A DNA stretch of 64,000 nucleotides from Pseudomicrostroma phylloplanum (taxonomy: Eukaryota; Basidiomycota; Exobasidiomycetes; Microstromatales), in assembly GCA_039545275.1 (NCBI GenBank), contig BCHS01000001.1, positions 2,000,853 to 2,064,852 of the forward strand, read 5' to 3'. How positions within the stretch are numbered: the first letter of the stretch is position 1; each line of letters starts with the position of its first letter. This document shows positions 1 to 64,000 of the stretch, one piece after another. The position numbers and the translations under genes were made by a program. The notes under the pieces were generated by a model. That model was not told where the DNA came from, did not search any database, and saw only the letters and a program-made list of their open reading frames with translations.

Positions 1-1838
1 CGGTTACAACCGCCGCCGGCCAGCCGGCCAGGGGGCGGAGCAGACCAAGACCAAGACCAAGCAAGGCCAGCTGACCTTTCTCGGCAAAAAGGCATAGCCT
101 AGCGTAGGGGGTGCTCTGGGCGGTGGGAGAGAGCCACACACACACACGTACACGGACCAATACCTGGACTCGCCAAGGCCTCTCGCTCGCCTATTATTGT
201 CCCTGTCGCCTACCCACACCCATCAGCATCCTCACGTACCCACGGTCCACATAAGCTGCTGGCCACGTCGTCTTTCTGGATCACGTCACGCTGCCAGCCA
301 GTCTGTATGAATGATGAGCCTTCCAGCTGACTGCCTGTGAGCGATCAGGGTCTGGCTGTGCTCCACGGCGGGTGATTTGTCCGTGCGCCTCCACGCTGCG
401 CCTACGTAGCTTGGAATCGCGTGCACCCTTGGTCTTCTTCTTCGCGTGCCAATCTGCATGCTTACCAAAGAATCTGAGACGCCCTTCCTAGCGCTCCGCT
501 CCGATTCGCCGGGCGTGCGTGCGTGCTGTGCGGAAAGGAAATCTTCCATACGCCCGTCTGTCCGTCTGTATGTGATCTTCGCTTTGACAATGGCTTACAT
601 GATCATTCCAAATGCCATTGGGACTGACTGGTTGGCTGGCTGGCTGACAGCAGCCTGTGCCTTTGACAGCTAGCTAGCAGACCGACACTCGGTCGGCCGG
701 TTGTGCGATCTCGCATGAATTCGCGTGGCTGAGCTTTCAGCCCTCAGCCGTAGAGCATTAGCGTAATCACCCCCTCATCCATCCCCTCTCTGCCGCTTGG
801 CATCTCCCACCTTCCAACCGAATTCAATTCCATTGTGATTCAACACCCTTTGTCAACCCACGTTTTCGCTTGCAAATTCGCCGAAGCCGAATGCCGAGGG
901 CAGAGCTGCACTTCTGACACACAATGCACGTCGCAAGGGGGGTGAGGGCAGATCTCCTTGATCGATCGGTTCATTGATTGATGTGATGGTCTGTCAGCCG
1001 GGCTGTCTTTGTCAGTTGAAACAGAAGAGGATGATCGTCTTGATGGGAGATTGGCAAAGCAGAGAGTGAGGCGAAGGGCCAGAGCTACGTGAAAGTCGCA
1101 CGCAGGAGTGGGTAGGAACCAGTGCATTACTGACCTCATCCTCCGAGAGTCAAGCTAAGCACGCTCTCACGGTCAGACTCGTAGCACACACTCACACTCA
1201 CACACACACACACGGTATCTCTTCTTTCGTGATAGAACTGGTACTAGTGAAATTGACAATGGAGAAAGCACGGAGAAACCTGGGAACAAATGCATGAAAG
1301 GGCGCAGTCTGGTACCGACGCCCATCGGGGTTTTTGGTCAATTAGAGGCGGAACAGGACCAAAGAGAGAGTGAGGTGAGGTGAGGTGAGATATGAGGTGG
1401 AAAGGTGAGGTGTGAGGGGGGGGGNNNNNNNNNNNNNNNNNNNNNNNNNNNNNNNNNNNNNNNNGGGGGGGAGTGGCGAGCGGAATGACTGTAGTGTAGT
1501 GAGGGTGAGGTGATAAGACGGTTGGAAGCCAGTAACGATGGGAAAAGACGAGCAGCAGGTAGCAGCAATTGGGAAAGAGAAAGACGAGCAGTGGGAAGAG
1601 GAATCCGGAGACGTGTATGTGTGTCGTTGAGGCTGAGCTAGAGACTGTGCTGGTTGTTCTATCTCGTATGTGTGTCAAAGGAGTGTAGGTGAGGGAGGGC
1701 TTTCGAAAAGTCGCCTCCGATTGAGTCAAGCGCTGGCGCTACAGAGAGGATGATGAGGGTCCGGAAGACTCTTGTCCGCTACGAGCTACCTTGCTGCTGT
1801 CCCTCTGCGCCTCTTGCTCTGTTTTGCTGTCGGTCCAT
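1..1838. other. Intergenic, no gene seen
   Basis: No reading frame here has family resemblance or a convincing exon structure. The stretch contains a CA microsatellite near 1186-1213, a run of GAGGT-type direct repeats near 1371-1420, and a block of undetermined bases. It lies 3' of the secreted-protein gene that ends at 1839 on the minus strand, so part of it is probably that gene's 3'UTR. Confidence 0.5.
1425..1464. other. Assembly gap of 40 N
   Basis: Forty undetermined bases flanked on both sides by G runs, inside GAGGT-type repeats. The G run probably stopped sequencing, so the true gap size is unknown. Single undetermined bases also occur at 18534 (in a PTEN-gene intron) and 33149. Confidence 0.95.
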
Positions 1839-4300
1839 CTAGACGACGTAGAGGTTGACTCGGGTAATGGTGACTCCCGAAGTGTCAAAGTTGGTCCAGG
1901 TGGTGGTATTGTAGGCCGCACTGACAAAGCAGTCGTTGTATCCACTTCCAGAGCACAGCATGAACATCTGCATCGTCGCCGTAGTCGGTGTGCTTCCACT
2001 CGGGTTGGTCCAGATGGGTGTCAACTTGCCTGAAGAGGCCTTTGTCCACGCAAATGCCTCGGCGGCAAAGTAGCCAGTGTCACTGTTGGAGGTGCTTGGG
2101 TACACAGTCGAGCTGACGGGGGCAGTGTCCGTCAGCAGCAGATACTCGAGCATGTCGGGCTGCACACCTGTGTCGGAAAGATCCTGCACCTCGAAGCCGA
2201 CGTAGTTGAAGCTTCCATAGTCGGTCGTATCATTCATCTGCAGACCGATGAGGCCTGAGACGGTAGAAGTCACCGTCGAGGAAACGACGGAGACGAACAT
2301 GCCGTCATTGGAGGTCGGATCGAGCAGGAAGGCGTAGGCATCCTCGTCTTGAGATGCAGACAGGAGACCGTAGACGCTTGCAGAGCTCCAATCCCTCACT
2401 TGGATCTGGCTGGGACCCGCCGTATTGCTGGTGATTGTCGTGCTGGTGGACGTCTTGGTGGTAGACGTCTTGGTGCTAGTGCTGCTCGTGCTGGTGGTGG
2501 CGGTGGTGGGCTTCGTACTCGTAGACGTCTTCGTCGTGACAACGGTAGTCGTCTTGCTCCTATCGATCGAGGTAGGTGGGATGGGGTGCGGTGATAATGA
2601 AGGTAGGTCAGAATGTGCAGTGGGCAATGGACGGACGCATCTTCGGCCTGTTCACTCACAAAGTGGTCACGGTCTTTGGTGTCGAAGTGGAAGTCGACGT
2701 AGACGTCGTCAGAGCGTTGATAGTCGAGGTGACTGTCTGCCAGTAGGTCGTCGTTGGCGGCCGGGTGGTAGTGGTGGTGGTGGCAGTGATGTATTGGAGG
2801 TACTGGGTGTACGTATCAGTTCCCTGGGGTCCATCGACAGTGGCTGTGGTGGTAGTGGTGGTGGAGCGGATAACAGGGGACGCTGTAGTATAGCGATACG
2901 ACGTCACGGTGTTAGTCATGGTCTGTCAAGGATAGGGGAAAGGTGGGAGGAAGAATTGTCAGTACTGAGCTTCTCCTTGACCATACATGGTAGTGGTGCT
3001 GTCACTGCCGCCGCTGCCGATGACTCACTGAAGTGGTTGTAGAGCTCGTGTCGGCCTGAGCTACATTTAGCGCCTTTCGAGACTGCGAGGAGCCATCTTT
3101 GCAGATGCACGACAGACTGTAGCTGTTTGTGCTAGCCGCCGTACACTTGCTGGTCGCGGACCCATTGTGAGTTGAACAAGCAGTGCCACAAGCACTGATG
3201 TACGCTTGACAGAAAGTCGCTGCCCTCCTGTCGAGCTGATGCAATTCGATCTCGTCATCATCGTTCTCCTCCTCCAGGTCACGAGCCTTGGCTGTAGCAG
3301 TCGACTTTGCGGTACTCGACGTCTTTTTGGTGCTCGACGTCGTCTTCTTTGTGCTGGACGTCGTCTTCTTTGTGCTGGACGTCGTCTTCTTTGTGGTCGA
3401 GCTACTGCTCTTGGCCGTGCTCAATGACGAACTCAGAGCGACACTGCTACCTTGCGCCAAGACTTGTACGGTCGTCGAATATGCCGTCGTGTAGACGGTG
3501 GTAGTCGACGTGACAGCAGCGACCGTTGTCCCCGTAGAGGCAAGTACAGTCGACGTGACGGTCGTCAGCAATGTGGTTACCCCAGTCGTTGGGGGAAGCG
3601 TCGAGCGTGAGATAATGGTTGAAGTGATGGTGGGTAAGGTGGTGGATGTGGTGGTTGTAGAGGTACTGCCGGGCAGTGTTGTAGTAGTGGAAATGGTTTT
3701 GCAGACCGAGGACGTCGTTCGAATCGTCGACGTCTTCACGACGGTCCGATCCGTTGTGGCCATTGTAGTCGCAGCGACCTTCACGGCTGCACTAGGGGCC
3801 TGATTGAGTAGCACATTGGCCGTGTAGTCGGTCGTTCCGCACCTACACCGCACACTGAGGCCAAGCGATGAAGAGGTGCTGGACGACTGACTGCAGAGGT
3901 AATTCCTACTCGTCGAGTTGACCTTCGTACAATAGCTCGTGCAGTTTGTGGAAAATCGAGCGCAGAAGTCTGTGACCTGGTCGCGCTTGACCATTGTCTT
4001 CATGGGAGGTGTCTCTCTGGTGAACCTCGCCTTGAGGGAACGCGCTACAGTCGAAGCCGAGCGCCATAGTGACTTCTTTCCATTTGTGTATTCTGCCCTC
4101 TGTTGAAGACTGTCAGCTACTCCCACCGATGGAAGACGGCGTTTGCCAACCTGTTTCACTGGCCTACCACTGCCGCCCTCCCCCCTGCTTTGTACATTGC
4201 TCCCTGTGAGCTCATTTGCTTCTGTCTGACTTGTGACAGCAAGAACAAAGAGCAGCAAGAAGATGACGCAGCTGCTGCTGCGAAGGATCAGAAGTCGCAT
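1839..4300 (-). CDS. Thr/Ser-rich secreted or cell-wall protein with two cysteine modules
   Basis: The model has three exons (4300-3029, 2922-2660, 2559-1839) with gtgag donors and cag/tag acceptors. Phases close exactly to give 751 residues. I chose the Met at 4300 because it starts a clean signal peptide with a long Leu/Val/Phe core; an upstream in-frame Met at 4357 would add 19 residues. Two cysteine modules share the order FC-x6-C-x3-C ... C ... L-x-C-x-C: one lies soon after the N-terminal basic region and one follows a Thr/Ser tract with KKTTSSTKKTTSST repeats. Very long Thr/Ser runs, expected to be O-mannosylated, follow. The last ~200 residues are a less biased, probably beta-rich domain. 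The layout is that of fungal wall or adhesin-like proteins. No enzyme motif is visible and I do not recognise a named family. Confidence 0.75.
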
Positions 4301-6353
4301 CCGATGCTGCCTTCGCCAAGAGGTGGCCCTAAAGAAGATGAGGACGATGGATCGCAATCACAGTAGGCCCATACGTTGATGAAGAGGAAAGGCACGGCAG
4401 TATAGTCGTTTCAAGGGCGTGAGAGAGAGGCTCGGAGCGTATGGGACCAGCCAGAAAGATCAGATGCTCGCGCACTGCGAAGCAAGACGCTTGGGTAAAG
4501 CCCAGATGAAGAACCGGACGGATGGCAGAGGCAGCTTGGGATGTCGAGGAAGTAGTTGAACGAGGATGATAATGAGGTGAGGATAGTTATGGAAAGAGGC
4601 GCAAGATAGATGGACGAATAGGTGGCGGGATGGTACTGCAAAAGCGTAAGAATGGGGGCCAAGGATAGATCTAGCGGGGTGAAGCTCCAAAGGGATATGG
4701 ATCCAGTGCTGAAATCTCGTCACAATGTCTCTTCGGCTGCATGGTCAGCACGGAAGGGGCGGAAGCTCTGCCCCCCCACCTCGAGTCTAAGCGGCATAAG
4801 GCCGGGAGTCCGAGGGCAAGACTGGATGATACCTGTGTCCGGCCGTACGCCACAGGCTTCCTTTCTGCCCAGCGTTTGTCTCTGTCGCTCCGCCCTGCAT
4901 TGTCGTCATTGCCTTCGACTTTAGAGTACAAGGTTGGTGAGCGGTCGGAAAATCGGATGCGACGCACTTCTCCCCTGATCTCGTATTCCGACACCGATCT
5001 GAACATAGCAACGTCGGAGGTTTTGGCATTCGGCGGCAGCAGAAGAGGCCAACCGAGGCCGAGGAAGCGTGTCAGACCTTGGGAAAATGCAGGCGACATG
5101 CAGCCATCTGCCCGCGTAGAAGGTGCGTGGACCGTTCCGCGTGGCTTGACGCATGCAGACCAAGGCCAAGTCGCACACGTCTTGCGCTTGCTCCCCTCTT
5201 CGATTCGCACACCACCACCTTTGGCCAAGCGTCGCTGGACGAACGGTCTTTGCATTCAGCCCGATCCAAGGGTGATGGGGGAATCCATCGCCTTGAGCCG
5301 CCGGGGAATGCAAATGGGCCCTCCTTTCTTCTCCATCTGCAGCTGTCACCGCGGCCCTTTACTTTGCCGCAATCACACCGGGCAAGGCTTCCTTTGTCAG
5401 GTTGGGGGGTCCTTTGTGCCCACCTACGAGGGTGATCTCTGGCGACATCGCTTCCGAGGGCTGTTAGCTACCACTTTCCTTAGCAGTTCCGCTTACGATC
5501 GACGGCAAAGACGGCAAAGGCCCATCGTTGACCCGTCAGATCTGGCGTCGGAGTGCCAAGTCGGAGTCGGTAGAAGCTCGATGCACCAAAGCCACGCAGC
5601 AGGACGCTTCGTTCCACTCCTGCGCCACTACCCGCCTCGGCCTAAGATCGCCGGACTGTCCACCCCCGCATTCATCTCCCACGTCGCCGCATGAGCTCAC
5701 AATGGCGCGACGACAGTGCTTTCGATCCTGGCGTCATTGTTCTCTCGTGCAGAGCGGGCCCCGAGGAACACCCTGTCGGCAGACGAAGCGGAAGGTAAGT
5801 CGCAGTGGCGGAGCCATAGAACCTTGCTTGACTTGCCGCCTGGATGCGAAAGAAAGACTATGCCCGGGCTATGGGCGAGGCAGTGGAGCACCTCGATGCG
5901 ACCAGGGCAATATTCGGCTGACGAAACTCCATTGTCTCCATCTACTCAGATTGTGGGTTCTGCCCCAAGCCTCGCATATCCCTTTCTGAGCTACTGCTGT
6001 ATGTCGTGGGCAACGGTCTCTCTCTCAATTGCCGGTCCGCTTTGCTCGGCAGCCTTGGCTCCACCATGCGGAAGAAGAGGGGGCCGGTCTCAGTAGATCC
6101 CGTCGCACTCATGCCGATCAGACTGAAGATGCGCCTACATCATCGACAAAGACTACTCTCCCTCGCTTCTGACCTTGCATAACTTGTCCACAGCACCCTT
6201 GGCGAGTACCATTTCGTACCCTAAAACCTCTTCACATTGGTGCCTCTTCGACCTTTGTGCCCCCGTACTTCCACGACGGGTGATCTACTTCACTCTCCCC
6301 ATCCTCCATCACACACGTAGAGGTCTCCAGTCCCAAGAGCAGCGCCGCCCATC
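4301..6353. other. Long intergenic, divergent promoter region
   Basis: About 2 kb between the divergently transcribed wall protein and sedolisin genes. Both strands have open frames of 150-320 codons, but they overlap one another, look like random translation of GC-rich DNA, and resemble no family I know. I treat the stretch as the regulatory region of two secreted proteins. An unrecognised gene cannot be excluded. Confidence 0.45.
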
Positions 6354-8246
6354 ATGAAGCACTACCGCCAATTGCTGGTGCTACTCCTGCTACTATGCAG
6401 CACATCCATCTTCTCCCTCGGTGTCGAGGCCGCATCGAAAAAGACGATCAAGGCGTCGTCCAAGATCCCGTCTTCGTGGGTGAAGAAGTCCACACCTAAG
6501 AAGAGCACGGTGATGTCCTTTGACCTGTACCTCAATGCTCCGAACAGGGCCGGTTTGCACACCAGGATGACCAGTATCTCGAAGAATCCGAAGAAGAGTT
6601 GGCTCACAAGCGCAGAAGCTGCCGCTTACGTCACCCCTACGACTACGTCGAGGAACGCTGTGATCAAGGCGCTGAAAGCAGCTGGTATTCCTTCTGCCAA
6701 TCTGACTTGGTCCACCTTGAAGGACCGTGTGACAGTCAAGACCACGGTCAGCAAGGTTGAGACTTTCCTCGACACTACCATTTCATCATACAGTCACAAT
6801 GGCGAGATCTCTCTGCCCAAGGCTAAGAGCGTTACATTGCCAAGCAGTATCTCTGCTCACGTCTACTCGGTGGGTACCCTCCTTGCCTATGGTAGTCCCT
6901 CTCTGAACAGGGAGAACTACCAGAGCGCAGGCGACATTACGCTCAGCAGGAGACGCATGGTTGAGCGCACCGCTGAGGACGAGGCCAAGGCTATGAGCCT
7001 AGCAAAGAGGGCGACAGCGCCTCCGTCTACGTGTATGAGCTCTGGTGGCCATTACTACAATTACCCTCGCTGCCTCATCGACTACTACGGACTGCCCCAG
7101 ACTTCCAAGAGTCTGGCTAGACGTAATGATCTGGCCATCATTGGTTATTTGGCAGAGAACTTCTCTCAGTCCGATCTCACCACCGCCATGAAGGCTTTCC
7201 GTACGGACCAGCCCAATGCCGCAAAGTACCAGATGTACCTGAACGATCTCTTGGGCGCCACCAACTCGGGCTCGGACCCCTCTGGTGAAGCCGCGCTGGA
7301 TGCTCAGATTGCTGTAGGCTTGACCTTCCCTCTCGAGAGCACCTACTACAACATCGGTGACAAGGACGGCACAACCGTCGGCGCCGACACAGGAGACATC
7401 TTCCTGTCTGCCTTCCAGTACTTCCTGGAGCTAGACGCATCTGTCCGACCTTCGGTCATCACCGTCTCCTATGGTATCTTGGACGAAGCTTCTATGACCT
7501 CCACTGCCGACGCCATGTGCAATGCTGCCCAGCTCCTGTCTGCCTTTGGTACGACGATTGTCTTCTCTGCCGGTGACTCTGGACCCGACGGTACCGCTCG
7601 TGCGCAGAGCCCACCCTACCCCGACAACAGTGGCTCCTGTCTGCCATTGACTCCTTCGTACCCTTCTGGCTGCCCTTACATCTTGTCAGTGGGCGCCACA
7701 ACCGGGTACTACGAGGCCGAGCAACCGGTCTACTACGGCACGCCTTCGGGTCTGTCCGGCTACAACTGGGCATGGGCTTCAGGTTCTGGCTTCTCTGAAT
7801 ACTGGGACACGCCAGACTACCAGAAGTCGGCCCTTTCTACTTGGGCTGCTCGATCGAATGCACTGTTCTCGAGCGCCACAAAGGGTCAATACACTTCGAC
7901 CGGTCGAGCCTTCCCGGATGTGACTGCTCTGGGCGTAGACTACCCCATTGTCATTGGGGGAAGCGCCTACCTCCAAGCAGGAACCTCGATGTCCAGCCCC
8001 GTCTTTGCAGCCATCCTCGCTCTGCTGAACGGCGAGCTGCGAGACGCAGGCATGCCTACGGTCGGATACGCCCACCCCATGTTCTACGCAAACCCTTCGG
8101 CATTCAAAGACATCACACTGGGTGGTTCCTGGTGGAATTGTGGATCTGGAACAACCTATGGTTTCAATGCCACCACTGGATGGGATGTCGCTAGTGGTCT
8201 GGGTTCGCCCAACTACACGTCCTTGGCCACCCTCTACGGTCTGTAA
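6354..8246 (+). CDS. Sedolisin-family (S53) secreted serine-carboxyl protease
   Basis: Intronless, 630 residues. It starts with a signal peptide (Leu-rich core at residues 7-20), followed by a pro-kumamolisin activation domain to about residue 200. The catalytic domain has the sedolisin signature: Glu312 and Asp316 in GEAALDAQ, the oxyanion Asp408 in SAGDSG, and the nucleophile Ser545 in GTSMSSP. The C-terminal GWDVASGLGSPN is the usual calcium-site region of the family. The length matches fungal tripeptidyl-peptidase/sedolisin precursors. The enzyme should be exported and active at acid pH, releasing peptides from extracellular protein; exo- versus endopeptidase activity cannot be decided from sequence. 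The start has an adenine three bases upstream and the frame has no breaks. Confidence 0.93.
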   Translation: MKHYRQLLVLLLLLCSTSIFSLGVEAASKKTIKASSKIPSSWVKKSTPKKSTVMSFDLYLNAPNRAGLHTRMTSISKNPKKSWLTSAEAAAYVTPTTTSRNAVIKALKAAGIPSANLTWSTLKDRVTVKTTVSKVETFLDTTISSYSHNGEISLPKAKSVTLPSSISAHVYSVGTLLAYGSPSLNRENYQSAGDITLSRRRMVERTAEDEAKAMSLAKRATAPPSTCMSSGGHYYNYPRCLIDYYGLPQTSKSLARRNDLAIIGYLAENFSQSDLTTAMKAFRTDQPNAAKYQMYLNDLLGATNSGSDPSGEAALDAQIAVGLTFPLESTYYNIGDKDGTTVGADTGDIFLSAFQYFLELDASVRPSVITVSYGILDEASMTSTADAMCNAAQLLSAFGTTIVFSAGDSGPDGTARAQSPPYPDNSGSCLPLTPSYPSGCPYILSVGATTGYYEAEQPVYYGTPSGLSGYNWAWASGSGFSEYWDTPDYQKSALSTWAARSNALFSSATKGQYTSTGRAFPDVTALGVDYPIVIGGSAYLQAGTSMSSPVFAAILALLNGELRDAGMPTVGYAHPMFYANPSAFKDITLGGSWWNCGSGTTYGFNATTGWDVASGLGSPNYTSLATLYGL

Positions 8247-8477
8247 AAAGTGGCTTGCATCATTGTCATACATCTTCGGTCGATGGGCTTCTCATTGCAC
8301 CCTGCCATGGGCCTCCCTGCTCGCGAACGAACAATCCTTGCTTCCCCTGCTGTTCGTAGCGATCGTCTTGTCCCCGCCCTGTACCTCCTCGGTCACTCGT
8401 TTGCTCCTCTGCTCGCATCTTCTCTGTAATGTACATTGTCTTTGACCCGTTCCATTCTGTCTGTTCGCACTGACATC

Positions 8478-8511
<34 letters not shown>

Positions 8512-9353
8512 TGGGCAAGCTTGCACACGTGACCTTATCTCTAGGTCTCCTTATCTCTGCAACTTCACTTCTTCCCGTCGGACCTTGAAAAAAACAATTC
8601 TTTGTTCGCGCCCAGAGGTCGCTTCGTCACCACAGGGCAAGTCAGGTCAGGAATCGAAAGCGCCGCCTGCGCTGCGCTGATGGAAGCTCTATGCTCTAGT
8701 CTTCGGACGGCCTGACTCTACTTCCTTACTTCGCCTGCACCGGGGTCCCTTTGGGTCTTGGGTTGTGGCTGGCCTGGCTGGAGTCGATGTCCGAAAGTCT
8801 TCCTTCCTGGCGCGGGGAGTCCGGCTTTGCACGGGCGGGGCACCAAGGGAATGGGGAAGAAGTACCTGGCAGGCCTGCTCATGCATACCACAATGTCTGT
8901 GGTGGGGCCGAGTCGGGAAGCCTCGGAAGGGCAGTAGAGGGCTGTACCATTTTGCAATTGAAGCAGCCACTGTGAGGAGCGAGGGAGGCAGTGGCGCAGG
9001 CGGCAGTCGTGTGAGGCTCAGACCCGAACGCCGGGCTGCCTGTCTGTCTGTCTTTCTCGCACGGCCGATCTGCTGCATAAAGGCACGGGCGTCTGGTCCG
9101 TGTGCTGCGAGGCGGCGATCTTCTCTTCCTCCTGGTGGCTGGAGCCAGGCTGACCGACTGACTGACCGGATGGCTGGTAGAGTACCCCAGCCGAGGTGGC
9201 CGATCCTCCTCCGTCTTGCATCTGTGTCTGTTTTAATTGTCCCTCCTCGGCCGCACGAGCTTTCTTTCCTTTCTTTCTTTCCCCATCGATCTGACAAGCT
9301 TATACTTGCCTATCAGACCTTAGCACCCCATTCCCTTACTTGACACTTACACC
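8247..9353. other. Intergenic between protease and glutamate dehydrogenase
   Basis: Holds the protease 3'UTR, a TG microsatellite, and the glutamate dehydrogenase promoter. Just before the start codon (9240-9340) is a pyrimidine-rich tract with TTTCCTTTC repeats. No coding sequence is supported. Confidence 0.5.
8481..8510. repeat. (TG)15 microsatellite
   Basis: Fifteen uninterrupted TG dinucleotides in the 3' flank of the sedolisin gene. Confidence 0.97.
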
Positions 9354-11135
<1,782 letters not shown>

Positions 11136-11457
11136 AGGTGACAGTGTGATGAAAACACAAAGGCGCGAGCTAGAAACAAGATCATAGATGATATAGATGA
11201 ACGAGGACGTGGCAGGAGCGGTGACGGCGGCTGCCACTGTCCCTCCTTTCATTGTCCCGTCTGAGGCTAGTCTATCAATGTATGCTTAATGATCGAAAGA
11301 CAGAGAGCAAGCGTGTGTGATTGATATTGCTAGAGTGAAGATAGCGGTACGATGTTTTATGCGATTTCCCTCTTCTCATTGCCCCAGCTCTTCTCCGTCC
11401 TTCACCCCTCTTCTGCTTTCCCTCTCCACAAACGACCCAAGATGTCTGCCTAACATT

Positions 11458-11834
11458 TTACGAGTTCTTGGCCTTCTGCTTGTTCATCTCGGAGCTAGCA
11501 TCGTTCTTGACCTCCTTCATCTTGTCGCCCATTGCGTCAGTCGCAGCGCCCACCTTCTGGCCCATGGTGGCATTGTCGCTCTTTGCCTCGGCCTTGTTGG
11601 CCTCCTTTGAGGCAGCGGCGCCTGTACCGGCGACTGAGTCTGCTACGGCCTTGCTGTAAGGAGAGAGGAGAGGAGAGAGGAGCAACGAGGGTGGAGGGGA
11701 GATCAAGGAGGTCAGCAAGGACACTCCTGGACCGGGTCACTCCCAGGTAGCGTGACTCACGCAGCATTCTTGACAGTGTTCACCACAGTCTCGGGTGCAG
11801 ACTTGTTGAGAAGATAAGGAGTGACGCGGAACAT
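11458..11834 (-). CDS. Small Grg1-like stress/starvation protein
   Basis: Two exons (11834-11761 and 11653-11458) give 89 residues. The body is hydrophilic, Ala/Lys/Asp/Glu-rich and predicted helical, with the spacing and composition (A-K-EANK, DAMGDKMKEV, SEMNKQK) of the fungal glucose-repressible Grg1 and CCG-1 proteins. Those are abundant in starvation, stress and stationary phase, with no known enzymatic role. The N-terminal 25 residues (MFRVTPYLLNK...) are more hydrophobic than in typical members and could be a mitochondrial or membrane-binding presequence. It shares a 638-bp intergenic region with the DJ-1 gene. The family call rests on composition and short motifs, so it is moderate. 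Confidence 0.65.
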
Positions 11835-12472
11835 CTTGTGACTTTGAAAGGATTGGTGGGTGGTAAAGTGAGTGAATACAATTCAAGGAGATGGTGTGGT
11901 TGAGAGAACAGCAAGGGAACTCACGCCCGCTGACCTACTTGAAGGTCCCCTTCCCCTTGCCCGTCCCTCTCTCTCCACCACTCGTGGGCTGGTGGGCTGG
12001 CCCGGTGGTTCTGCGCCGTGCTGTCAGTGTTGCATCTCAAGGTTGGCCGAGTGACATGCGGGGTTGGAGCCTAGACCCTTGCGCCGTCGGATATCCTGGT
12101 ATTTGCCTCCACACGTGTCGTGAGCAAGTGGAGGAAAAGCAGAGGAAGCGAGGAGCCGAGCCGAAGAGTCGTGAGGGGTGCGGGGTGACCCTGTATGGGT
12201 GCGGAACGGAACGGAACGGGACGGGAATGCGAGGTGTGGCTGGTGCACAGACCCCCGCACTCTGGCCCGATCGAGTTGCCGCTCTGCAATCGCGGTGATG
12301 CTTATCTTCTTACCCCGCGTTCCGCCCCTCCACCATTGTTGTACGTACCATCCACAGGTCGCCTCCTACTCCATCGAGCACCTCTTAAGAATCGAGCACC
12401 TCTTCAAGCATCCATCGCACCTTTCCTCATCTCTTCAAACCTCCTCACCCCACCACCTCCTCCTCCTCCAAC
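11835..12472. promoter_or_regulatory. Bidirectional promoter with STRE-like motifs
   Basis: Shared upstream region of the Grg1-like gene (minus) and the DJ-1 gene (plus). It contains CCCCT at 11947-11951 and 11953-11957 and AGGGG at 12174-12178, the core of the yeast stress response element, plus GGAAC direct repeats near 12204-12224. Stress control is inferred from motif plus gene content. Confidence 0.4.
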
Positions 12473-13273
12473 ATGTCCTCTAAATCCGTCCTCATCCTCC
12501 TCTCGCACGGCACCGAAGAAATTGAATTCGCAACAGTCTACGACGTCTGTGTCCGTGCCGGCCTCTCCCCTCAATCCGTCTTCGTAGGCTCCTCCTCCCA
12601 ATCAGCCGAGGACCCCCACGGCGTCTCCTCCTCTACGCCCGAAGCGCCCTACGCCGCTACCCTCTCTCGCGGGCTAAAAGTCCTGCCTGACCTCAAGCTT
12701 CCGGACTTGGCGGGGGGCAAAAAAGCGTTTGAATTCGACGCGGTTGTTATTCCTGGTGGGGCTGAGGGGGCAAAGACGATTAGCGAGCATGGAGATGTGC
12801 AGAGCCTCATTGCAAAGTATTACGCAGATGGGAAGGTCGTAGCGGCCATCTGCGCGGGAGTGCTGGCGGTCAAAACGAGCGGGATTGCAAAGGACTCGAA
12901 GTTGACTAGTCATCCGAGCGTTAAGGATGATCTTTCCAAGGGTGAGGAGCGAGGAGGAGACAGAGATGATGCTGTTGGGAATTCTTACTGACGGTGCGAT
13001 TGTATGTTCTGCTCTTCTGCCCCAGACTACCGCTACTCCGAAGACCGGGTCGTCATCTCAGACAATCTGATTACATCGTGAGTCGTTCGCCCTACTCTCG
13101 CTCTCAGCCCAAGATCCCCTCACTCACACTCTCTTTCCTCGTCTCTCCTCGAACTTACCAGGAGAGGTCCTGGCACCTCTCTCCTCTTTGCCCTCACTCT
13201 CGTCGAGAAGCTCCTCGGACCAGAGAAGCGCGAAGAGATTTCTGGACCGATGATCCTGTCTGATAAGCTCTAA
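12473..13273 (+). CDS. DJ-1/PARK7-family protein
   Basis: Three exons (12473-12941, 13026-13077, 13162-13273) splice in frame to 210 residues. The N-terminus aligns position for position with human DJ-1: the EEIE segment places Glu18 at the residue that hydrogen-bonds the reactive cysteine. The nucleophile elbow is AAICAG, with Cys127. KLTSHPSVKDDL and a C-terminal GPGTSLLFALTLVEKLLG helix complete the fold. Family members act as cofactor-independent glyoxalases or redox-sensitive chaperones. Which of these applies cannot be read from sequence. The small second exon (52 nt) is needed to keep frame and supplies the YSEDRVVISDN strand. Confidence 0.92.
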
Positions 13274-13877
13274 GGCCAGGCCGCTCCTTCTGAAGCTAAG
13301 CTAAGCTGGGTTGGGCAGGGCCTAGGGGGAGGGGACATGTAGGTGGGGGAGGAGAAGGAATGCAGGAGTGATGGAGCGAGACGGACGAGGAGAACGAGTA
13401 GCAGTACCAAGCAAAGCAAAGTGAGCAATGAAGTACCCTTCTACCCATCCACGTCCATATCCACACTCTATATCTGCCTCAGCAAGAGAAAGGAGAAGCC
13501 TGGCGTGCCCTTGCTCAGCCTCAGTCTCAGTCTCAATCTCAGTCTCAATCTCCTCCTCAGTCTCAGTCCAACGTCTCACATTCTATCATGGGGTAATATT
13601 CAATCTGTAAACCTGTGTGAAGCGAAGCGAGCCAAGTGAAGTAACAGGAGTAGGATCGAGGCAGAGCAAAGAGAGAGAGGTGGTGTTGGTCGCAGCCCGC
13701 AGCCCGCCCACCCCGATTGATTGTTTGGTCGATAGAGCGGGCCGCGCTCAGAGGGAAGGTGGCGCAAGGCAAATGGAAAGGAAGGGGAGGTACGCGAAAG
13801 GACAGTGAGTGGTGTGCTGAAGAAGTTGAACAGGTGCAAGTCAGGAGCTAGCGGGTCACACCCAGGAGAGGCAGTGC
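13274..13877. other. Intergenic with CT-rich repeat
   Basis: Lies between the convergent DJ-1 and fatty acid hydroxylase genes. A degenerate tandem array of TCTCAG/TCTCAA hexamers occupies about 13514-13568. No gene seen. Confidence 0.6.
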
Positions 13878-15146
13878 TCATGCTAGTGCTGTGCCGAAGA
13901 CGTAGTCCCAGAACTGTGAAGAAGACGCACAGGAAGAAGGACATGTCAGCTGCTGCACTTGTATATCCTACACGCGCCCGTCTCGTCGCTGCTAGCTCAC
14001 CTTGGAGGTCACACCAAACCCAAGATCGTAGGCCTTGTAGTGGTGTTCCAGATGGTACTGCTTCATGGACCTGAGGTAGGCAGGTAGCTTGGTGTGGTGC
14101 AGCGCATAGTGCATCATGTCATACACCACATACATTGCGAATGCTCCCGCAATGACTCCATTTGCCATTGCCGCCGAGGGGAAGATTGCGTAGGCTAGTC
14201 TTGTAAAAGGGAAGGAGAGGACAAAGAAGAGGAGGGGAGGCATGACCAGACGCAACCTGTCCATCGGGAGGTAGTGGTGGATACCGTGCAGCAGGAAGTG
14301 CAGTGTGAGGCAGGGACCATTGTTGGGGAGGAACTCGTCGACGTGGAAGAGGAAGCGATGCAGAGTGTACTCCAGCAGTGTCCAGATGAAGACACCCGAG
14401 GCAAAGCAGGCCGTGGTGTAGGCCATTGCTACTGGGCTGAGCTTGACCATGTGTTGGAAGGGCACCAGCTCTTCTTGGCCGTGCTCGAGGAGAGTGTACT
14501 GCTGTGCTGATCGGTAGAAGAGGGAGGCGGCAATGGGCACCCAGATGAGAGGCACGACGTACCAGGATGTACGTGTGAACATCTCTAGGTAGTCTGGACC
14601 GAACAAGCGAGCAGGCTCCTTCAAGTGTCGAGGCGAGTGCACCTGGGCGAGGTAGAACTCCTTGTCGAACTTGGCATTCCATACTTGCATGATCAGGGGC
14701 TTGGACAGATCCAGGAAGGCGTGCTTCTTGTAATCTGCGTGTACGTCCGAATCCTCGGGCACGAAGTCGTCGGTGATGATGATGTCCTTGTCCTTGCCAG
14801 TGAAGTCCGCGCCGCCGTCTTCTGCATCTGCACAAGCTGCCTCCTCCTCTTGTGTCAGCGGCAGTCGGCCAATGTAGTACTCTTCCAGCAGCTCATAGGC
14901 AGACGCCGAGTGGGCGTGCTCGACTACGTCGTCCATGATCTCTCCCATGTCCATTCCGGCATACCTCATCACCAGATCGTCCCCTCCCGGGTGGTCAGGA
15001 ACAAAGTCGGTGACGTCGTACACCTTTCCTCGTCGGGCGACCCATACGGAGCTCTCCTTGTTGTGGCGAGCCATCATAGCCGTCGAGATGAGGCGGGTGC
15101 GGCGAGCGGCAGGCGCAGGGGAAGGAGCGGGGTTGCCAGCTGACAT
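13878..15146 (-). CDS. Fatty acid 2-hydroxylase (Scs7/FA2H type)
   Basis: Two exons (15146-14001 and a final 36-nt exon 13913-13878 encoding the last 11 residues) give 393 residues. The N-terminal cytochrome b5 domain carries the haem ligands His52 in HPGG and His79 in HAHS. The C-terminal membrane hydroxylase has the di-iron histidine boxes HRFLFH, HFLLHGIHH, HYALHH and EHHYKAYDLGFG, with hydrophobic segments between them. The enzyme 2-hydroxylates very-long-chain acyl groups of ceramide in the ER. Spliced ends read GVTSKFWDYVFGTALA; without the last intron the protein would end in a shorter unrelated tail, which supports the splice. It is divergent from LSM6 with 603 bp between starts. Confidence 0.94.
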
Positions 15147-15749
15147 GGCGATGAGCAGCGAGAGGGTTGAGGGCGTGCGGGATGTGATAAGAGCTAGTAG
15201 CTTGTGGCGCAGGCTATAGCGAGGAGGTGTTGAGTCGCAGTGGCGGTGAGAAGGTCAGCGGGGGTAGAGTCGGGCGGTAGAGTGGCGATGTGTGTGTGAG
15301 GGGGAGCGAGGACGAGCTGTCTATATTGAGTGGCGAGTGGGAGGATGGGAGTGGTGAGGAGATGGAGATGATGGTGATCAGTTGAATTCAGGGGAACGGA
15401 TGAATGTTGCTGCCCTTCAAGTCTCGTCGGCGGGGAAATTTAGACAAGGTGGCTGCTGCCTGCGTGCCTTTGCCTGTCCGCCTTGCCTTCGGCTCTCAAT
15501 CGCCGCCCAGCTGACTGACGGACATAGGGCGTGTGTTGATCTCGGCTCGGACAGGCTCAGCCTTGAGCCTCGAGGTCGGCTCCCTCGGCTCCTCGCCAGT
15601 TTTCGGAGCCGAACCCGCACCCACCAACCCTACTCCGCTTCCGCTTTCCGTCCAGGGCTTGCAGTATAGCAAGCAAGGCCCTCGACCGGAATAGAGGGAA
15701 CAGCTTTGGATCATACCACTGTCTGCCGTTACAGCACTCTACGAACACA
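15147..15749. other. Divergent promoter, fatty acid hydroxylase / LSM6
   Basis: Contains no supported coding sequence. It must hold both promoters; no element stands out. Confidence 0.5.
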
Positions 15750-16530
15750 ATGGCGTCGGATACAGCTCCTCCGCCCCCACCGCCGACAAATGGCAACGAC
15801 GACGTCACTCCCCCTCCCCCGCCGCCCGAGGCAGACGGAGACAAGGCTGTTGCACCACAGCAGCAGCCCTCGAAAGGCTCTCCCAACGATTTCCTCAAGA
15901 GTAAGTAGCGCGATTGCAAATAGCCGACGGCGGAGGAGAGGCGAGACAACAGATAGTGTGTCAACGAAGGACACCAAAGCTCAGGTTTGATCATATTGAG
16001 CCGCGCTGACCTTTGACGCTCTCCTCTCCTGCACCGCACGATGAACTCGTAGACGTGATCGGCAAGCAAGTAGCCGTACGACTCAACTCAGGAATCGACT
16101 ACCGGGGTGAGTCCCTCTCCCATCCTCTTGCTCGTATTCTGACATACAGCTCACGCCTCTTCTGCTTCCCACACTATCACATCCACTGCAGGCACACTGT
16201 CATGTCTGGATGGGTACATGAACATCGCACTCGAGGAGACGACCGAGTGGGTAGGTGGGCAGCAGAAGAACTCGTATGGAGATGCTTTTATTAGGGGGAA
16301 CAATGGTGAGTGCAAGCGCGGCCCAACGTAGTACTTCTGAATCATTCGAGCTCACTCTTTGGCCCAATCTTCCCGACGACACGTACGATCTCCTTGTGCT
16401 CTTCATCCCACAGTATTGGTGAGTCGAGAGCTGAGCGTGCGCATGCTCTGCCGGAGGCCCTCTGTTCCCACCACTGACATCCTTTGCCCCTCTCCTCTTC
16501 TTCTGTTCACAGTACATCACCGCGTTGTGA
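15750..16530 (+). CDS. LSM6: U6 snRNA-associated Sm-like protein LSm6
   Basis: Subunit of the LSm2-8 ring on U6 snRNA and of the LSm1-7 mRNA-decay ring. Five exons: 15750-15900, 16053-16106, 16192-16305, a 5-nt microexon at 16414-16418 (TATTG) and 16513-16530. All phases close to 113 residues. The Sm fold is nearly canonical: VIGKQVAVRLNSG, GTLSCLDGYMNIALEETTEW, then GDAFIRGNNVLYITAL. The microexon supplies part of the Val codon and the whole Leu codon of the invariant NNVLYI block. Skipping it would also shift the frame. The Pro- and Gln-rich N-terminal ~45 residues are an extension compared with most LSm6 proteins. Confidence 0.95.
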
Positions 16531-16717
16531 AAGAAGACCAGTGCGAATGTAATCCGATTCACTCAGATACTATTCATTTCAAAGAGGCATAGCGAGTCGT
16601 ACAGGAGCTCCTCTAATGATGTCTGCCCCAGCAGGCGACGCTCCTACTTCCTCCACTTCCTTACCTCCTTCTGACCCCTCCGTTTCCCCCTGATCAGTCA
16701 GACGCCTCACGATCTCA

Positions 16718-18976
16718 CTAAACGCTCCCAGTCGAGACCCACTCCCACTCCACCTGCACAGCCCTCAATCCCGTAATCTTCTTTGCAAAATCCACCTCTT
16801 CCCTCGGGAAACGCACCGTGGTCCTATCCCCGTTGCGTATCTCATCAGCAGCACGAGGTTCCTCAAAGGCGGGGATAAGCCATACCCATCCGGCGGAAGA
16901 GGCGATTTCGGGAAGGAGGGCATTGAGGACCTTGTTGCGTGATTGGACTCGCAGACAGAGCTCGCGATCGGGAGGGACGAGGAGACCCTGTGACTGGATA
17001 GAGGAAGAGGAAGAAGAGGAAGAGGTATTCGTGGGTGATGACTTGAAGAGAGAGGCTAGGTTGGCCTTGGAAGAGGCGTCGCTGCTGGTAGGGTCCAGGC
17101 TAAAGTGGTGCCATGCCGCACCAGTGTGGCCCTCTTCGCTGGCTTCAACGACCCTCTCGCTCTCCTTGAGCTTGGCGAACCAGTCAAAAAACTCGAAGGT
17201 ACGTCCCTGCCCGCCGCCTCTTGGAGCGTCGGGCCAGTTGAAGCGCCGCGCCTTCTCGGCCTCGGCGACGACGTCGAAGCCCCACTGTCCCACTCCCTCG
17301 TCGTTGCCATGTTGCGCCAGCGAGTGCGGAGGAGCGCCGGGACTGCCGTGACTATTGGCTCTTGCCCGGCTGCGGGCATTCCCCTCAAAGTCTTCCAGCT
17401 GTTCGACCAGGGCAGTATCGTACCGACCAACAAAGAGCTTGAAGCTGTCCAGCTTGCCGAAGCGACGAGCTGCCGAGGCCGCGCCAGGAGCCTCGACGGA
17501 CGTCTCGAGATCTTGTAGGATGCTGATGCGTAGAATGCGGATCGATCTGGCGGGCTGCGCTGGGGCGAGAGGGTTCAACGATGCTCGCGCATCTCGTTGC
17601 GCTAGTACCCGCGCCCAGTAGCCCATCCAGCGACGTTGAGAGGCGATCGATACGCCTACACGTCCTGCCAGAGAGAGTCCGCCGTGGCTCTCCTCTTCGA
17701 CCCCTTCGTCATGGACGAGGTCGGATGCTGCTGAGGGCGTCTGTGATCTCGTGTCGAGGGAGGTATCCTCTCCTTGCCTCTCAGGCGCCGTCGATACGTT
17801 GAGTGGATCGCCCGCCCCGCGGCCAGATGCTTCACTTGCTGAGTGTAGAGCGCCAGCGACCGAGGCACCCCCCGGCACCCCAGATACAATTCCACCAGGC
17901 ACCAGACCTAAAGCCAACGACCGTGGTCGTTTCAGATCAGCACGACCAGTCAGGCCATTTGCTGCTTGTCCATCGGCATAATTCGCAGAGGATACTGTGT
18001 TCACCGAGACAGCTAGTGGGCCGGCGCTTACAGACTTTGGCTTCATGCGTTGCGAAGAATGGAGCGCGAGAGCCGCTTCTACCTTGCTCCGCCACGCTGA
18101 TGGGTCGTAATCATTGCTGGTGCTCGCTTGGCGTGACGGAGGAGTTTGTGAATCCTGCGCTCGCAGGGGAGAGATAGCGCGAGGCACAGAGCTCTGAGTA
18201 TGAACGTCATCTCCGTTCTTTCCTTTGTGCTTGACGATGCTGATGTTGCGCGAGTCTTGGGGCGGCGTCGGTAGCTTGGGGAGAGAGACTAAGTAGCTGC
18301 AGGCCATCGTCCCTGAGCGACCCTTGCCAGCTATTCGGACAGCAGTGGAGGGACACTACAGAGTCAGGATGTACTCGCGGCAGCTCACCAGAGGCACACT
18401 TACCTTTACAGTGGATGACTATGACATTCTTTGGGTCTTCAGCCAGCCAGGCGGTCATGTCGGCTACAGCCATGGGTATCAAAGACAGGGGAGGCGGGTG
18501 ATGATCCGGGAATGGGTATCTTGAGACTAGGGGNAGGGAATGAGTGCAAGCATGAGTGCAAGTATGAGTAGGAGTACATCTAAGCCTTCTGGACGCGGCG
18601 TGCTACCCACCTCTGCCGTAGAAATCCTCCTCGTCGTATTCGCCTTCATCTTTCGGACGGAAGTTCCACACTCTCCATCCCTTTCCATGCCTCTCATCGA
18701 GAAAGCGGCGTACCTCGTGCCGATTGTTGCGCCATACTGTGGGAACGCCGGACGCTGGAAAGGCCATGATGAGTAGGCGGTCTGTCAGACAGAGGAGGTA
18801 GCAGAGCAGACAGAACGATGGGAGATGATCAGGTCAGCGAAAGGACCAAGAGTATTTGAGACTGGTCTGCGGATCTGCCCTCACTCACCTGTGATGTAGA
18901 CGAGATCGAGGTCAATGCCATCTTGGACGAAGCGCGCCTGCGCTCCGGATACGAGTCGCTTTAGACGCAAAGACAT
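16718..18976 (-). CDS. PTEN-type lipid/protein phosphatase
   Basis: Four exons (18976-18889, 18781-18611, 18526-18404, 18330-16718) splice in frame to 664 residues. The N-terminus follows human PTEN closely: RFVQDGIDLDLVYI, MAFPASGVPTVWRNN, RYPFPDHHPPP, then the active site HCKAGKGRSG with Cys126 as nucleophile and both P-loop lysines that bind PtdIns(3,4,5)P3. One intron splits the Ala codon inside the active-site loop. After the phosphatase domain there is a long Ser/Pro/Ala-rich insert, then a region with C2-like strands (SIRILRISILQD, YDTALVEQLEDF, VDFAKKI) to the end. The insert explains most of the extra length over human PTEN (403). It is homologous in role to yeast Tep1 and fission yeast Ptn1. 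It is convergent with LSM6, 187 bp apart. Confidence 0.92.
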
Positions 18977-19672
18977 GGTCGGCGTCCGCAAGTGCAAACA
19001 AGCAAGCCCAAAGAGTTGCTGCGCTTTCTAATACGATTAGGAGCAGTTTGTACGTTTGTCAGGATACACTGTCATTGTTGCTGAGCGGGCTGGGCCATCA
19101 GGTGCGTATGTGGGGGAGACGAGAGCAGGAGGGTGCTTCCCCCACAGCCGGATCGTTGAGCCTTTTCCCTCAATTGCGGGAGGTCCTCGTGGATAAGCGT
19201 CAACGGGCCGTGGCCGATGTTCGGATGGTACTCGAGGTTCAAGGGAGGACGGCTTTCGCTGGTTCGAGCTACAAGATACGCACACCAAGTAGCACAAGTA
19301 GAGGGTACTCACCCAGACTAGGCCCTTCACCCCAACACCTCCACACAACACGCTCCAGCCTCGCTTCGGAAGGCGACCAAGTTCCCCTATCCGTCCGTCG
19401 CCTTTCGCGACCACTTCTCACTCATTGGTCCTCTGGCATCTCACTGTTCCTCTCATACTCACTCCTCAGTCGTAAGCCTGCCTCTCGCGCTTCCCCCAAC
19501 CTCCTGGTATACTTCGATGCGAGCCTGAGCCTACATCGCCTCAAGCGTAGAGTGAGGGAGGCAGCCCCCCTGACGAGCCCGGCCCACGAGTCCGTCCATT
19601 GTTCATACACACTTCATACCACTAGGCTACGAGAGCGATATATCTCCTTGCCTCTCTGGATCGCACAAGCTT
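18977..19672. other. Divergent promoter, PTEN / Erf4-like gene
   Basis: About 700 bp between divergent starts. Open frames on both strands are unsupported translations of this region; no gene seen. Confidence 0.5.
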
Positions 19673-20586
19673 ATGGCGGACAACAGCCTTCATCCGCTTT
19701 CGTCGATGCACAGGGGTGGGTCAGACGAGGATGCACAGAGGGCGAGCCAGACCTCTGGATCAAGTAGCGCCCACGCCCAAGTATCGAGCTCGGGACCCGC
19801 CCTACCCAGCTCAGTCCCACCGGGCGTAGACGCTCGCGCACATCAGGACGAGCAGCAAGAGGGCATCAGTATGAGTGAAGGAGGAGGGGATGGGAGAGAT
19901 GCACAGGGACAACTGACGGGAGACAGAGGTGATGGTGAGGGGACTAGGTCCACTGGGCCCGTTTCGAGCTACTATACTGGTCCGCCTTCGAAGTTCTCCT
20001 TCTTTGGGAAGAAGCAAGTGGGAGTCATTGGAGAGCATCTGCCTATGGAGCTGGTCAGGTGAGTGGAGAGTGTGAGTGAAGATCAGTCATGCTGTAGCTA
20101 ATGAAAGTCGTCCATACTCTGCTGCCCCTGTCCCTCTACCGGCACAGAATCGAGCGAGACTACTCCCTCGCCCCCTCGCACATTCCGCAATTCCATCCCA
20201 CCTTCCCCCTGGAGCTTGAAGGACGGATCACGCCGACTCTATTCTCGGAGCTGATCAACGATATCAACGAACTGCTCATTCAGGCCAACGACCCAGGGTG
20301 GGCAGCGTTGGATAATATGCTAGCGGTGATGACATTGTGGTTGAGCCCTTGGGTGCTGGGCAGTCGATATCAGAGGGTGAGTGGGAGCAGGAAGATTTTG
20401 TCACAACGGTCTGCGAGGCTGCTGCTGATACTTGGGCCCTTCTTCCCTCTCCTGCTCCTGCAGAAGAGTCGCGAGCTAGTGCGTCTCCTCGAGGACCGCA
20501 ACCGGACACTGCTCAACCCGAGCGGATTGAATCTGCTACACCCGAGCAGCAAGGCGTGGCTCTACCTCGAGCTGGAGTACTACTAG
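19673..20586 (+). CDS. Erf4/GOLGA7-like subunit of Ras palmitoyltransferase
   Basis: Three exons (19673-20058, 20148-20376, 20464-20586) give 245 residues. The first ~100 residues are low-complexity Ser/Gly/Asp/Gln. The Golgin-A7/Erf4 domain follows: VRIERDY, FHPTFPLELEGRITPTLF, a helix ending in INELLIQAND, a hydrophobic segment MLAVMTLWLSPWVLG, then LLEDRNRTLLNPSGLNLL and a C-terminal YLELEYY. Known members pair with the DHHC enzyme Erf2/ZDHHC9 and stabilise it for S-acylation of Ras at the ER/Golgi. The second intron (20377-20463) is 87 nt, a multiple of three, and has no stop, so its retention would insert 29 residues without breaking the frame. Confidence 0.88.
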
Positions 20587-20856
20587 AGAAAGCGAGAGTG
20601 AGGACAGCGATGCTTTTGGGGAGGCGATGCAGCTCCCTGACGAGAGGATTGTTCAAAGCAAGACGAGGCGGCAGGCAGGGGACATGACCACGCTGTATAG
20701 GCACAAGACAGAGAGCCACTTTCGGTTCATCATATATTATATACCCCCAAATTGTCACAATCACATTCACACTAGCATCATCTACCCATCGTCATTTGCA
20801 GCAAGACCTTGGACTGAGACCAATCAGGTGTGGACCTTCGGCGGGCAAAAAGATTG

Positions 20857-20952
20857 TGATCAGGATGGGATTCGAACCCATGCGGTTGCCCACTGCGACG
20901 TTCAAGACACGAATTCCTGAACACAGCGCCATAACCACTCGGCCACCTGACC
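20857..20952 (-). tRNA. tRNA-Leu(CAG) with intron
   Basis: Read on the minus strand: acceptor GGTCAGG pairs with CCTGATC, D stem GCC/GGC, anticodon stem CTGTG with CGCAG, a class II long variable arm, and T arm ATGGG-TTCGAAT-CCCAT. The discriminator is A, as expected for Leu. The anticodon loop reads TT-CAG-G, then an intron of about 17 nt, then T and the closing stem. Class II with A73 favours Leu over Ser. The exact intron ends were placed by eye. Confidence 0.88.
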
Positions 20953-21200
20953 CCTCGGACTTAAGGAGGATAGAATGAGTCGAGGGAAACAGATATGATG
21001 TTTCGACCAGTCGGCGAGGGACGTGGCTTGTGGCTGTCGAAGACGAAGGGCGCTTGGACCACTCCGTGCACAACCGTACGCTGCGCCGGACAGACGGACG
21101 ACTCCTTCCGATTTGTCAATTCCTCCACTCACTAGTAACAGTAACGACTGCGCTCCTTCCTCACGTTCATCAGGTGCTTTCCATTGCTGAAATTGCCAGG

Positions 21201-22465
21201 ATGTCCCGCAACTCATGGGGCGACCCTATCGCTCCCACCTCGACCGAAAAGGACTGGACCGCCTCTGAGATTGGCGTGAGCACGCAGGAGCAGCAGCAAG
21301 GCGGTCAGGCTGGTGCAGCCAGTGGAACGGGAGGCAAGACTGATTTCACCGAGAAGGAAGGTGAGCGACAGAGCTGAGAATAGAGGTTCAAGGCGGCAAG
21401 ACTGTGATGGCTGACAGGCACTCACACCCCTCACGCTGTATCCCTCTGCTGCAGCACAAGCCATTCGAGAGCTAAAAGCATCGACGACTTGGTGGAAGAC
21501 GGTAAGTGCGCGCTGGGCAGCCTCCGATGATCAGCTGCAGGTATCTGACGACGATCTCCTGTCCCCTCCCTGTCGCTTCTCTACCAGGTGGGTCGCATCT
21601 CCGGCGGCGCCACCGCCATCTTCCTCGCACGTCGTCGTCGTCCACCCCCAGGCATTCTGGGCAGTATAGGCTTCGGTATCCTCGGTACCTTCATCGGCGA
21701 AGGGCTCAGCTTGCCCTTTGCTATCCTCGCGGGGGGCAGAAAAGCGATCAGTTCGGTGGAAGATCCAAAGCACTTTGCGAAAGTGTTGCAGGAGAGGCAG
21801 GCGATGCAGAATGGACGGGGCTTGCCGGGGATGGGACCGCGGATGGGTCAGAACCAAGGTCCGGGGCAAGGGCAGGGGCAAAGACAGGGACAGGGACAGG
21901 GAGTCATGGGGAAGGATCTGGCCGGGGACAAAGAGTTCGGGACGAGCGGAGGTGAGTGATTATTGCGTTCGAGAAGGGATGACAGGCTGAGCAGTACCGC
22001 TGACAGTACCTCTTGCCCACCCTTCTCCGCCGTCGATCATACCCAGACTTCAAAGACTCTTCCTTTGGCGATTTCGGCTCTGCCTCCTCGGGTTCTACTC
22101 CAAAATATCCGCCTTCACGGCAGGGATCCCCTTCCTATCCAACCTCCAGCAACAGTAGCAGCAGCAGCAGCTCCCCCTCCTCCTCCTCTTCCTCCTCACC
22201 CGCACCTCCCTCCTTCGACGTGCCCTCCAGCTCAATCAGCGACCCCTTCTCCCCCAACTCTTCCTCTACCCAAGGCGGCAACAGCTCGAGCGGTAGTGGC
22301 AGTGGCGGGGGACCTAGGAGACAGGGCGGGTCTCGCTGGGCTGAGCTCAGAGGTGAGGCTCAGAGTGGGGAGAGTGCTTGGGCTCGGTTGAGACGGGGCG
22401 AGGGACCTGCTGGAGGAGGAGCAGGAGAGGGAGGAAGGGGGCAGTTTCAGCAGCAGACACAATAG
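21201..22465 (+). CDS. Small predicted membrane protein, weakly OCIA-domain-like
   Basis: Four exons (21201-21360, 21455-21501, 21588-21951, 22047-22465) splice in frame to 329 residues. Several acceptors are possible for exon 4; only the one at 22047 joins the GGTSG reading frame to the natural Ser-rich frame that ends in RWAELRGEAQ and ESAWARLRRG. A tryptophan pair (TTWWKT) precedes two hydrophobic, Gly-rich segments, GGATAIFLA and GILGSIGFGILGTFIGEG, separated by RRRRPPP. The rest is low-complexity Gln/Gly and Ser. The order W-x-hydrophobic-Pro-Gly-hydrophobic recalls OCIA-domain proteins of mitochondria and endosomes, but the match is weak and I do not assign a function. Confidence 0.7.
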
Positions 22466-22760
22466 CAGCTACGAGTAGGAGGGAAGAAGGTGATGTGAGG
22501 CTGGTGAGGACCAATGAGCAGAGCAGCGGAGAAGTCGCCTGTCAGTCGCCTCGATCAATCAAAAGTGAACAGAGAAATCAACATGCCAATACCCTCCGTA
22601 ACTTCAGCTTGGGATCACACACACGTCACACAGCAGAGGCAGAGATGCAGGTGCAGCAACGAGGGCCGCAGGGAAAGACGATGATATGTCAAGGTGGGGG
22701 GAACAGTGTACAAGGTAGTAGTAGGGAGTGGGGTGGATGACACGCGAAAGCAGCACAGGC

Positions 22761-23660
22761 TTAGATCTTCTGACCAGCCTCGTAAGCCTTGATCTTGTCT
22801 GCGATCTTCGACTTCCTCTGCTCGTAGGTGAGCTTGGTGGCCTTGTGCTTCTTCGTCTCCGAAGCCCAGTCCTTTCCGCTCTTGTCGGTGGCCTTGAACT
22901 CGGGGTCCTCACGAATGGCGGCATAGGCGCTCTCGTACATCTCCTCGATGTCCTCGGAACCCAGGTCGTCGGCGAGGTAAGAGGCAAAGTGCTTCTTGAA
23001 TCGCTCGTCGTCCTCCTCCTCGAGGGACTCCATGAACTCGGCGACGTGGCCACCGAAGATGTAGTTCCTCAGGGTCTCCTCGTCCAGCTCCTTGGCCTCT
23101 GGGTCGTAACCGGGGAATCGCTTGGGGGAGTGGGGGATGAAGATTCCACCGTCCGAGGCACCCTTGAGGGCACCAAAGACTCGGGAACCAGTCGAAGTCC
23201 TCTTGAGACCAACGTCGAGGAAGGCCTTGAATGGGCGGGGCTCGTCCTCACCCTCCAGAGGCTCAACCTCGGTCATGGTTCCATCGGGCTCAGTCACACC
23301 CTCGTACTTGTCGGCCAGGCCGAGGATGGTGAGGGCTCGTCGGGCAACGAGGAGACCGGTAGCGTAAGCGGCGGTCCAGTTGGAGAGACCGTGCTTGATA
23401 CCGTATCGTGGGAGCTCCTTGGAGGAAGCCTGGGTGAGGACAAAGTCACCGATGATCTTCGAGGAGATGATCTGGCAGGTGACGAACTTGTTGGAGAATC
23501 GAACCACCAGACGGTACTTGGGGGAACCGTACTTGTTCTTGGCCTGGGAGACCAGAGCACGTCGCTGCTGGTAGTCGGTGTGACCGGACCTCCTCCTCCT
23601 GTACTTGGTCTGGTATCGCGAGTAGTACGCCGAGTTCTTCGTCTGCTTAACGAAGGGCAT
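22761..23660 (-). CDS. RPL5: 60S ribosomal protein L5 (uL18)
   Basis: A single coding exon of 299 residues covering the whole family length: MPFVKQTKNSAYYSRYQ, RRRRSGHTDYQQRR, SPKYRLVVRFSNK, LTILGLADKYEG, VFGALKGASDGG, KRFPGYDPEAKE, and the helical Lys-rich C-terminus. L5 carries 5S rRNA into the large subunit with L11. The ATG directly follows a pyrimidine-rich acceptor (CTCTCCCCAG), and a gtgagt donor lies at 23965, so a 5'UTR intron at 23661-23965 that ends exactly at the start codon is likely. It is divergent from RPL24. Confidence 0.97.
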   Translation of the reverse strand: MPFVKQTKNSAYYSRYQTKYRRRRSGHTDYQQRRALVSQAKNKYGSPKYRLVVRFSNKFVTCQIISSKIIGDFVLTQASSKELPRYGIKHGLSNWTAAYATGLLVARRALTILGLADKYEGVTEPDGTMTEVEPLEGEDEPRPFKAFLDVGLKRTSTGSRVFGALKGASDGGIFIPHSPKRFPGYDPEAKELDEETLRNYIFGGHVAEFMESLEEEDDERFKKHFASYLADDLGSEDIEEMYESAYAAIREDPEFKATDKSGKDWASETKKHKATKLTYEQRKSKIADKIKAYEAGQKI

Positions 23661-24935
23661 CTGGGGAGAGGGGGAGGCGAGGCGAGGACGGAGGTCAGTG
23701 ACCGAATTGGCGTAAAGCGAGGATGTAGGGGAGAGATGAGGCTGCCCAGCAGCAGATAGGCCTCCCCTAAGCGTCCTTCCATCGCAGCATGCTCAGCCCT
23801 CTACACCACTCCTTCCATCTGTCGTGGTCCTCCAGCTGCTACCCGTGCATCTTTCTGTCCGCAACCCAGCCCAGACCGCCATCCCTGGCTCCCGCTGCTG
23901 TGACAGCGAATGTATGATGCTGTAGAGGTACGCGTATGCTGTAGTGTCCAGTTGTGTATACTCACTTTGAATGATCTTGATGGGGGGAGATGGGGAGGGA
24001 TACCTAACGGGAGGGAAGAAGGTGTAGTGCAGCCCGCCCTGCCTTCAAGTTTTGGAGAAGCGGCCGCCCCCCTTCCCTCGCAGGCGGGCAGCCAGGCAGC
24101 CAGAGCCAGAGCCAAAGGCGCCAGGGCCGGAGCGGAGCGCAAATCCATCGAGGGCTGTCCGCAGACCGCGCGTAACTTTCTCGTCCTGCCTGCGCCTGCG
24201 TCCGCCTCTGCCTCTGGCCTGCGCCTGCGCCTGCGCCTGTCCGCCGCCGCTCCTGCGAAGCCCCCCGCCGCCCGCCCGCCAGAGACTGGGACACACAATT
24301 CGAGGTTGCTCGCTACCATCTCTACTACCAAACTCATACCACCACCTCATCTTCACAGCAAGGTAAGCATCGCATACGGACATCAGACAGGCTATACGAC
24401 ATCATCCTCGAGCTGCCAACGCAGTCATGCTCTGCTGCTGCAGATAGAATGAGCTAAGGGAGTGATGGGGAAAGGAAGGCGTAGGCCAGAGGGGGGATGG
24501 ATATGCACGTCTGCCTGCTCTGCAAACGAGAAGACGAGGAAGCATGCGTATCCACCTCTGGAGGAACAGCGGATGAAGATGTCCTGGAGGAGACGGAGAA
24601 TGAGAGAGCGTAGGCTCCTCGCCATACAGTCCTCATGGGGAAATGGACTTCAAGAGGGGCTCATAGGCAGACATGGAGTACAAGAGCAAATGGACAGCGC
24701 CGGCAACGTCTGGCAGAGGGCTGTACAGAGGGCAGAGTAGAACTGGAGGGATCGTCAGCGTCCCTCAGGGCCGTCACCTCTGGAAGGCCTGCCCTGCCCT
24801 CGATACTCCCCTTTTGCCGGATGGACTGGACCGCTGTCCGCACCTCTCCAGCATCCTATCCCAATTGCTGTTCTTGGATTCGTAGCTGACTCACAAGCGC
24901 CTTCCCCTCACACCTCAATCCCTTCCTCAGTCACA
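23661..24935. promoter_or_regulatory. Divergent ribosomal-protein promoter with two 5'UTR introns
   Basis: On the minus side a likely RPL5 leader intron spans 23661-23965. On the plus side a gtaagc donor near 24362, after a TTCACAGCAAG leader, and a CCTCAG acceptor at about 24930, five bases before the ATG, suggest a RPL24 leader intron of roughly 570 nt. The shared promoter is then only about 24.0-24.3 kb, a GC-rich block with CCTGCG repeats. Intron calls rest on splice motifs only. Confidence 0.5.
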
Positions 24936-25498
24936 ATGAAGATCGAACTCTGTGCATTCTCTGGCGCCAAGATCTACCCCGGAAGGGGAAGGCTGTACGT
25001 CCGTTCGGACAACAGGGTGAGTAGCAGGAAGGAGGGGCTGACAGTGGCGAGGCATGCACAACAGGTAGCGAGGGCGGTACCTGACAATCACTCTCCTCCT
25101 CTTCCGCTCTGCAGGCCTTCCGATTCGTCTCTTCCAAGAGCGAGTCCCTCTTCCTCCAGCGCAAGAACCCCCGTAAGATTGCCTGGACTGTCCTCTCTCG
25201 TCGCATGCACAAGAAGGGTATCACCGAGGAGACTGCCAAGAAGCGCTCGCGCAGGACCGTCAAGCACCAGCGTGCCGTCGTAGGTGCCTCCCTCGACACC
25301 ATTGCTGCCCGCAGGAACCAGAAGCCCGAGGTGCGAGCTGCTGCTCAGGCTCAGGCCCTCGCCAAGAGCAAGGACGAGAAGAAGGCTAGGCAGGAGACCC
25401 GCAAGGCCAACAAGGCCAAGGGTGTCGCTGCTGGTGGATCCGGCCCCAAGGTCTCGAAGCAGCAGGCCAAGGGTGCTTCCTCCAAGCCCCGTATCTAA
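24936..25498 (+). CDS. RPL24: 60S ribosomal protein L24 (eL24)
   Basis: Two coding exons (24936-25016 and 25115-25498) give 154 residues. The N-terminus has the eL24 signature [18 protein letters not shown], then [19 protein letters not shown] and the family segment [12 protein letters not shown], followed by the long basic Lys/Ala/Gln-rich tail. The intron sits after SDNR. A component of the large subunit near the subunit bridge B6. Confidence 0.97.
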
Positions 25499-26232
25499 GG
25501 TGGCGGCAGCAGCAGCAGTTAGCTGGTAGTCACGTAGGCTGGATGTAGTAGCAGGCTGCTGTGGTTGGCGTCCGAGGAGACCCCTCTCAATCCTCCGCAC
25601 AACTGTCCGTACTTCTCGACTCTGCTAGGAATACCACGATTGCGTCATGACCTCTGATCCTGTGGCGGACCTCTTCTCTGGCTCGGCTCGACATACGAGG
25701 TACCTTTACCGTCTCTCTTGTGCCTCTCTTCACTTTCCGACCTTGTAAAATCACATTACAATTGCACACCCACATCGGTACAGAGTGAGAGAGTTAGCTG
25801 AGCGGTTGGAGAGTAGCAGAGTACAGTGATGCAATGGGCGTGCAGTGGAAGGGAGATGCATTGCTTGCATGCTCAACGGGACGCGTCAGGCTGGCGTGGT
25901 ACAGGCGTGGTACACTGACGGCGACATGTCAAGTCCATCTGCACCTTCGTCGCCGCTGCCCAACGGTGGACTGCCGCTGATCCTCACCTACTGATGCTCT
26001 CTCTTGCCACTACCTCCTACACCATCCTCTTCCTCAGCCTTTACTCTCTCACTCCCACTCACGCTTACTCCCCTCGTTGCTCCATCTACACCTTATCAGA
26101 GTTCTATCCCCAAAATACCTATCTAATCCTCAGATACTCGCTACTCAGTCATCCGCCCAATCAGCCCGCCAAGAACGGTACACTATATTGCCTCTCCTCT
26201 TGCCTCCCCTCTCCCCTATTTGACGACCAAGC
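25499..26232. other. Intergenic, no gene seen
   Basis: Contains the RPL24 3'UTR and the promoter of the next gene, with CT-rich sequence close to the start at 26233. Short open frames here show no family features. Confidence 0.5.
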
Positions 26233-27711
26233 ATGTCGCAACCGACTAACCCGAGGTGGCAGATCCCGCCGCCCGACTTGCCGACCATCGAGCAATTCAT
26301 GAGGGAGCGACGCCAGCGTCGACGCAAGCTTGAGGCCAGCCTCCGACCCCTACCCGTCAGACAGAACGATGGTGACGCTTCCCGTGTGCAGGGCGATGAG
26401 CGTCGCGACGGAGCTCGAGAGGGCGGCGAACAGCCCGGGCACGCCAACGGCAACAGCGCCTTGCCTATTCACGAAGGCCCTTCCTTCGACCCCGATCATG
26501 ACCTTTATCAACAGCTATGTGGCTATACTCAGCAGCTCGTCGAAGAGGTCGAGGTCTGCGGCCACGGCGGACCATTCCACATGGGCACTCTAAGCTTCCG
26601 CTTCATCCGCAAGTATCGCAAGGGTCGCTGGCCAGCCGGCAGGTTCCTCTTTCTACCCTGCGCCAACAAGAACATTTCAGGCCAAGAGCAACGACTTGAA
26701 GGCGAACAGCAGCAGATCGTTCCCGTTCCCGTCTCAGACAAGCCATCTGAGCTCGACACTGAGGACATCCACTACTCTGTCCTCTTCACTGGCGACTCTT
26801 CTCGTGTCCATCAAGTCTTTTGCGAGTTCATCGATCGGAAATTGAACGGCACTGCTAGTACTCTGAGTCGACACCTTCGCTACCGTGCAGGGGAAGCTCG
26901 GAACGTCGCACTCACCCACATGGGCGTCTCGACTGGACAGACTCAACAGTCCTACCGCGAACCTCGTGCCTGGCGGTACGATCCGTCGGAAGGAGCAGGG
27001 ATCATGGACTCGTCTCGGAATGTCCTTGCGCCAGTGCAAATGGTCTTTGGCCTTGATTCTCCTGGCTCAGAGCAAATTGTAAGCCAAAGTGGCACCGGAG
27101 TCAAGGAGCCCGATGTGCTGATCCTCGATGAACACCGACCGCTTGTGCCTCTGATGGCCATTGAGATTGTGTACAAGAACGAGTCTGTGCTGGGCATCAT
27201 CTACTCGCTGAGCATCTGGACGCAACAGTGTCGATCAGCTCACGTGCCATCCTCTGTACATCCCAAGACACGAGCAACACCTTGCCACGCATTGGCCCTG
27301 CACGTTGCCGATGCTCTAGAGTTCAGACTCGATCCGCGCTACCCCGCCTTTGCATGGGCGGAGGCGTATTCAGCGGAGCCTGGCAGAGATTCTACCCGAG
27401 ATGGCTTTCACGGTAATGTGCTGGTGATGAATGCTTCGCTTGCCTTTTGCAAATTGTGGAAGGATACACTTGCGGAAGAGTGCTGCCCTCTACGCCTCCT
27501 CTTTGTCGGCAATAGCGACATCTTTGAGCTGCCCATGCTTCTGCGAGCGCCCAATGAAGAAGGGCAGGAGGGCTGGTATGTGCAGCTTCAGTGGGACTTG
27601 ACGGATCTGGCCTTTTTGTACCACGAGGGCAAGTTCATGGACAACCTTGAGCTGCCTCATCTAAGACTACAGGCGCCCAGTGTGCCGTTTGTGCCGGCGC
27701 AACTTAGGTAG
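26233..27711 (+). CDS. Uncharacterised protein with possible PD-(D/E)XK core
   Basis: Intronless, 492 residues, no signal peptide or membrane segment. Residues 1-75 are basic and hydrophilic (RERRQRRRK). The central and C-terminal parts are globular. Asp294 in EPDVLILDE and, about 17 residues on, Glu311 and Lys315 in AIEIVYKNES have the spacing and strand pattern of the PD-(D/E)XK nuclease fold, closest in feel to Uma2/DUF820-type proteins, where a predicted strand ends in E-x-V. This is a motif reading only. Alternatives are a structural protein of unknown function that kept the pattern by chance. It sits between RPL24 and the acid phosphatase, outside the accessory island by gene density. 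Confidence 0.65.
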   Translation: MSQPTNPRWQIPPPDLPTIEQFMRERRQRRRKLEASLRPLPVRQNDGDASRVQGDERRDGAREGGEQPGHANGNSALPIHEGPSFDPDHDLYQQLCGYTQQLVEEVEVCGHGGPFHMGTLSFRFIRKYRKGRWPAGRFLFLPCANKNISGQEQRLEGEQQQIVPVPVSDKPSELDTEDIHYSVLFTGDSSRVHQVFCEFIDRKLNGTASTLSRHLRYRAGEARNVALTHMGVSTGQTQQSYREPRAWRYDPSEGAGIMDSSRNVLAPVQMVFGLDSPGSEQIVSQSGTGVKEPDVLILDEHRPLVPLMAIEIVYKNESVLGIIYSLSIWTQQCRSAHVPSSVHPKTRATPCHALALHVADALEFRLDPRYPAFAWAEAYSAEPGRDSTRDGFHGNVLVMNASLAFCKLWKDTLAEECCPLRLLFVGNSDIFELPMLLRAPNEEGQEGWYVQLQWDLTDLAFLYHEGKFMDNLELPHLRLQAPSVPFVPAQLR

Positions 27712-28329
27712 ACGGCTTTTGAAGGAAGGCTCGGCTCGGCTGGAAGCGTGGCTCCTAGACTGAAACACCATGTACGCCCCTTTCTCATCCACTTTGGCTC
27801 TTGTGCCTTGCATCGCACGCACGATTGTGTGTGGCAAGCTGTGGCTTTCAGAATCTATACCTACTCATCCATGCCATGCTTTGACATCGGCATTCAGCCG
27901 AACACAGCTGTCATCATCGTCATGGTGCTTGTCCTGATATCGCCACACCCACACCCCGGCTTGCGTGGCTTCTACAACGTGTTGCCCCTCAGCATCGGCG
28001 TCTTGAGGCGTGCGTGCAGCCAGGCAGCCAGGCAGGCAGGCAGGCGCGCAAGGCGTTGGGGCAGCGCGCCGATTTCGCCGATGCGTGGTTCCGGCTAATC
28101 AGCCGAGGGCACGTTCTGCGCGTGAGTCAGAGGGAGAGTGCCGCCGCCCGCCCTGCGTGAGAAGATTAGATTGTGGAGAAGCTCGGCTTCGAAATTCGGC
28201 TTCTCTAGGATGCCCCTACCACCTTCCTTCCATTGCGATCTGGTCCTGACTATATAACCCAGCCTATAAGGAAGGTTGAAACGTTCACGACCTCATCACA
28301 TCACACTGTCCATCCGTGCGCGCCCCACG
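27712..28329. other. Intergenic; acid phosphatase promoter
   Basis: About 600 bp. It contains CAGGCAGCCAGGCAGGCAGG direct repeats near 28020-28045 and an AT-richer TATATAA at 28250-28256, about 80 bp before the phosphatase start, a candidate TATA element. No gene seen. Confidence 0.5.
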
Positions 28330-30075
28330 ATGAAGATTGCAACTCCATTGATCTTGGCCCTGGCTGCACCCCTGGTATCAGCCAGCGTGCTGCGAGAGAG
28401 GCAGGCTTCCTCGTCTTCGTCCTCCTCTTCCTCCTCATCCACTTCGTCTTCATCTACCTCTAGCGGCGATGCCTTCCCCACCGACATCGGCTACCTCGGC
28501 AAAGGCTCCTCAGGACAAGTTCCCTTCCTCGCCGAGAACGACACCCTTCCTGGCTCTCGCGGCAACTCTCCTTACGAGTATCGCTTCAATGCTACCGATG
28601 CCGATGCGGAAGAGTTTGATATCTGGAAGAGCATGGGGAACTTGTCTCCGTACTACTCGTCGCCTTCGTATCCGGAGACGACTGCTCATAAGGTGTTGAA
28701 TGACACGTGCAGCGTTAAGCAGGTGCATATCTTCCATAGGCACGGCGCTCGCTACCCAACGTGAGTTCCTCCTGTGCAGGGATCGGATAGGGAGGAATCA
28801 GATAGGGAGGGATCGGATGGGGAGTAATCCTCTTGCGCTGTACTGTTGCACTGTACTGACATGGATTCAATCTTCCTCCAACTTCTCCCCCTGCTCCTTG
28901 CTAGCTCCGGCTCATCCGAAGGCGCCCCACTCCTTGGCCAGACGGTAGCCAACTACACTGCTGCCGGCAATCTGACTGCCACTGGGCCCCTCGCCTTCTT
29001 GAAGAAGTGGACCTACGGTCTCGGCGCAGAGTACCTCGTCCCCATCGGAGCACAGCAGCTCTTCGACTCGGGCGTCTACCACTACCAGCAATACGGCAAG
29101 CTCTTCAACACCTCTCTCCCACACAAGCCAGTCGTGCGAACCCCTTCGCAGAGCCGAATGCTGAACAGCTCGCGCTACTTTACCCTGGGCTTCTTTGGGT
29201 ATGACGCCCCAGAGAAGATCGACCTGGAGGTCATCATCGAGACGGACGGCTTCAACTCTACCCTCAGCCCATACGACGATTGCCCCTCGGCCGAGGACGT
29301 GTACGTGGGCGATGAGTACCTGGCTCCAGTATGGAGGAAGATCTACACAAAGAGCGCTATTGAGAGGCTGCAACCGCACACCAATATCCCTCTGACACCC
29401 GATCTCATCTACGGCGCGCTGTCTGTCTGTCCTTACCAGTCAGCAGCGCTGGGGTACAGCCCCTTCTGCGGCATCTTCACTCGCGAAGAATGGTCTGGCC
29501 TCGAGTACGATATCGATCTTCAGTTTGCCGGAGACTACGGCTTCCTTTCACCAACTGGTCGTGCACAAGGAATCGGCTACGTCCAGGAGCTTCTGGATCG
29601 TCTGAGCAACACCTCTTTCAGCGGACCAGTGACCACACAGAACTCCACCCTCGACGAGTCCTCGACCTATTTCCCTCTGGATCAACCAATCTACATCGAC
29701 TTTACCCACGACGACGTCATCGTCTCTGTCCTCACAGCACTCAACATGACTCAAACGGCCGACTATCTCTCTCCGACGCACCGCGACCCAAAGCGCAACT
29801 TTGTCCTCTCGCGAATCGCTCCCTTTGCCGGTCGGCTAGTATTTGAAGTCATCGAGTGCTCAGGGAAACACTACATCCGCATCCTCAACAACGAAGCCAT
29901 CATCCCGCTTAACGAGGATCAGGGGTGCCCAAAGAGACCGGATGGGCTTTGTCCACTGGGAGACTTTATCAAGCATCAGAGGCGACATGCGTACAAGGAC
30001 TCGAACTTTGACTATGTTTGCTTTGGCAACTATACGACGCCCCATTCGGGCGTACGAAATGGTACGCTGGGTTGA
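28330..30075 (+). CDS. Secreted histidine acid phosphatase (phytase-like)
   Basis: Two exons (28330-28760 and 28905-30075) give 533 residues. A signal peptide (MKIATPLILALAAPLVSAS) is followed by a Ser run, then the catalytic block HRHGARYPTSG, with nucleophile His138; the intron splits the Thr codon of this block. The proton-donor HD motif is at His412-Asp413 in FTHDD. Cysteines (CSVK, DDCPS, CPYQS, FCGIF, ECSG, GCPKRP, GLCPLGDF) and many N-x-S/T sites fit a glycosylated, disulfide-bonded extracellular enzyme of the fungal 3-phytase/acid phosphatase group, releasing phosphate from phytate and other esters. Confidence 0.93.
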
Positions 30076-30604
30076 AGTGATGTAAGGAAGGAAAGGTATA
30101 AGCTGCTAGGTGATGGGTTCTGGGTGGAAGCGGCTGGGAGCCGGCCTCGCGTCAGATGGTCACGTCCGGACTGCCGGCCTTGATGCTGCTCCCAGCCAGG
30201 CCCCAGATCACTTGCACACCCATCACCCTAGACCTTCTCTGTAGCCCCAATCGAACCAAAATGAAATGCAATAGGACTCCACAATACTCTCGAAGAGCTA
30301 TAGCTACGCATGACACGTTCCGCTTCGTAAAAGAGGTGGTGTATTTCTGTATCGACTGATGACGAGGCTCAGCTACGAGTGTTGTGTGTACAAGGTTTGG
30401 GCTACAAGATTGGGGGTACAAGAAGACTGTCATTACTTCGCTCATGTAGTTGAGTACGTGAGACAGAGTGTGCTGCGACTTGTTCTGCAGGAAGCCTGAG
30501 CAGAGCTTCGCAGTAGAGTCTCCAGTACTGCTGGACGCTTTCGATTGCTCGAGGCGATCAAGCCATAGTCTTCGTCGTCCAAGGTTATCCGCCTTGACTT
30601 TCCC
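30076..30604. other. Left edge of accessory island
   Basis: No supported gene. It carries the first copy of a dispersed motif, GGGGGTACAAGAAGACTG, at about 30412-30429, repeated at 42.06 and 50.41 kb inside the island. Confidence 0.5.
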
Positions 30605-32142
30605 CTATCCAGCATGGTCCTCGGAGTATGTGGTCTCTTCGTCCGTATCGTCATTGACCTCCGCATTCTTCTTCACGTAGTAGGCTAGAGGCGGCCTCCT
30701 GGTGACGTCCGCATGCAGGAACAGGGTCCACTCGGCTGCATTTCCCTGTCCGTCTTGCACCTCAGCTGGCGTTGCCCTGACTGGGAGCGTGAACCCCAGC
30801 TGTTCACCTTGCGCAGTGCCCGTCTTCGCCCGCGAGACGCTGGTGTGAAGATATCGACGCGAGTCTCCCTTTTGGATGATTGCCACAGGTACCGCATATG
30901 CGCCTTGAAGCAAAGATTCAAGCATTGCTTGACGCCTGCGACCGTCGCTGTCGCTGCCCTCTTCGTCTTCATCGGTGTCTTCGTCTTCGTGTTCGTCTTC
31001 CTCGACGACGACGATGATAACAGCCTCCTCCTCCTCAGCCTCCTCCTCCTCCTCGCCGTGGTAGTCGGAATACGCTTGCTCTTCGCTGGTGTGATCAGCA
31101 TCAATTAGATCTTCACCGTCATCGTTGAGATCGTTGAGATCGTCTTGAGCGGCAGCGTCCCCGGTGCCGAGCGCAAGACGTGCCATTTGCTCGTGCACGA
31201 ACACCCACTAGGGAGAGGTCGTGGTGGCACAAAAGCGGAACTCTGCTCTTGTGTCTCGATGTACTCCACCTTGATGAAGAGCAACGTCCCTTCGACCAAC
31301 TCGAGCTCTGTATTGGTGATCCTTTGAAAAGGATGCCAACCGGCCTCCGTCACTGCGCGCATCCTGAGCTTGTATTTGCTTCCACTTTGGAGCCCCAGAC
31401 TGGGTACCAGCCAGGTGGGGAGCGCCGGACACACTTGGTCAGTGACGAAGAAGTGCACCCTCCAGGTACCGGTCCCACTTTCCTGGAAGAGCTCCCTGAC
31501 GAGCGGCAGCTTGTGCTCGGATATGTAGTGGATCTGCGCGCAGAGGAGAGGACGAGCCTTTCCGGTCGACTCCACAATCCAACGCTCCACCCAGGCTGAA
31601 AGCTTGCCTGTGCCCACCACTGCCCTTCTTCCCTGCTCGTCTTGATGCACAACTTCACCAGAGACTTCCTCGAGGAAGGAGCCTCCTGGGAAGCGCATTC
31701 GCTTGCCCTTTGAAGTAGGCGGACGTCCATATCGAAGGTGCCTGGTCTGATTGAAATCACCGCGGATGCCGTTGAGGACATTGGCTCCGTCGATGTCCAT
31801 CATTCCATTGCCGAGGATGGTCTTCCATCGGGCCATGTACTGATCGCCCTGGTGGCAGGATCCCATGGCTGCGATCAATGTAGCCTCTATCAAGGAGCAG
31901 AGCGTGTTGCGTAGATTTGCAGCAGGCTCCGCGATCGGCTCGGCGTAACGGACGATGAATGGAATTGTACCATTCGTTGTTGAGAGGCAGAGCGAGTAGC
32001 GAGATGGCAGCAAAGGAAGTCTATGCAGCCAGTAGGGTTTAGACCACTGGAGAGAGTGTGTGCATGTGCGCTGGGCGTCCTCTTCGGATTCGTCGGTCCA
32101 TGTCTTGTGCCTCTGACAGACACTGGCAATTGCTCTTTCCAC
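30605..32142 (-). pseudogene. Island nuclease family copy P1, 5'-truncated
   Basis: Read on the minus strand it begins inside the family's GIY-YIG region: the GIY and YIG strands are absent, but the block with the conserved Glu (LRNTLCSLIEA) is present. It then keeps GANVLNGI, FLEEVSGEVVHQDE, the QRIT module (GWHPFQRITN), an acidic linker of Glu/Asp runs, and the ADVT module (LFLHADVTRRPP, YYVKKNAE), ending at 30605. A one-base frame change near 31230-31250 and an in-frame TAG just after (the family reads Gly-Gly there) break it. Upstream sequence to 32.5 kb shows no missing N-terminus. This is a decayed copy. Confidence 0.72.
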
Positions 32143-34535
32143 GAGGAAGACTGGCTGTGCTCATGCTTGCTGCGTGGTCCGCTGCAGAAGTGTCGCTTAC
32201 TCGTCTTGCGTATTGCCTAGGTTGAGTCTTGTCTATCGGAGTGGGTGATGCATCTGGTGTCAGCTCATGTGTAAACAAGCATTGCGTGCGATAGGCGTCA
32301 AGTTCGATGCGGGACACTCACCCTTCCTATAGAGCCTATAGAGCAAGAGACAATTGGGTAGACAGCTCCAAGGCATAGCGTATGCGGCCCAGCTATTCAT
32401 TCTCTGGATGTATGCCAGGTACTGTAGCAGCAGCCTTCGGCTGTAGGTGCCTCTCGGGTTCGGTAAGGCCCAATTATCTAGCACAATAGAAGAAGATGGA
32501 TGTCCAGTATCAGTGCGGACTCTCATTGCTGCGGCATTGAAACAAGCGTTGAAGCGAAAATACGACGCTCTCCACGCTTACACAGTAACTCACCTTCCTG
32601 GATTGCCATTGAGGCATCGCCATATGGTGTTGCGCCCAGGTGCAACGTATCTTCATCGTTACGAGGTAAGATAAGGTCAGTGAAGTAGCCGATAGCTTGA
32701 CGGAGTTGTGCGATGGCTTTCTTGGGCGAGTGGGTATACTTGCGTATGTCACTGAGATATCGATGTGCTGTCAGCCAGAGACCAGCCCTCTGCAGCGAGA
32801 GAGGTAGGAGAAGTGTGGCTACGCAAGACTTGTCAGTGCCAGTCAGTGTCGACTTTGAGGTCGAACAGCGATACAGTACTCACAGAGTAGATGGGGAGCT
32901 CTACTGAGACGCTCAGCTGCAGTCCATGGCGCTTTGCTCAGCTGTGCCTGTGACGAGCAGCAGAGGAAGGGCGGTGAGGCAGGAAGAGTTGGAGCTTATA
33001 CAGTACAGTAGTGTTATGCGACAGAGCGATGCGAAGGGGCATTACTGCGGGTGTTAAGCTAGAGAAAGACGAATAAGGACGAGGAAAGGTGAATGTTGGT
33101 GGAGGTGAAGATGCAAAGGAGGTCAAGAATGCCTCGTTGCTGCGTATTNCCCCTGTGACTGAGCGACCCGCCTCGCCCACTGCCCTCAGCCACCCTCGGG
33201 CCGATGGTTGCGGGCGTATAGTGGTTCTCCGCCCAGACGGAGAAGACTACAGCATGACTAAGGAAAGGGGCAAGAGCTATACAACGGGGGCTCCTCAGTA
33301 CCGGTGATCGACGTAGAGACCGAAGGAATGGTCGCTCATCCCTCACCTTCGTGAGGCTCAGTCGCCATCTATCCCGTACGGTATAAGCATAGCGCCGGAG
33401 CACAACTTCCTTTTTCGTGTGCGGGAGAAAAACAGACTATTCACCTCCCTGAGCCCTCTGAGCCGACGTCCGAGCCAACGTCCAAAGGGTATCCGAGCCT
33501 CTACCTACAAGATTCACTCAACCATGCTCGAATAGCAATCCAAGGTCTACTGTACAGCAAGGCCCTTGCGGGGTCTTCTGCAGATACTGTACCTTCCCAT
33601 CGCTCGACTCAACTGGACCAGGACGGAGACTCTACGCCCTGTACCGATACACTACGTTGCACTCTCAGCCTGGACAGCCAGAGACTCTCACCATCTCATG
33701 CTACGATCCGCTCAATGTCTCTCTCTAAAGACAGTCTCTCTCTCTCTCTCTCTCTCCCTTGTTACCACCACGTCCGCCGTGCAACGCCCAAATCCACTCA
33801 GAGCCGGCGAGCGCCACGAGCCTCTGCCTGCTGTATTGGAACAAGGACACACTCAACCAGCCATGCGCGTAGCCTCCTCCTCCTCCTCCTCCTCCTCAAC
33901 GACACCCAATATACTCATCTCTCTTTCCTCTGTGTGCCATACTGTACCACTCTGCCCGCCCTTTCGTCTACGAGCCCTGCTCACGACTCTGTCAGCCGAC
34001 ACAGAGCGGCGCAGCAGCGATTCGAGCAGTCGATGTCGATGCGTCATGGGACGAACGTTCAAGCGCTCTCATCTCTGTACCGTAGGCCTTACGCACCGCT
34101 TGCTCTGCTCAGTTCACCATCGAACGGAATCTAGCTAGACTACAGTACCCTACTTCGACACAAAACACTAGACTTTGCACTGCTGAGGAGGACTTGCGAG
34201 CCGGCGCAACATGTGAGCTGAGCTGCCAACCTACGCTTCGCTGTATCACTGCACTGTACTGTAGCCCTTAGTCGAAGCTCCTCCCCGTCCTTGCAAGGCT
34301 GGATGTGTACAATGGAATGCTTCATGGGCTTCTCAAGGTTACAGTACCTACCAATCTCGGTCTGTGATCCGATGTCTTCATCTATCGCCACCTCTCTGTA
34401 CAGTAGCTTGCTAGGCTCCATGGACGTGCGGTGACAAGAGAATGCATTTCAAGGTCTGTAAGCATGTTGGGGCATGTCATCTAAGCAAGAATACAGAGGC
34501 TGGCTTTAAGGCGACTGTCCGTAATCGCTCCGTTC
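32143..34535. other. Island spacer, no gene seen
   Basis: Holds one reverse copy of a dispersed GC-rich motif (about 33190-33226), CT microsatellites (33727-33760, 33862-33900) and, between 33.5 and 34.45 kb, many copies of the half-palindrome CTGTAC/GTACAG. No exon resembles the nuclease family or a known protein. Confidence 0.45.
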
Positions 34536-37500
34536 TTACTCCTCATCCGAATCCTCATCCCAATCGGACATCGAGTCGTACTCAGAGTCGTACTCCGAGT
34601 CACTTCCATCCTGAGAGTCATACGTGCCATCTTCCCCTCCAGTCTGGTCATCGGCATCGCGTTCCCCTTCTTCCTCGTCTGCCCTCTCACTTAAAGTACC
34701 ACCCCCTCGCGGAGTGTAGCCCTTTTTCCAGTACTTGGTGGGCATTCTGACCCCCTGTAAGGATGCCGAGACAGAAGCAGGACGGGACAGCGTGAGATGG
34801 AAGGGAAGGGCAACGTACTGTCAAGTCCACATTCCGATGGACACGGATAATCCCATCTCGACTCACCTTGTCCTCGAGGCTCTTGCCGCGCCTCCCAGCA
34901 TCCGGACTGATCTGGTCGAGGTAACGCGAGATGCTGAGGTCGTCTCGTGCAGCAGACCTGATGAGGTTGAAGGGGGTGAATAGGACGCGGAGGTTGCCAA
35001 TGGTGTAATGGCCATCGGGGTCCAGCCGGTCCAGGCTCGCCGGGCTAATAGACAAGCGGACGCCAGAGGGGTCCAGGTACTCCTGATCAGATACGAGGCT
35101 GAATGATGTGTTCGGACGCGTATAGGGGATCGTGTCAGTATCAAGCAAGTGCATAGCCCGCTGTGTTAACACGACGGACTTACCTAGCCTTGATGAGCGC
35201 GACGAGCTCCTTCTCCGTTACCTGAACTTTCTTTACCTTCCTCTTGAGGTACCGTCCTCGTGCCTGATCTCGCTTCAGCTGCTTGATGCTTGTCTGGATC
35301 GACCTGAGCTCCTTGACCGCCCATGTCTGCTCGCCGACAGTCTGCCAAGTCTTGCTACCCTTCGCTCGAGCAGTAAGAACGCTGCGAGCCTCGTCGTACG
35401 CCCAGGTGTACTCCGACGCGGCCTTCTCCCCTTTGCGGAGGAAGCCGGGCGTCCTCATGAGAGCGCACGTCCTGGCACACAGGCTCAGCCTCGGGCCGCA
35501 CTTGAGACCCTCTGTCGTCAATGCCTCGACCTTTCGGAGCGCTACGAGGCTGAAGCGCAGCTTCTTCGGCTCGACTTGCTGGTCCAGCTGCTCTGCAGCG
35601 GAGAGCTCGCTGTGCTTGGCCAGGGAGTGGTCCACGAAAGCCTGCTTCTCCACGAGCTGCCACTTTTTGCTGCCCTCCCTCTTGACGCCGAGAGTCTTAG
35701 ACTTCACGTCGAGATGCACAGTCCAAGTCGTCGTCGAAGTGATGGGTAATGGGCACGCCTTACCGAACAGGTACAAAGTTGGGCTAGACGTCGTGAGCTC
35801 ACCCTTGAGAAGCCGGATCAAAGTTTGTACCGTATCGCTACGGAAAATCTTCTTCTGCTCAACCGGCGCCTCCCATGCCACGCCCTGTACGGCGGCCAGG
35901 CAGCGTAGCACCCTCTCCCTGGTCCCACCTCCAGAGACGAGTGGCTCGAAGGCGGAGAGGTTTGGCCGCTCGGTCGGCTTCGCGTCCTTTTTGACGAGGA
36001 ACCTGATGGGATGAGCGGCTTTGACGTCTCACCACAGGTAGATTGCGTAAGAACTGATGTCCTCGTGCCCAGATCTGACGCTCGGAGGAATCGCTGCAGA
36101 GGGGAGACAGATGTACTGATTCCATGTCCTGCTGCTGCCGTTGGACAATCTTGGCATCGTGATGCGGACTCTCAGACCCATGTTCCTCCGATCCAGCATG
36201 GCTGGCCCTTGCCAGGAACCCCTTGCCATCGTTTCGAAGGTGGCGCCCTGCTCATCTTCGACAGACGGCCTACGCGACCTGGCTGCTCTTCGTCGTCGTC
36301 GACATCGTTGTCCTCGCCCTTGACGTCTTGAGCTCCGTCTTCACTCCCTTCACCGTCCTCCCCTTCTTCGTCTTCCTCATATTCTTTTTCGTCTTGTTCG
36401 CCGCTTTCATCGCTCTCGTCATCTTCGTCGTCGTGCTCTTGACCATGCTCTTCCGCATCCTGCTCTACCCTTTCCACCGTCGGGGAACCTTCGTATGCAG
36501 TCAGTGAGCGCGCGACTCGCTGATGCAAGAACACCCCACCAGGTGTCGCAGTCTGTGCGCAGAAACGATGTCCTGCTGACTGCTTGTTGGCACGTCCGAC
36601 GGGGGCAATGCTGGCATAGATGCACGACCCTTTGACGCTTTCTGCGTCAGCATCCGTGATCCTCTGGAAAGGGAACCAGTCAGCTTCTATAGAGAGCCGT
36701 AACGAGATGCGGGACTTCTGTCCGGGTCGTAGTACAAGCGCAGAAGCCAGCCAAGAGGGCAGAGAGAGGCATTCTCTTGCCGAAGGGTACACCTTGACCT
36801 TCCAAGTCTTCGAGTAGGGGCCCTCGAAGAGCTCTTTGGTCAAGGGCAGTTGATGCTGCACCAGATAGTCGATCTCAGCTGCAAGAAGGGCGCGATCGAG
36901 GTTCAATTTACCTCCCAACCATCGTTTGACGAAGGTGTCGAGTGGAGCGTCCCCTACAGTCGCTCTTACGCCCTTCTCGTCTTGATGGACGATCGTCTTG
37001 CCGTCCTCCTCCAGAAAGGCTCCCCATCGGAGCGTGCAGCGCTTGCTTTGCGACTGGAAAGCTTCGCGCAGGCGCTTCGTCGACTTGAAGTTGCCTTCGA
37101 GCGCACTCTGGGTGTTGGCCCCGTTGATCTCGGCCATATCATCACCGAAGGTCTTAGCCCATAGCCTGTCATATGTCTTGCCATTGTGAGTGCCCATGGC
37201 GACGATGAAAGCCGCTTCGAAAGTGGAACACAAGGTGTTCCGGAGATCCATGCTCACCTCATCCTCGATGTCTTCCTTTGGTCTTCCGCTCGCCAGGTTG
37301 AGGTCTCTATACTTCGTTGTGTACCAATCAAGTGATGCTGGCAGAGACAGAGTAGCAATGGCTGCGAAGCTGATGGCGTCGGGGGAGCGTCTGGCCAGCA
37401 CTATCTTCGCCTGACAATTTGGGTCCTTGTAGCTGCGACTCCACTGGCGTTGGCGGGCTCTTACGCCACAGTCCGACTTGCCGACGTACACAGACGGCTT

Positions 37501-38352
37501 TGTACCATTATGTCTGACCACCTGGATGTAGAGGCCAGGGCCAGCGTGCTCTTCTGCACTGCGACTGATCTAACCGGCTTCGATCACGCTTCTGCCATGG
37601 GAGACGACAGCGGACACTGCTTTGTCCGACATGGAGTCGACAGCGAGTCGGGCCAGGATGTCTGCATCTACGCTGCCCCAGTGGCGAGAGGCCTCGGAGC
37701 ATCCCCGAACCCGATACCTGGCGGGATCCGAGGTCAGCTCCCTGCACATCAGAATGCCCTTCGTGATGCGCTCGGCACATTGTGCTCTTGCGTTCTGCGA
37801 TGTTCTAGCGGTCGAAGATGAAGGCGAAGGACTGGGGTGCCTGCAGTCAGAGAAAGTACCAGTGAAGCAAGGCACAGGCATCGGGCTCGACTCACTCCTC
37901 GTCTCCTTCCGCTCGTACTCTCTTCGATGCAGGAGCCTTGATGGCATCCTCGTCGGCAATCCTCTTGTGCCCTTGTACATCTCCTTCACCCGCACGCGCA
38001 TGGGAGCCAGACCCGGAAGCGCGACCGAAGTCGTTGTGGCCTCCTGATCGGGAGGGCAGGCCAGAGGGGAAGGCGGAGGAGGCCATACTGAAGAAGTCCG
38101 TTACCTTGGAACTCCCGATCGCCGCTGCAGGTTTGATCAGGTACGAGGGTGACTTTCGCCTTGCACCCTCAGCAGCGGCGTTCCACTTCAGATTCTTGAG
38201 GACGCTCGGGGTAGGGGGACGAACAACGGGGAGACGCAGCGAGCAGACGCTGGTGGGGAAATCGCCTGGGGGAGAGGCGAAGACGGTGGAGCGTCCTCTG
38301 TCTCAGCAGCAGGCGAAGAGGCAGTAAGATCAATGACCTTTCGGTCAGTCAT
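34536..38352 (-). pseudogene. Island nuclease family copy E: GIY-YIG plus HNH, nearly full length
   Basis: The most complete copy. Exon 1 (38352-37896) starts MTDRKVIDLTASSP (SUMO-interaction-like VIDLT), then SSKVTDFFSMASS (PIP-box-like) and a KRIADED...KRVRAEGDEE basic signal. Exon 2 (37840-35184) holds the HWG module (SRHWGSVDADIL), GIY-YIG elements GPGLYIQVV, SVYVGKSD, Arg eight residues on, and the Glu block LRNTLCSTFEAAF; then FLEEDGKTIVHQDE, QRIT (DWFPFQRITDAD), a Glu/Asp linker, the ADVT module and two Trp repeats. Exon 3 (35098-34867) is an HNH-type core, SLDRLDPDGHYTIGN. Exon 4 (34754-34536) is a basic then acidic tail. All three junctions keep phase. Four lesions: frameshift near 38.2-38.29 kb, TAG 37570-37572, frameshift in the acidic repeat near 36.24-36.29 kb, TGA 36029-36031. 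Confidence 0.75.
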
Positions 38353-38355
38353 GAG

Positions 38356-38715
38356 TGTGTAAGTGTGTGGCTTGGACTTGAAGTTGCCTTCCAGTGCACT
38401 CTGCGTGTTGATCCCGTTCACCTTGGCTATATTACCACCAAAGGTCTTCGCCCACAGCCTGTTGTATGTCTTGCCGCTGGGGCTGCCCATGGCTTCGAGT
38501 GTTGAACACAATGCGTCCCGTAGGTCCAAGTTGTCCTCCTCTTCCTCGAGGTGTCTCTCCGCTCTTCCGCCGGCAAGATTGACGTCTCTATGAGTGGCTG
38601 TATACGATTGAAGTGGTGCGGGTAGAGCCACAGCAGCAATGGCTGCGACTTCGGCCCATCGTCTTGCTACTGAGATCTTGGCACTCAAATCCGATGTGTT
38701 GAATTGATACTTCAA
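38356..38715 (-). pseudogene. Island nuclease family fragment D
   Basis: A fragment joined head-on to the start of copy E. It covers the second half of the GIY-YIG region (SAKISVARR, ATHRDVNLAGGR), the Glu block with an internal deletion (LRDALCSTLEAMG), and NGINTQSALEGNFKS, and then runs without a gap into the MTDRKV start of copy E. Both ends are truncated within coding modules. Confidence 0.7.
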
Positions 38716-38857
38716 GATTCCCTTTGGTCGATGTGAAGGCTGTAATGCTCTTGTTGTGTATAGTCCCAGCTATGGGGGAGGTGCAGGTGTGTATAGTCCC
38801 AGCTATGGACAAGGCGTCGCATTACGCAGGTCTGACCTGTGCAATTGATGCGCGACC

Positions 38858-39454
38858 GTGCTTGAGAGCCCTCTCCAGTCTGTTGTCGAGGTCATTGGCC
38901 GCAAGCCTTGTCAAGCCCAGGCTTGTGAGTGCCCTTTGGGCCCTCAGCTCTATAGCCTGCATGGAAGCGAGCTGACGCTCCCAACGACCAACGTTGGCCA
39001 GCTGCTGTGCGAGATGCTGCTGGGCTTCCGGGACATTGGCTAAGGCGCCGCACTCGAAGGCGTCCGGTGTTTAGCAGCCTGTACGTAAGACAAGAGTATC
39101 GTGCATGGCAGGCAGCAACAGAGAGTAAAGGCATTGACTGTCCTCGACTTCTGATTACGGCGTTCTCCAGCGCCTTTGCGCCGTCGAGGCGGCGGATTGA
39201 GATAACCTCCTTGTCGACCAGAGGTGCCTCAGCCTTGGAGCCAGTACAAGCGTAGCTCTTTCGTCTTTGGCAAAGTGAGCTAGGCAAGTGAGCTTGCTTC
39301 TTCGAGGTGGACATGAGACAGCGGTGGAGATGTGAGTGCGCAACCTCGATGCAGCCAGCTGCTTGAACGCCTCTCCAAAGACTTTGTCTTCCAGCAGACG
39401 CTGAGCCTGCTCGCCGTCTTTGTGCTCCTTGAGCGGTCTTCGGCAACGCAGCAC
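38858..39454 (-). CDS. Hypothetical helical protein, spliced, low confidence
   Basis: Three minus-strand blocks look like exons: MLRCRRPLKEHK...FKQLAASR (39454 to about 39345), AEAPLVDKEVISIRRLDGAK (about 39240-39160), and a strongly helical block ANVPEAQQHLAQQLANVG...RLERALKHGR (about 39043-38850). Splice-like signals, including a CTAAAC branch-like site near 39070, occur between them, but I could not close all phases. No family is recognised. It may be a decayed gene. Confidence 0.25.
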
Positions 39455-42079
39455 CGTGGATTAGATCAGTGCTTACTGTGGGTAAGCAGAAGAGCACTTG
39501 TCCTTGACCACTATCCACATCGCAGTTACGGTGTTGTTGACTTGTATGTTGAAGTGACGACATCCAGCGTGCACCCCCAGGTCGAAGGATGTGGTGCAAG
39601 GTCGAAAGTGATGTGTGCAGCTTCGCTTTGAGGTGTCGAAGAAAGATAGCTATCGTATCGATGGGAACACTCGTAGTGAGGAGCCTTTCCCGACTCTCCG
39701 TTGCAGGTAGCTGGTAGTGGTTGCGTTGTATGGTGGCAATACTAGGTGCTCGAGCACTTATTGTTTCGCTATGAGTCTTGCGATGAACGACGTGGTGTCG
39801 AGATTCGGTCGTTCGTTGAAGGCTCCTCCTTCCTTGCGGTACGCTCCAGTGACCGAGTAGACCTCTCGATGTCTTTTGAGAGGAAGACTTAGTAGGGGGT
39901 AGTGGTTGCTTCGGCGGCGATGGGTCGTAGAATTCGCTATCGGAGGGACCGGTAGTATGGGTGAGACTTGGGAGGAAAGGCGGCCTACAGACCTCGCTTG
40001 TGAGCCTCGTCTGGAGCGCCGCTCGTTGGCTCTTGTGAATCGCCTTCTTAGATCTTGCTGGCTGATCGGAGAGGATCCTGCTGTCATGAGCGTGACTGTG
40101 ATTGTCAGTATCTTCGTCGCCGTCCTGATCAGCTGGCTGACATCCCTGGCTCACCTCTCTGTACTAGTCTTGTCGGTGTCTTGAGTCCAAAGGCTGTCGA
40201 TTCAGGCAGCTGCGTGCACCAGGGTCCTGATGATGGCGGCGATGACTCGGGATGTCACCTCTCAGGTGAACAGAGGGAGCGGTTGGATCTGGTACTGTGT
40301 CTCTGTATGCCTGCTGGAGGGCCAAGGTCGAGGAGACTAGACGACTGCCTTGGGGAAGCGCCGAGTAGGCTGAGGGGTTGCCTTCACAGTGGGCGCAGGC
40401 GCGAAGGGCACAGCAGGGGCAGAAGTCTGACGGGGCCAAGGCAGCAAGCTCAGTCGAAGGTGAGGTGGTGTGCTGCCTTGGCTGAGGCGGTGCCTCTGTC
40501 CCTTTGCCTGGCTGCATGCAGTACTGGACCGCTCTGCCGGCCGCGGGCGCGAAAACCACTATACACCCGCGACCATCGGTCTCCGGTGGCCGGCGGTGTG
40601 ACGAGGAGAGAATTGCACACTGGTCACGTTGCTCGCGCTGCTCTCACGCACTACCACCCTTACGCCCACGGTCATCGGCCTCCGGGGGCCGGCTTCGAGG
40701 ATTAGTCCTTGGTATCGTCAAATTGGTTCTACGCAGCAAAGCAACCTCTTTACGCCCGCGATCATCCGCCGCCGAGCTACAGTACGACCGTGAGCACGGC
40801 AGTTGGCCGGGAGTTCTCTTGGTCTGGATACTTCCATGCACCAACGCTACGCCCGCGACGATCGGCCTGCCCTGACCGGCGGTGACGACGAGAGGCAGCG
40901 AGTAGGAGATGGCTGCGTCACACACAGGCAACTCATCAAAGCTGCGCCGCTGATCATCAGGTCTTGGCAGCCGGATGTGATGCAGAGAGGTTGGCTGAGT
41001 CACCTTGGTCACACGCAGCAATGGGGCAGCCCTATGTCCTCTTTTCCCTTAGCGTTTTTCACTTCATCGCCCTTCCGGATCCTCCCGTGGCTTTGCGTAG
41101 CGCTCCGTCGCCTTCAGAATGCTTCACTGCTGCTGCCCATTTTCTCCAGCACCTCTCGCTCCATCCATCCATCCAGCCCTCCATTCTACATCCCTCCTTC
41201 CCCGTCAAGCACTCCGGCATACTGTAACACGACCACATCTAACACTAATACGATATCGTGCAGCACTGGCCGGAGATTGTCACCCCTTGTCCTTTGCGAT
41301 CAGTGAGTGATCACACGTGCCCACAGGCCATTGACGAAGGTGTTCACAGACTGACGCTCCACCCTTCACTATACTCCCTCTCCTTTCGCTTCCCTCCTTT
41401 GCACACGCAGCTTCAGCTTCTCACTAGTCAGAGCGCCTCTCTCGCTCTCGCAGCAGAAGGCCGTTCACTTCGTTTTTGCGCATACCTTACGACTGGACCT
41501 CTACTGATGGCATCTGTGAGTCACCCCTGAAGCTCGATCCTCCACCTGTGCAACGCTAACTCGTAGAGCACTTTCTTTCGCATCGCAACACCCCTCTAGT
41601 CAAACTCTCTCGATGACACCTCAAACACCTCAAGTGTAAAGTACAACGGCAGATCTTCCACTACACTCAAGCTCATTCCAAAAGTGACACATGGTCAGTG
41701 CCTTTTGAGCTTCGCAGTCGACACTCAGCACTCTTGATTGACACCCTGTAGTTACGCCTATCAACTCATCACCACTACAGGTGTCAAGATGAGGATGCAG
41801 CTATATCCTCTAGCGGAATCGTTGAGGCCAACGTCACCAACATCTGACGGCATTTGCAATCGGACGACACCAACCAGTCACGACACACGGCTAGAGACAC
41901 CGCTACACCGAGGCCACGAGCGACACCCACGAGCACCGAGGTCCTATACTCTGCTCTCTGCTGGGACTCACTGCGGGCGCCAGCCTGAACTCCGCTGCGC
42001 TGCAGCACCACGTTCCTCGCAGCCAGCTACAACAGCAAGCAGCCAGTAATACAACGGCAGTCTTCTTGTACCCCCAACC
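39455..42079. other. Island spacer with dispersed repeats
   Basis: Contains open frames on both strands without family features, the four-copy GC-rich motif array at 40.55-40.89 kb, and near 42054-42085 a reverse copy of the motif also found at 30.41 and 50.41 kb. Nothing here is supported as a gene. Confidence 0.4.
40554..40890 (+). repeat. Four spaced copies of a ~38-bp GC-rich motif
   Basis: Copies begin near 40554, 40653, 40742 and 40843, about 90-100 bp apart, each resembling TACGCCCGCGACCATCGG followed by CTCCGGNGGCCGGC. Further single copies lie at about 33190-33226 (reverse) and 50571-50612. Spacer sequence differs between copies, so the motif rather than the whole period is conserved. 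Confidence 0.7.
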
Positions 42080-42673
42080 TTGTATCCTCGACCAGAAGTT
42101 GCCCCTCCGACGTCGAGCCTTCCCGAAGAGAGTTGGAAGAGACATCTTGCATCAAAGCAAGCGCGGCGGTTCGATACAGTATTGCTGGGTCGGCACCCGA
42201 GTTTGCATTTGTTTCTCAAGGGCCATTGTCACAAGGCCAAGACTATCCCATTGGCCCTCCTCCGAGCCCAGGTCGACCTCTCACTAGACAGGGATACCAA
42301 GGATCCCATTCGGCTCATTGTCGAAACACGGCAGTGGCACAGGAAGACGAGGTTCGAAGCAAGCTGGCGCCACCCTCACGTCCCAGTCTTGACCATCCGC
42401 GATGACCATGTAGACCGGCTGGGACTTCGAACGGCCAACGACTCCATCGAGCTGCGTTTCGAGTCGGAAGAGGGCTGGTTCCCTTTTCAGCGCATCACAG
42501 TGCCTGGGTCTTCTCAGACGATCAAATACTTCAGAGACCTGCTGCGACAAGCTCTACTGCTGTTGCATCGCGATCATGGGACTCTCGAACACCACTCAGC
42601 GGCCCATCCGTTCAAGACTCTGTGGTCACTCGAATTCGCCTGTTTCCACGAAGACAAGGAGCGAGCATCATGA
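42080..42673 (+). pseudogene. Island nuclease family, divergent QRIT-module fragment
   Basis: Plus-strand frame whose second half matches the family's QRIT module: a stretch ending LGLRTANDSIELRFESEEG, then GWFPFQRITVPG. The matching block in other copies is the one preceding the acidic linker. It is more divergent than the minus-strand copies. The beginning shares the AVFLYPQP-encoding motif found elsewhere in the island. It is followed by a stop and by nuclease remnants, so probably non-functional alone. Confidence 0.55.
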
Positions 42674-42762
42674 AGGCTGGCTTCTCTTATCCTTGACCGT
42701 GTTGTATCCTCAGTACTCACAAGAGCCGAAGCTAGGCTAAAGCAGCGCTTACATGGCCAGCA

Positions 42763-42948
42763 GTGCTACCCTTCCATGACCGTGATCGCAAGATGACCGT
42801 GATTACAATACACTCTGCGATTAACACGGCAAAGGGTCCAAGACTGTCCCGCAGGCTCTCACAAGAGCACAGAGCCCTCTGGTACTCGACAGCAGACGCA
42901 AAGAGCTGTCTACTCGAAGCTGCCTTCATAGCAGCTATGGGAAGCTGA
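42763..42948 (+). pseudogene. GIY-YIG domain remnant
   Basis: A short plus-strand remnant with the family's Glu block, KSCLLEAAFIAAMGS, ending in a stop directly after it. Copies A and P1 read LCSLLEAAFIAAVG and LCSLIEATLIAAMG at this point. Stops interrupt the flanks. The GIY and YIG strands are not visible. Confidence 0.6.
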
Positions 42949-43389
42949 CAGCGAATAACGAGCTACGAGGACCAATGAACGACAGCCTTCGGAGAGAGCA
43001 GGCTGAACACCGCGAGCGCCCTGCCAACTACCGTGTGTGCAATCGCACCCGGGCAAGGATCTTGAGGAATACCAAGGCTTTCCTGATGCAGAACTTTCAG
43101 AGAGGAAGGCGAATCAGCCCCTTGCCAGCGCTATCGCTCAACAGAGGCTGTTTTGCCCTACACATGAAGCCTTTGACAGAGCGTCAAAGACAACAGAAAT
43201 GGTATCAATCACTGTGTCAAGAACCTCACACTTGCCTTCGCCAGCATGCCTGGCTGCGCTTCCTCTTCCCTCGAGTGCGAATTTTGATTCCCTCGAGGCT
43301 GTACATGCCTCCTCTTCTCAGGACAGTGTGGCAGGAACCTTCCTCTTCCACCGACCCCTCAACCCACTGTCTTCAAGACAGTCCAGCCT

Positions 43390-45784
43390 TCTCCCTTCTC
43401 CTCTTCTACCGAGCCGGAGAGCGAGGATGACCTCTCGGTGCCTCGACTTCGTCGTATTCGTCATCATCGAGCGATCAGAAGGACTTGTCTGGCTTCGGCT
43501 TCCAGCGAGTCGAGCGACATCGACATTCTCGCTCCTCCGCGACCTCTCTCCGTTCAGCGCCCGAAGCCTGCGCCTACTCCCCTTCTCCGTCACCCTTTTT
43601 CGGACGAAGAAGACGAACACGACCTCCTTGCCTGGCCTCTCAAACCACGTGCTCTTGCCGCTGCGCCTCCTGCTGTCCCTCAAGCCGACTTCCTACTTGC
43701 ACCACCTGCTGGACTGCTAGAGAGATTGGCTGGTATGGACACCAGGGTTGCTGGTCGTATCAGCCAGGTCGCAGTGGACGCAATCAGTGCAGCGGCGGAC
43801 CTCGAGCCAGGAATCTCGGCAATACCCCTTGTGTATCAAGGCAGCGACGAGTTTCTGTTGTGCTGGTGAGTGCCTTCGAGTCCTGCGCTACCTCTGCATC
43901 GGCTCCTGACTGCTTCTTCGCTGCTTCTCCTCTTTGCTCAGGCGCTATTACTTCAACAAGGTCAAGACGCTCTCGGACGCTCAGCAGGCCAAGTACGTCG
44001 AGTATGCCAAGCTCCTTGCCAGATGCGAGCTCTACAGGATCAGCTGGAACCTTCACAAAGCAGCATCTAGTCGTCAAAGCTGGCTGCAGCTGCTCGCGGA
44101 GGTAAGCAAGGCGTACGACGTCTGGAAGGTCTTCAGTGGCGTTCTAGGCTGCAAGACCAACGCCACGGGCTCGAAGGTCGCTCGGAGGATGGTTGAGACT
44201 GCGGAGTCGCTGGACAAGCTCACATGGAAGGCCCAGGTCAGTCTAGAGGTCTCTCAACGGGCCTGTCCCCTAGTCCACCGTCACTGACTACTGAATCCTC
44301 ATTCTCGCTCCTTGATCCACTCAGATCCTCGGTCAACGCCCTCATCAAGACATCAAGCTCTTTTTGGACAGAGTCGAAGCTGCAGCTTATGCTCCTGCCG
44401 CTCCGACTGGTGTTCGTCCTGCTGCCCCTGCGCCCGTCCCATACCCGTCCATCAGCCTCCCAGCCGGTCTCCCCAAATGGGAGAAGTGCCAGTACAGTAC
44501 GAACTCACCTTCATGCCTGCACTACAGTCTGCCATCGAGGCCAATCCTGTTGGCGTTCAGGACTACAAGAGGGCTGACGTCGCCGCTGTCATTGCCTGTG
44601 TCCTGACCCAGGCCACCGAGGAGATCAACAAGCAGGCTCTGTGGACTGGCGTGCCCCATGCTGCTCTGGTCACCGCCTTGGTCGGACTTAGCAGGCGGCT
44701 CGCTGCAGACAGCGCTGCGTGGCGCGAGGTGACATTGGCACAGCTTCTGTCCTCGGGAGACTTGGCTGGATACACAGCTCAAAGGCAGGCCTACGCTCGA
44801 ACTTCTACCGACTATAAGGCCACCCATTCTCGCACCTCCACCAAGCAGCAGCGACGCTGACCCAGCGCGCAAGGCATCAAGGGCGAGAAGACGTTCTTCC
44901 GAGTGCTCGCAAATCAGGCCGTCAAGCGCGACAAGTCGGTCAAGGTCGAGGACCGAAAGGCCACTCGAGAGTGAGTAGCGACGTGTGTCAACGGGACTAC
45001 AGCCGAGTTGTCAGTCGCTGACGGTCCTCTTGTACCCCTCTGACGGTCGCTTCCAGCGATGTCTGCAAGATCATGCGGAAGCTCTTCGCCAAAGACCGCC
45101 ATTGCAAGCTCTGCAATGTCGAGTTGACTCTGCCTTCGCCTGGTGGAACGAACGCAGACATCGGCCTCGCTGGAGGTACCCGTCCGGATGCCCCCAGCAT
45201 CGATGCCATCAAGCCTCGCGTGGCTCGGGCTAGGTACGAGGAAGGGAACATCCAGGTGAGTGATTCATCTCTCATTGCGTCTCTAGTAATACGTCCCGCA
45301 CGCGACCGTTGCTGACCCATGACCGCCTCATCTTCGCATCAGCTTCTTTGTGCTTGCTGCAACTACGTCAAGTTCTCCCTGGAGCACGACGCCGCGCACG
45401 TCTTGGTGGGCCGTATTTGTAGTGAAGCCGATTGGACATGTGTTATGCTCGCCCAATCATTCACCACCAGCCGAGTCTTAGCAAGCTTGGATTGGACTTA
45501 CCCCGGAGGTCATCACACGCCTCATCAAGAAGGACGTTATGCTCAAGAGGCCGGATGTCGCTCGCCTTTGGCCCTTCATGTCATTGAGGGAACCAGAGAA
45601 TCGGTCACTAGACAATAGAGTCTGCACAAGGACAACAGCAGCCCGCCTCACCTCTACGGTCTACTCGCTGGTACTACAATACGCTTCGAAAACTTCGGCC
45701 AGCTCGTGGTCAGCGAGGTACGACGACACGGAGGACCAAGACAACACCGAACCGCAGAGCGGCCTTCAAAAGCAATATCAATGA
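43390..45784 (+). pseudogene. HNH-type nuclease gene with zinc-ligand cysteines
   Basis: Plus-strand gene built from about six blocks: to 43865, 43942-44236, 44325-44970, 45057-45255, 45343-45405, 45482-45784, with canonical splice sites. The 5' end is unclear. Early blocks are Pro-rich then helical (LSDAQQAKYVEYAKLLAR). The HNH core has CKLCN, SIDAIKP, YEEGNIQLLCACCNYVK, so two CxxC pairs and the Asp and Asn of the SxDxIxP...GNxQ variant. A helical segment (LTPEVITRLIKKDVMLKR) follows. Two lesions: a one-base frame change near 44475, where PKWEKCQ and VPVQYELTF meet, and an in-frame TGA at 44858-44860 with conserved-looking sequence (GIKGEKTFFRVLANQAVK) after it. The HNH call is sound; whether it is active is doubtful. 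Confidence 0.65.
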
Positions 45785-45823
45785 GCTTTCGAGGCTATAC
45801 TTCGAGGGAGCTACCAGCGCCCC

Positions 45824-46444
45824 TTGACCTGGACTCGCGCTGGGCTAAGCACGCCGGTGACTCTACCGGTGGAAGACGAGTCGCAGTCGAATTGGCGGCG
45901 CTACCAAAACAATGTCTTCCTGTTCAGCTGGGCCGTGCCTGATGCCGTTAGAAACGGGGAGGAGAACCTCAGCTCATACGTTGTCTTCTTCTGGGCCGAC
46001 GTCACTGCCGAGCACCCACTCAAGTCTCTCACCAAGAAGGACGCTGAGCTCACCGAGAGGCCTAACAAGCCCCTCTTTCAACCTCTGCTGACGTCTGGAG
46101 ATGTGATCAAGCGGCTGCTGGACGTCTTGGCCTCCGTACAAGGGCAACCACGATGTCCCTCCCTGCTACAACATGCTAGATGGCAGAGCGACATCTTAAG
46201 GACGCTCGAGTTGCTCCTGGTCGGTATGGCCAGTGGGGAGTTCTGCATGTTCATGCAGACCTGCCGGGCGGTAGGGAGTAGGGCGAAGGAGGTGAGGGGG
46301 GCCCGATGGCAGTGGTGGTTCGAGGAAAGGACCAGCCAGCTGAAGTCGAGGCTGGTCGGAAGCTCGGAATGGCAGGCGGTCGAAAAGCCAGACATCGTCG
46401 CGGTGCTTGCCAGCAAGTATCAAGGGGAGCGTGGGATAGTCTAG
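45824..46444 (+). pseudogene. Island family ADVT module plus Trp repeat
   Basis: Plus-strand frame homologous to the C-terminal half of copy E: ENLSSYVVFFWADVTAEHP, LTERPNKPLFQPL, then one Trp repeat (RTLELLLVG ... RWQWWFEERTSQLKSRL, GSSEWQAVEK). At the ADVT site it reads Trp-Ala-Asp where copy E reads Trp-stop-Asp, which shows that the copy E stop is a substitution. It follows the HNH gene, so module order here differs from copy E. Confidence 0.6.
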
Positions 46445-46745
46445 ACGTAGTCATTTCAATACTGTAGACATAAATGTTGATCTCTCAAACCCAATCTTGT
46501 CCCGCTTTATACCCCCGAGCATCTCGATCCAGTTACATCTCCAAGTACGATACCAAGACGATGTGAGTTTGAATAATTACTGTACAGTACGGTGCATGGC
46601 TATCTTCCCTTGACTGTACTTCTGTCATGTCAGCTGCCTTCACCTAGCTGACAAGCGTTGCTCAAGAGCCGACAAGCTCCGCTGCAGTCTACATTGGGCG
46701 AAGTGTTTGAGATTGATGGACATCTTTCTCATCGTACAGTGCCTG

Positions 46746-48540
46746 CTACGGGTCTACAGCGACTCTTCCAATCCCTTGTCCCTTCTTCTTCACCATGGTC
46801 AAGCCTTCGGATGTGAGGTCGCGGACCAACTGACAGTCCGGGACAACGTGCCAGAGATGTAACGATAGGGTCAAGGGGAAGTCCAAAAGGACTTCGATTC
46901 CTGCTGAGAGAATCTCTAGCCTGCTTTCGAGACGATACTGTAGTCTGGCCTCGCGCAAGTCGGCCATCCTTCTCGAAAGCGAGTGCTGACGTACAGGACC
47001 GTGTGGTTGACATTGCCTTGATCCATCGCACCGTAGGCAGGGACAAAGTCTCGCATTGCGGACCTCGTATCGTCGATTGCTCTGTCGATGGTGGCTTCGG
47101 CTTCGGCTGCTGGCGGGTCCACCTGTCCCTGTGAGGTAGGCTTTCTGGCCTGTTCCCAAAGTCCACGATCAGGAGGATTCTATGAGAGCACGAAAGACTG
47201 CCAATGTTTACATCGTTCAGGTCTCTGTAGTGGAAACCTTTGGTTGCGAGCATGTCGGTTCTGTGTGCAACCTGCAGATGGATGTCTACTAGGAGCTGCG
47301 GAAGAGTTTGCTCCTGATGTGAGCTCCGAGGAAGTGTTGTGAGATCCACGAAGAGCGCCAACGTCGCCCTTGTTGAGGTCTCGGTAATGGCTTGCTAGCA
47401 AGTGATCTTGCTGTGCAACCTGCGAATGGATCTCCACCAGCGACTTGGCGCCCGATGTAACTTCCAAGAAGATCTTACTCAAAGAAGACTGCCAATGTTT
47501 CCGTCGTTCAAGTCCCTGTAGTGGAGAGCTTTGACTGCGAGCATGTCAGCTCGCTGTGCAACCTGCAGATGAATGTCGTCTAGCAGATGGGGAAGGTTTG
47601 GCTCCCGATGTGACCTCCAAGCAATATGAGAGCAACAAAAAGTGCGATCATCACCTTCGTTGAGGTCTCGGTAGTGGTGGCCTCCTTTTGCAAGGATGTG
47701 CAAGCTGTCGATGGATACCACAAGGCGATGCTGGAAGACTTAGCCCCCGATGTGGCCTCAGGGGGACATGAGAGCAACGAAGAAGGCGAATGTTGCCATC
47801 GTTTAGGTCTCGGTAATGAGAGCCTTTGCTTGCTAGCGAATCATTTTGCTGTGCAACCTGCAAGTGGATATCCACCAGCGACTTTGCTCCCGATGTGACT
47901 TCCAAGAAGCTTTTACTCTATGAGAGCAAAGAAGACTGCCAATGTTGCCTGCATTGAGGTCCCGGTGGCGAAGACCTCCGGTTGCCGGCAGGTGAGACTG
48001 CTGTGCAACTTGCAGATGGATGTCCACTAGCCACTTGGCTTCCGATGTGACCTTCAAGAAGATGGTATATGAGCGACAAAGTTTGCGGTAACTGCCTTCA
48101 TTAAGGTCTCGGTCGTGGCATCGGGCTTCTACAAGGAGGTGTAGCTGCTCTGCAAGCTGCAGATAGATGTACACAAGATCATGCGGTGAGACTTGGCTCC
48201 CGATGTGTCCTCGAGGGAGCATGAGAGCGATGCAGACTACGAGAGTGCAGTCCTTCAGATCTCGGTGGTGATATCCTCCCTTCGCAAGGATGTGCAACTC
48301 TCCTGCAAGCTGCCGATGGATACACACAAGGTTGTGCGGGAAGACTCGGCTTCCGATGTGACCTCCAAGGAAACGCTGATGCAGCGAACACAGCGAATGT
48401 TTCCCTCATTCAGATTCCAGTAATGGAACCCTGCCTCTGCAAGCATCAGCAGCTGCTGCGCAAGCACCAGATGGATATCCGCGGGTGATGCTGCTGATTT
48501 GGTCACCGAAGTGATTCGCAAAATTCTGCTTGGTCACCAG
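46746..48540 (-). pseudogene. Minus-strand gene of tandem HYRDLN units ending in the family C-terminus
   Basis: Nine repeat units (listed separately) read on the minus strand and run into a segment that ends LHLWHVVPDCQLVRDL, matching the C-terminus of copy G (WHVVPDCRLVRILLED). Unit length is not a multiple of three throughout, so the reading frame changes several times; introns between units or decay would both explain this. Upstream, a block KLKWLEETRFCSSDSLQSG and KQNFANHFGDQI (about 48640-48500) may be the preceding exon. Confidence 0.45.
47190..48530 (-). repeat. Nine tandem units of about 149 bp
   Basis: Anchor TGCAACCTG/TGCAAGCTG recurs at 47266, 47414, 47557, 47699, 47852, 48004, 48151, 48304 and about 48459, spacings 142-155 bp. 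Each unit on the minus strand encodes close variants of VTSGAKS, DIHLQVAQQ, LLA, and HYRDLNEGNIG. Units are diverged at many positions, so the array is old. Confidence 0.88.
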
Positions 48541-51500
48541 TGCACTGACGATGCGGGCCGGCAATCCGCTCTGTAGTGAGTCCGATGAGCAGAACCGAGT
48601 CTCTTCCAGCCACTTCAGTTTGATCTTGCGAAGCATCGTACGGTCGTGTGCTTGTTTTCGTACGTGTTTGCAAGGACAACTTTCGGATCGGCGCTGAGAG
48701 CGGATGAGGTGGGAGCCTTGTGAGTGGGCAACCGTGCCAGGTCCAACATGTAGAAGAGGCGTGAGTAGACTGCATGTCGTCCTACGCTCAAGGCTGCCTT
48801 CTGGGCTGAACAGCGTGCACTGGGAGAGGCGCCAATTCGTCATTGGGATGCTAGAATGACTGCACCGTCTATATGTATAGGAATCCAAGTCGGAATCCTC
48901 TTCGTGGGCAGCGGAAACTTCTTGGGAATTGGATGTAGCCATGAGGACGGTCTCTCAAGCTTCTCCTCGAGGAGTAAAGGAAGCGTGCATGTCCGAGGAA
49001 AGTGAGGCGGGATTTCGGACGCGCTCGCTTCCTTCGTTACATCCACCCAGGCTCACGTCGTAGCTCCCAACACGAAGCAATCCCGGCTCACTTTGCAACT
49101 ACAGCGCCCTATCGGTGGTCAAGCTTGGAGCGGTGAGTGGTGCCTGAGCACGCTCTGTCTTGGCCATCTTGGAGAAACCAGAGGTACATAAGGTTACGGG
49201 TGCGGCAAGCGATGCACCTGCGCGAAGGATTGCCATCCCGCCGGCTTTTGGGTAGGTATGACCCTCACTGGCTAAGGGATGCAATGGCAAGACAGACCTG
49301 AGCACGAAGGGACCATTGAGAAGATCAGCCGTCAGAGCTGTTGCCTCCTTCTCATCTCTTGATGGCGTAGACTGTTGTAAAGCAGACTCACCTTTCGGGG
49401 TCGGTCATTGTTGAGTCGCTGATGTGTGCAACGACGCTTTCAAGGAAGCAATGAGGTATGATGGATCTGGCTTCTTCGCCAATAGCGTCCTCGGTAGCAT
49501 CAATTGTACGTGCGAACACGCAGTCGTGAACCTGACTTGGCCTCTTGAGAGGGTTGAGGAAGAGGCTTTGTGGACCTCGGCACACTTGCGCCTGTTTTGA
49601 GATAGGGTGGTAATCGGGAATATGGTATCATAGACCTCCAGGGATTGGTGGATGAGAGCCAGCGACCCTCCGGGTTTACAAGGTGTGCAGAGCTCCGCGG
49701 TCAATGGAAACTTTTCTCCGCTTGTCTGGGAGAGGAGGCGACGAGGCCGGAAGGGAGACCAGGCAGCTCAGTCATCTTGGGTCATAAGGCCGATGATGAT
49801 GATGATTGTTCATTGCACGTCCGACGCTAGAGCGCCTGTGCGGAGTATGGACTCTCAGATTGCGTACGGCTTGGCAGAGTGCCACGGAGCTTGAGGATGT
49901 TCGTCTTGCCCTAAAGATGTGCTGGCTCCGTTTCGATGATCTTCTTTCGAGCGCTCCAAAGCGGCCCTCTCCAGTCAGATCGGGGAGTGCGAGCTTCTGT
50001 CATATCCTGTCTCGAAGTTCTGCTGTCGACGAAGAAGGTGAAGAGAGAGCATAGCGTTAGTAGCAAGATCGCTGTATCCATTCAGATGTGGTGGGACTCA
50101 CTGGAGAGACCTCGTGATATGGCAATGAGGTCGTCTTCGTCGTCCCTTTGGCGGGCACTATCGCCTTTGGGGGTTGAAAGTGTCTGTTGGGTGCCGTGAT
50201 GAATGTATATGGTAGCGTCTGGCTGACTGCGGAGTGTTTGACGTCCGGTATGCTCTGTCAGCAAAATTTGAGGCCATCGTCAAGAGAAGCATTGCTGATG
50301 ATATGCTGAATCGTAGCGCTCGATGCACGATGACTGAGCTGGTAAAGGGAGTGGCGGGGCATCACACCTATGTATGCTTGTTGGTCATACAGTAGGAAGC
50401 TGGCTGGGGGTACAAGAAGACTGCCATGGTATCGAGGAGAGGGACTGACATGGAGGGATGTGCGAGTATGAAGTAGATATGGAATGTATGGTGATGGTGA
50501 GAAGGTAAGAGTGCTTGGGGCGAAGGGGCGAAGAGATGATTCGTCATCTCTGCTGAGCTCACGCGAGCCGAAAGCACTATACGCCCGTCAGCATTCGCGT
50601 CCGGCGCCCGACAGGTCATACGCGGAGGCCAGCTGAGCCATGTCACTCCTGTGCCTCTGCAACCGTTCCGGTCGTGCATCCTTCTGCCTCATCTCAACTA
50701 TAGTCCTCTACTCCTCACTCTTCGATACGCCAAGAGCGGAGGGATGTACTGCCAGCTATGATTCTTCCTCGTTTGCTTCTCCTACCTGGTCTTGCACGGC
50801 CAATCACTTCCAGGTAGCCTCGACTGTGCGAGATCTCTGTACATCCCCATCGTCTTCCGGTCGAACGCAACACTGATCTCAATCCGATGAAGGATCAGTT
50901 CGCAGCAGAGTCAGCAAAGAGTCTCCTTATCTTCCCAGCTACGGTGTCCCCATCATGGGCAAGCCTCAGCTGCGGTGACGGCACGCTGTACTCCTTACAA
51001 CGGTCGCAAGCGATGCATGGTCAGTCTCGTCTGAACTGAAGGGCTGGCATTCTTCAATCCTCACTGACAAGACTGACTATCGTACCCTCTGCACACCTCT
51101 AGCCAGTGACCAGAAAGGGAAAGTCAGAGGCCTCCAGCCGCCTTCCTCTACTGTACATTGGAAGTACGTGCGAGATTCGGCCGATAACGAGGACAGATGA
51201 AGGACTCGTGAGTGCTTTGAGTGGCTCAGTCCTCAACCATCTTTCAGCATCCCTGAGGGGCTGCTCCCTGCTCATCATCGACCAGTCAAGAAGGGCCATC
51301 CCAGTCAATACTCGATCGTCCAATGCGCTCTCACTCTATCAGGACCTTCGCTCCAAGACCATCGCATCGGGCTTGCTGAGTCTATGTCGTCCTCGTCTAG
51401 ACACCTACTCTAGCAGCAGCACTTCGACAACAGCCTGGACCTATCTGAGGAGATCATACGAGAAGAGTCGCAAAGCAAAACCCTTCCCCTGACTACAAGA

Positions 51501-51974
51501 GCCTCTCTCGAGCAAAGGTCCTCAACATCAACCCTCAAACAGTCGACCAGCAACAGTACACGAGCGCTCTGTGGTCGCATCCGTGGGGCGCTGCCTCGCT
51601 GCGAAGGCACGCTGGACCTCCCAAGTCCCTTCGTCTCGGGAACGCTCGGCATCGAGGCGCAGCTTGTGCTGCGCCCACTCAAGACTCTCGGCCCCACGAG
51701 TGCAGACCTTGAAGGCAGTTGGAGGAGAGATATCATGGCTACCTCAGGGCAGCTGTACTTGCAGCACCCTTCCCGTCTGCGAGGTACCCCTCGCAGACCA
51801 TAGCCCCTTGCAGACCACAGCACTGGCTCGATGGATTCAATTTCGAACGTGTCTATTTCGCAGTGTGAGGAGCCTCGGAGCATACTCAACATCAGACATC
51901 TTGTAACTCAATCTTGTCAGTACAGCCTCGCAATCCGAACTTCTTCATCAGGTAGACCGTATGTTCTAACGAGC
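48541..51974. other. Island spacer, possible decayed exons
   Basis: Minus-strand blocks with protein-like composition occur at about 49585-49392 (VVAHISDSTMTDPER before a gtgagt donor) and 49337-49099 (LLNGPFVLRSVLPLHPLASE), but their phases do not join. On the plus strand at 51.1-51.5 kb a frame contains LPLLYIGSTCEIR, reminiscent of a YIG strand. The forward motif copies at 50406-50427 and 50571-50612 also lie here. None is supported as a gene. Confidence 0.35.
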
Positions 51975-52095
51975 CCTCCTAGCTGAGTCGGTGCTCAGAG
52001 GCAGCGGCGATGATCTCCTTCTGTGAAGGTTTCATCAGACAGAGATCGACATGCGATCATCGCCGCTGCCTCTGAGCATCGACTCAGCTAGGAGG
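51975..52095. repeat. Inverted repeat, 41-bp arms
   Basis: Arms 51975-52015 and 52055-52095 are reverse complements with one mismatch (40 of 41), separated by 39 bp. The arms begin CCTCCTAGCTGAGTCG. No clear target-site duplication flanks it. Transcription would give a long, near-perfect hairpin. Confidence 0.92.
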
Positions 52096-52353
52096 TGCGA
52101 AGGCATCAATGCGAGAGACTGTACCTTACCCATACCCATTACTCTCTCACACTGAGCAAGCTCTCGCTTTAATGAATGTCATTGTACGGTCTTTACATTT
52201 ACTATTTGTAGATAACAGTGAGCTACTATACTGTAGCGTTATGAGCTTGAACTGTAAGCTTAGTTATGTCTAGAGTGCCGTCCCTGTTCCTCCTACTATC
52301 GTCGTTAATCGGACATGTTCGCGAGAATCCCTGTCTTCCATCTTCCTCCTCCC

Positions 52354-53685
52354 CTACTCCTCCTCCCGCTCCCCCTCCATCTCCTCCATGCGCCCGTGGT
52401 CCTCTAGCAGGATTCGGACCAACCGGCAGTCCGGCACCACGTGCCAGTCTGGAGATGGCTGCTTCCTCACTCTCAGCCGCCCTCTCTGTACTTCGAGGTG
52501 CCACAGCCACTTTTCCCCCCTCGCCCTGTCCTCAATGCCAACGTCCTTGAGCTTAACATGCTCGTCGAAGTAGCTGAGCTGGGGCCCCTGCTCGAAGACT
52601 CCAGCTGCAAGCTGCCTGAGCTTCGCGAGGCTCGGGGCGTTGAGCTTCCGGACGCGGGGAGCAGCGTTGAGGGCTCTGGTACGCTCGGCGGGGGTGATGG
52701 TGGCGCAGTAGCGAGCCAGCCACTGGACAAAGTGAGTGTCCTCCACCGCGGTCCAAGTGTCGCTCCCCTTTGCCCGAGCAGAGAGCACACCGGATTCCTC
52801 GTTGAGGGTCCATTGCGAATGAGTGTCTAGTGCCTGCTAGTGAGCTGTCGACGTCGGCGCTAGGCCCTGAGCACACTCTCTCGGCGTTGGGCCACGAGTG
52901 CCGTATGTCGGCATTGGGGCCTAGCCACTGTATGTCGACATTGGTACCTGGTATCCGGTCGTATGCCTGGTGCCCTGAGCGCCGTATGTCTGCACTGATG
53001 AACTGGCGGCGAGTGTAGGCACCGGTACCTGCCTGAGACGAGTGGGTTGGCGCGGCGGACCCTCTTTGAGAGGGTGTATAGGATCACTGAAGGGACGCTT
53101 GGGGTGTAGGTTTGATGGAGGTGAAGGTTGATGAAGGTGTAGGCGGAGCAGAGGAAGTGGGAAGCTCTGCCTCTGGAGAGGAGTTTTACGGAGCCCTGTC
53201 TGCAGTACTAGGGGAGACGGCGTTAACTTGAATCACCTGGTAGCGTGCTCCTGGCCCTCAGAGGCCACCATCCTCGAAGTCAGTCGTCTCCGATAAGTGG
53301 GACTCCTTTCCGCCTAGCTTGAGAAGTGACGAGCCCTCGTGACCACCCTGGACCAGAGGCAACAGAAAGCGAAGCTGCTTGACCCCAACCTTTCCAATCG
53401 GCTCCTCTTCCTCCTCCCCCTCCTCCTCCACGAGCGCAGGAGCTGTCTGGCCCGGCTCAAGGCTGAGCTCCTCTATGAGCTCACCGAAGTTACTGCCGGT
53501 AGTCTCGAAGTTGGTGAAGTCTTCGAGGGCAGGTCTCTCCGTGAGCCCCGCATTCTTCTTGATGAGTTATGATAGTGGCGCTCGCTTGGTCACGTTGCCG
53601 TGTAGGAAGACCGTGTAGTTTGCAGCGTCTCCAGGCTCAACTTGCAGCTCTGGCGCTGTTGTTCTCATCAGGAGGTCCTTCTCCT
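52354..53685 (-). pseudogene. Island nuclease family copy G (C-terminal part)
   Basis: Read from 53685 down: ADVT module (PELQVEPGD, VFLHGNVTKRAP, then TAA, LIKKNAGLTERP), an acidic stretch, first Trp repeat (KQLRFLLPLVQGG, LLKLGGKESHL) to a TGA, then about 400 bp of foreign sequence (53235-52830), and then the rest of the repeat (WTLNEESGVLSARAKGSDTW), the second Trp repeat and the C-terminal WHVVPDCRLVRILLED, ending at 52354. Two in-frame stops and an insertion make it a pseudogene. It supplies the natural C-terminus of the Trp-repeat form. Confidence 0.7.
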
Positions 53686-54717
53686 CGCCCTGAGTACTTC
53701 ACTGGGCACATCCCAGTGCCAAACCCATGCCCCTCGTCTTGCAGGGTTCCGAATGCCGACATTGCTAAGCTTGAGCGTCTCGTTGAAGTAGCCCAGGGTT
53801 GCCTGACCCTGGTGAGTGCCAGCGACAAGTGCTCGGAGCTTGTTGCGCGTAGGCGCAGGAAAGCGTCTGGCTTGAGGCGCGGTACTCGAGTGTTGGATTC
53901 GCTCTGCTGGCGTCAGTGTTGCTGCGAGCTGTGCGAGCCAGCGGATGAAGTCTCCGTCGTCGACGACTGTCCATGTCTCTGTGCCCTTAGCCCGAGCGGA
54001 GAGCAGGCCGGACGTCTCGTCGAAGCGCCATTCATAGCGTGCTCTCCGAGTGCCACCGTCGGCTGAGTAGCTCGTGCTACTGAGACTACACTCCCTCCCT
54101 CCAAGCTTGAGGATGGTGGAGCCCTCGTAACTCCCTTCGAGCAGAGCCACCAGGCTACGAATCTGCCTTACGCCGATCCGACCAAGAGAGTCGACGGCAT
54201 CTTCTTGCTGCTGTCCAACCGGCTCGCCTTGACTAGGCTCAGCTGCTCGAGCAGTGCCTCGAACCAGCTCCCTCGTACGTCGCAAGGCTTAAAGAGCGCT
54301 GCGTCCGGACGCTCTGTGAGTCCGGCATTCTTCTTGACGAAGAATGAGATTGGCGGCCTCTCCGTCACGTCTGCCTTCAGAAAGAGCGTATGGCCTGCCG
54401 CACTTTCCACTCCGGAGAAGTGCACCTGTTCGGCAGTGTGAAGCCTGCATTCATCAGGTGCCCGTCTCGGCCCGAGATTGCGATAGTTGCTCCACTTGCC
54501 AGAGCCCGGCCGCCGCCGCCTTCAAGAGTGAGGGGACATGCAAAGCTGCCTCGCAGTAGAGTCTTCAACGTCGCTTGAGCGCTTCGCTTCTGGCGTGCAG
54601 AGTGCAAGTCCTCTTGTTGCCCGTTGCGTATGTTGGCCTTCACCTTTGTTGGCTGCTCATCCTGCTCGCAGGTGCTGAGGCCTTGTGGTTGAATCGCAAT
54701 GAGATCCGGTACTCGGA
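53686..54717 (-). pseudogene. Island nuclease family copy F (middle to Trp repeats)
   Basis: Begins inside the QRIT module (SEYRISLRFNHKA), immediately fused to copy A's end. It continues through TLKTLLRGSFACPL, FTLPN, frame change, LFLKADVTERPP, FVKKNAGLTERP, another frame change near 54195, then both Trp repeats: VALLEGSYEGST...YEWRFDETSGLLSARAKG and LRALVAGTHQGQ...WVWHWDVPSEVLRAR. It ends at a stop at 53668 where copy G takes over. Two frameshifts. Confidence 0.7.
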
Positions 54718-56600
54718 CATGATGTGAAGCGCAGCCGATGCTGGCGTATCCTGGAGCTCTGGAGGGGTTGCCCGCACCGGCAAAGTAAAAGAGATGTTGG
54801 GTCGTCTGCCGTTCGTCTTTGGGAGGCCAACGGTCACGTGCAGAGACCAAGCTCGGCCTAGCTGACCACCTATAAGCGAGCCAAGGACTGCGTATGAGCC
54901 TCGCAGTAGGGTCTGCAGTGCTGCAGTGCGCCTGCGCTCGACGCGGGTGTCGTCTTCCATGGTCTCTTGATCGTCCTGCTCCTCGCTGGCTCCGCTTTCG
55001 AGTCCTGTCCCGTCCGAGTCCTCCGTCTCATTGTCCTCCCAGCCTCGAAGCCCGTAGATTCCTTCCTCCTTGCGCTTCAGTGCCTCTGCCACTGTCTTGG
55101 GGATCAGCATCCAGTGGTCGGATGCGAATACGGCGCAGAAGGGCACTTGCTCGCACCTCTCGCCGGACTCCGTGTCGATTGACTGCACGGTGATATGGGC
55201 TCCTTCGACAGCAGCGGCGTCCTCGTCGGTGATTCGCTGGAGCGGGAACCAGCCGACTTGGTGCGAGAAGCGGAAAGACATCTGATATCGTCGACCAGTC
55301 TGAAGTCCTAGCTCCTCGTGAAGCCACTTTGGTAGCGCAGGGTATAGGTGGCAGGTTGTTGGCCACACTACAGCCCATTCGCTGCCAAAGTCTTCGGTCA
55401 GATCACGCATTATCTCGTGTTCTGGACCCTGCTTCACCGCATACTCGATCTCGGCGGCAATGAGCACCGATCCGATGTCGAGCGAGGTACCGAAGTAGGC
55501 GGCGACAAAGTCTTGAAGCGAGCCTTGCCCTACGACGGTCCTCTTCTGCGCTACGCTGCTGTGCACGACGTCATTGCCCACTGTCTCGAGGTAGGCGCCT
55601 CTTCGGAGGTGCACCTTTTCAGCTCGCGGAGTCAGACCTTCCCGCACACGTCTTGAAGAGCAAAAGTTGCCGGGAATCCCATCTTGATAATTTGCGCCGG
55701 CAATATCAAACATTCCGTCACCGAAGACAGTCCTCCAACGAGCCACGTAAGAGTCTCTTCCTTGGCACGTCCCGACTGCTGCGATGAAGGCCGCCTCCAA
55801 GAGGGAGCAGAGCGTGTTACGCAGATCGAGGGCAGGCTCCTCTGCGGGTCGTAGCAGTCCGCTCTGCTCGTGCAGAGCTCCATGGCTTGCGGTGTACCAG
55901 GTTTCCTCAGCAGGCAGTGGGAGCAGAGCGACTGCCGCAAAGGTCGTGGCGGAAGGGTCTAGGCGCGCCTGCACTATCCTCGCAGGTGTACCCTTCGCCT
56001 TTCCGTCCCTGGCTCGTCGGTATGCCGTCTGCCAGCCTTGCTGCCTGACCTTCACGCTGACATCCGACTTGCCAACATAAACCGTCCGAGGCGAGGTGCC
56101 TGCTACCACCTGCAGGTACAAGCCTGGTCCTTGATGCGTCTCTGCAGTCTTTGACTCGGGCTGTTCGCTGACGATACTTGCTCCTCGGGAGGTCAGAGCC
56201 TTGACTGCCTCGTCTGACATGCAACTGAGCGCCATTTCGGCAAGCACATCGGACTTGACACGACCCCAGTGTCGGTGGCCTTCCGGACATCTCCTGAACT
56301 CCCTTGATGTCGACGAGGCCAGTGCTCGGCACAGATCGAGACCCTTGGTGACTTGCGCCTTGGCGAACGTCCTGGTGGTTGCGATGATGCTGAGGGTTGA
56401 CAATGGTTCTGGTAAGCTACGATCGAGCGAAAGTGGACTCGTAGCAAGTAACTCACGATCCGGCACCTGTGTTGCTCGCCTTCTTCGAGGCAGGAGCCTC
56501 TGACAGGTCCTCCTCCTCGGCAATCCGCTTCTTGCCCACCAAGTTTCCTTCGATCTCCGAGCCAGCCGCATTGTCTACCACTCCAAATCGGACTGCAGAG
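54640..56600 (-). CDS. Island nuclease family copy A, intact GIY-YIG exon
   Basis: Exon 2 (56389 to 54640) is open for about 580 residues. Order: HWG module (HRHWGRVKSDVLAEMAL, MSDEAV), GIY-YIG elements GPGLYLQVVAG, TVYVGKSD, an Arg eight residues on, Glu block LCSLLEAAF; then FCSSRRVREGL, AYLETVGNDVVHSS, QRIT (GWFPLQRITDED), acidic linker, ALQTLLRGSYAV and the start of the ADVT module, and then a fused tail SEYRISLRF from copy F to a stop. Only the tail of its own first exon survives (about 56600-56457; KKRIAEEEDLSEAP basic signal, gtgag donor). The exon 2 acceptor needs a phase-2 donor, which the exons 1 of copies B and C also provide. This is the copy most likely to be active. Confidence 0.65.
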
Positions 56601-57478
56601 CAACGAGGTGATTGCAACAAAGGTCTTCGCTTCAGGGTACAGCCGTGCTTCTACGATCTTGGCCGGCTGTCCCTTGTACCAGGGCTGCTTGGCTTTGTTG
56701 TAGCTGTACGTCCAGGCTACCTGCCGCTGCTTGACGCTAACGTCGGACTTGCGAACGTATGCCGTGTAGGGGGCTGTCCCTGTGACGACCTGCAGGTAGA
56801 GCCCCGGACCGTCGTGTTGCTCAGCTGTCATACTTCCTGCCGCCACACTTCGGCCACGCGTCAATAGCGCATTGATGGCCTCGTTGGACATGTGCTCCAC
56901 AGCCAGTCTAGCAAGGGAGCGGGAGCTGCACTTGCCCCAATGCTCCTTTCCTACCTGGCAGAAGCGGAAGCCGCGCAGGTTTCTGATAAAGTCAATCGCC
57001 TTGCTGATGATTTTGGAGCAGGTCTCTCTCTTGCTGTCCGTTACCCTATTCAACGAGTGACAAGAGGATTCAGAAACCCGCTACTGGTCAGTACATCCCT
57101 GATATCAGGCGAGATGCAAGAGAGGGGCCAACTCACCCTTCCTGCTCCTCCACTCGCTGTCTCTTGGAGGATGGAGCCTCCGAGGCCTCTTCTTCATGAA
57201 CCCTCTTGCTGTTTCCGCTCCCCGACCCCGAAGCAGCTGACCCGAAGAAGTCCGTCAGCTTCCTGCCGCCTCCTGTGGCTGCTTTCTCGATGGTACGAGG
57301 CGCTCTTGGCCTCTTAGGCTGGTGAGCCTGAGGATCCCAACGGAGTGGGAGTGGGGCGGTAGCTCCAGCGGCAGTGAAAGCGGCAGCAGGTTGACGAGGA
57401 GGACGCATCGGAGCAGGGGCAGGAGGCGCAGGAGATGCGGGTGGAGAGATGGCCTCGGTGCATGCTGGCGGCGGCACA
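56600..57478 (-). pseudogene. Island nuclease family copy B (first exon to mid GIY-YIG)
   Basis: Exon 1 (about 57478-57137) carries LPLRWDP, the PIP-like GRKLTDFFGSAASGS and SKRVHEEE...SKRQRVEEQEG. Intron 57136-57046. Exon 2 from 57045: CSKIISKAIDFIRNLRG, KEHWGKCSSRSLARL, MSNEAINALLTRG, GPGLYLQVVTG, TAYVRKSD. The Gly of YVG is replaced by Arg. After AITSLL the sequence passes directly into copy A's first-exon tail, so the Glu block is missing and B alone cannot encode a nuclease. Confidence 0.7.
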
Positions 57479-58077
57479 GACCTTGTAGCCCCGGAGCGTC
57501 CGCACGAAGTTGATTGCCTTGGTGATCATCATGACACAAGCATCCTTTCTAAAGATCAACACGAACGAAGCCATCTTCCGGTGAGCAAAATCTGATCCGA
57601 GCGAAGCACAAGTGCCAAGTCAACTCACCCTGCATGATTCCCCATTCTCGCCTTCTTAGGAGCAGGAGCATCCAAAGCCTCTTCTTCGGCAAGTCGCTCC
57701 TTGCCTCTTGAGCTTCCTCCGATCTCTAAGCCAGACACATCGCCTCCAGTAGGTCTTGAATCGGATCCCGATGCAACAGGAGCAAAGAGGGCCGTGAGCT
57801 TCCTGGTCCCTTCCGCTGCTTTGGCGGGGATGCTGGGACCGGCCCTTTGCTTCCTGGATGGGTCAGCAGCAGGGTCCCAGCGAAGCGTGACAGGAGCTGG
57901 GACAGGAGCAGGGGCGGAAAGACGGCGAGGGGCGCGAGGAGGAGAGGAAGGAGGTGTCTCACCAGCCCCGATCCACTCGGGGAGAGGAGAAGAGGGCATC
58001 GCAGCCTCTGCCTCAGGAGCAGGAGAAGAGGCGGTGAGATCAATAAGCTCTTGGTTGTGGCTATTTGCTGAATGCAT
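57479..58077 (-). pseudogene. Island nuclease family copy C (promoter-proximal first exon)
   Basis: Exon 1 (58077-57629, 449 nt, ends in phase 2) encodes MHSANSHNQELIDLTASSP (SUMO-interaction-like LIDLT), Pro/Ser-rich sequence, VTLRWDPAAD, the PIP-like TRKLTALFAPVASG, and ERLAEEEALDAPAPKKARMG as basic signal, with a gtgagt donor. About 30 residues of exon 2 follow (CVMMITKAINFVRTLRGYKVC) before the sequence switches into copy B's first exon at about 57478. The first exon is intact and has its own start. Confidence 0.68.
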
Positions 58078-58400
58078 CCTTTGATGTGACAGGTTGAGAG
58101 CGCCTGGCTACCAGATCTGGCTGTTTGCTAGAGACATGGGTGATTGCGTGACAGGTGACGACATTGTCAGCAAAGGTACAAGAGTGTCGAGCACAGCGAT
58201 ACGGACAGCACTGACCTGTGTACGCATGTCTAGTCGTAATGTAGATGAGAAGGGACCAGCCCTTGTTCGAGATGCCCACTGGATACTACTTGAGAGGTGG
58301 TGAGCACCCGTTGCGGTGACGTCTAGTCAGTGGGTAGAGTGTTGATGATGACATGATGGGCAGCAGCCATGTCAGTGAGGAGTGGAGTGACGACAATAGC
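58078..58400. other. Island/OPT boundary
   Basis: About 320 bp between the start of copy C and the OPT stop. It must hold the copy C promoter. No gene seen. Confidence 0.5.
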
Positions 58401-60647
58401 TCAGATACAGTAGCACTGACCATGTAGTCTTCGAGGCGAAGTCCAGCTGCCGAGGTTCCTCTTGCGCCAGACCTTGTGGGTGAGGAAGCCGACGAATGCC
58501 CACGAGGTGTAGTTGTACGCAGTAGCGGGTGGAATGTAACCTGTACCGGTGAAGATGACAGGCCAATTGACGTAGCGGATCCAAGACTTGGGGTAGCGTC
58601 TGGCGAGCAGCCACGTCGGGATAGGGACGAGAGCACCCACCAGGAAGAAGTAGAGGATGGCATTGTACTCCTGATGAGCAGAGTAGTTCAACTTAGGTCC
58701 AATGAGACCCCAGATCACCGAAGCAGTGCCAATGACAGTGGTATTGGGGCAAATAAAGCTATCGTCAGCGTCCGACGTGCAGATCCCGTTTATGTTGGCG
58801 AGAGACCAAATCTGTACGCCCAAGAGAACAAAGGCGGACACAATGGTGGCGATGAGCTGCGACATGAACACTGTACGTGGGCCGATTTTTTGATAATGAG
58901 CGAACTTCTGGTCCTGTAGAAAGGCGACTGCTTGATACATTGAAATGTACGAGTAAGTCTTGAAGAGCATCATACAGATCGGCTTGCCGGGCCGAGCGTA
59001 TCCAATGATAAATTCTGAAAGCACATTAAGTCCCACTTCGATGTTGCTGACTGCATAGATGATTCCAATAGGGAGAGTGTAAATGGCACCGATGAGGAGT
59101 CCCAGGAACAGAGCCCAGACCGGCATCTGTGTGTCCCAGACTTCGATTGAAATGATGGCAAAGACAATCGAAACCACGAAGGTCACAGCGTACCACCAGA
59201 CAGGCACTTCTTTGTAGGACTTCATGAGGCGGGCGTGAACGTCAGGCTCCTCGCTGCGAGACGTTCTGAGCTGCTTGAGGATATCCTTGCCAGAGAAGAG
59301 CGCGGTATGCACGATAGTGGCCGTCATTGATGCAAAGGAAAGGCCATAGGAGATCGAGAAGACCGCCGGGAGATACTGGGCGCTGTAGTTGTTGTACTTC
59401 TCCGCATCGAAGGTTCCCTGCGGGGTAATGATACTACTTGTGTTGTATCGCTCGCCAAATCGATCAAAGGTATGACTGTTGCTCATGGGCAGATACTTGG
59501 CGTGCCCGACGTTGGTGTAGTACATCGCAGGTGCAACGATCCAGAAGAAGAGGACCAGCGAGAAGATGACGTTGGCCTGTGTGAACCACGGCGTCACTAG
59601 AGGTGAGGAGCCAATGTAGTTGATCTGCGCCCAGTCGAAGCTGATAAGAGACATGCCCAGCCCCGAGCTTGTGCCGAACAATTGATTGACAACAATGTTG
59701 TTAGGAGCGATCCAGGTCACCCAAGCAAAGTTGCTGAGCGCAGTGAAAATGTAGCCAGGGAAGAAGTACCACAGAAAGATGGCTACAAAGGATAGGCCGA
59801 AGAATTTCTGTCTTGACATGAAGCGTGAGTCCTCTACCTTCTGGTGGTGCAAAGTGGAGAGGAGAGAGCAGTATGCCAAGGTCGTGGGCCAGATCATTGC
59901 AGCTGGGTAGATGAGGAATCTACGACAGAAGCCTGCATAACTAAAGCCAATGATCTGGGTCGAGAGCACCACTAGGATCGAGTATCCGAAAGGAGCAGGC
60001 TGTCCGTATGTCTGATCCTGTACTATAAGAAGGTCTGTCGCATAGGCTCTTTGATATACTACGGTCGCCATGATCGAGATGACAGTGTGCTCTTTGATGT
60101 TGAAGGGCCCGGGGTTGAGACTGAAGCTTCCCCAACGCGTCTTGAGCGCCCTGGTCGGAAGTACCTTGGCCAAGAAAACTCCGAAGGGGTAGCAGACGAG
60201 CTGAACGCACAGACCAGTGATTGTGACCGAAGGATAACGGAAGGACAGAAGCTGGTTGACTCCACTGAGAATGACGACGAAGATCAGGCCGAGGAACCAA
60301 GCGCGAAATGTGTTGACGGGCATGTCGGGGTCATCGACGGCGGCAACAGCTGCAGCGACTTCTGGGTAGATCGAGTCGTTGAGTAGCACCTGTTCAAGCT
60401 CCTTCTCAGCAGCTACATCGCCGTGTTCCAGGGCAGCAATGACCTTGTCTCTGAAATCAGCATCGAGATTGGGGTCTGCTAGGAGATCGTGTTCGGCGAT
60501 GCCGACCTTGAGGTCATGCTCGATAGTGGGAAGAGGCGGCAGGTCGCTGTCAGCAACCTCACCCTTCTTGTCATCGAGGCCAATGTTGTCATCTGAAGAA
60601 GACGATGCCACCTCTACCTGAGGTTTCTCATCATGTGAGGGCGCCAT
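58401..60647 (-). CDS. Oligopeptide transporter (OPT family)
   Basis: Single exon, 748 residues. A ~110-residue acidic cytosolic N-terminus is followed by the OPT core: VNTFRAWFLGLIFVVILSG, then FRYPSVTITGLCVQLVCYPFG, the family signature SLNPGPFNIKEH, and about fifteen hydrophobic segments, with KSWIRYVNWPVIFTGTG and PPATAYNYTSWAFVGFLTH near the end. Family members are proton-coupled importers of tetra/pentapeptides or glutathione at the plasma membrane. The frame ends soon after HKVWRKRNLGSW, where other OPT proteins continue with a last membrane segment; none of the three frames downstream gives a convincing one. The GATA-type motifs upstream fit nitrogen control. Confidence 0.88.
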   Translation of the reverse strand: MAPSHDEKPQVEVASSSSDDNIGLDDKKGEVADSDLPPLPTIEHDLKVGIAEHDLLADPNLDADFRDKVIAALEHGDVAAEKELEQVLLNDSIYPEVAAAVAAVDDPDMPVNTFRAWFLGLIFVVILSGVNQLLSFRYPSVTITGLCVQLVCYPFGVFLAKVLPTRALKTRWGSFSLNPGPFNIKEHTVISIMATVVYQRAYATDLLIVQDQTYGQPAPFGYSILVVLSTQIIGFSYAGFCRRFLIYPAAMIWPTTLAYCSLLSTLHHQKVEDSRFMSRQKFFGLSFVAIFLWYFFPGYIFTALSNFAWVTWIAPNNIVVNQLFGTSSGLGMSLISFDWAQINYIGSSPLVTPWFTQANVIFSLVLFFWIVAPAMYYTNVGHAKYLPMSNSHTFDRFGERYNTSSIITPQGTFDAEKYNNYSAQYLPAVFSISYGLSFASMTATIVHTALFSGKDILKQLRTSRSEEPDVHARLMKSYKEVPVWWYAVTFVVSIVFAIISIEVWDTQMPVWALFLGLLIGAIYTLPIGIIYAVSNIEVGLNVLSEFIIGYARPGKPICMMLFKTYSYISMYQAVAFLQDQKFAHYQKIGPRTVFMSQLIATIVSAFVLLGVQIWSLANINGICTSDADDSFICPNTTVIGTASVIWGLIGPKLNYSAHQEYNAILYFFLVGALVPIPTWLLARRYPKSWIRYVNWPVIFTGTGYIPPATAYNYTSWAFVGFLTHKVWRKRNLGSWTSPRRLHGQCYCI

Positions 60648-61907
60648 TGGAGCTATCTCAGTGAGGGGGACTTGGTCGAATACCGTGTGGGGTGAGGAAA
60701 GGAGGAAGGATGGGTTAAAGGAGAGAAATGGGAACTCTTATCTGGCAATGTGCCGGTGGTCCAGGTACACTGCGATGCCTCCGCTCTTCGGCCGCTCTTC
60801 GGACCTGCGTCTACACTTGCCTTTACGGCCCAGCCCGTATCGGTAATACCGCGTCGCTCTAAGGCCGTGCGGCGGGCGAGCGGGGCGGCGGGCGGGAAGG
60901 CGGGTCACGCGGGGCGCGCTGACGGAGCCCAGTGTCCTGCAGCCTGCCTCCGCAAACGCCGATTGCGCCGACTTCCGCTCGCGGCGAGAACACCCACAAT
61001 GCCTGGCCAGCGAGACGTTGCTAAGCGAGGCCAGTGATAAGCTCTTCTCCCGGAGGCTGTCCACGCACAATGTCCGGCAAGGGGGCAGCGAGGCTATGCC
61101 AGCCGAGGACAGTGATAAGCTCTTCTACCCGCGTCGGCTTCACCTCCTTCCCCACAGTGGCAGCCTACCGTGGGTAAGGCTTTCCTTATCCGAACTCAGG
61201 CTCTGTCCTGCCCGCTCACCCCTCGACCGGCCCGGACTGGCTTTGCCGGTTGCCACACCCATAACGCTGATCCAAGCCTAGCCCCTTCCTACGGGATCGG
61301 CATCGTCTCCTCGCCTTTTCTGTGGATTACCGAGAGCACCGCTCCTCTGATCTGTAGTCTCTGTGTGCCCTGGGCTCCCGCGACCGAGCCAGTGCAGACG
61401 CGCCGCTAGGGTGCCGTCCGCCGATTGCCCCGTAGACTGCTCCGCCGGCTGCCCATGGACACTCGCTGCCACTCTTTGACCTGCACGCCATCCTTTCACC
61501 CTGCACGCCGTCCTCCTTCTGCAGAGGCTGCGCCCGAACACTCACCACTTCTGCAGCGCCCTGGAGATAATTCACTCACGCTCTTATCTTTCACGACTAC
61601 CTCTCCTTTCATAAGCTTTACGACCAAAATACAGAAAACCCCTCAGATCTCGGACCTGTAGAGCTTATAGAACCGAAGGCTGTCCGGCGGCGTGCGAGAT
61701 TCGTAAGCAGCGCCGAGGATGCCGGACGCAGGTGGGGTGAGGTGTCCCCACAGGGGCGCGGCTCCGCATGGCAGCCCCACCCTTCCGGTTCCGATGGAGG
61801 AGGTGATTTTTTTTGGGCCATTTCCGTTCCGTGCAGGGCTCACGAAAGCTTCTCACTGCTAAACCTACCTGGTGCGTGCCTGCGAGCTTGGCCCACCAAT
61901 ACACACT
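60648..61907. promoter_or_regulatory. Divergent OPT / ELP1 promoter with repeated GATA motif
   Basis: CAGTGATAAGCTCTTCT occurs at 61032-61048 and 61110-61126, 78 bp apart. Further GATAAG/CTTATC cores lie near 60738, 61188 and 61583. Fungal GATA factors act on nitrogen or iron genes, and peptide transporters are typical nitrogen targets. No coding sequence is supported; frames here are overlapping and random-looking. Confidence 0.45.
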
Positions 61908-64000
61908 ATGCGAGACCTCACCCTGATCGGGCGAGAGCGTCGTCGGCAGCATGCTCAAGCTGGCTCGTTGCTCTCTGTCTCTGGCCTCGCATTCGATACC
62001 ACGTCCAATACAGCATATACCGTCCTCCACTCCACGCCCACATCGTCTGGCATCGCTGCATTTCAAATCTTCTCACACCAGCTAGGCGGCAGTGCTGAAG
62101 CGGCGTCGTCGCTGCTGATCAAAGTCGACTTGGTAGCTAGCACCTCTCAACTGTCACCAAAGGAGCATGGACAGAGTCAAGTGCGGTCGTTTACCTTTCT
62201 GGCAGACGGTGGCTCGGCAGTGAACGATGAGCCAGCACTCTGCCTCATTACTTCCGGCGGAGACATCGTCCTCATCCCCACTACTACCTCTCCCGATGCA
62301 GGGCCAGTGGAACCACAGATTGTGGGCTCCGTCGAGCAGGGGATCCTGGCAGCTGCTTGGAGCCCAGACGAAGAGGCAGTGGTGCTCGTGGTGCCTTCAG
62401 AGAGCGAATCATCGCAGCACTCGCGGTCCCCAATTGAGAAGATGCTAGTGATGAGCAGAGAGTTCGAGGTCCTGGACGAAAAGCTCATACGCGAGCAAGG
62501 GAGAGGAGATGGTGAGTGAGGCTAGGCGAGGAGGAGTGGGGCTGCGAGATGTTCATTGCCAGCTGACGTGCCTCCGGCCCTCTCCTCTGCTCAGAACAAG
62601 TATCAGTCGGCTGGGGCTCCAGGGCAACTCAATTCCAAGGCTCTGCAGGCAAGGCTGCTGCTATCTCAGAGCTGGAGCCAGACGTCTCACAGGATACGCA
62701 ACCACTCCCCGACGATGACCTCCTACCCCACATCTCATGGCGGGGCGACTGCGCCTTTTACGTCATCTCCAGCCTCGAGCGCCTGAAGTCTGGCCAGGGC
62801 ACCCGCCGAATGATCCGCACCTTTGACAGGTCAGGCAACCTCACGGCCGTCTCGGACGAGACTGAAACTGGCTTGAGCCATGTGGCCACTATGAAGCCCG
62901 TCGGCAATCTCTACGCTACCTCGCAGCGCTTTGATGAGGGCGAGCAGTCGGCTTCTTCTACGTACGCTCGTGGCAGGTCTGGTCGGCACGACATCACCTT
63001 CTTTGAGCGCAATGGCTTGAAGAGGGGCGGCTTCTCGCTGCGCGAAGAGGGAGGAGCAATGGTAGATGGCAAAGAAGGCGGTATCACCGAGCCTCCTCTT
63101 TTGGACACGGACGCAAAGGAGCGCGCTACGACGACTTCCTGGACCCGTCCGCATGAAATCGTTGACGTCAAGTGGAACAGTGATGGGTCTTGCCTAGCCG
63201 TGCATCTGCGGTCTGAATTGTCAGACGTCCTGCAAATCTGGATGGTCGGCAATTGGCATTGGTACCTCAAGCAGGAGATCCGGCCCTCCAGCAGCAGCAG
63301 CAGCGTCAGCGACGTCACTCCAGCTAGACTTCGAGCGTGGATGTGGCACCCCGAGCAGCCCTTTAAGCTCCTCGCAGCCTCATCAGAGTCCCTCGATGCC
63401 TATACCTTCAGTCACACCACATGTACTCAGCCTCTTGCGCTACCCACGTCCTCATCTGGCGTGGCGGTCACCGATGGCGCTGTTCAACGGATCACCTTCT
63501 TTGACAAGCAGACGGCGCCGCCACCCATGTGTGGACTTGTCCTCCCTACTTCAAATACGGCAGCATGGAGGTCGGTCCTCGACGTAGATTCGCTGCCAGA
63601 AGATGTGCGCCCTGGCGAGCAAGGAGGCTGGACGCCCCGTCACAAGGCATGGGCCGAGTTGGAGCTGCAGACCACGGGACCCTCGTCCTCAAAGGTCATG
63701 GTGGCAATTCTGGCCCTCTTGCACCCCACACTCCCACTCGTACAGCTGTGGTCCTTCACATTCATCTCTCCAAAGGCACTAGCTGTGCCAAGGTACATTG
63801 GTCAGGTGACGTTCGACGGGCCGGAAGATTGGCATGGCATGCAAGTCGTAGTGAATGCCTCTGGCGGTGATGACTCTGCGCCTGCCAGACTTGACGTGGC
63901 CATCTTGGCTGTCGTTGGCCAAGAGGCTCAAGTGATTCACCAAGCAGTTGCCTTTTGGCCTCGCGAGGCCAACAGCGGCTTGCAGAGTCTCGACGGGCAA
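61908..64000 (+). CDS. ELP1: Elongator complex protein 1, 5' part
   Basis: Scaffold of Elongator, which adds the cm5 group to wobble uridines of tRNAs. Exon 1 is 61908-62511; exon 2 starts at 62595 and runs in frame to the window edge, giving about 670 residues of an expected ~1300. Diagnostic segments: MRDLTLIG at the start, ILAAAWSPDEEAVVLV, RTFDRSGNL, the conserved VDVKWNSDGSCLAVHL, and LQIWMVGNWHWYLKQEI, all in the N-terminal WD40 propellers. The gene is cut by the end of the window, not broken. It is divergent from the OPT transporter. Confidence 0.93.

Follow-up and report, generated by a model that had tools for sequence, protein, structure and literature searches.

A decaying cluster of predicted GIY-YIG nuclease genes, one joined to an HNH tail, in the nuclear genome of Pseudomicrostroma phylloplanum

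The window analysed here is a stretch of 64,000 nucleotides (C1:2000853-2064852) from the genome of Pseudomicrostroma phylloplanum, which comprises 17.08 Mb on 20 contigs (C numbers). Between a histidine-phosphatase gene and an OPT transporter gene lies a cluster of repeated coding modules (Table 1). Module seeds were searched against the window by tblastn at E <= 0.01; many of the seeds were derived from the window, so that their own places match by construction. Of 48 merged matches, 44 fall within 30.6-58.1 kb, and the counts given here leave out the four weak ones beyond the cluster (E 2e-5 to 0.003). Inside the cluster, the first half of the GIY-YIG core was found at three places and its second half (LEA) at five, with QRIT at four, ADVT at six, the Trp repeat at nine and HWG at five, one of them weak and one partial; exon 1 was found at three strong places and at three weak ones on the + strand (E 0.001 to 0.006), the latter omitted from Table 1. 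The same search placed upstream exons of double-HNH genes at three positions, HNH1 and HNH2 at one each, and kinase-like repeats in one merged block.

Table 1. Features of the cluster and its flanks (window positions)
Feature	Position	Strand	Content and basis
Histidine-phosphatase gene, left flank	ORF 28828-30075	+	Pfam His_Phos_2
Copy D	30605..32160 (module matches 30641-31920)	-	LEA 31732-31920, QRIT 31258-31554, ADVT 30641-30940; tblastn
HNH tail of copy C	34650..35320	-	linker, intron 35183-35099, HNH2 exon (module match 34867-35091), intron-like stretch 34866-34755
Copy C	35321..38352, with HNH tail from 34650	-	exon 1 to two Trp repeats, then HNH tail
Copy R	38365..38769 (to about 38650)	-	GIY-core remnant; LEA match; abuts exon-1 start of copy C
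+ strand fragment	42254-43020	+	QRIT 42254-42499 (E 5e-9), LEA 42910-43020 (E 2e-5); tblastn
Separate double-HNH gene	43360..45615	+	upstream exons 43360-44971, HNH1 45049-45258, to 45615; collinear with L033 (C1:1.787 Mb)
+ strand ADVT/Trp fragment	45785-46411	+	ADVT 45785-46141, Trp repeat 46193-46411; tblastn
Extra ADVT and Trp-repeat units, downstream of copy E	52387..53698	-	tblastn
Copy E	53671..56574	-	HWG 56170-56367, GIY 55912-56130, LEA 55639-55830, QRIT 55174-55473
Copy E, later modules		-	ADVT 54730-54936 and 54171-54521; Trp 53920-54168 and 53671-53874
Copy F	56598..57080 (matches to 57026)	-	HWG and first half of GIY core, then truncated
Exon-1 copy	57136-57525	-	KLTDFF, KRQR
Exon-1 copy	57628-58095	-	IDLT, KLTALF, KKAR
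OPT transporter gene, right flank	58401-60737	-

A preliminary description of this DNA had counted at least eight copies or fragments on both strands, and tblastn recovered that number: copies D, C, R, E and F, two + strand fragments and the extra ADVT/Trp units. It had also assigned them one modular order, of which HWG, GIY-YIG, QRIT, acidic linker, ADVT and Trp repeats proved to be common, whereas the HNH tail is carried by one of the eight units. That unit, copy C, alone has the full order including HNH, and is disrupted. It runs from exon 1 through an intron (37895-37841; GTGAGT donor at the end of exon 1, CTGCAG acceptor) to HWG, GIY-YIG, LEA, QRIT, acidic linker, ADVT and two Trp repeats, at 40% identity to copy E. 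An in-frame TAG (37572-37570) lies ahead of the GIY motif and an in-frame TGA (36031-36029) at the ADVT motif; exon 1 is split by a frame change, so that IDLT and the PIP- and NLS-like motifs lie in different frames, and a second frame change falls in the acidic linker. In its present form, copy C is broken.

Copy E retains 644 open codons (54643-56574) through HWG, GIY, LEA, QRIT and the linker; its ADVT and Trp modules sit in other frames, either by mutation or through unseen introns. Copy D keeps the second half of the core, QRIT, the acidic linker and ADVT at 40-41% identity to copy E, with no tblastn match to the first half of the core, and in the + strand fragment at 42254-43020 the order of QRIT and LEA is reversed relative to an intact copy. 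Copy R (38375-38648) shares 73% DNA identity with copy C (37082-37367) and is its sister in the tree, and the point at which the two abut looks like a tandem-duplication junction. The copies in the window are interrupted by stops, shifted in frame or truncated, and the family is, as had been described, multicopy and decaying.

An exon-1 alignment was built from six rows representing five copies, copy C being split over two frames. IDLT or VDLT, followed by ASSP, occurs in four of the five; a PIP-like stretch occurs in all five (KLTALF, KLTDFF, KVTDFF, KLLAFL and RITSFF), mostly without the leading Gln, and one C16 copy additionally carries QSLLHDFF, the full PCNA-box pattern. Close to the end of the exon, three copies have KKAR, KRQR or KRVR. 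From their sequence we take these motifs to be a putative SIM, PIP box and NLS. The SIM/PIP/NLS exon attributed to the whole family is present in the window and C16 copies; by eye, the C2 copies differ. The spliceosome-type borders of the introns agree with the earlier reading of these sequences as nuclear genes.

The assignment of the core to the GIY-YIG superfamily is borne out by the motif set GxY, YxGKxD, R, E and N and by a predicted fold matching I-TevI. GxY, YxGKxD and Glu are invariant in all six aligned rows, Arg is present in five (Pro in P0001, the Microstroma protein) and Asn in five (Lys in the C3 row); we take these to be the catalytic residues. The predicted catalytic fold of a paralogue matched I-TevI over 90 of 94 residues; whether the YVGKS region might match a non-nuclease fold was checked on this paralogue, and no such match emerged. 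The Pfam profile PF01541 scored the paralogue at C2:12k at 23.8 bits in a six-frame search (cut-off 22.6) and at 19.9 bits on the whole ORF, and had no match among the window copies scanned. Elsewhere in the genome, Pfam returned a single further GIY-YIG match, at C20:176573-176830 (E 3.4e-9) in an 846-codon frame. Structure predictions for the ADVT and Trp modules were of low confidence, and no fold was assigned to them. The whole architecture had no Pfam family match in the proteins scanned, in line with the earlier statement that no named eukaryotic family is known with both nuclease types in this architecture. The family is predicted to encode nucleases, which are likely to cut DNA in the nucleus.

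The HNH tail of copy C and the C-terminal half of double-HNH genes are homologous, and the position of the first intron is the same in both. Its 85-base intron, between the Trp-repeat and HNH exons, has GTAAGT...TTCAG borders, and a GTAAG donor is found at the same place and in the same phase in both double-HNH copies at C1:1.787-1.790 Mb; the intron-like stretch after the HNH exon is bounded by GTGAGT...TTACAG. A separate double-HNH gene also lies in the cluster, in which a decayed HNH2-like stretch could be recognised by eye near 45.5 kb. The initial proposal of one family combining GIY-YIG and HNH is not supported: elsewhere in the genome the HNH module belongs to a double-HNH family of its own. 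A single GIY-YIG plus HNH architecture was rejected because 12 other HNH matches sit apart from the GIY loci; no HNH match was found at the GIY loci examined outside the window, and Pfam HNH profiles found none in three long-ORF dispersed GIY members and the Microstroma protein. The union of the two is a single chimeric, disrupted copy, C. Locus L033 was considered as a second fusion and ruled out, the common tail being the double-HNH linker.

When six double-HNH members were scanned with PF01844 (HNH1), the ORF of L035 exceeded the cut-off (26.6 against 21.4 bits), L036 (20.8) and L037 (17.2) fell below it, and L032, L034 and P0002 had no HNH match. The HNH1 and HNH2 profiles matched each other with a probability of 90% (E 1.5e-6), and HNH2 alone found no PDB HNH chain. 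The canonical catalytic His is absent from HNH2 in all rows of two alignments (6/6 and 8/8), which read DAI, DRI or variants where DHI, the canonical motif, is expected. The predicted double-HNH model, at a mean pLDDT of 53, lends weak support. At loci L034 and L037 (C1:1.276-1.359 Mb) there are several double-HNH-type ORFs and fragments with local repeats, and turnover in tandem arrays seems to affect the HNH family as well.

Other features of the cluster were considered as signs of mobility. At 47164-48506 (-), at least eight tandem units of about 150 bp resemble the catalytic-loop region (HYRDLNxGNI) of a FunK1-like kinase; longer ORFs of this family occur on C3, C9, C10 and C16, with sub-threshold matches to Pfam fungal-kinase profiles. 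These repeats could be mistaken for target-gene fragments, but they stand in tandem rather than interleaved with nuclease copies, and no link to the nucleases emerged. An inverted repeat at 51975-52095 has 41-nt arms that are 98% complementary; it was rejected as an element end when a second genome place was not found, in a search that is no proof of rarity. A Penelope-like or other transposon found no support either: among 20 ORFs scanned, chosen from the 82 window ORFs of at least 120 aa, there was no reverse transcriptase or transposase match and one sub-threshold gag match (E 0.12). No target host-gene fragments were recognised beside GIY copies in the short flanks examined, apart from an upstream similarity of L011 and L012 and transporter-like ORFs common to L012 (6695-8125, -) and L013 (8011-9303, -). 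These related ORFs, which by resemblance we take to be MFS transporters, are convergent to the GIY genes, possibly by chance, and are too weak a case for a homing target.

Across the genome, GIY family members occupy at least eight loci on six contigs. Copy E matched at least 16 places at E <= 0.001, seven in the window and nine on C16, C17 and C2; P0001 as query added C3, and the C2:12k protein added C15 and further places on C2, all such counts being lower bounds. C11 gave one weak Trp-repeat match (E 1.5e-4). The sole database relative returned for copy E was a hypothetical protein of Microstroma glucosiphilum, an Exobasidiomycete, at 29% identity over 29% of the query. The C3 gene (L030) has as relatives P0003 (96% over 75% of the query), P0004 (64% over 40%) and the Microstroma protein (37-38%); at the usual catalytic Asn it reads GLKQD, where P0003 reads GLNKD. 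Although P0001 was among the rows of its query, the search that returned P0003 and P0004 missed it; distant relatives therefore escape that search, and the true spread of the family may be wider than found. A viral or bacterial origin was considered and rejected: in viral and GTDB contigs, collections without fungal genomes, 10, 5 and 19 pattern matches included no confirmed relative.

Trees set the window and C16 copies apart from those of C2, C17, C3 and Microstroma (support 0.996 for the first half, 0.995 for the second); the stretches used for these trees and for dN/dS were picked by eye, and two Microstroma tree rows overran a missing end anchor. In the stretch compared, copies E and C are 44% identical at the amino-acid level and their silent sites are close to saturation (dS about 3), which upholds the claim that the copies are diverged and not the product of recent duplication only; because C and R at the same time share 73% of their DNA sequence, older divergence exists here alongside local duplication. 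By the NG86 method, dN/dS was 0.15 to 0.25 in six of ten comparisons and 0.50 for C against R, with three of ten saturated; only two of the seven finite values have dS below 1, the other five (dS 2 to 3) being rough. The first of these two, C2:12k against C2:1367k (206 codons, dS 0.93, dN/dS 0.15), has been under constraint over much of its history. The second, C against R (123 codons, dS 0.70), has the value expected if one or both copies decay.

The data show that the family has multiplied and diverged, that one pair has been under constraint, and that copies decay. We tentatively interpret the locus as a decaying multicopy cluster of genes with a predicted GIY-YIG nuclease core, likely to cut DNA in the nucleus and perhaps spread by break repair; this is a possible account, put forward as the best available. 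We infer a homing-like mode because the product is a predicted nuclease, relatives are few and the dead copies lie in a cluster that resembles WHO clusters. In exon 1, the SUMO-binding-like IDLT, the PCNA-box-like K(L/V)TDFF and the basic NLS-like runs would recruit the protein to DNA undergoing replication or repair; mending of a cut from the gene-carrying chromosome would duplicate the gene at the cut site, after which old copies would decay and surviving ones diverge, as proposed for the yeast WHO elements. In the same interval a second, independent double-HNH family would have turned over as well, its C-terminal half being fused onto copy C by a rearrangement. A more elaborate form, in which a free-standing nuclear GIY-YIG homing system with spliceosomal introns is guided by PCNA and SUMO to replication-linked breaks, copies itself between sites and recombines with a mobile double-HNH family into two-headed nucleases, seems quite unlikely.

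A host role is almost as likely as the homing-like mode. Here the genes would encode a nuclear structure-selective GIY-YIG enzyme, somewhat SLX1-like, acting at SUMO- and PCNA-marked sites in genome maintenance or defence against foreign DNA, with copies gained by unequal crossing-over and lost by decay, without homing. The graded relatives of the C3 gene, the low dN/dS of the one reliable intact pair, the SIM-, PIP- and NLS-like motifs and the tandem joints all speak for such an enzyme; the limited search yielded only three database relatives, however, Pfam did not find the SLX1 zinc finger, the C3 copy has Lys at the usual catalytic Asn, and many copies are broken. It is rather unlikely that the interval is neutral debris, recombination-prone DNA collecting decaying unrelated families (GIY-YIG, double-HNH and FunK1-like kinase fragments) with no functional window copy. 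The two stops and two frame changes of copy C, the incompleteness of D, F, R and the + fragments and the decayed kinase-like units at 47.2-48.5 kb would fit this, but copy E keeps its long open frame with the GIY-YIG motif residues; dN/dS of about 0.2 for E/C and E/F also points away from it, at dS values of 2-3 that make the ratio unreliable, and may predate decay. Most improbable is a conflict family in which nuclear-targeted nucleases would, like the Spok spore killers, act on competitors or on non-inheriting nuclei; turnover of multiple copies, motifs resembling nuclear signals and the multiplication of both nuclease and kinase-like genes in this genome would fit it. Of the reading preferred here, action in the nucleus is the likely part, and selfish spread is what the genes may do.

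Among titles and abstract openings, which mostly leave subscription papers uncovered, we met no nuclear multicopy GIY-YIG family of this kind. To our knowledge, GIY-YIG enzymes in eukaryotic nuclei are few, being mostly repair genes or, like UMAG_11064, mitochondrial strays. A multicopy nuclear family with repair-docking-like motifs would be a natural test case for nucleases turning selfish or domesticated; chimeric copy C shows that two nuclease-like families can fuse at the gene level, intron included, and the question can be addressed in a small genome (17 Mb).

SLX1, which acts with its partner SLX4, is a nuclear, SUMO-linked eukaryotic GIY-YIG nuclease with a C-terminal zinc finger. The family described here is likewise nuclear, with a putative SUMO link, but it is multicopy with few relatives found; neither P0001 nor the ORFs of L009, L012 and L030 gave a Pfam match to the zinc finger, although these ORFs are single frames from which a further exon could escape. 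With I-TevI and the intron-associated GIY-YIG homing endonucleases the family shares the predicted fold and the order of the motifs (GxY, YxG, R, E, N), but its genes are nuclear, are interrupted by spliceosome-type introns and add QRIT, ADVT and Trp modules, with no known target site. For the HNH part, the comparison systems within the superfamily are PacI, Cas9 and the Gme HNH nucleases. WHO elements of Torulaspora and Lachancea are free-standing nuclear nuclease genes clustered with pseudogenes and diverged copies, an arrangement that the present cluster resembles; their products are fusions of an intein with a zinc finger, FBA1 is the homing target, and fragments of FBA1 are left behind (PMC7282813). 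Target-gene fragments and allele-specific cutting are the signs that define such elements. A WHO/HO intein-type domain with zinc finger had no Pfam match in the GIY members scanned. UMAG_11064 of Ustilago maydis is an inactivated nuclear GIY-YIG sequence in a telomeric region, a single insertion derived from a mitochondrial intron (PMC7593156). Like the present cluster, it places inactivated GIY-YIG sequence in the nuclear genome of an Ustilaginomycotina fungus; set against that single insertion, the present family is diverged and multicopy, has spliceosome-type introns and reaches Microstroma.
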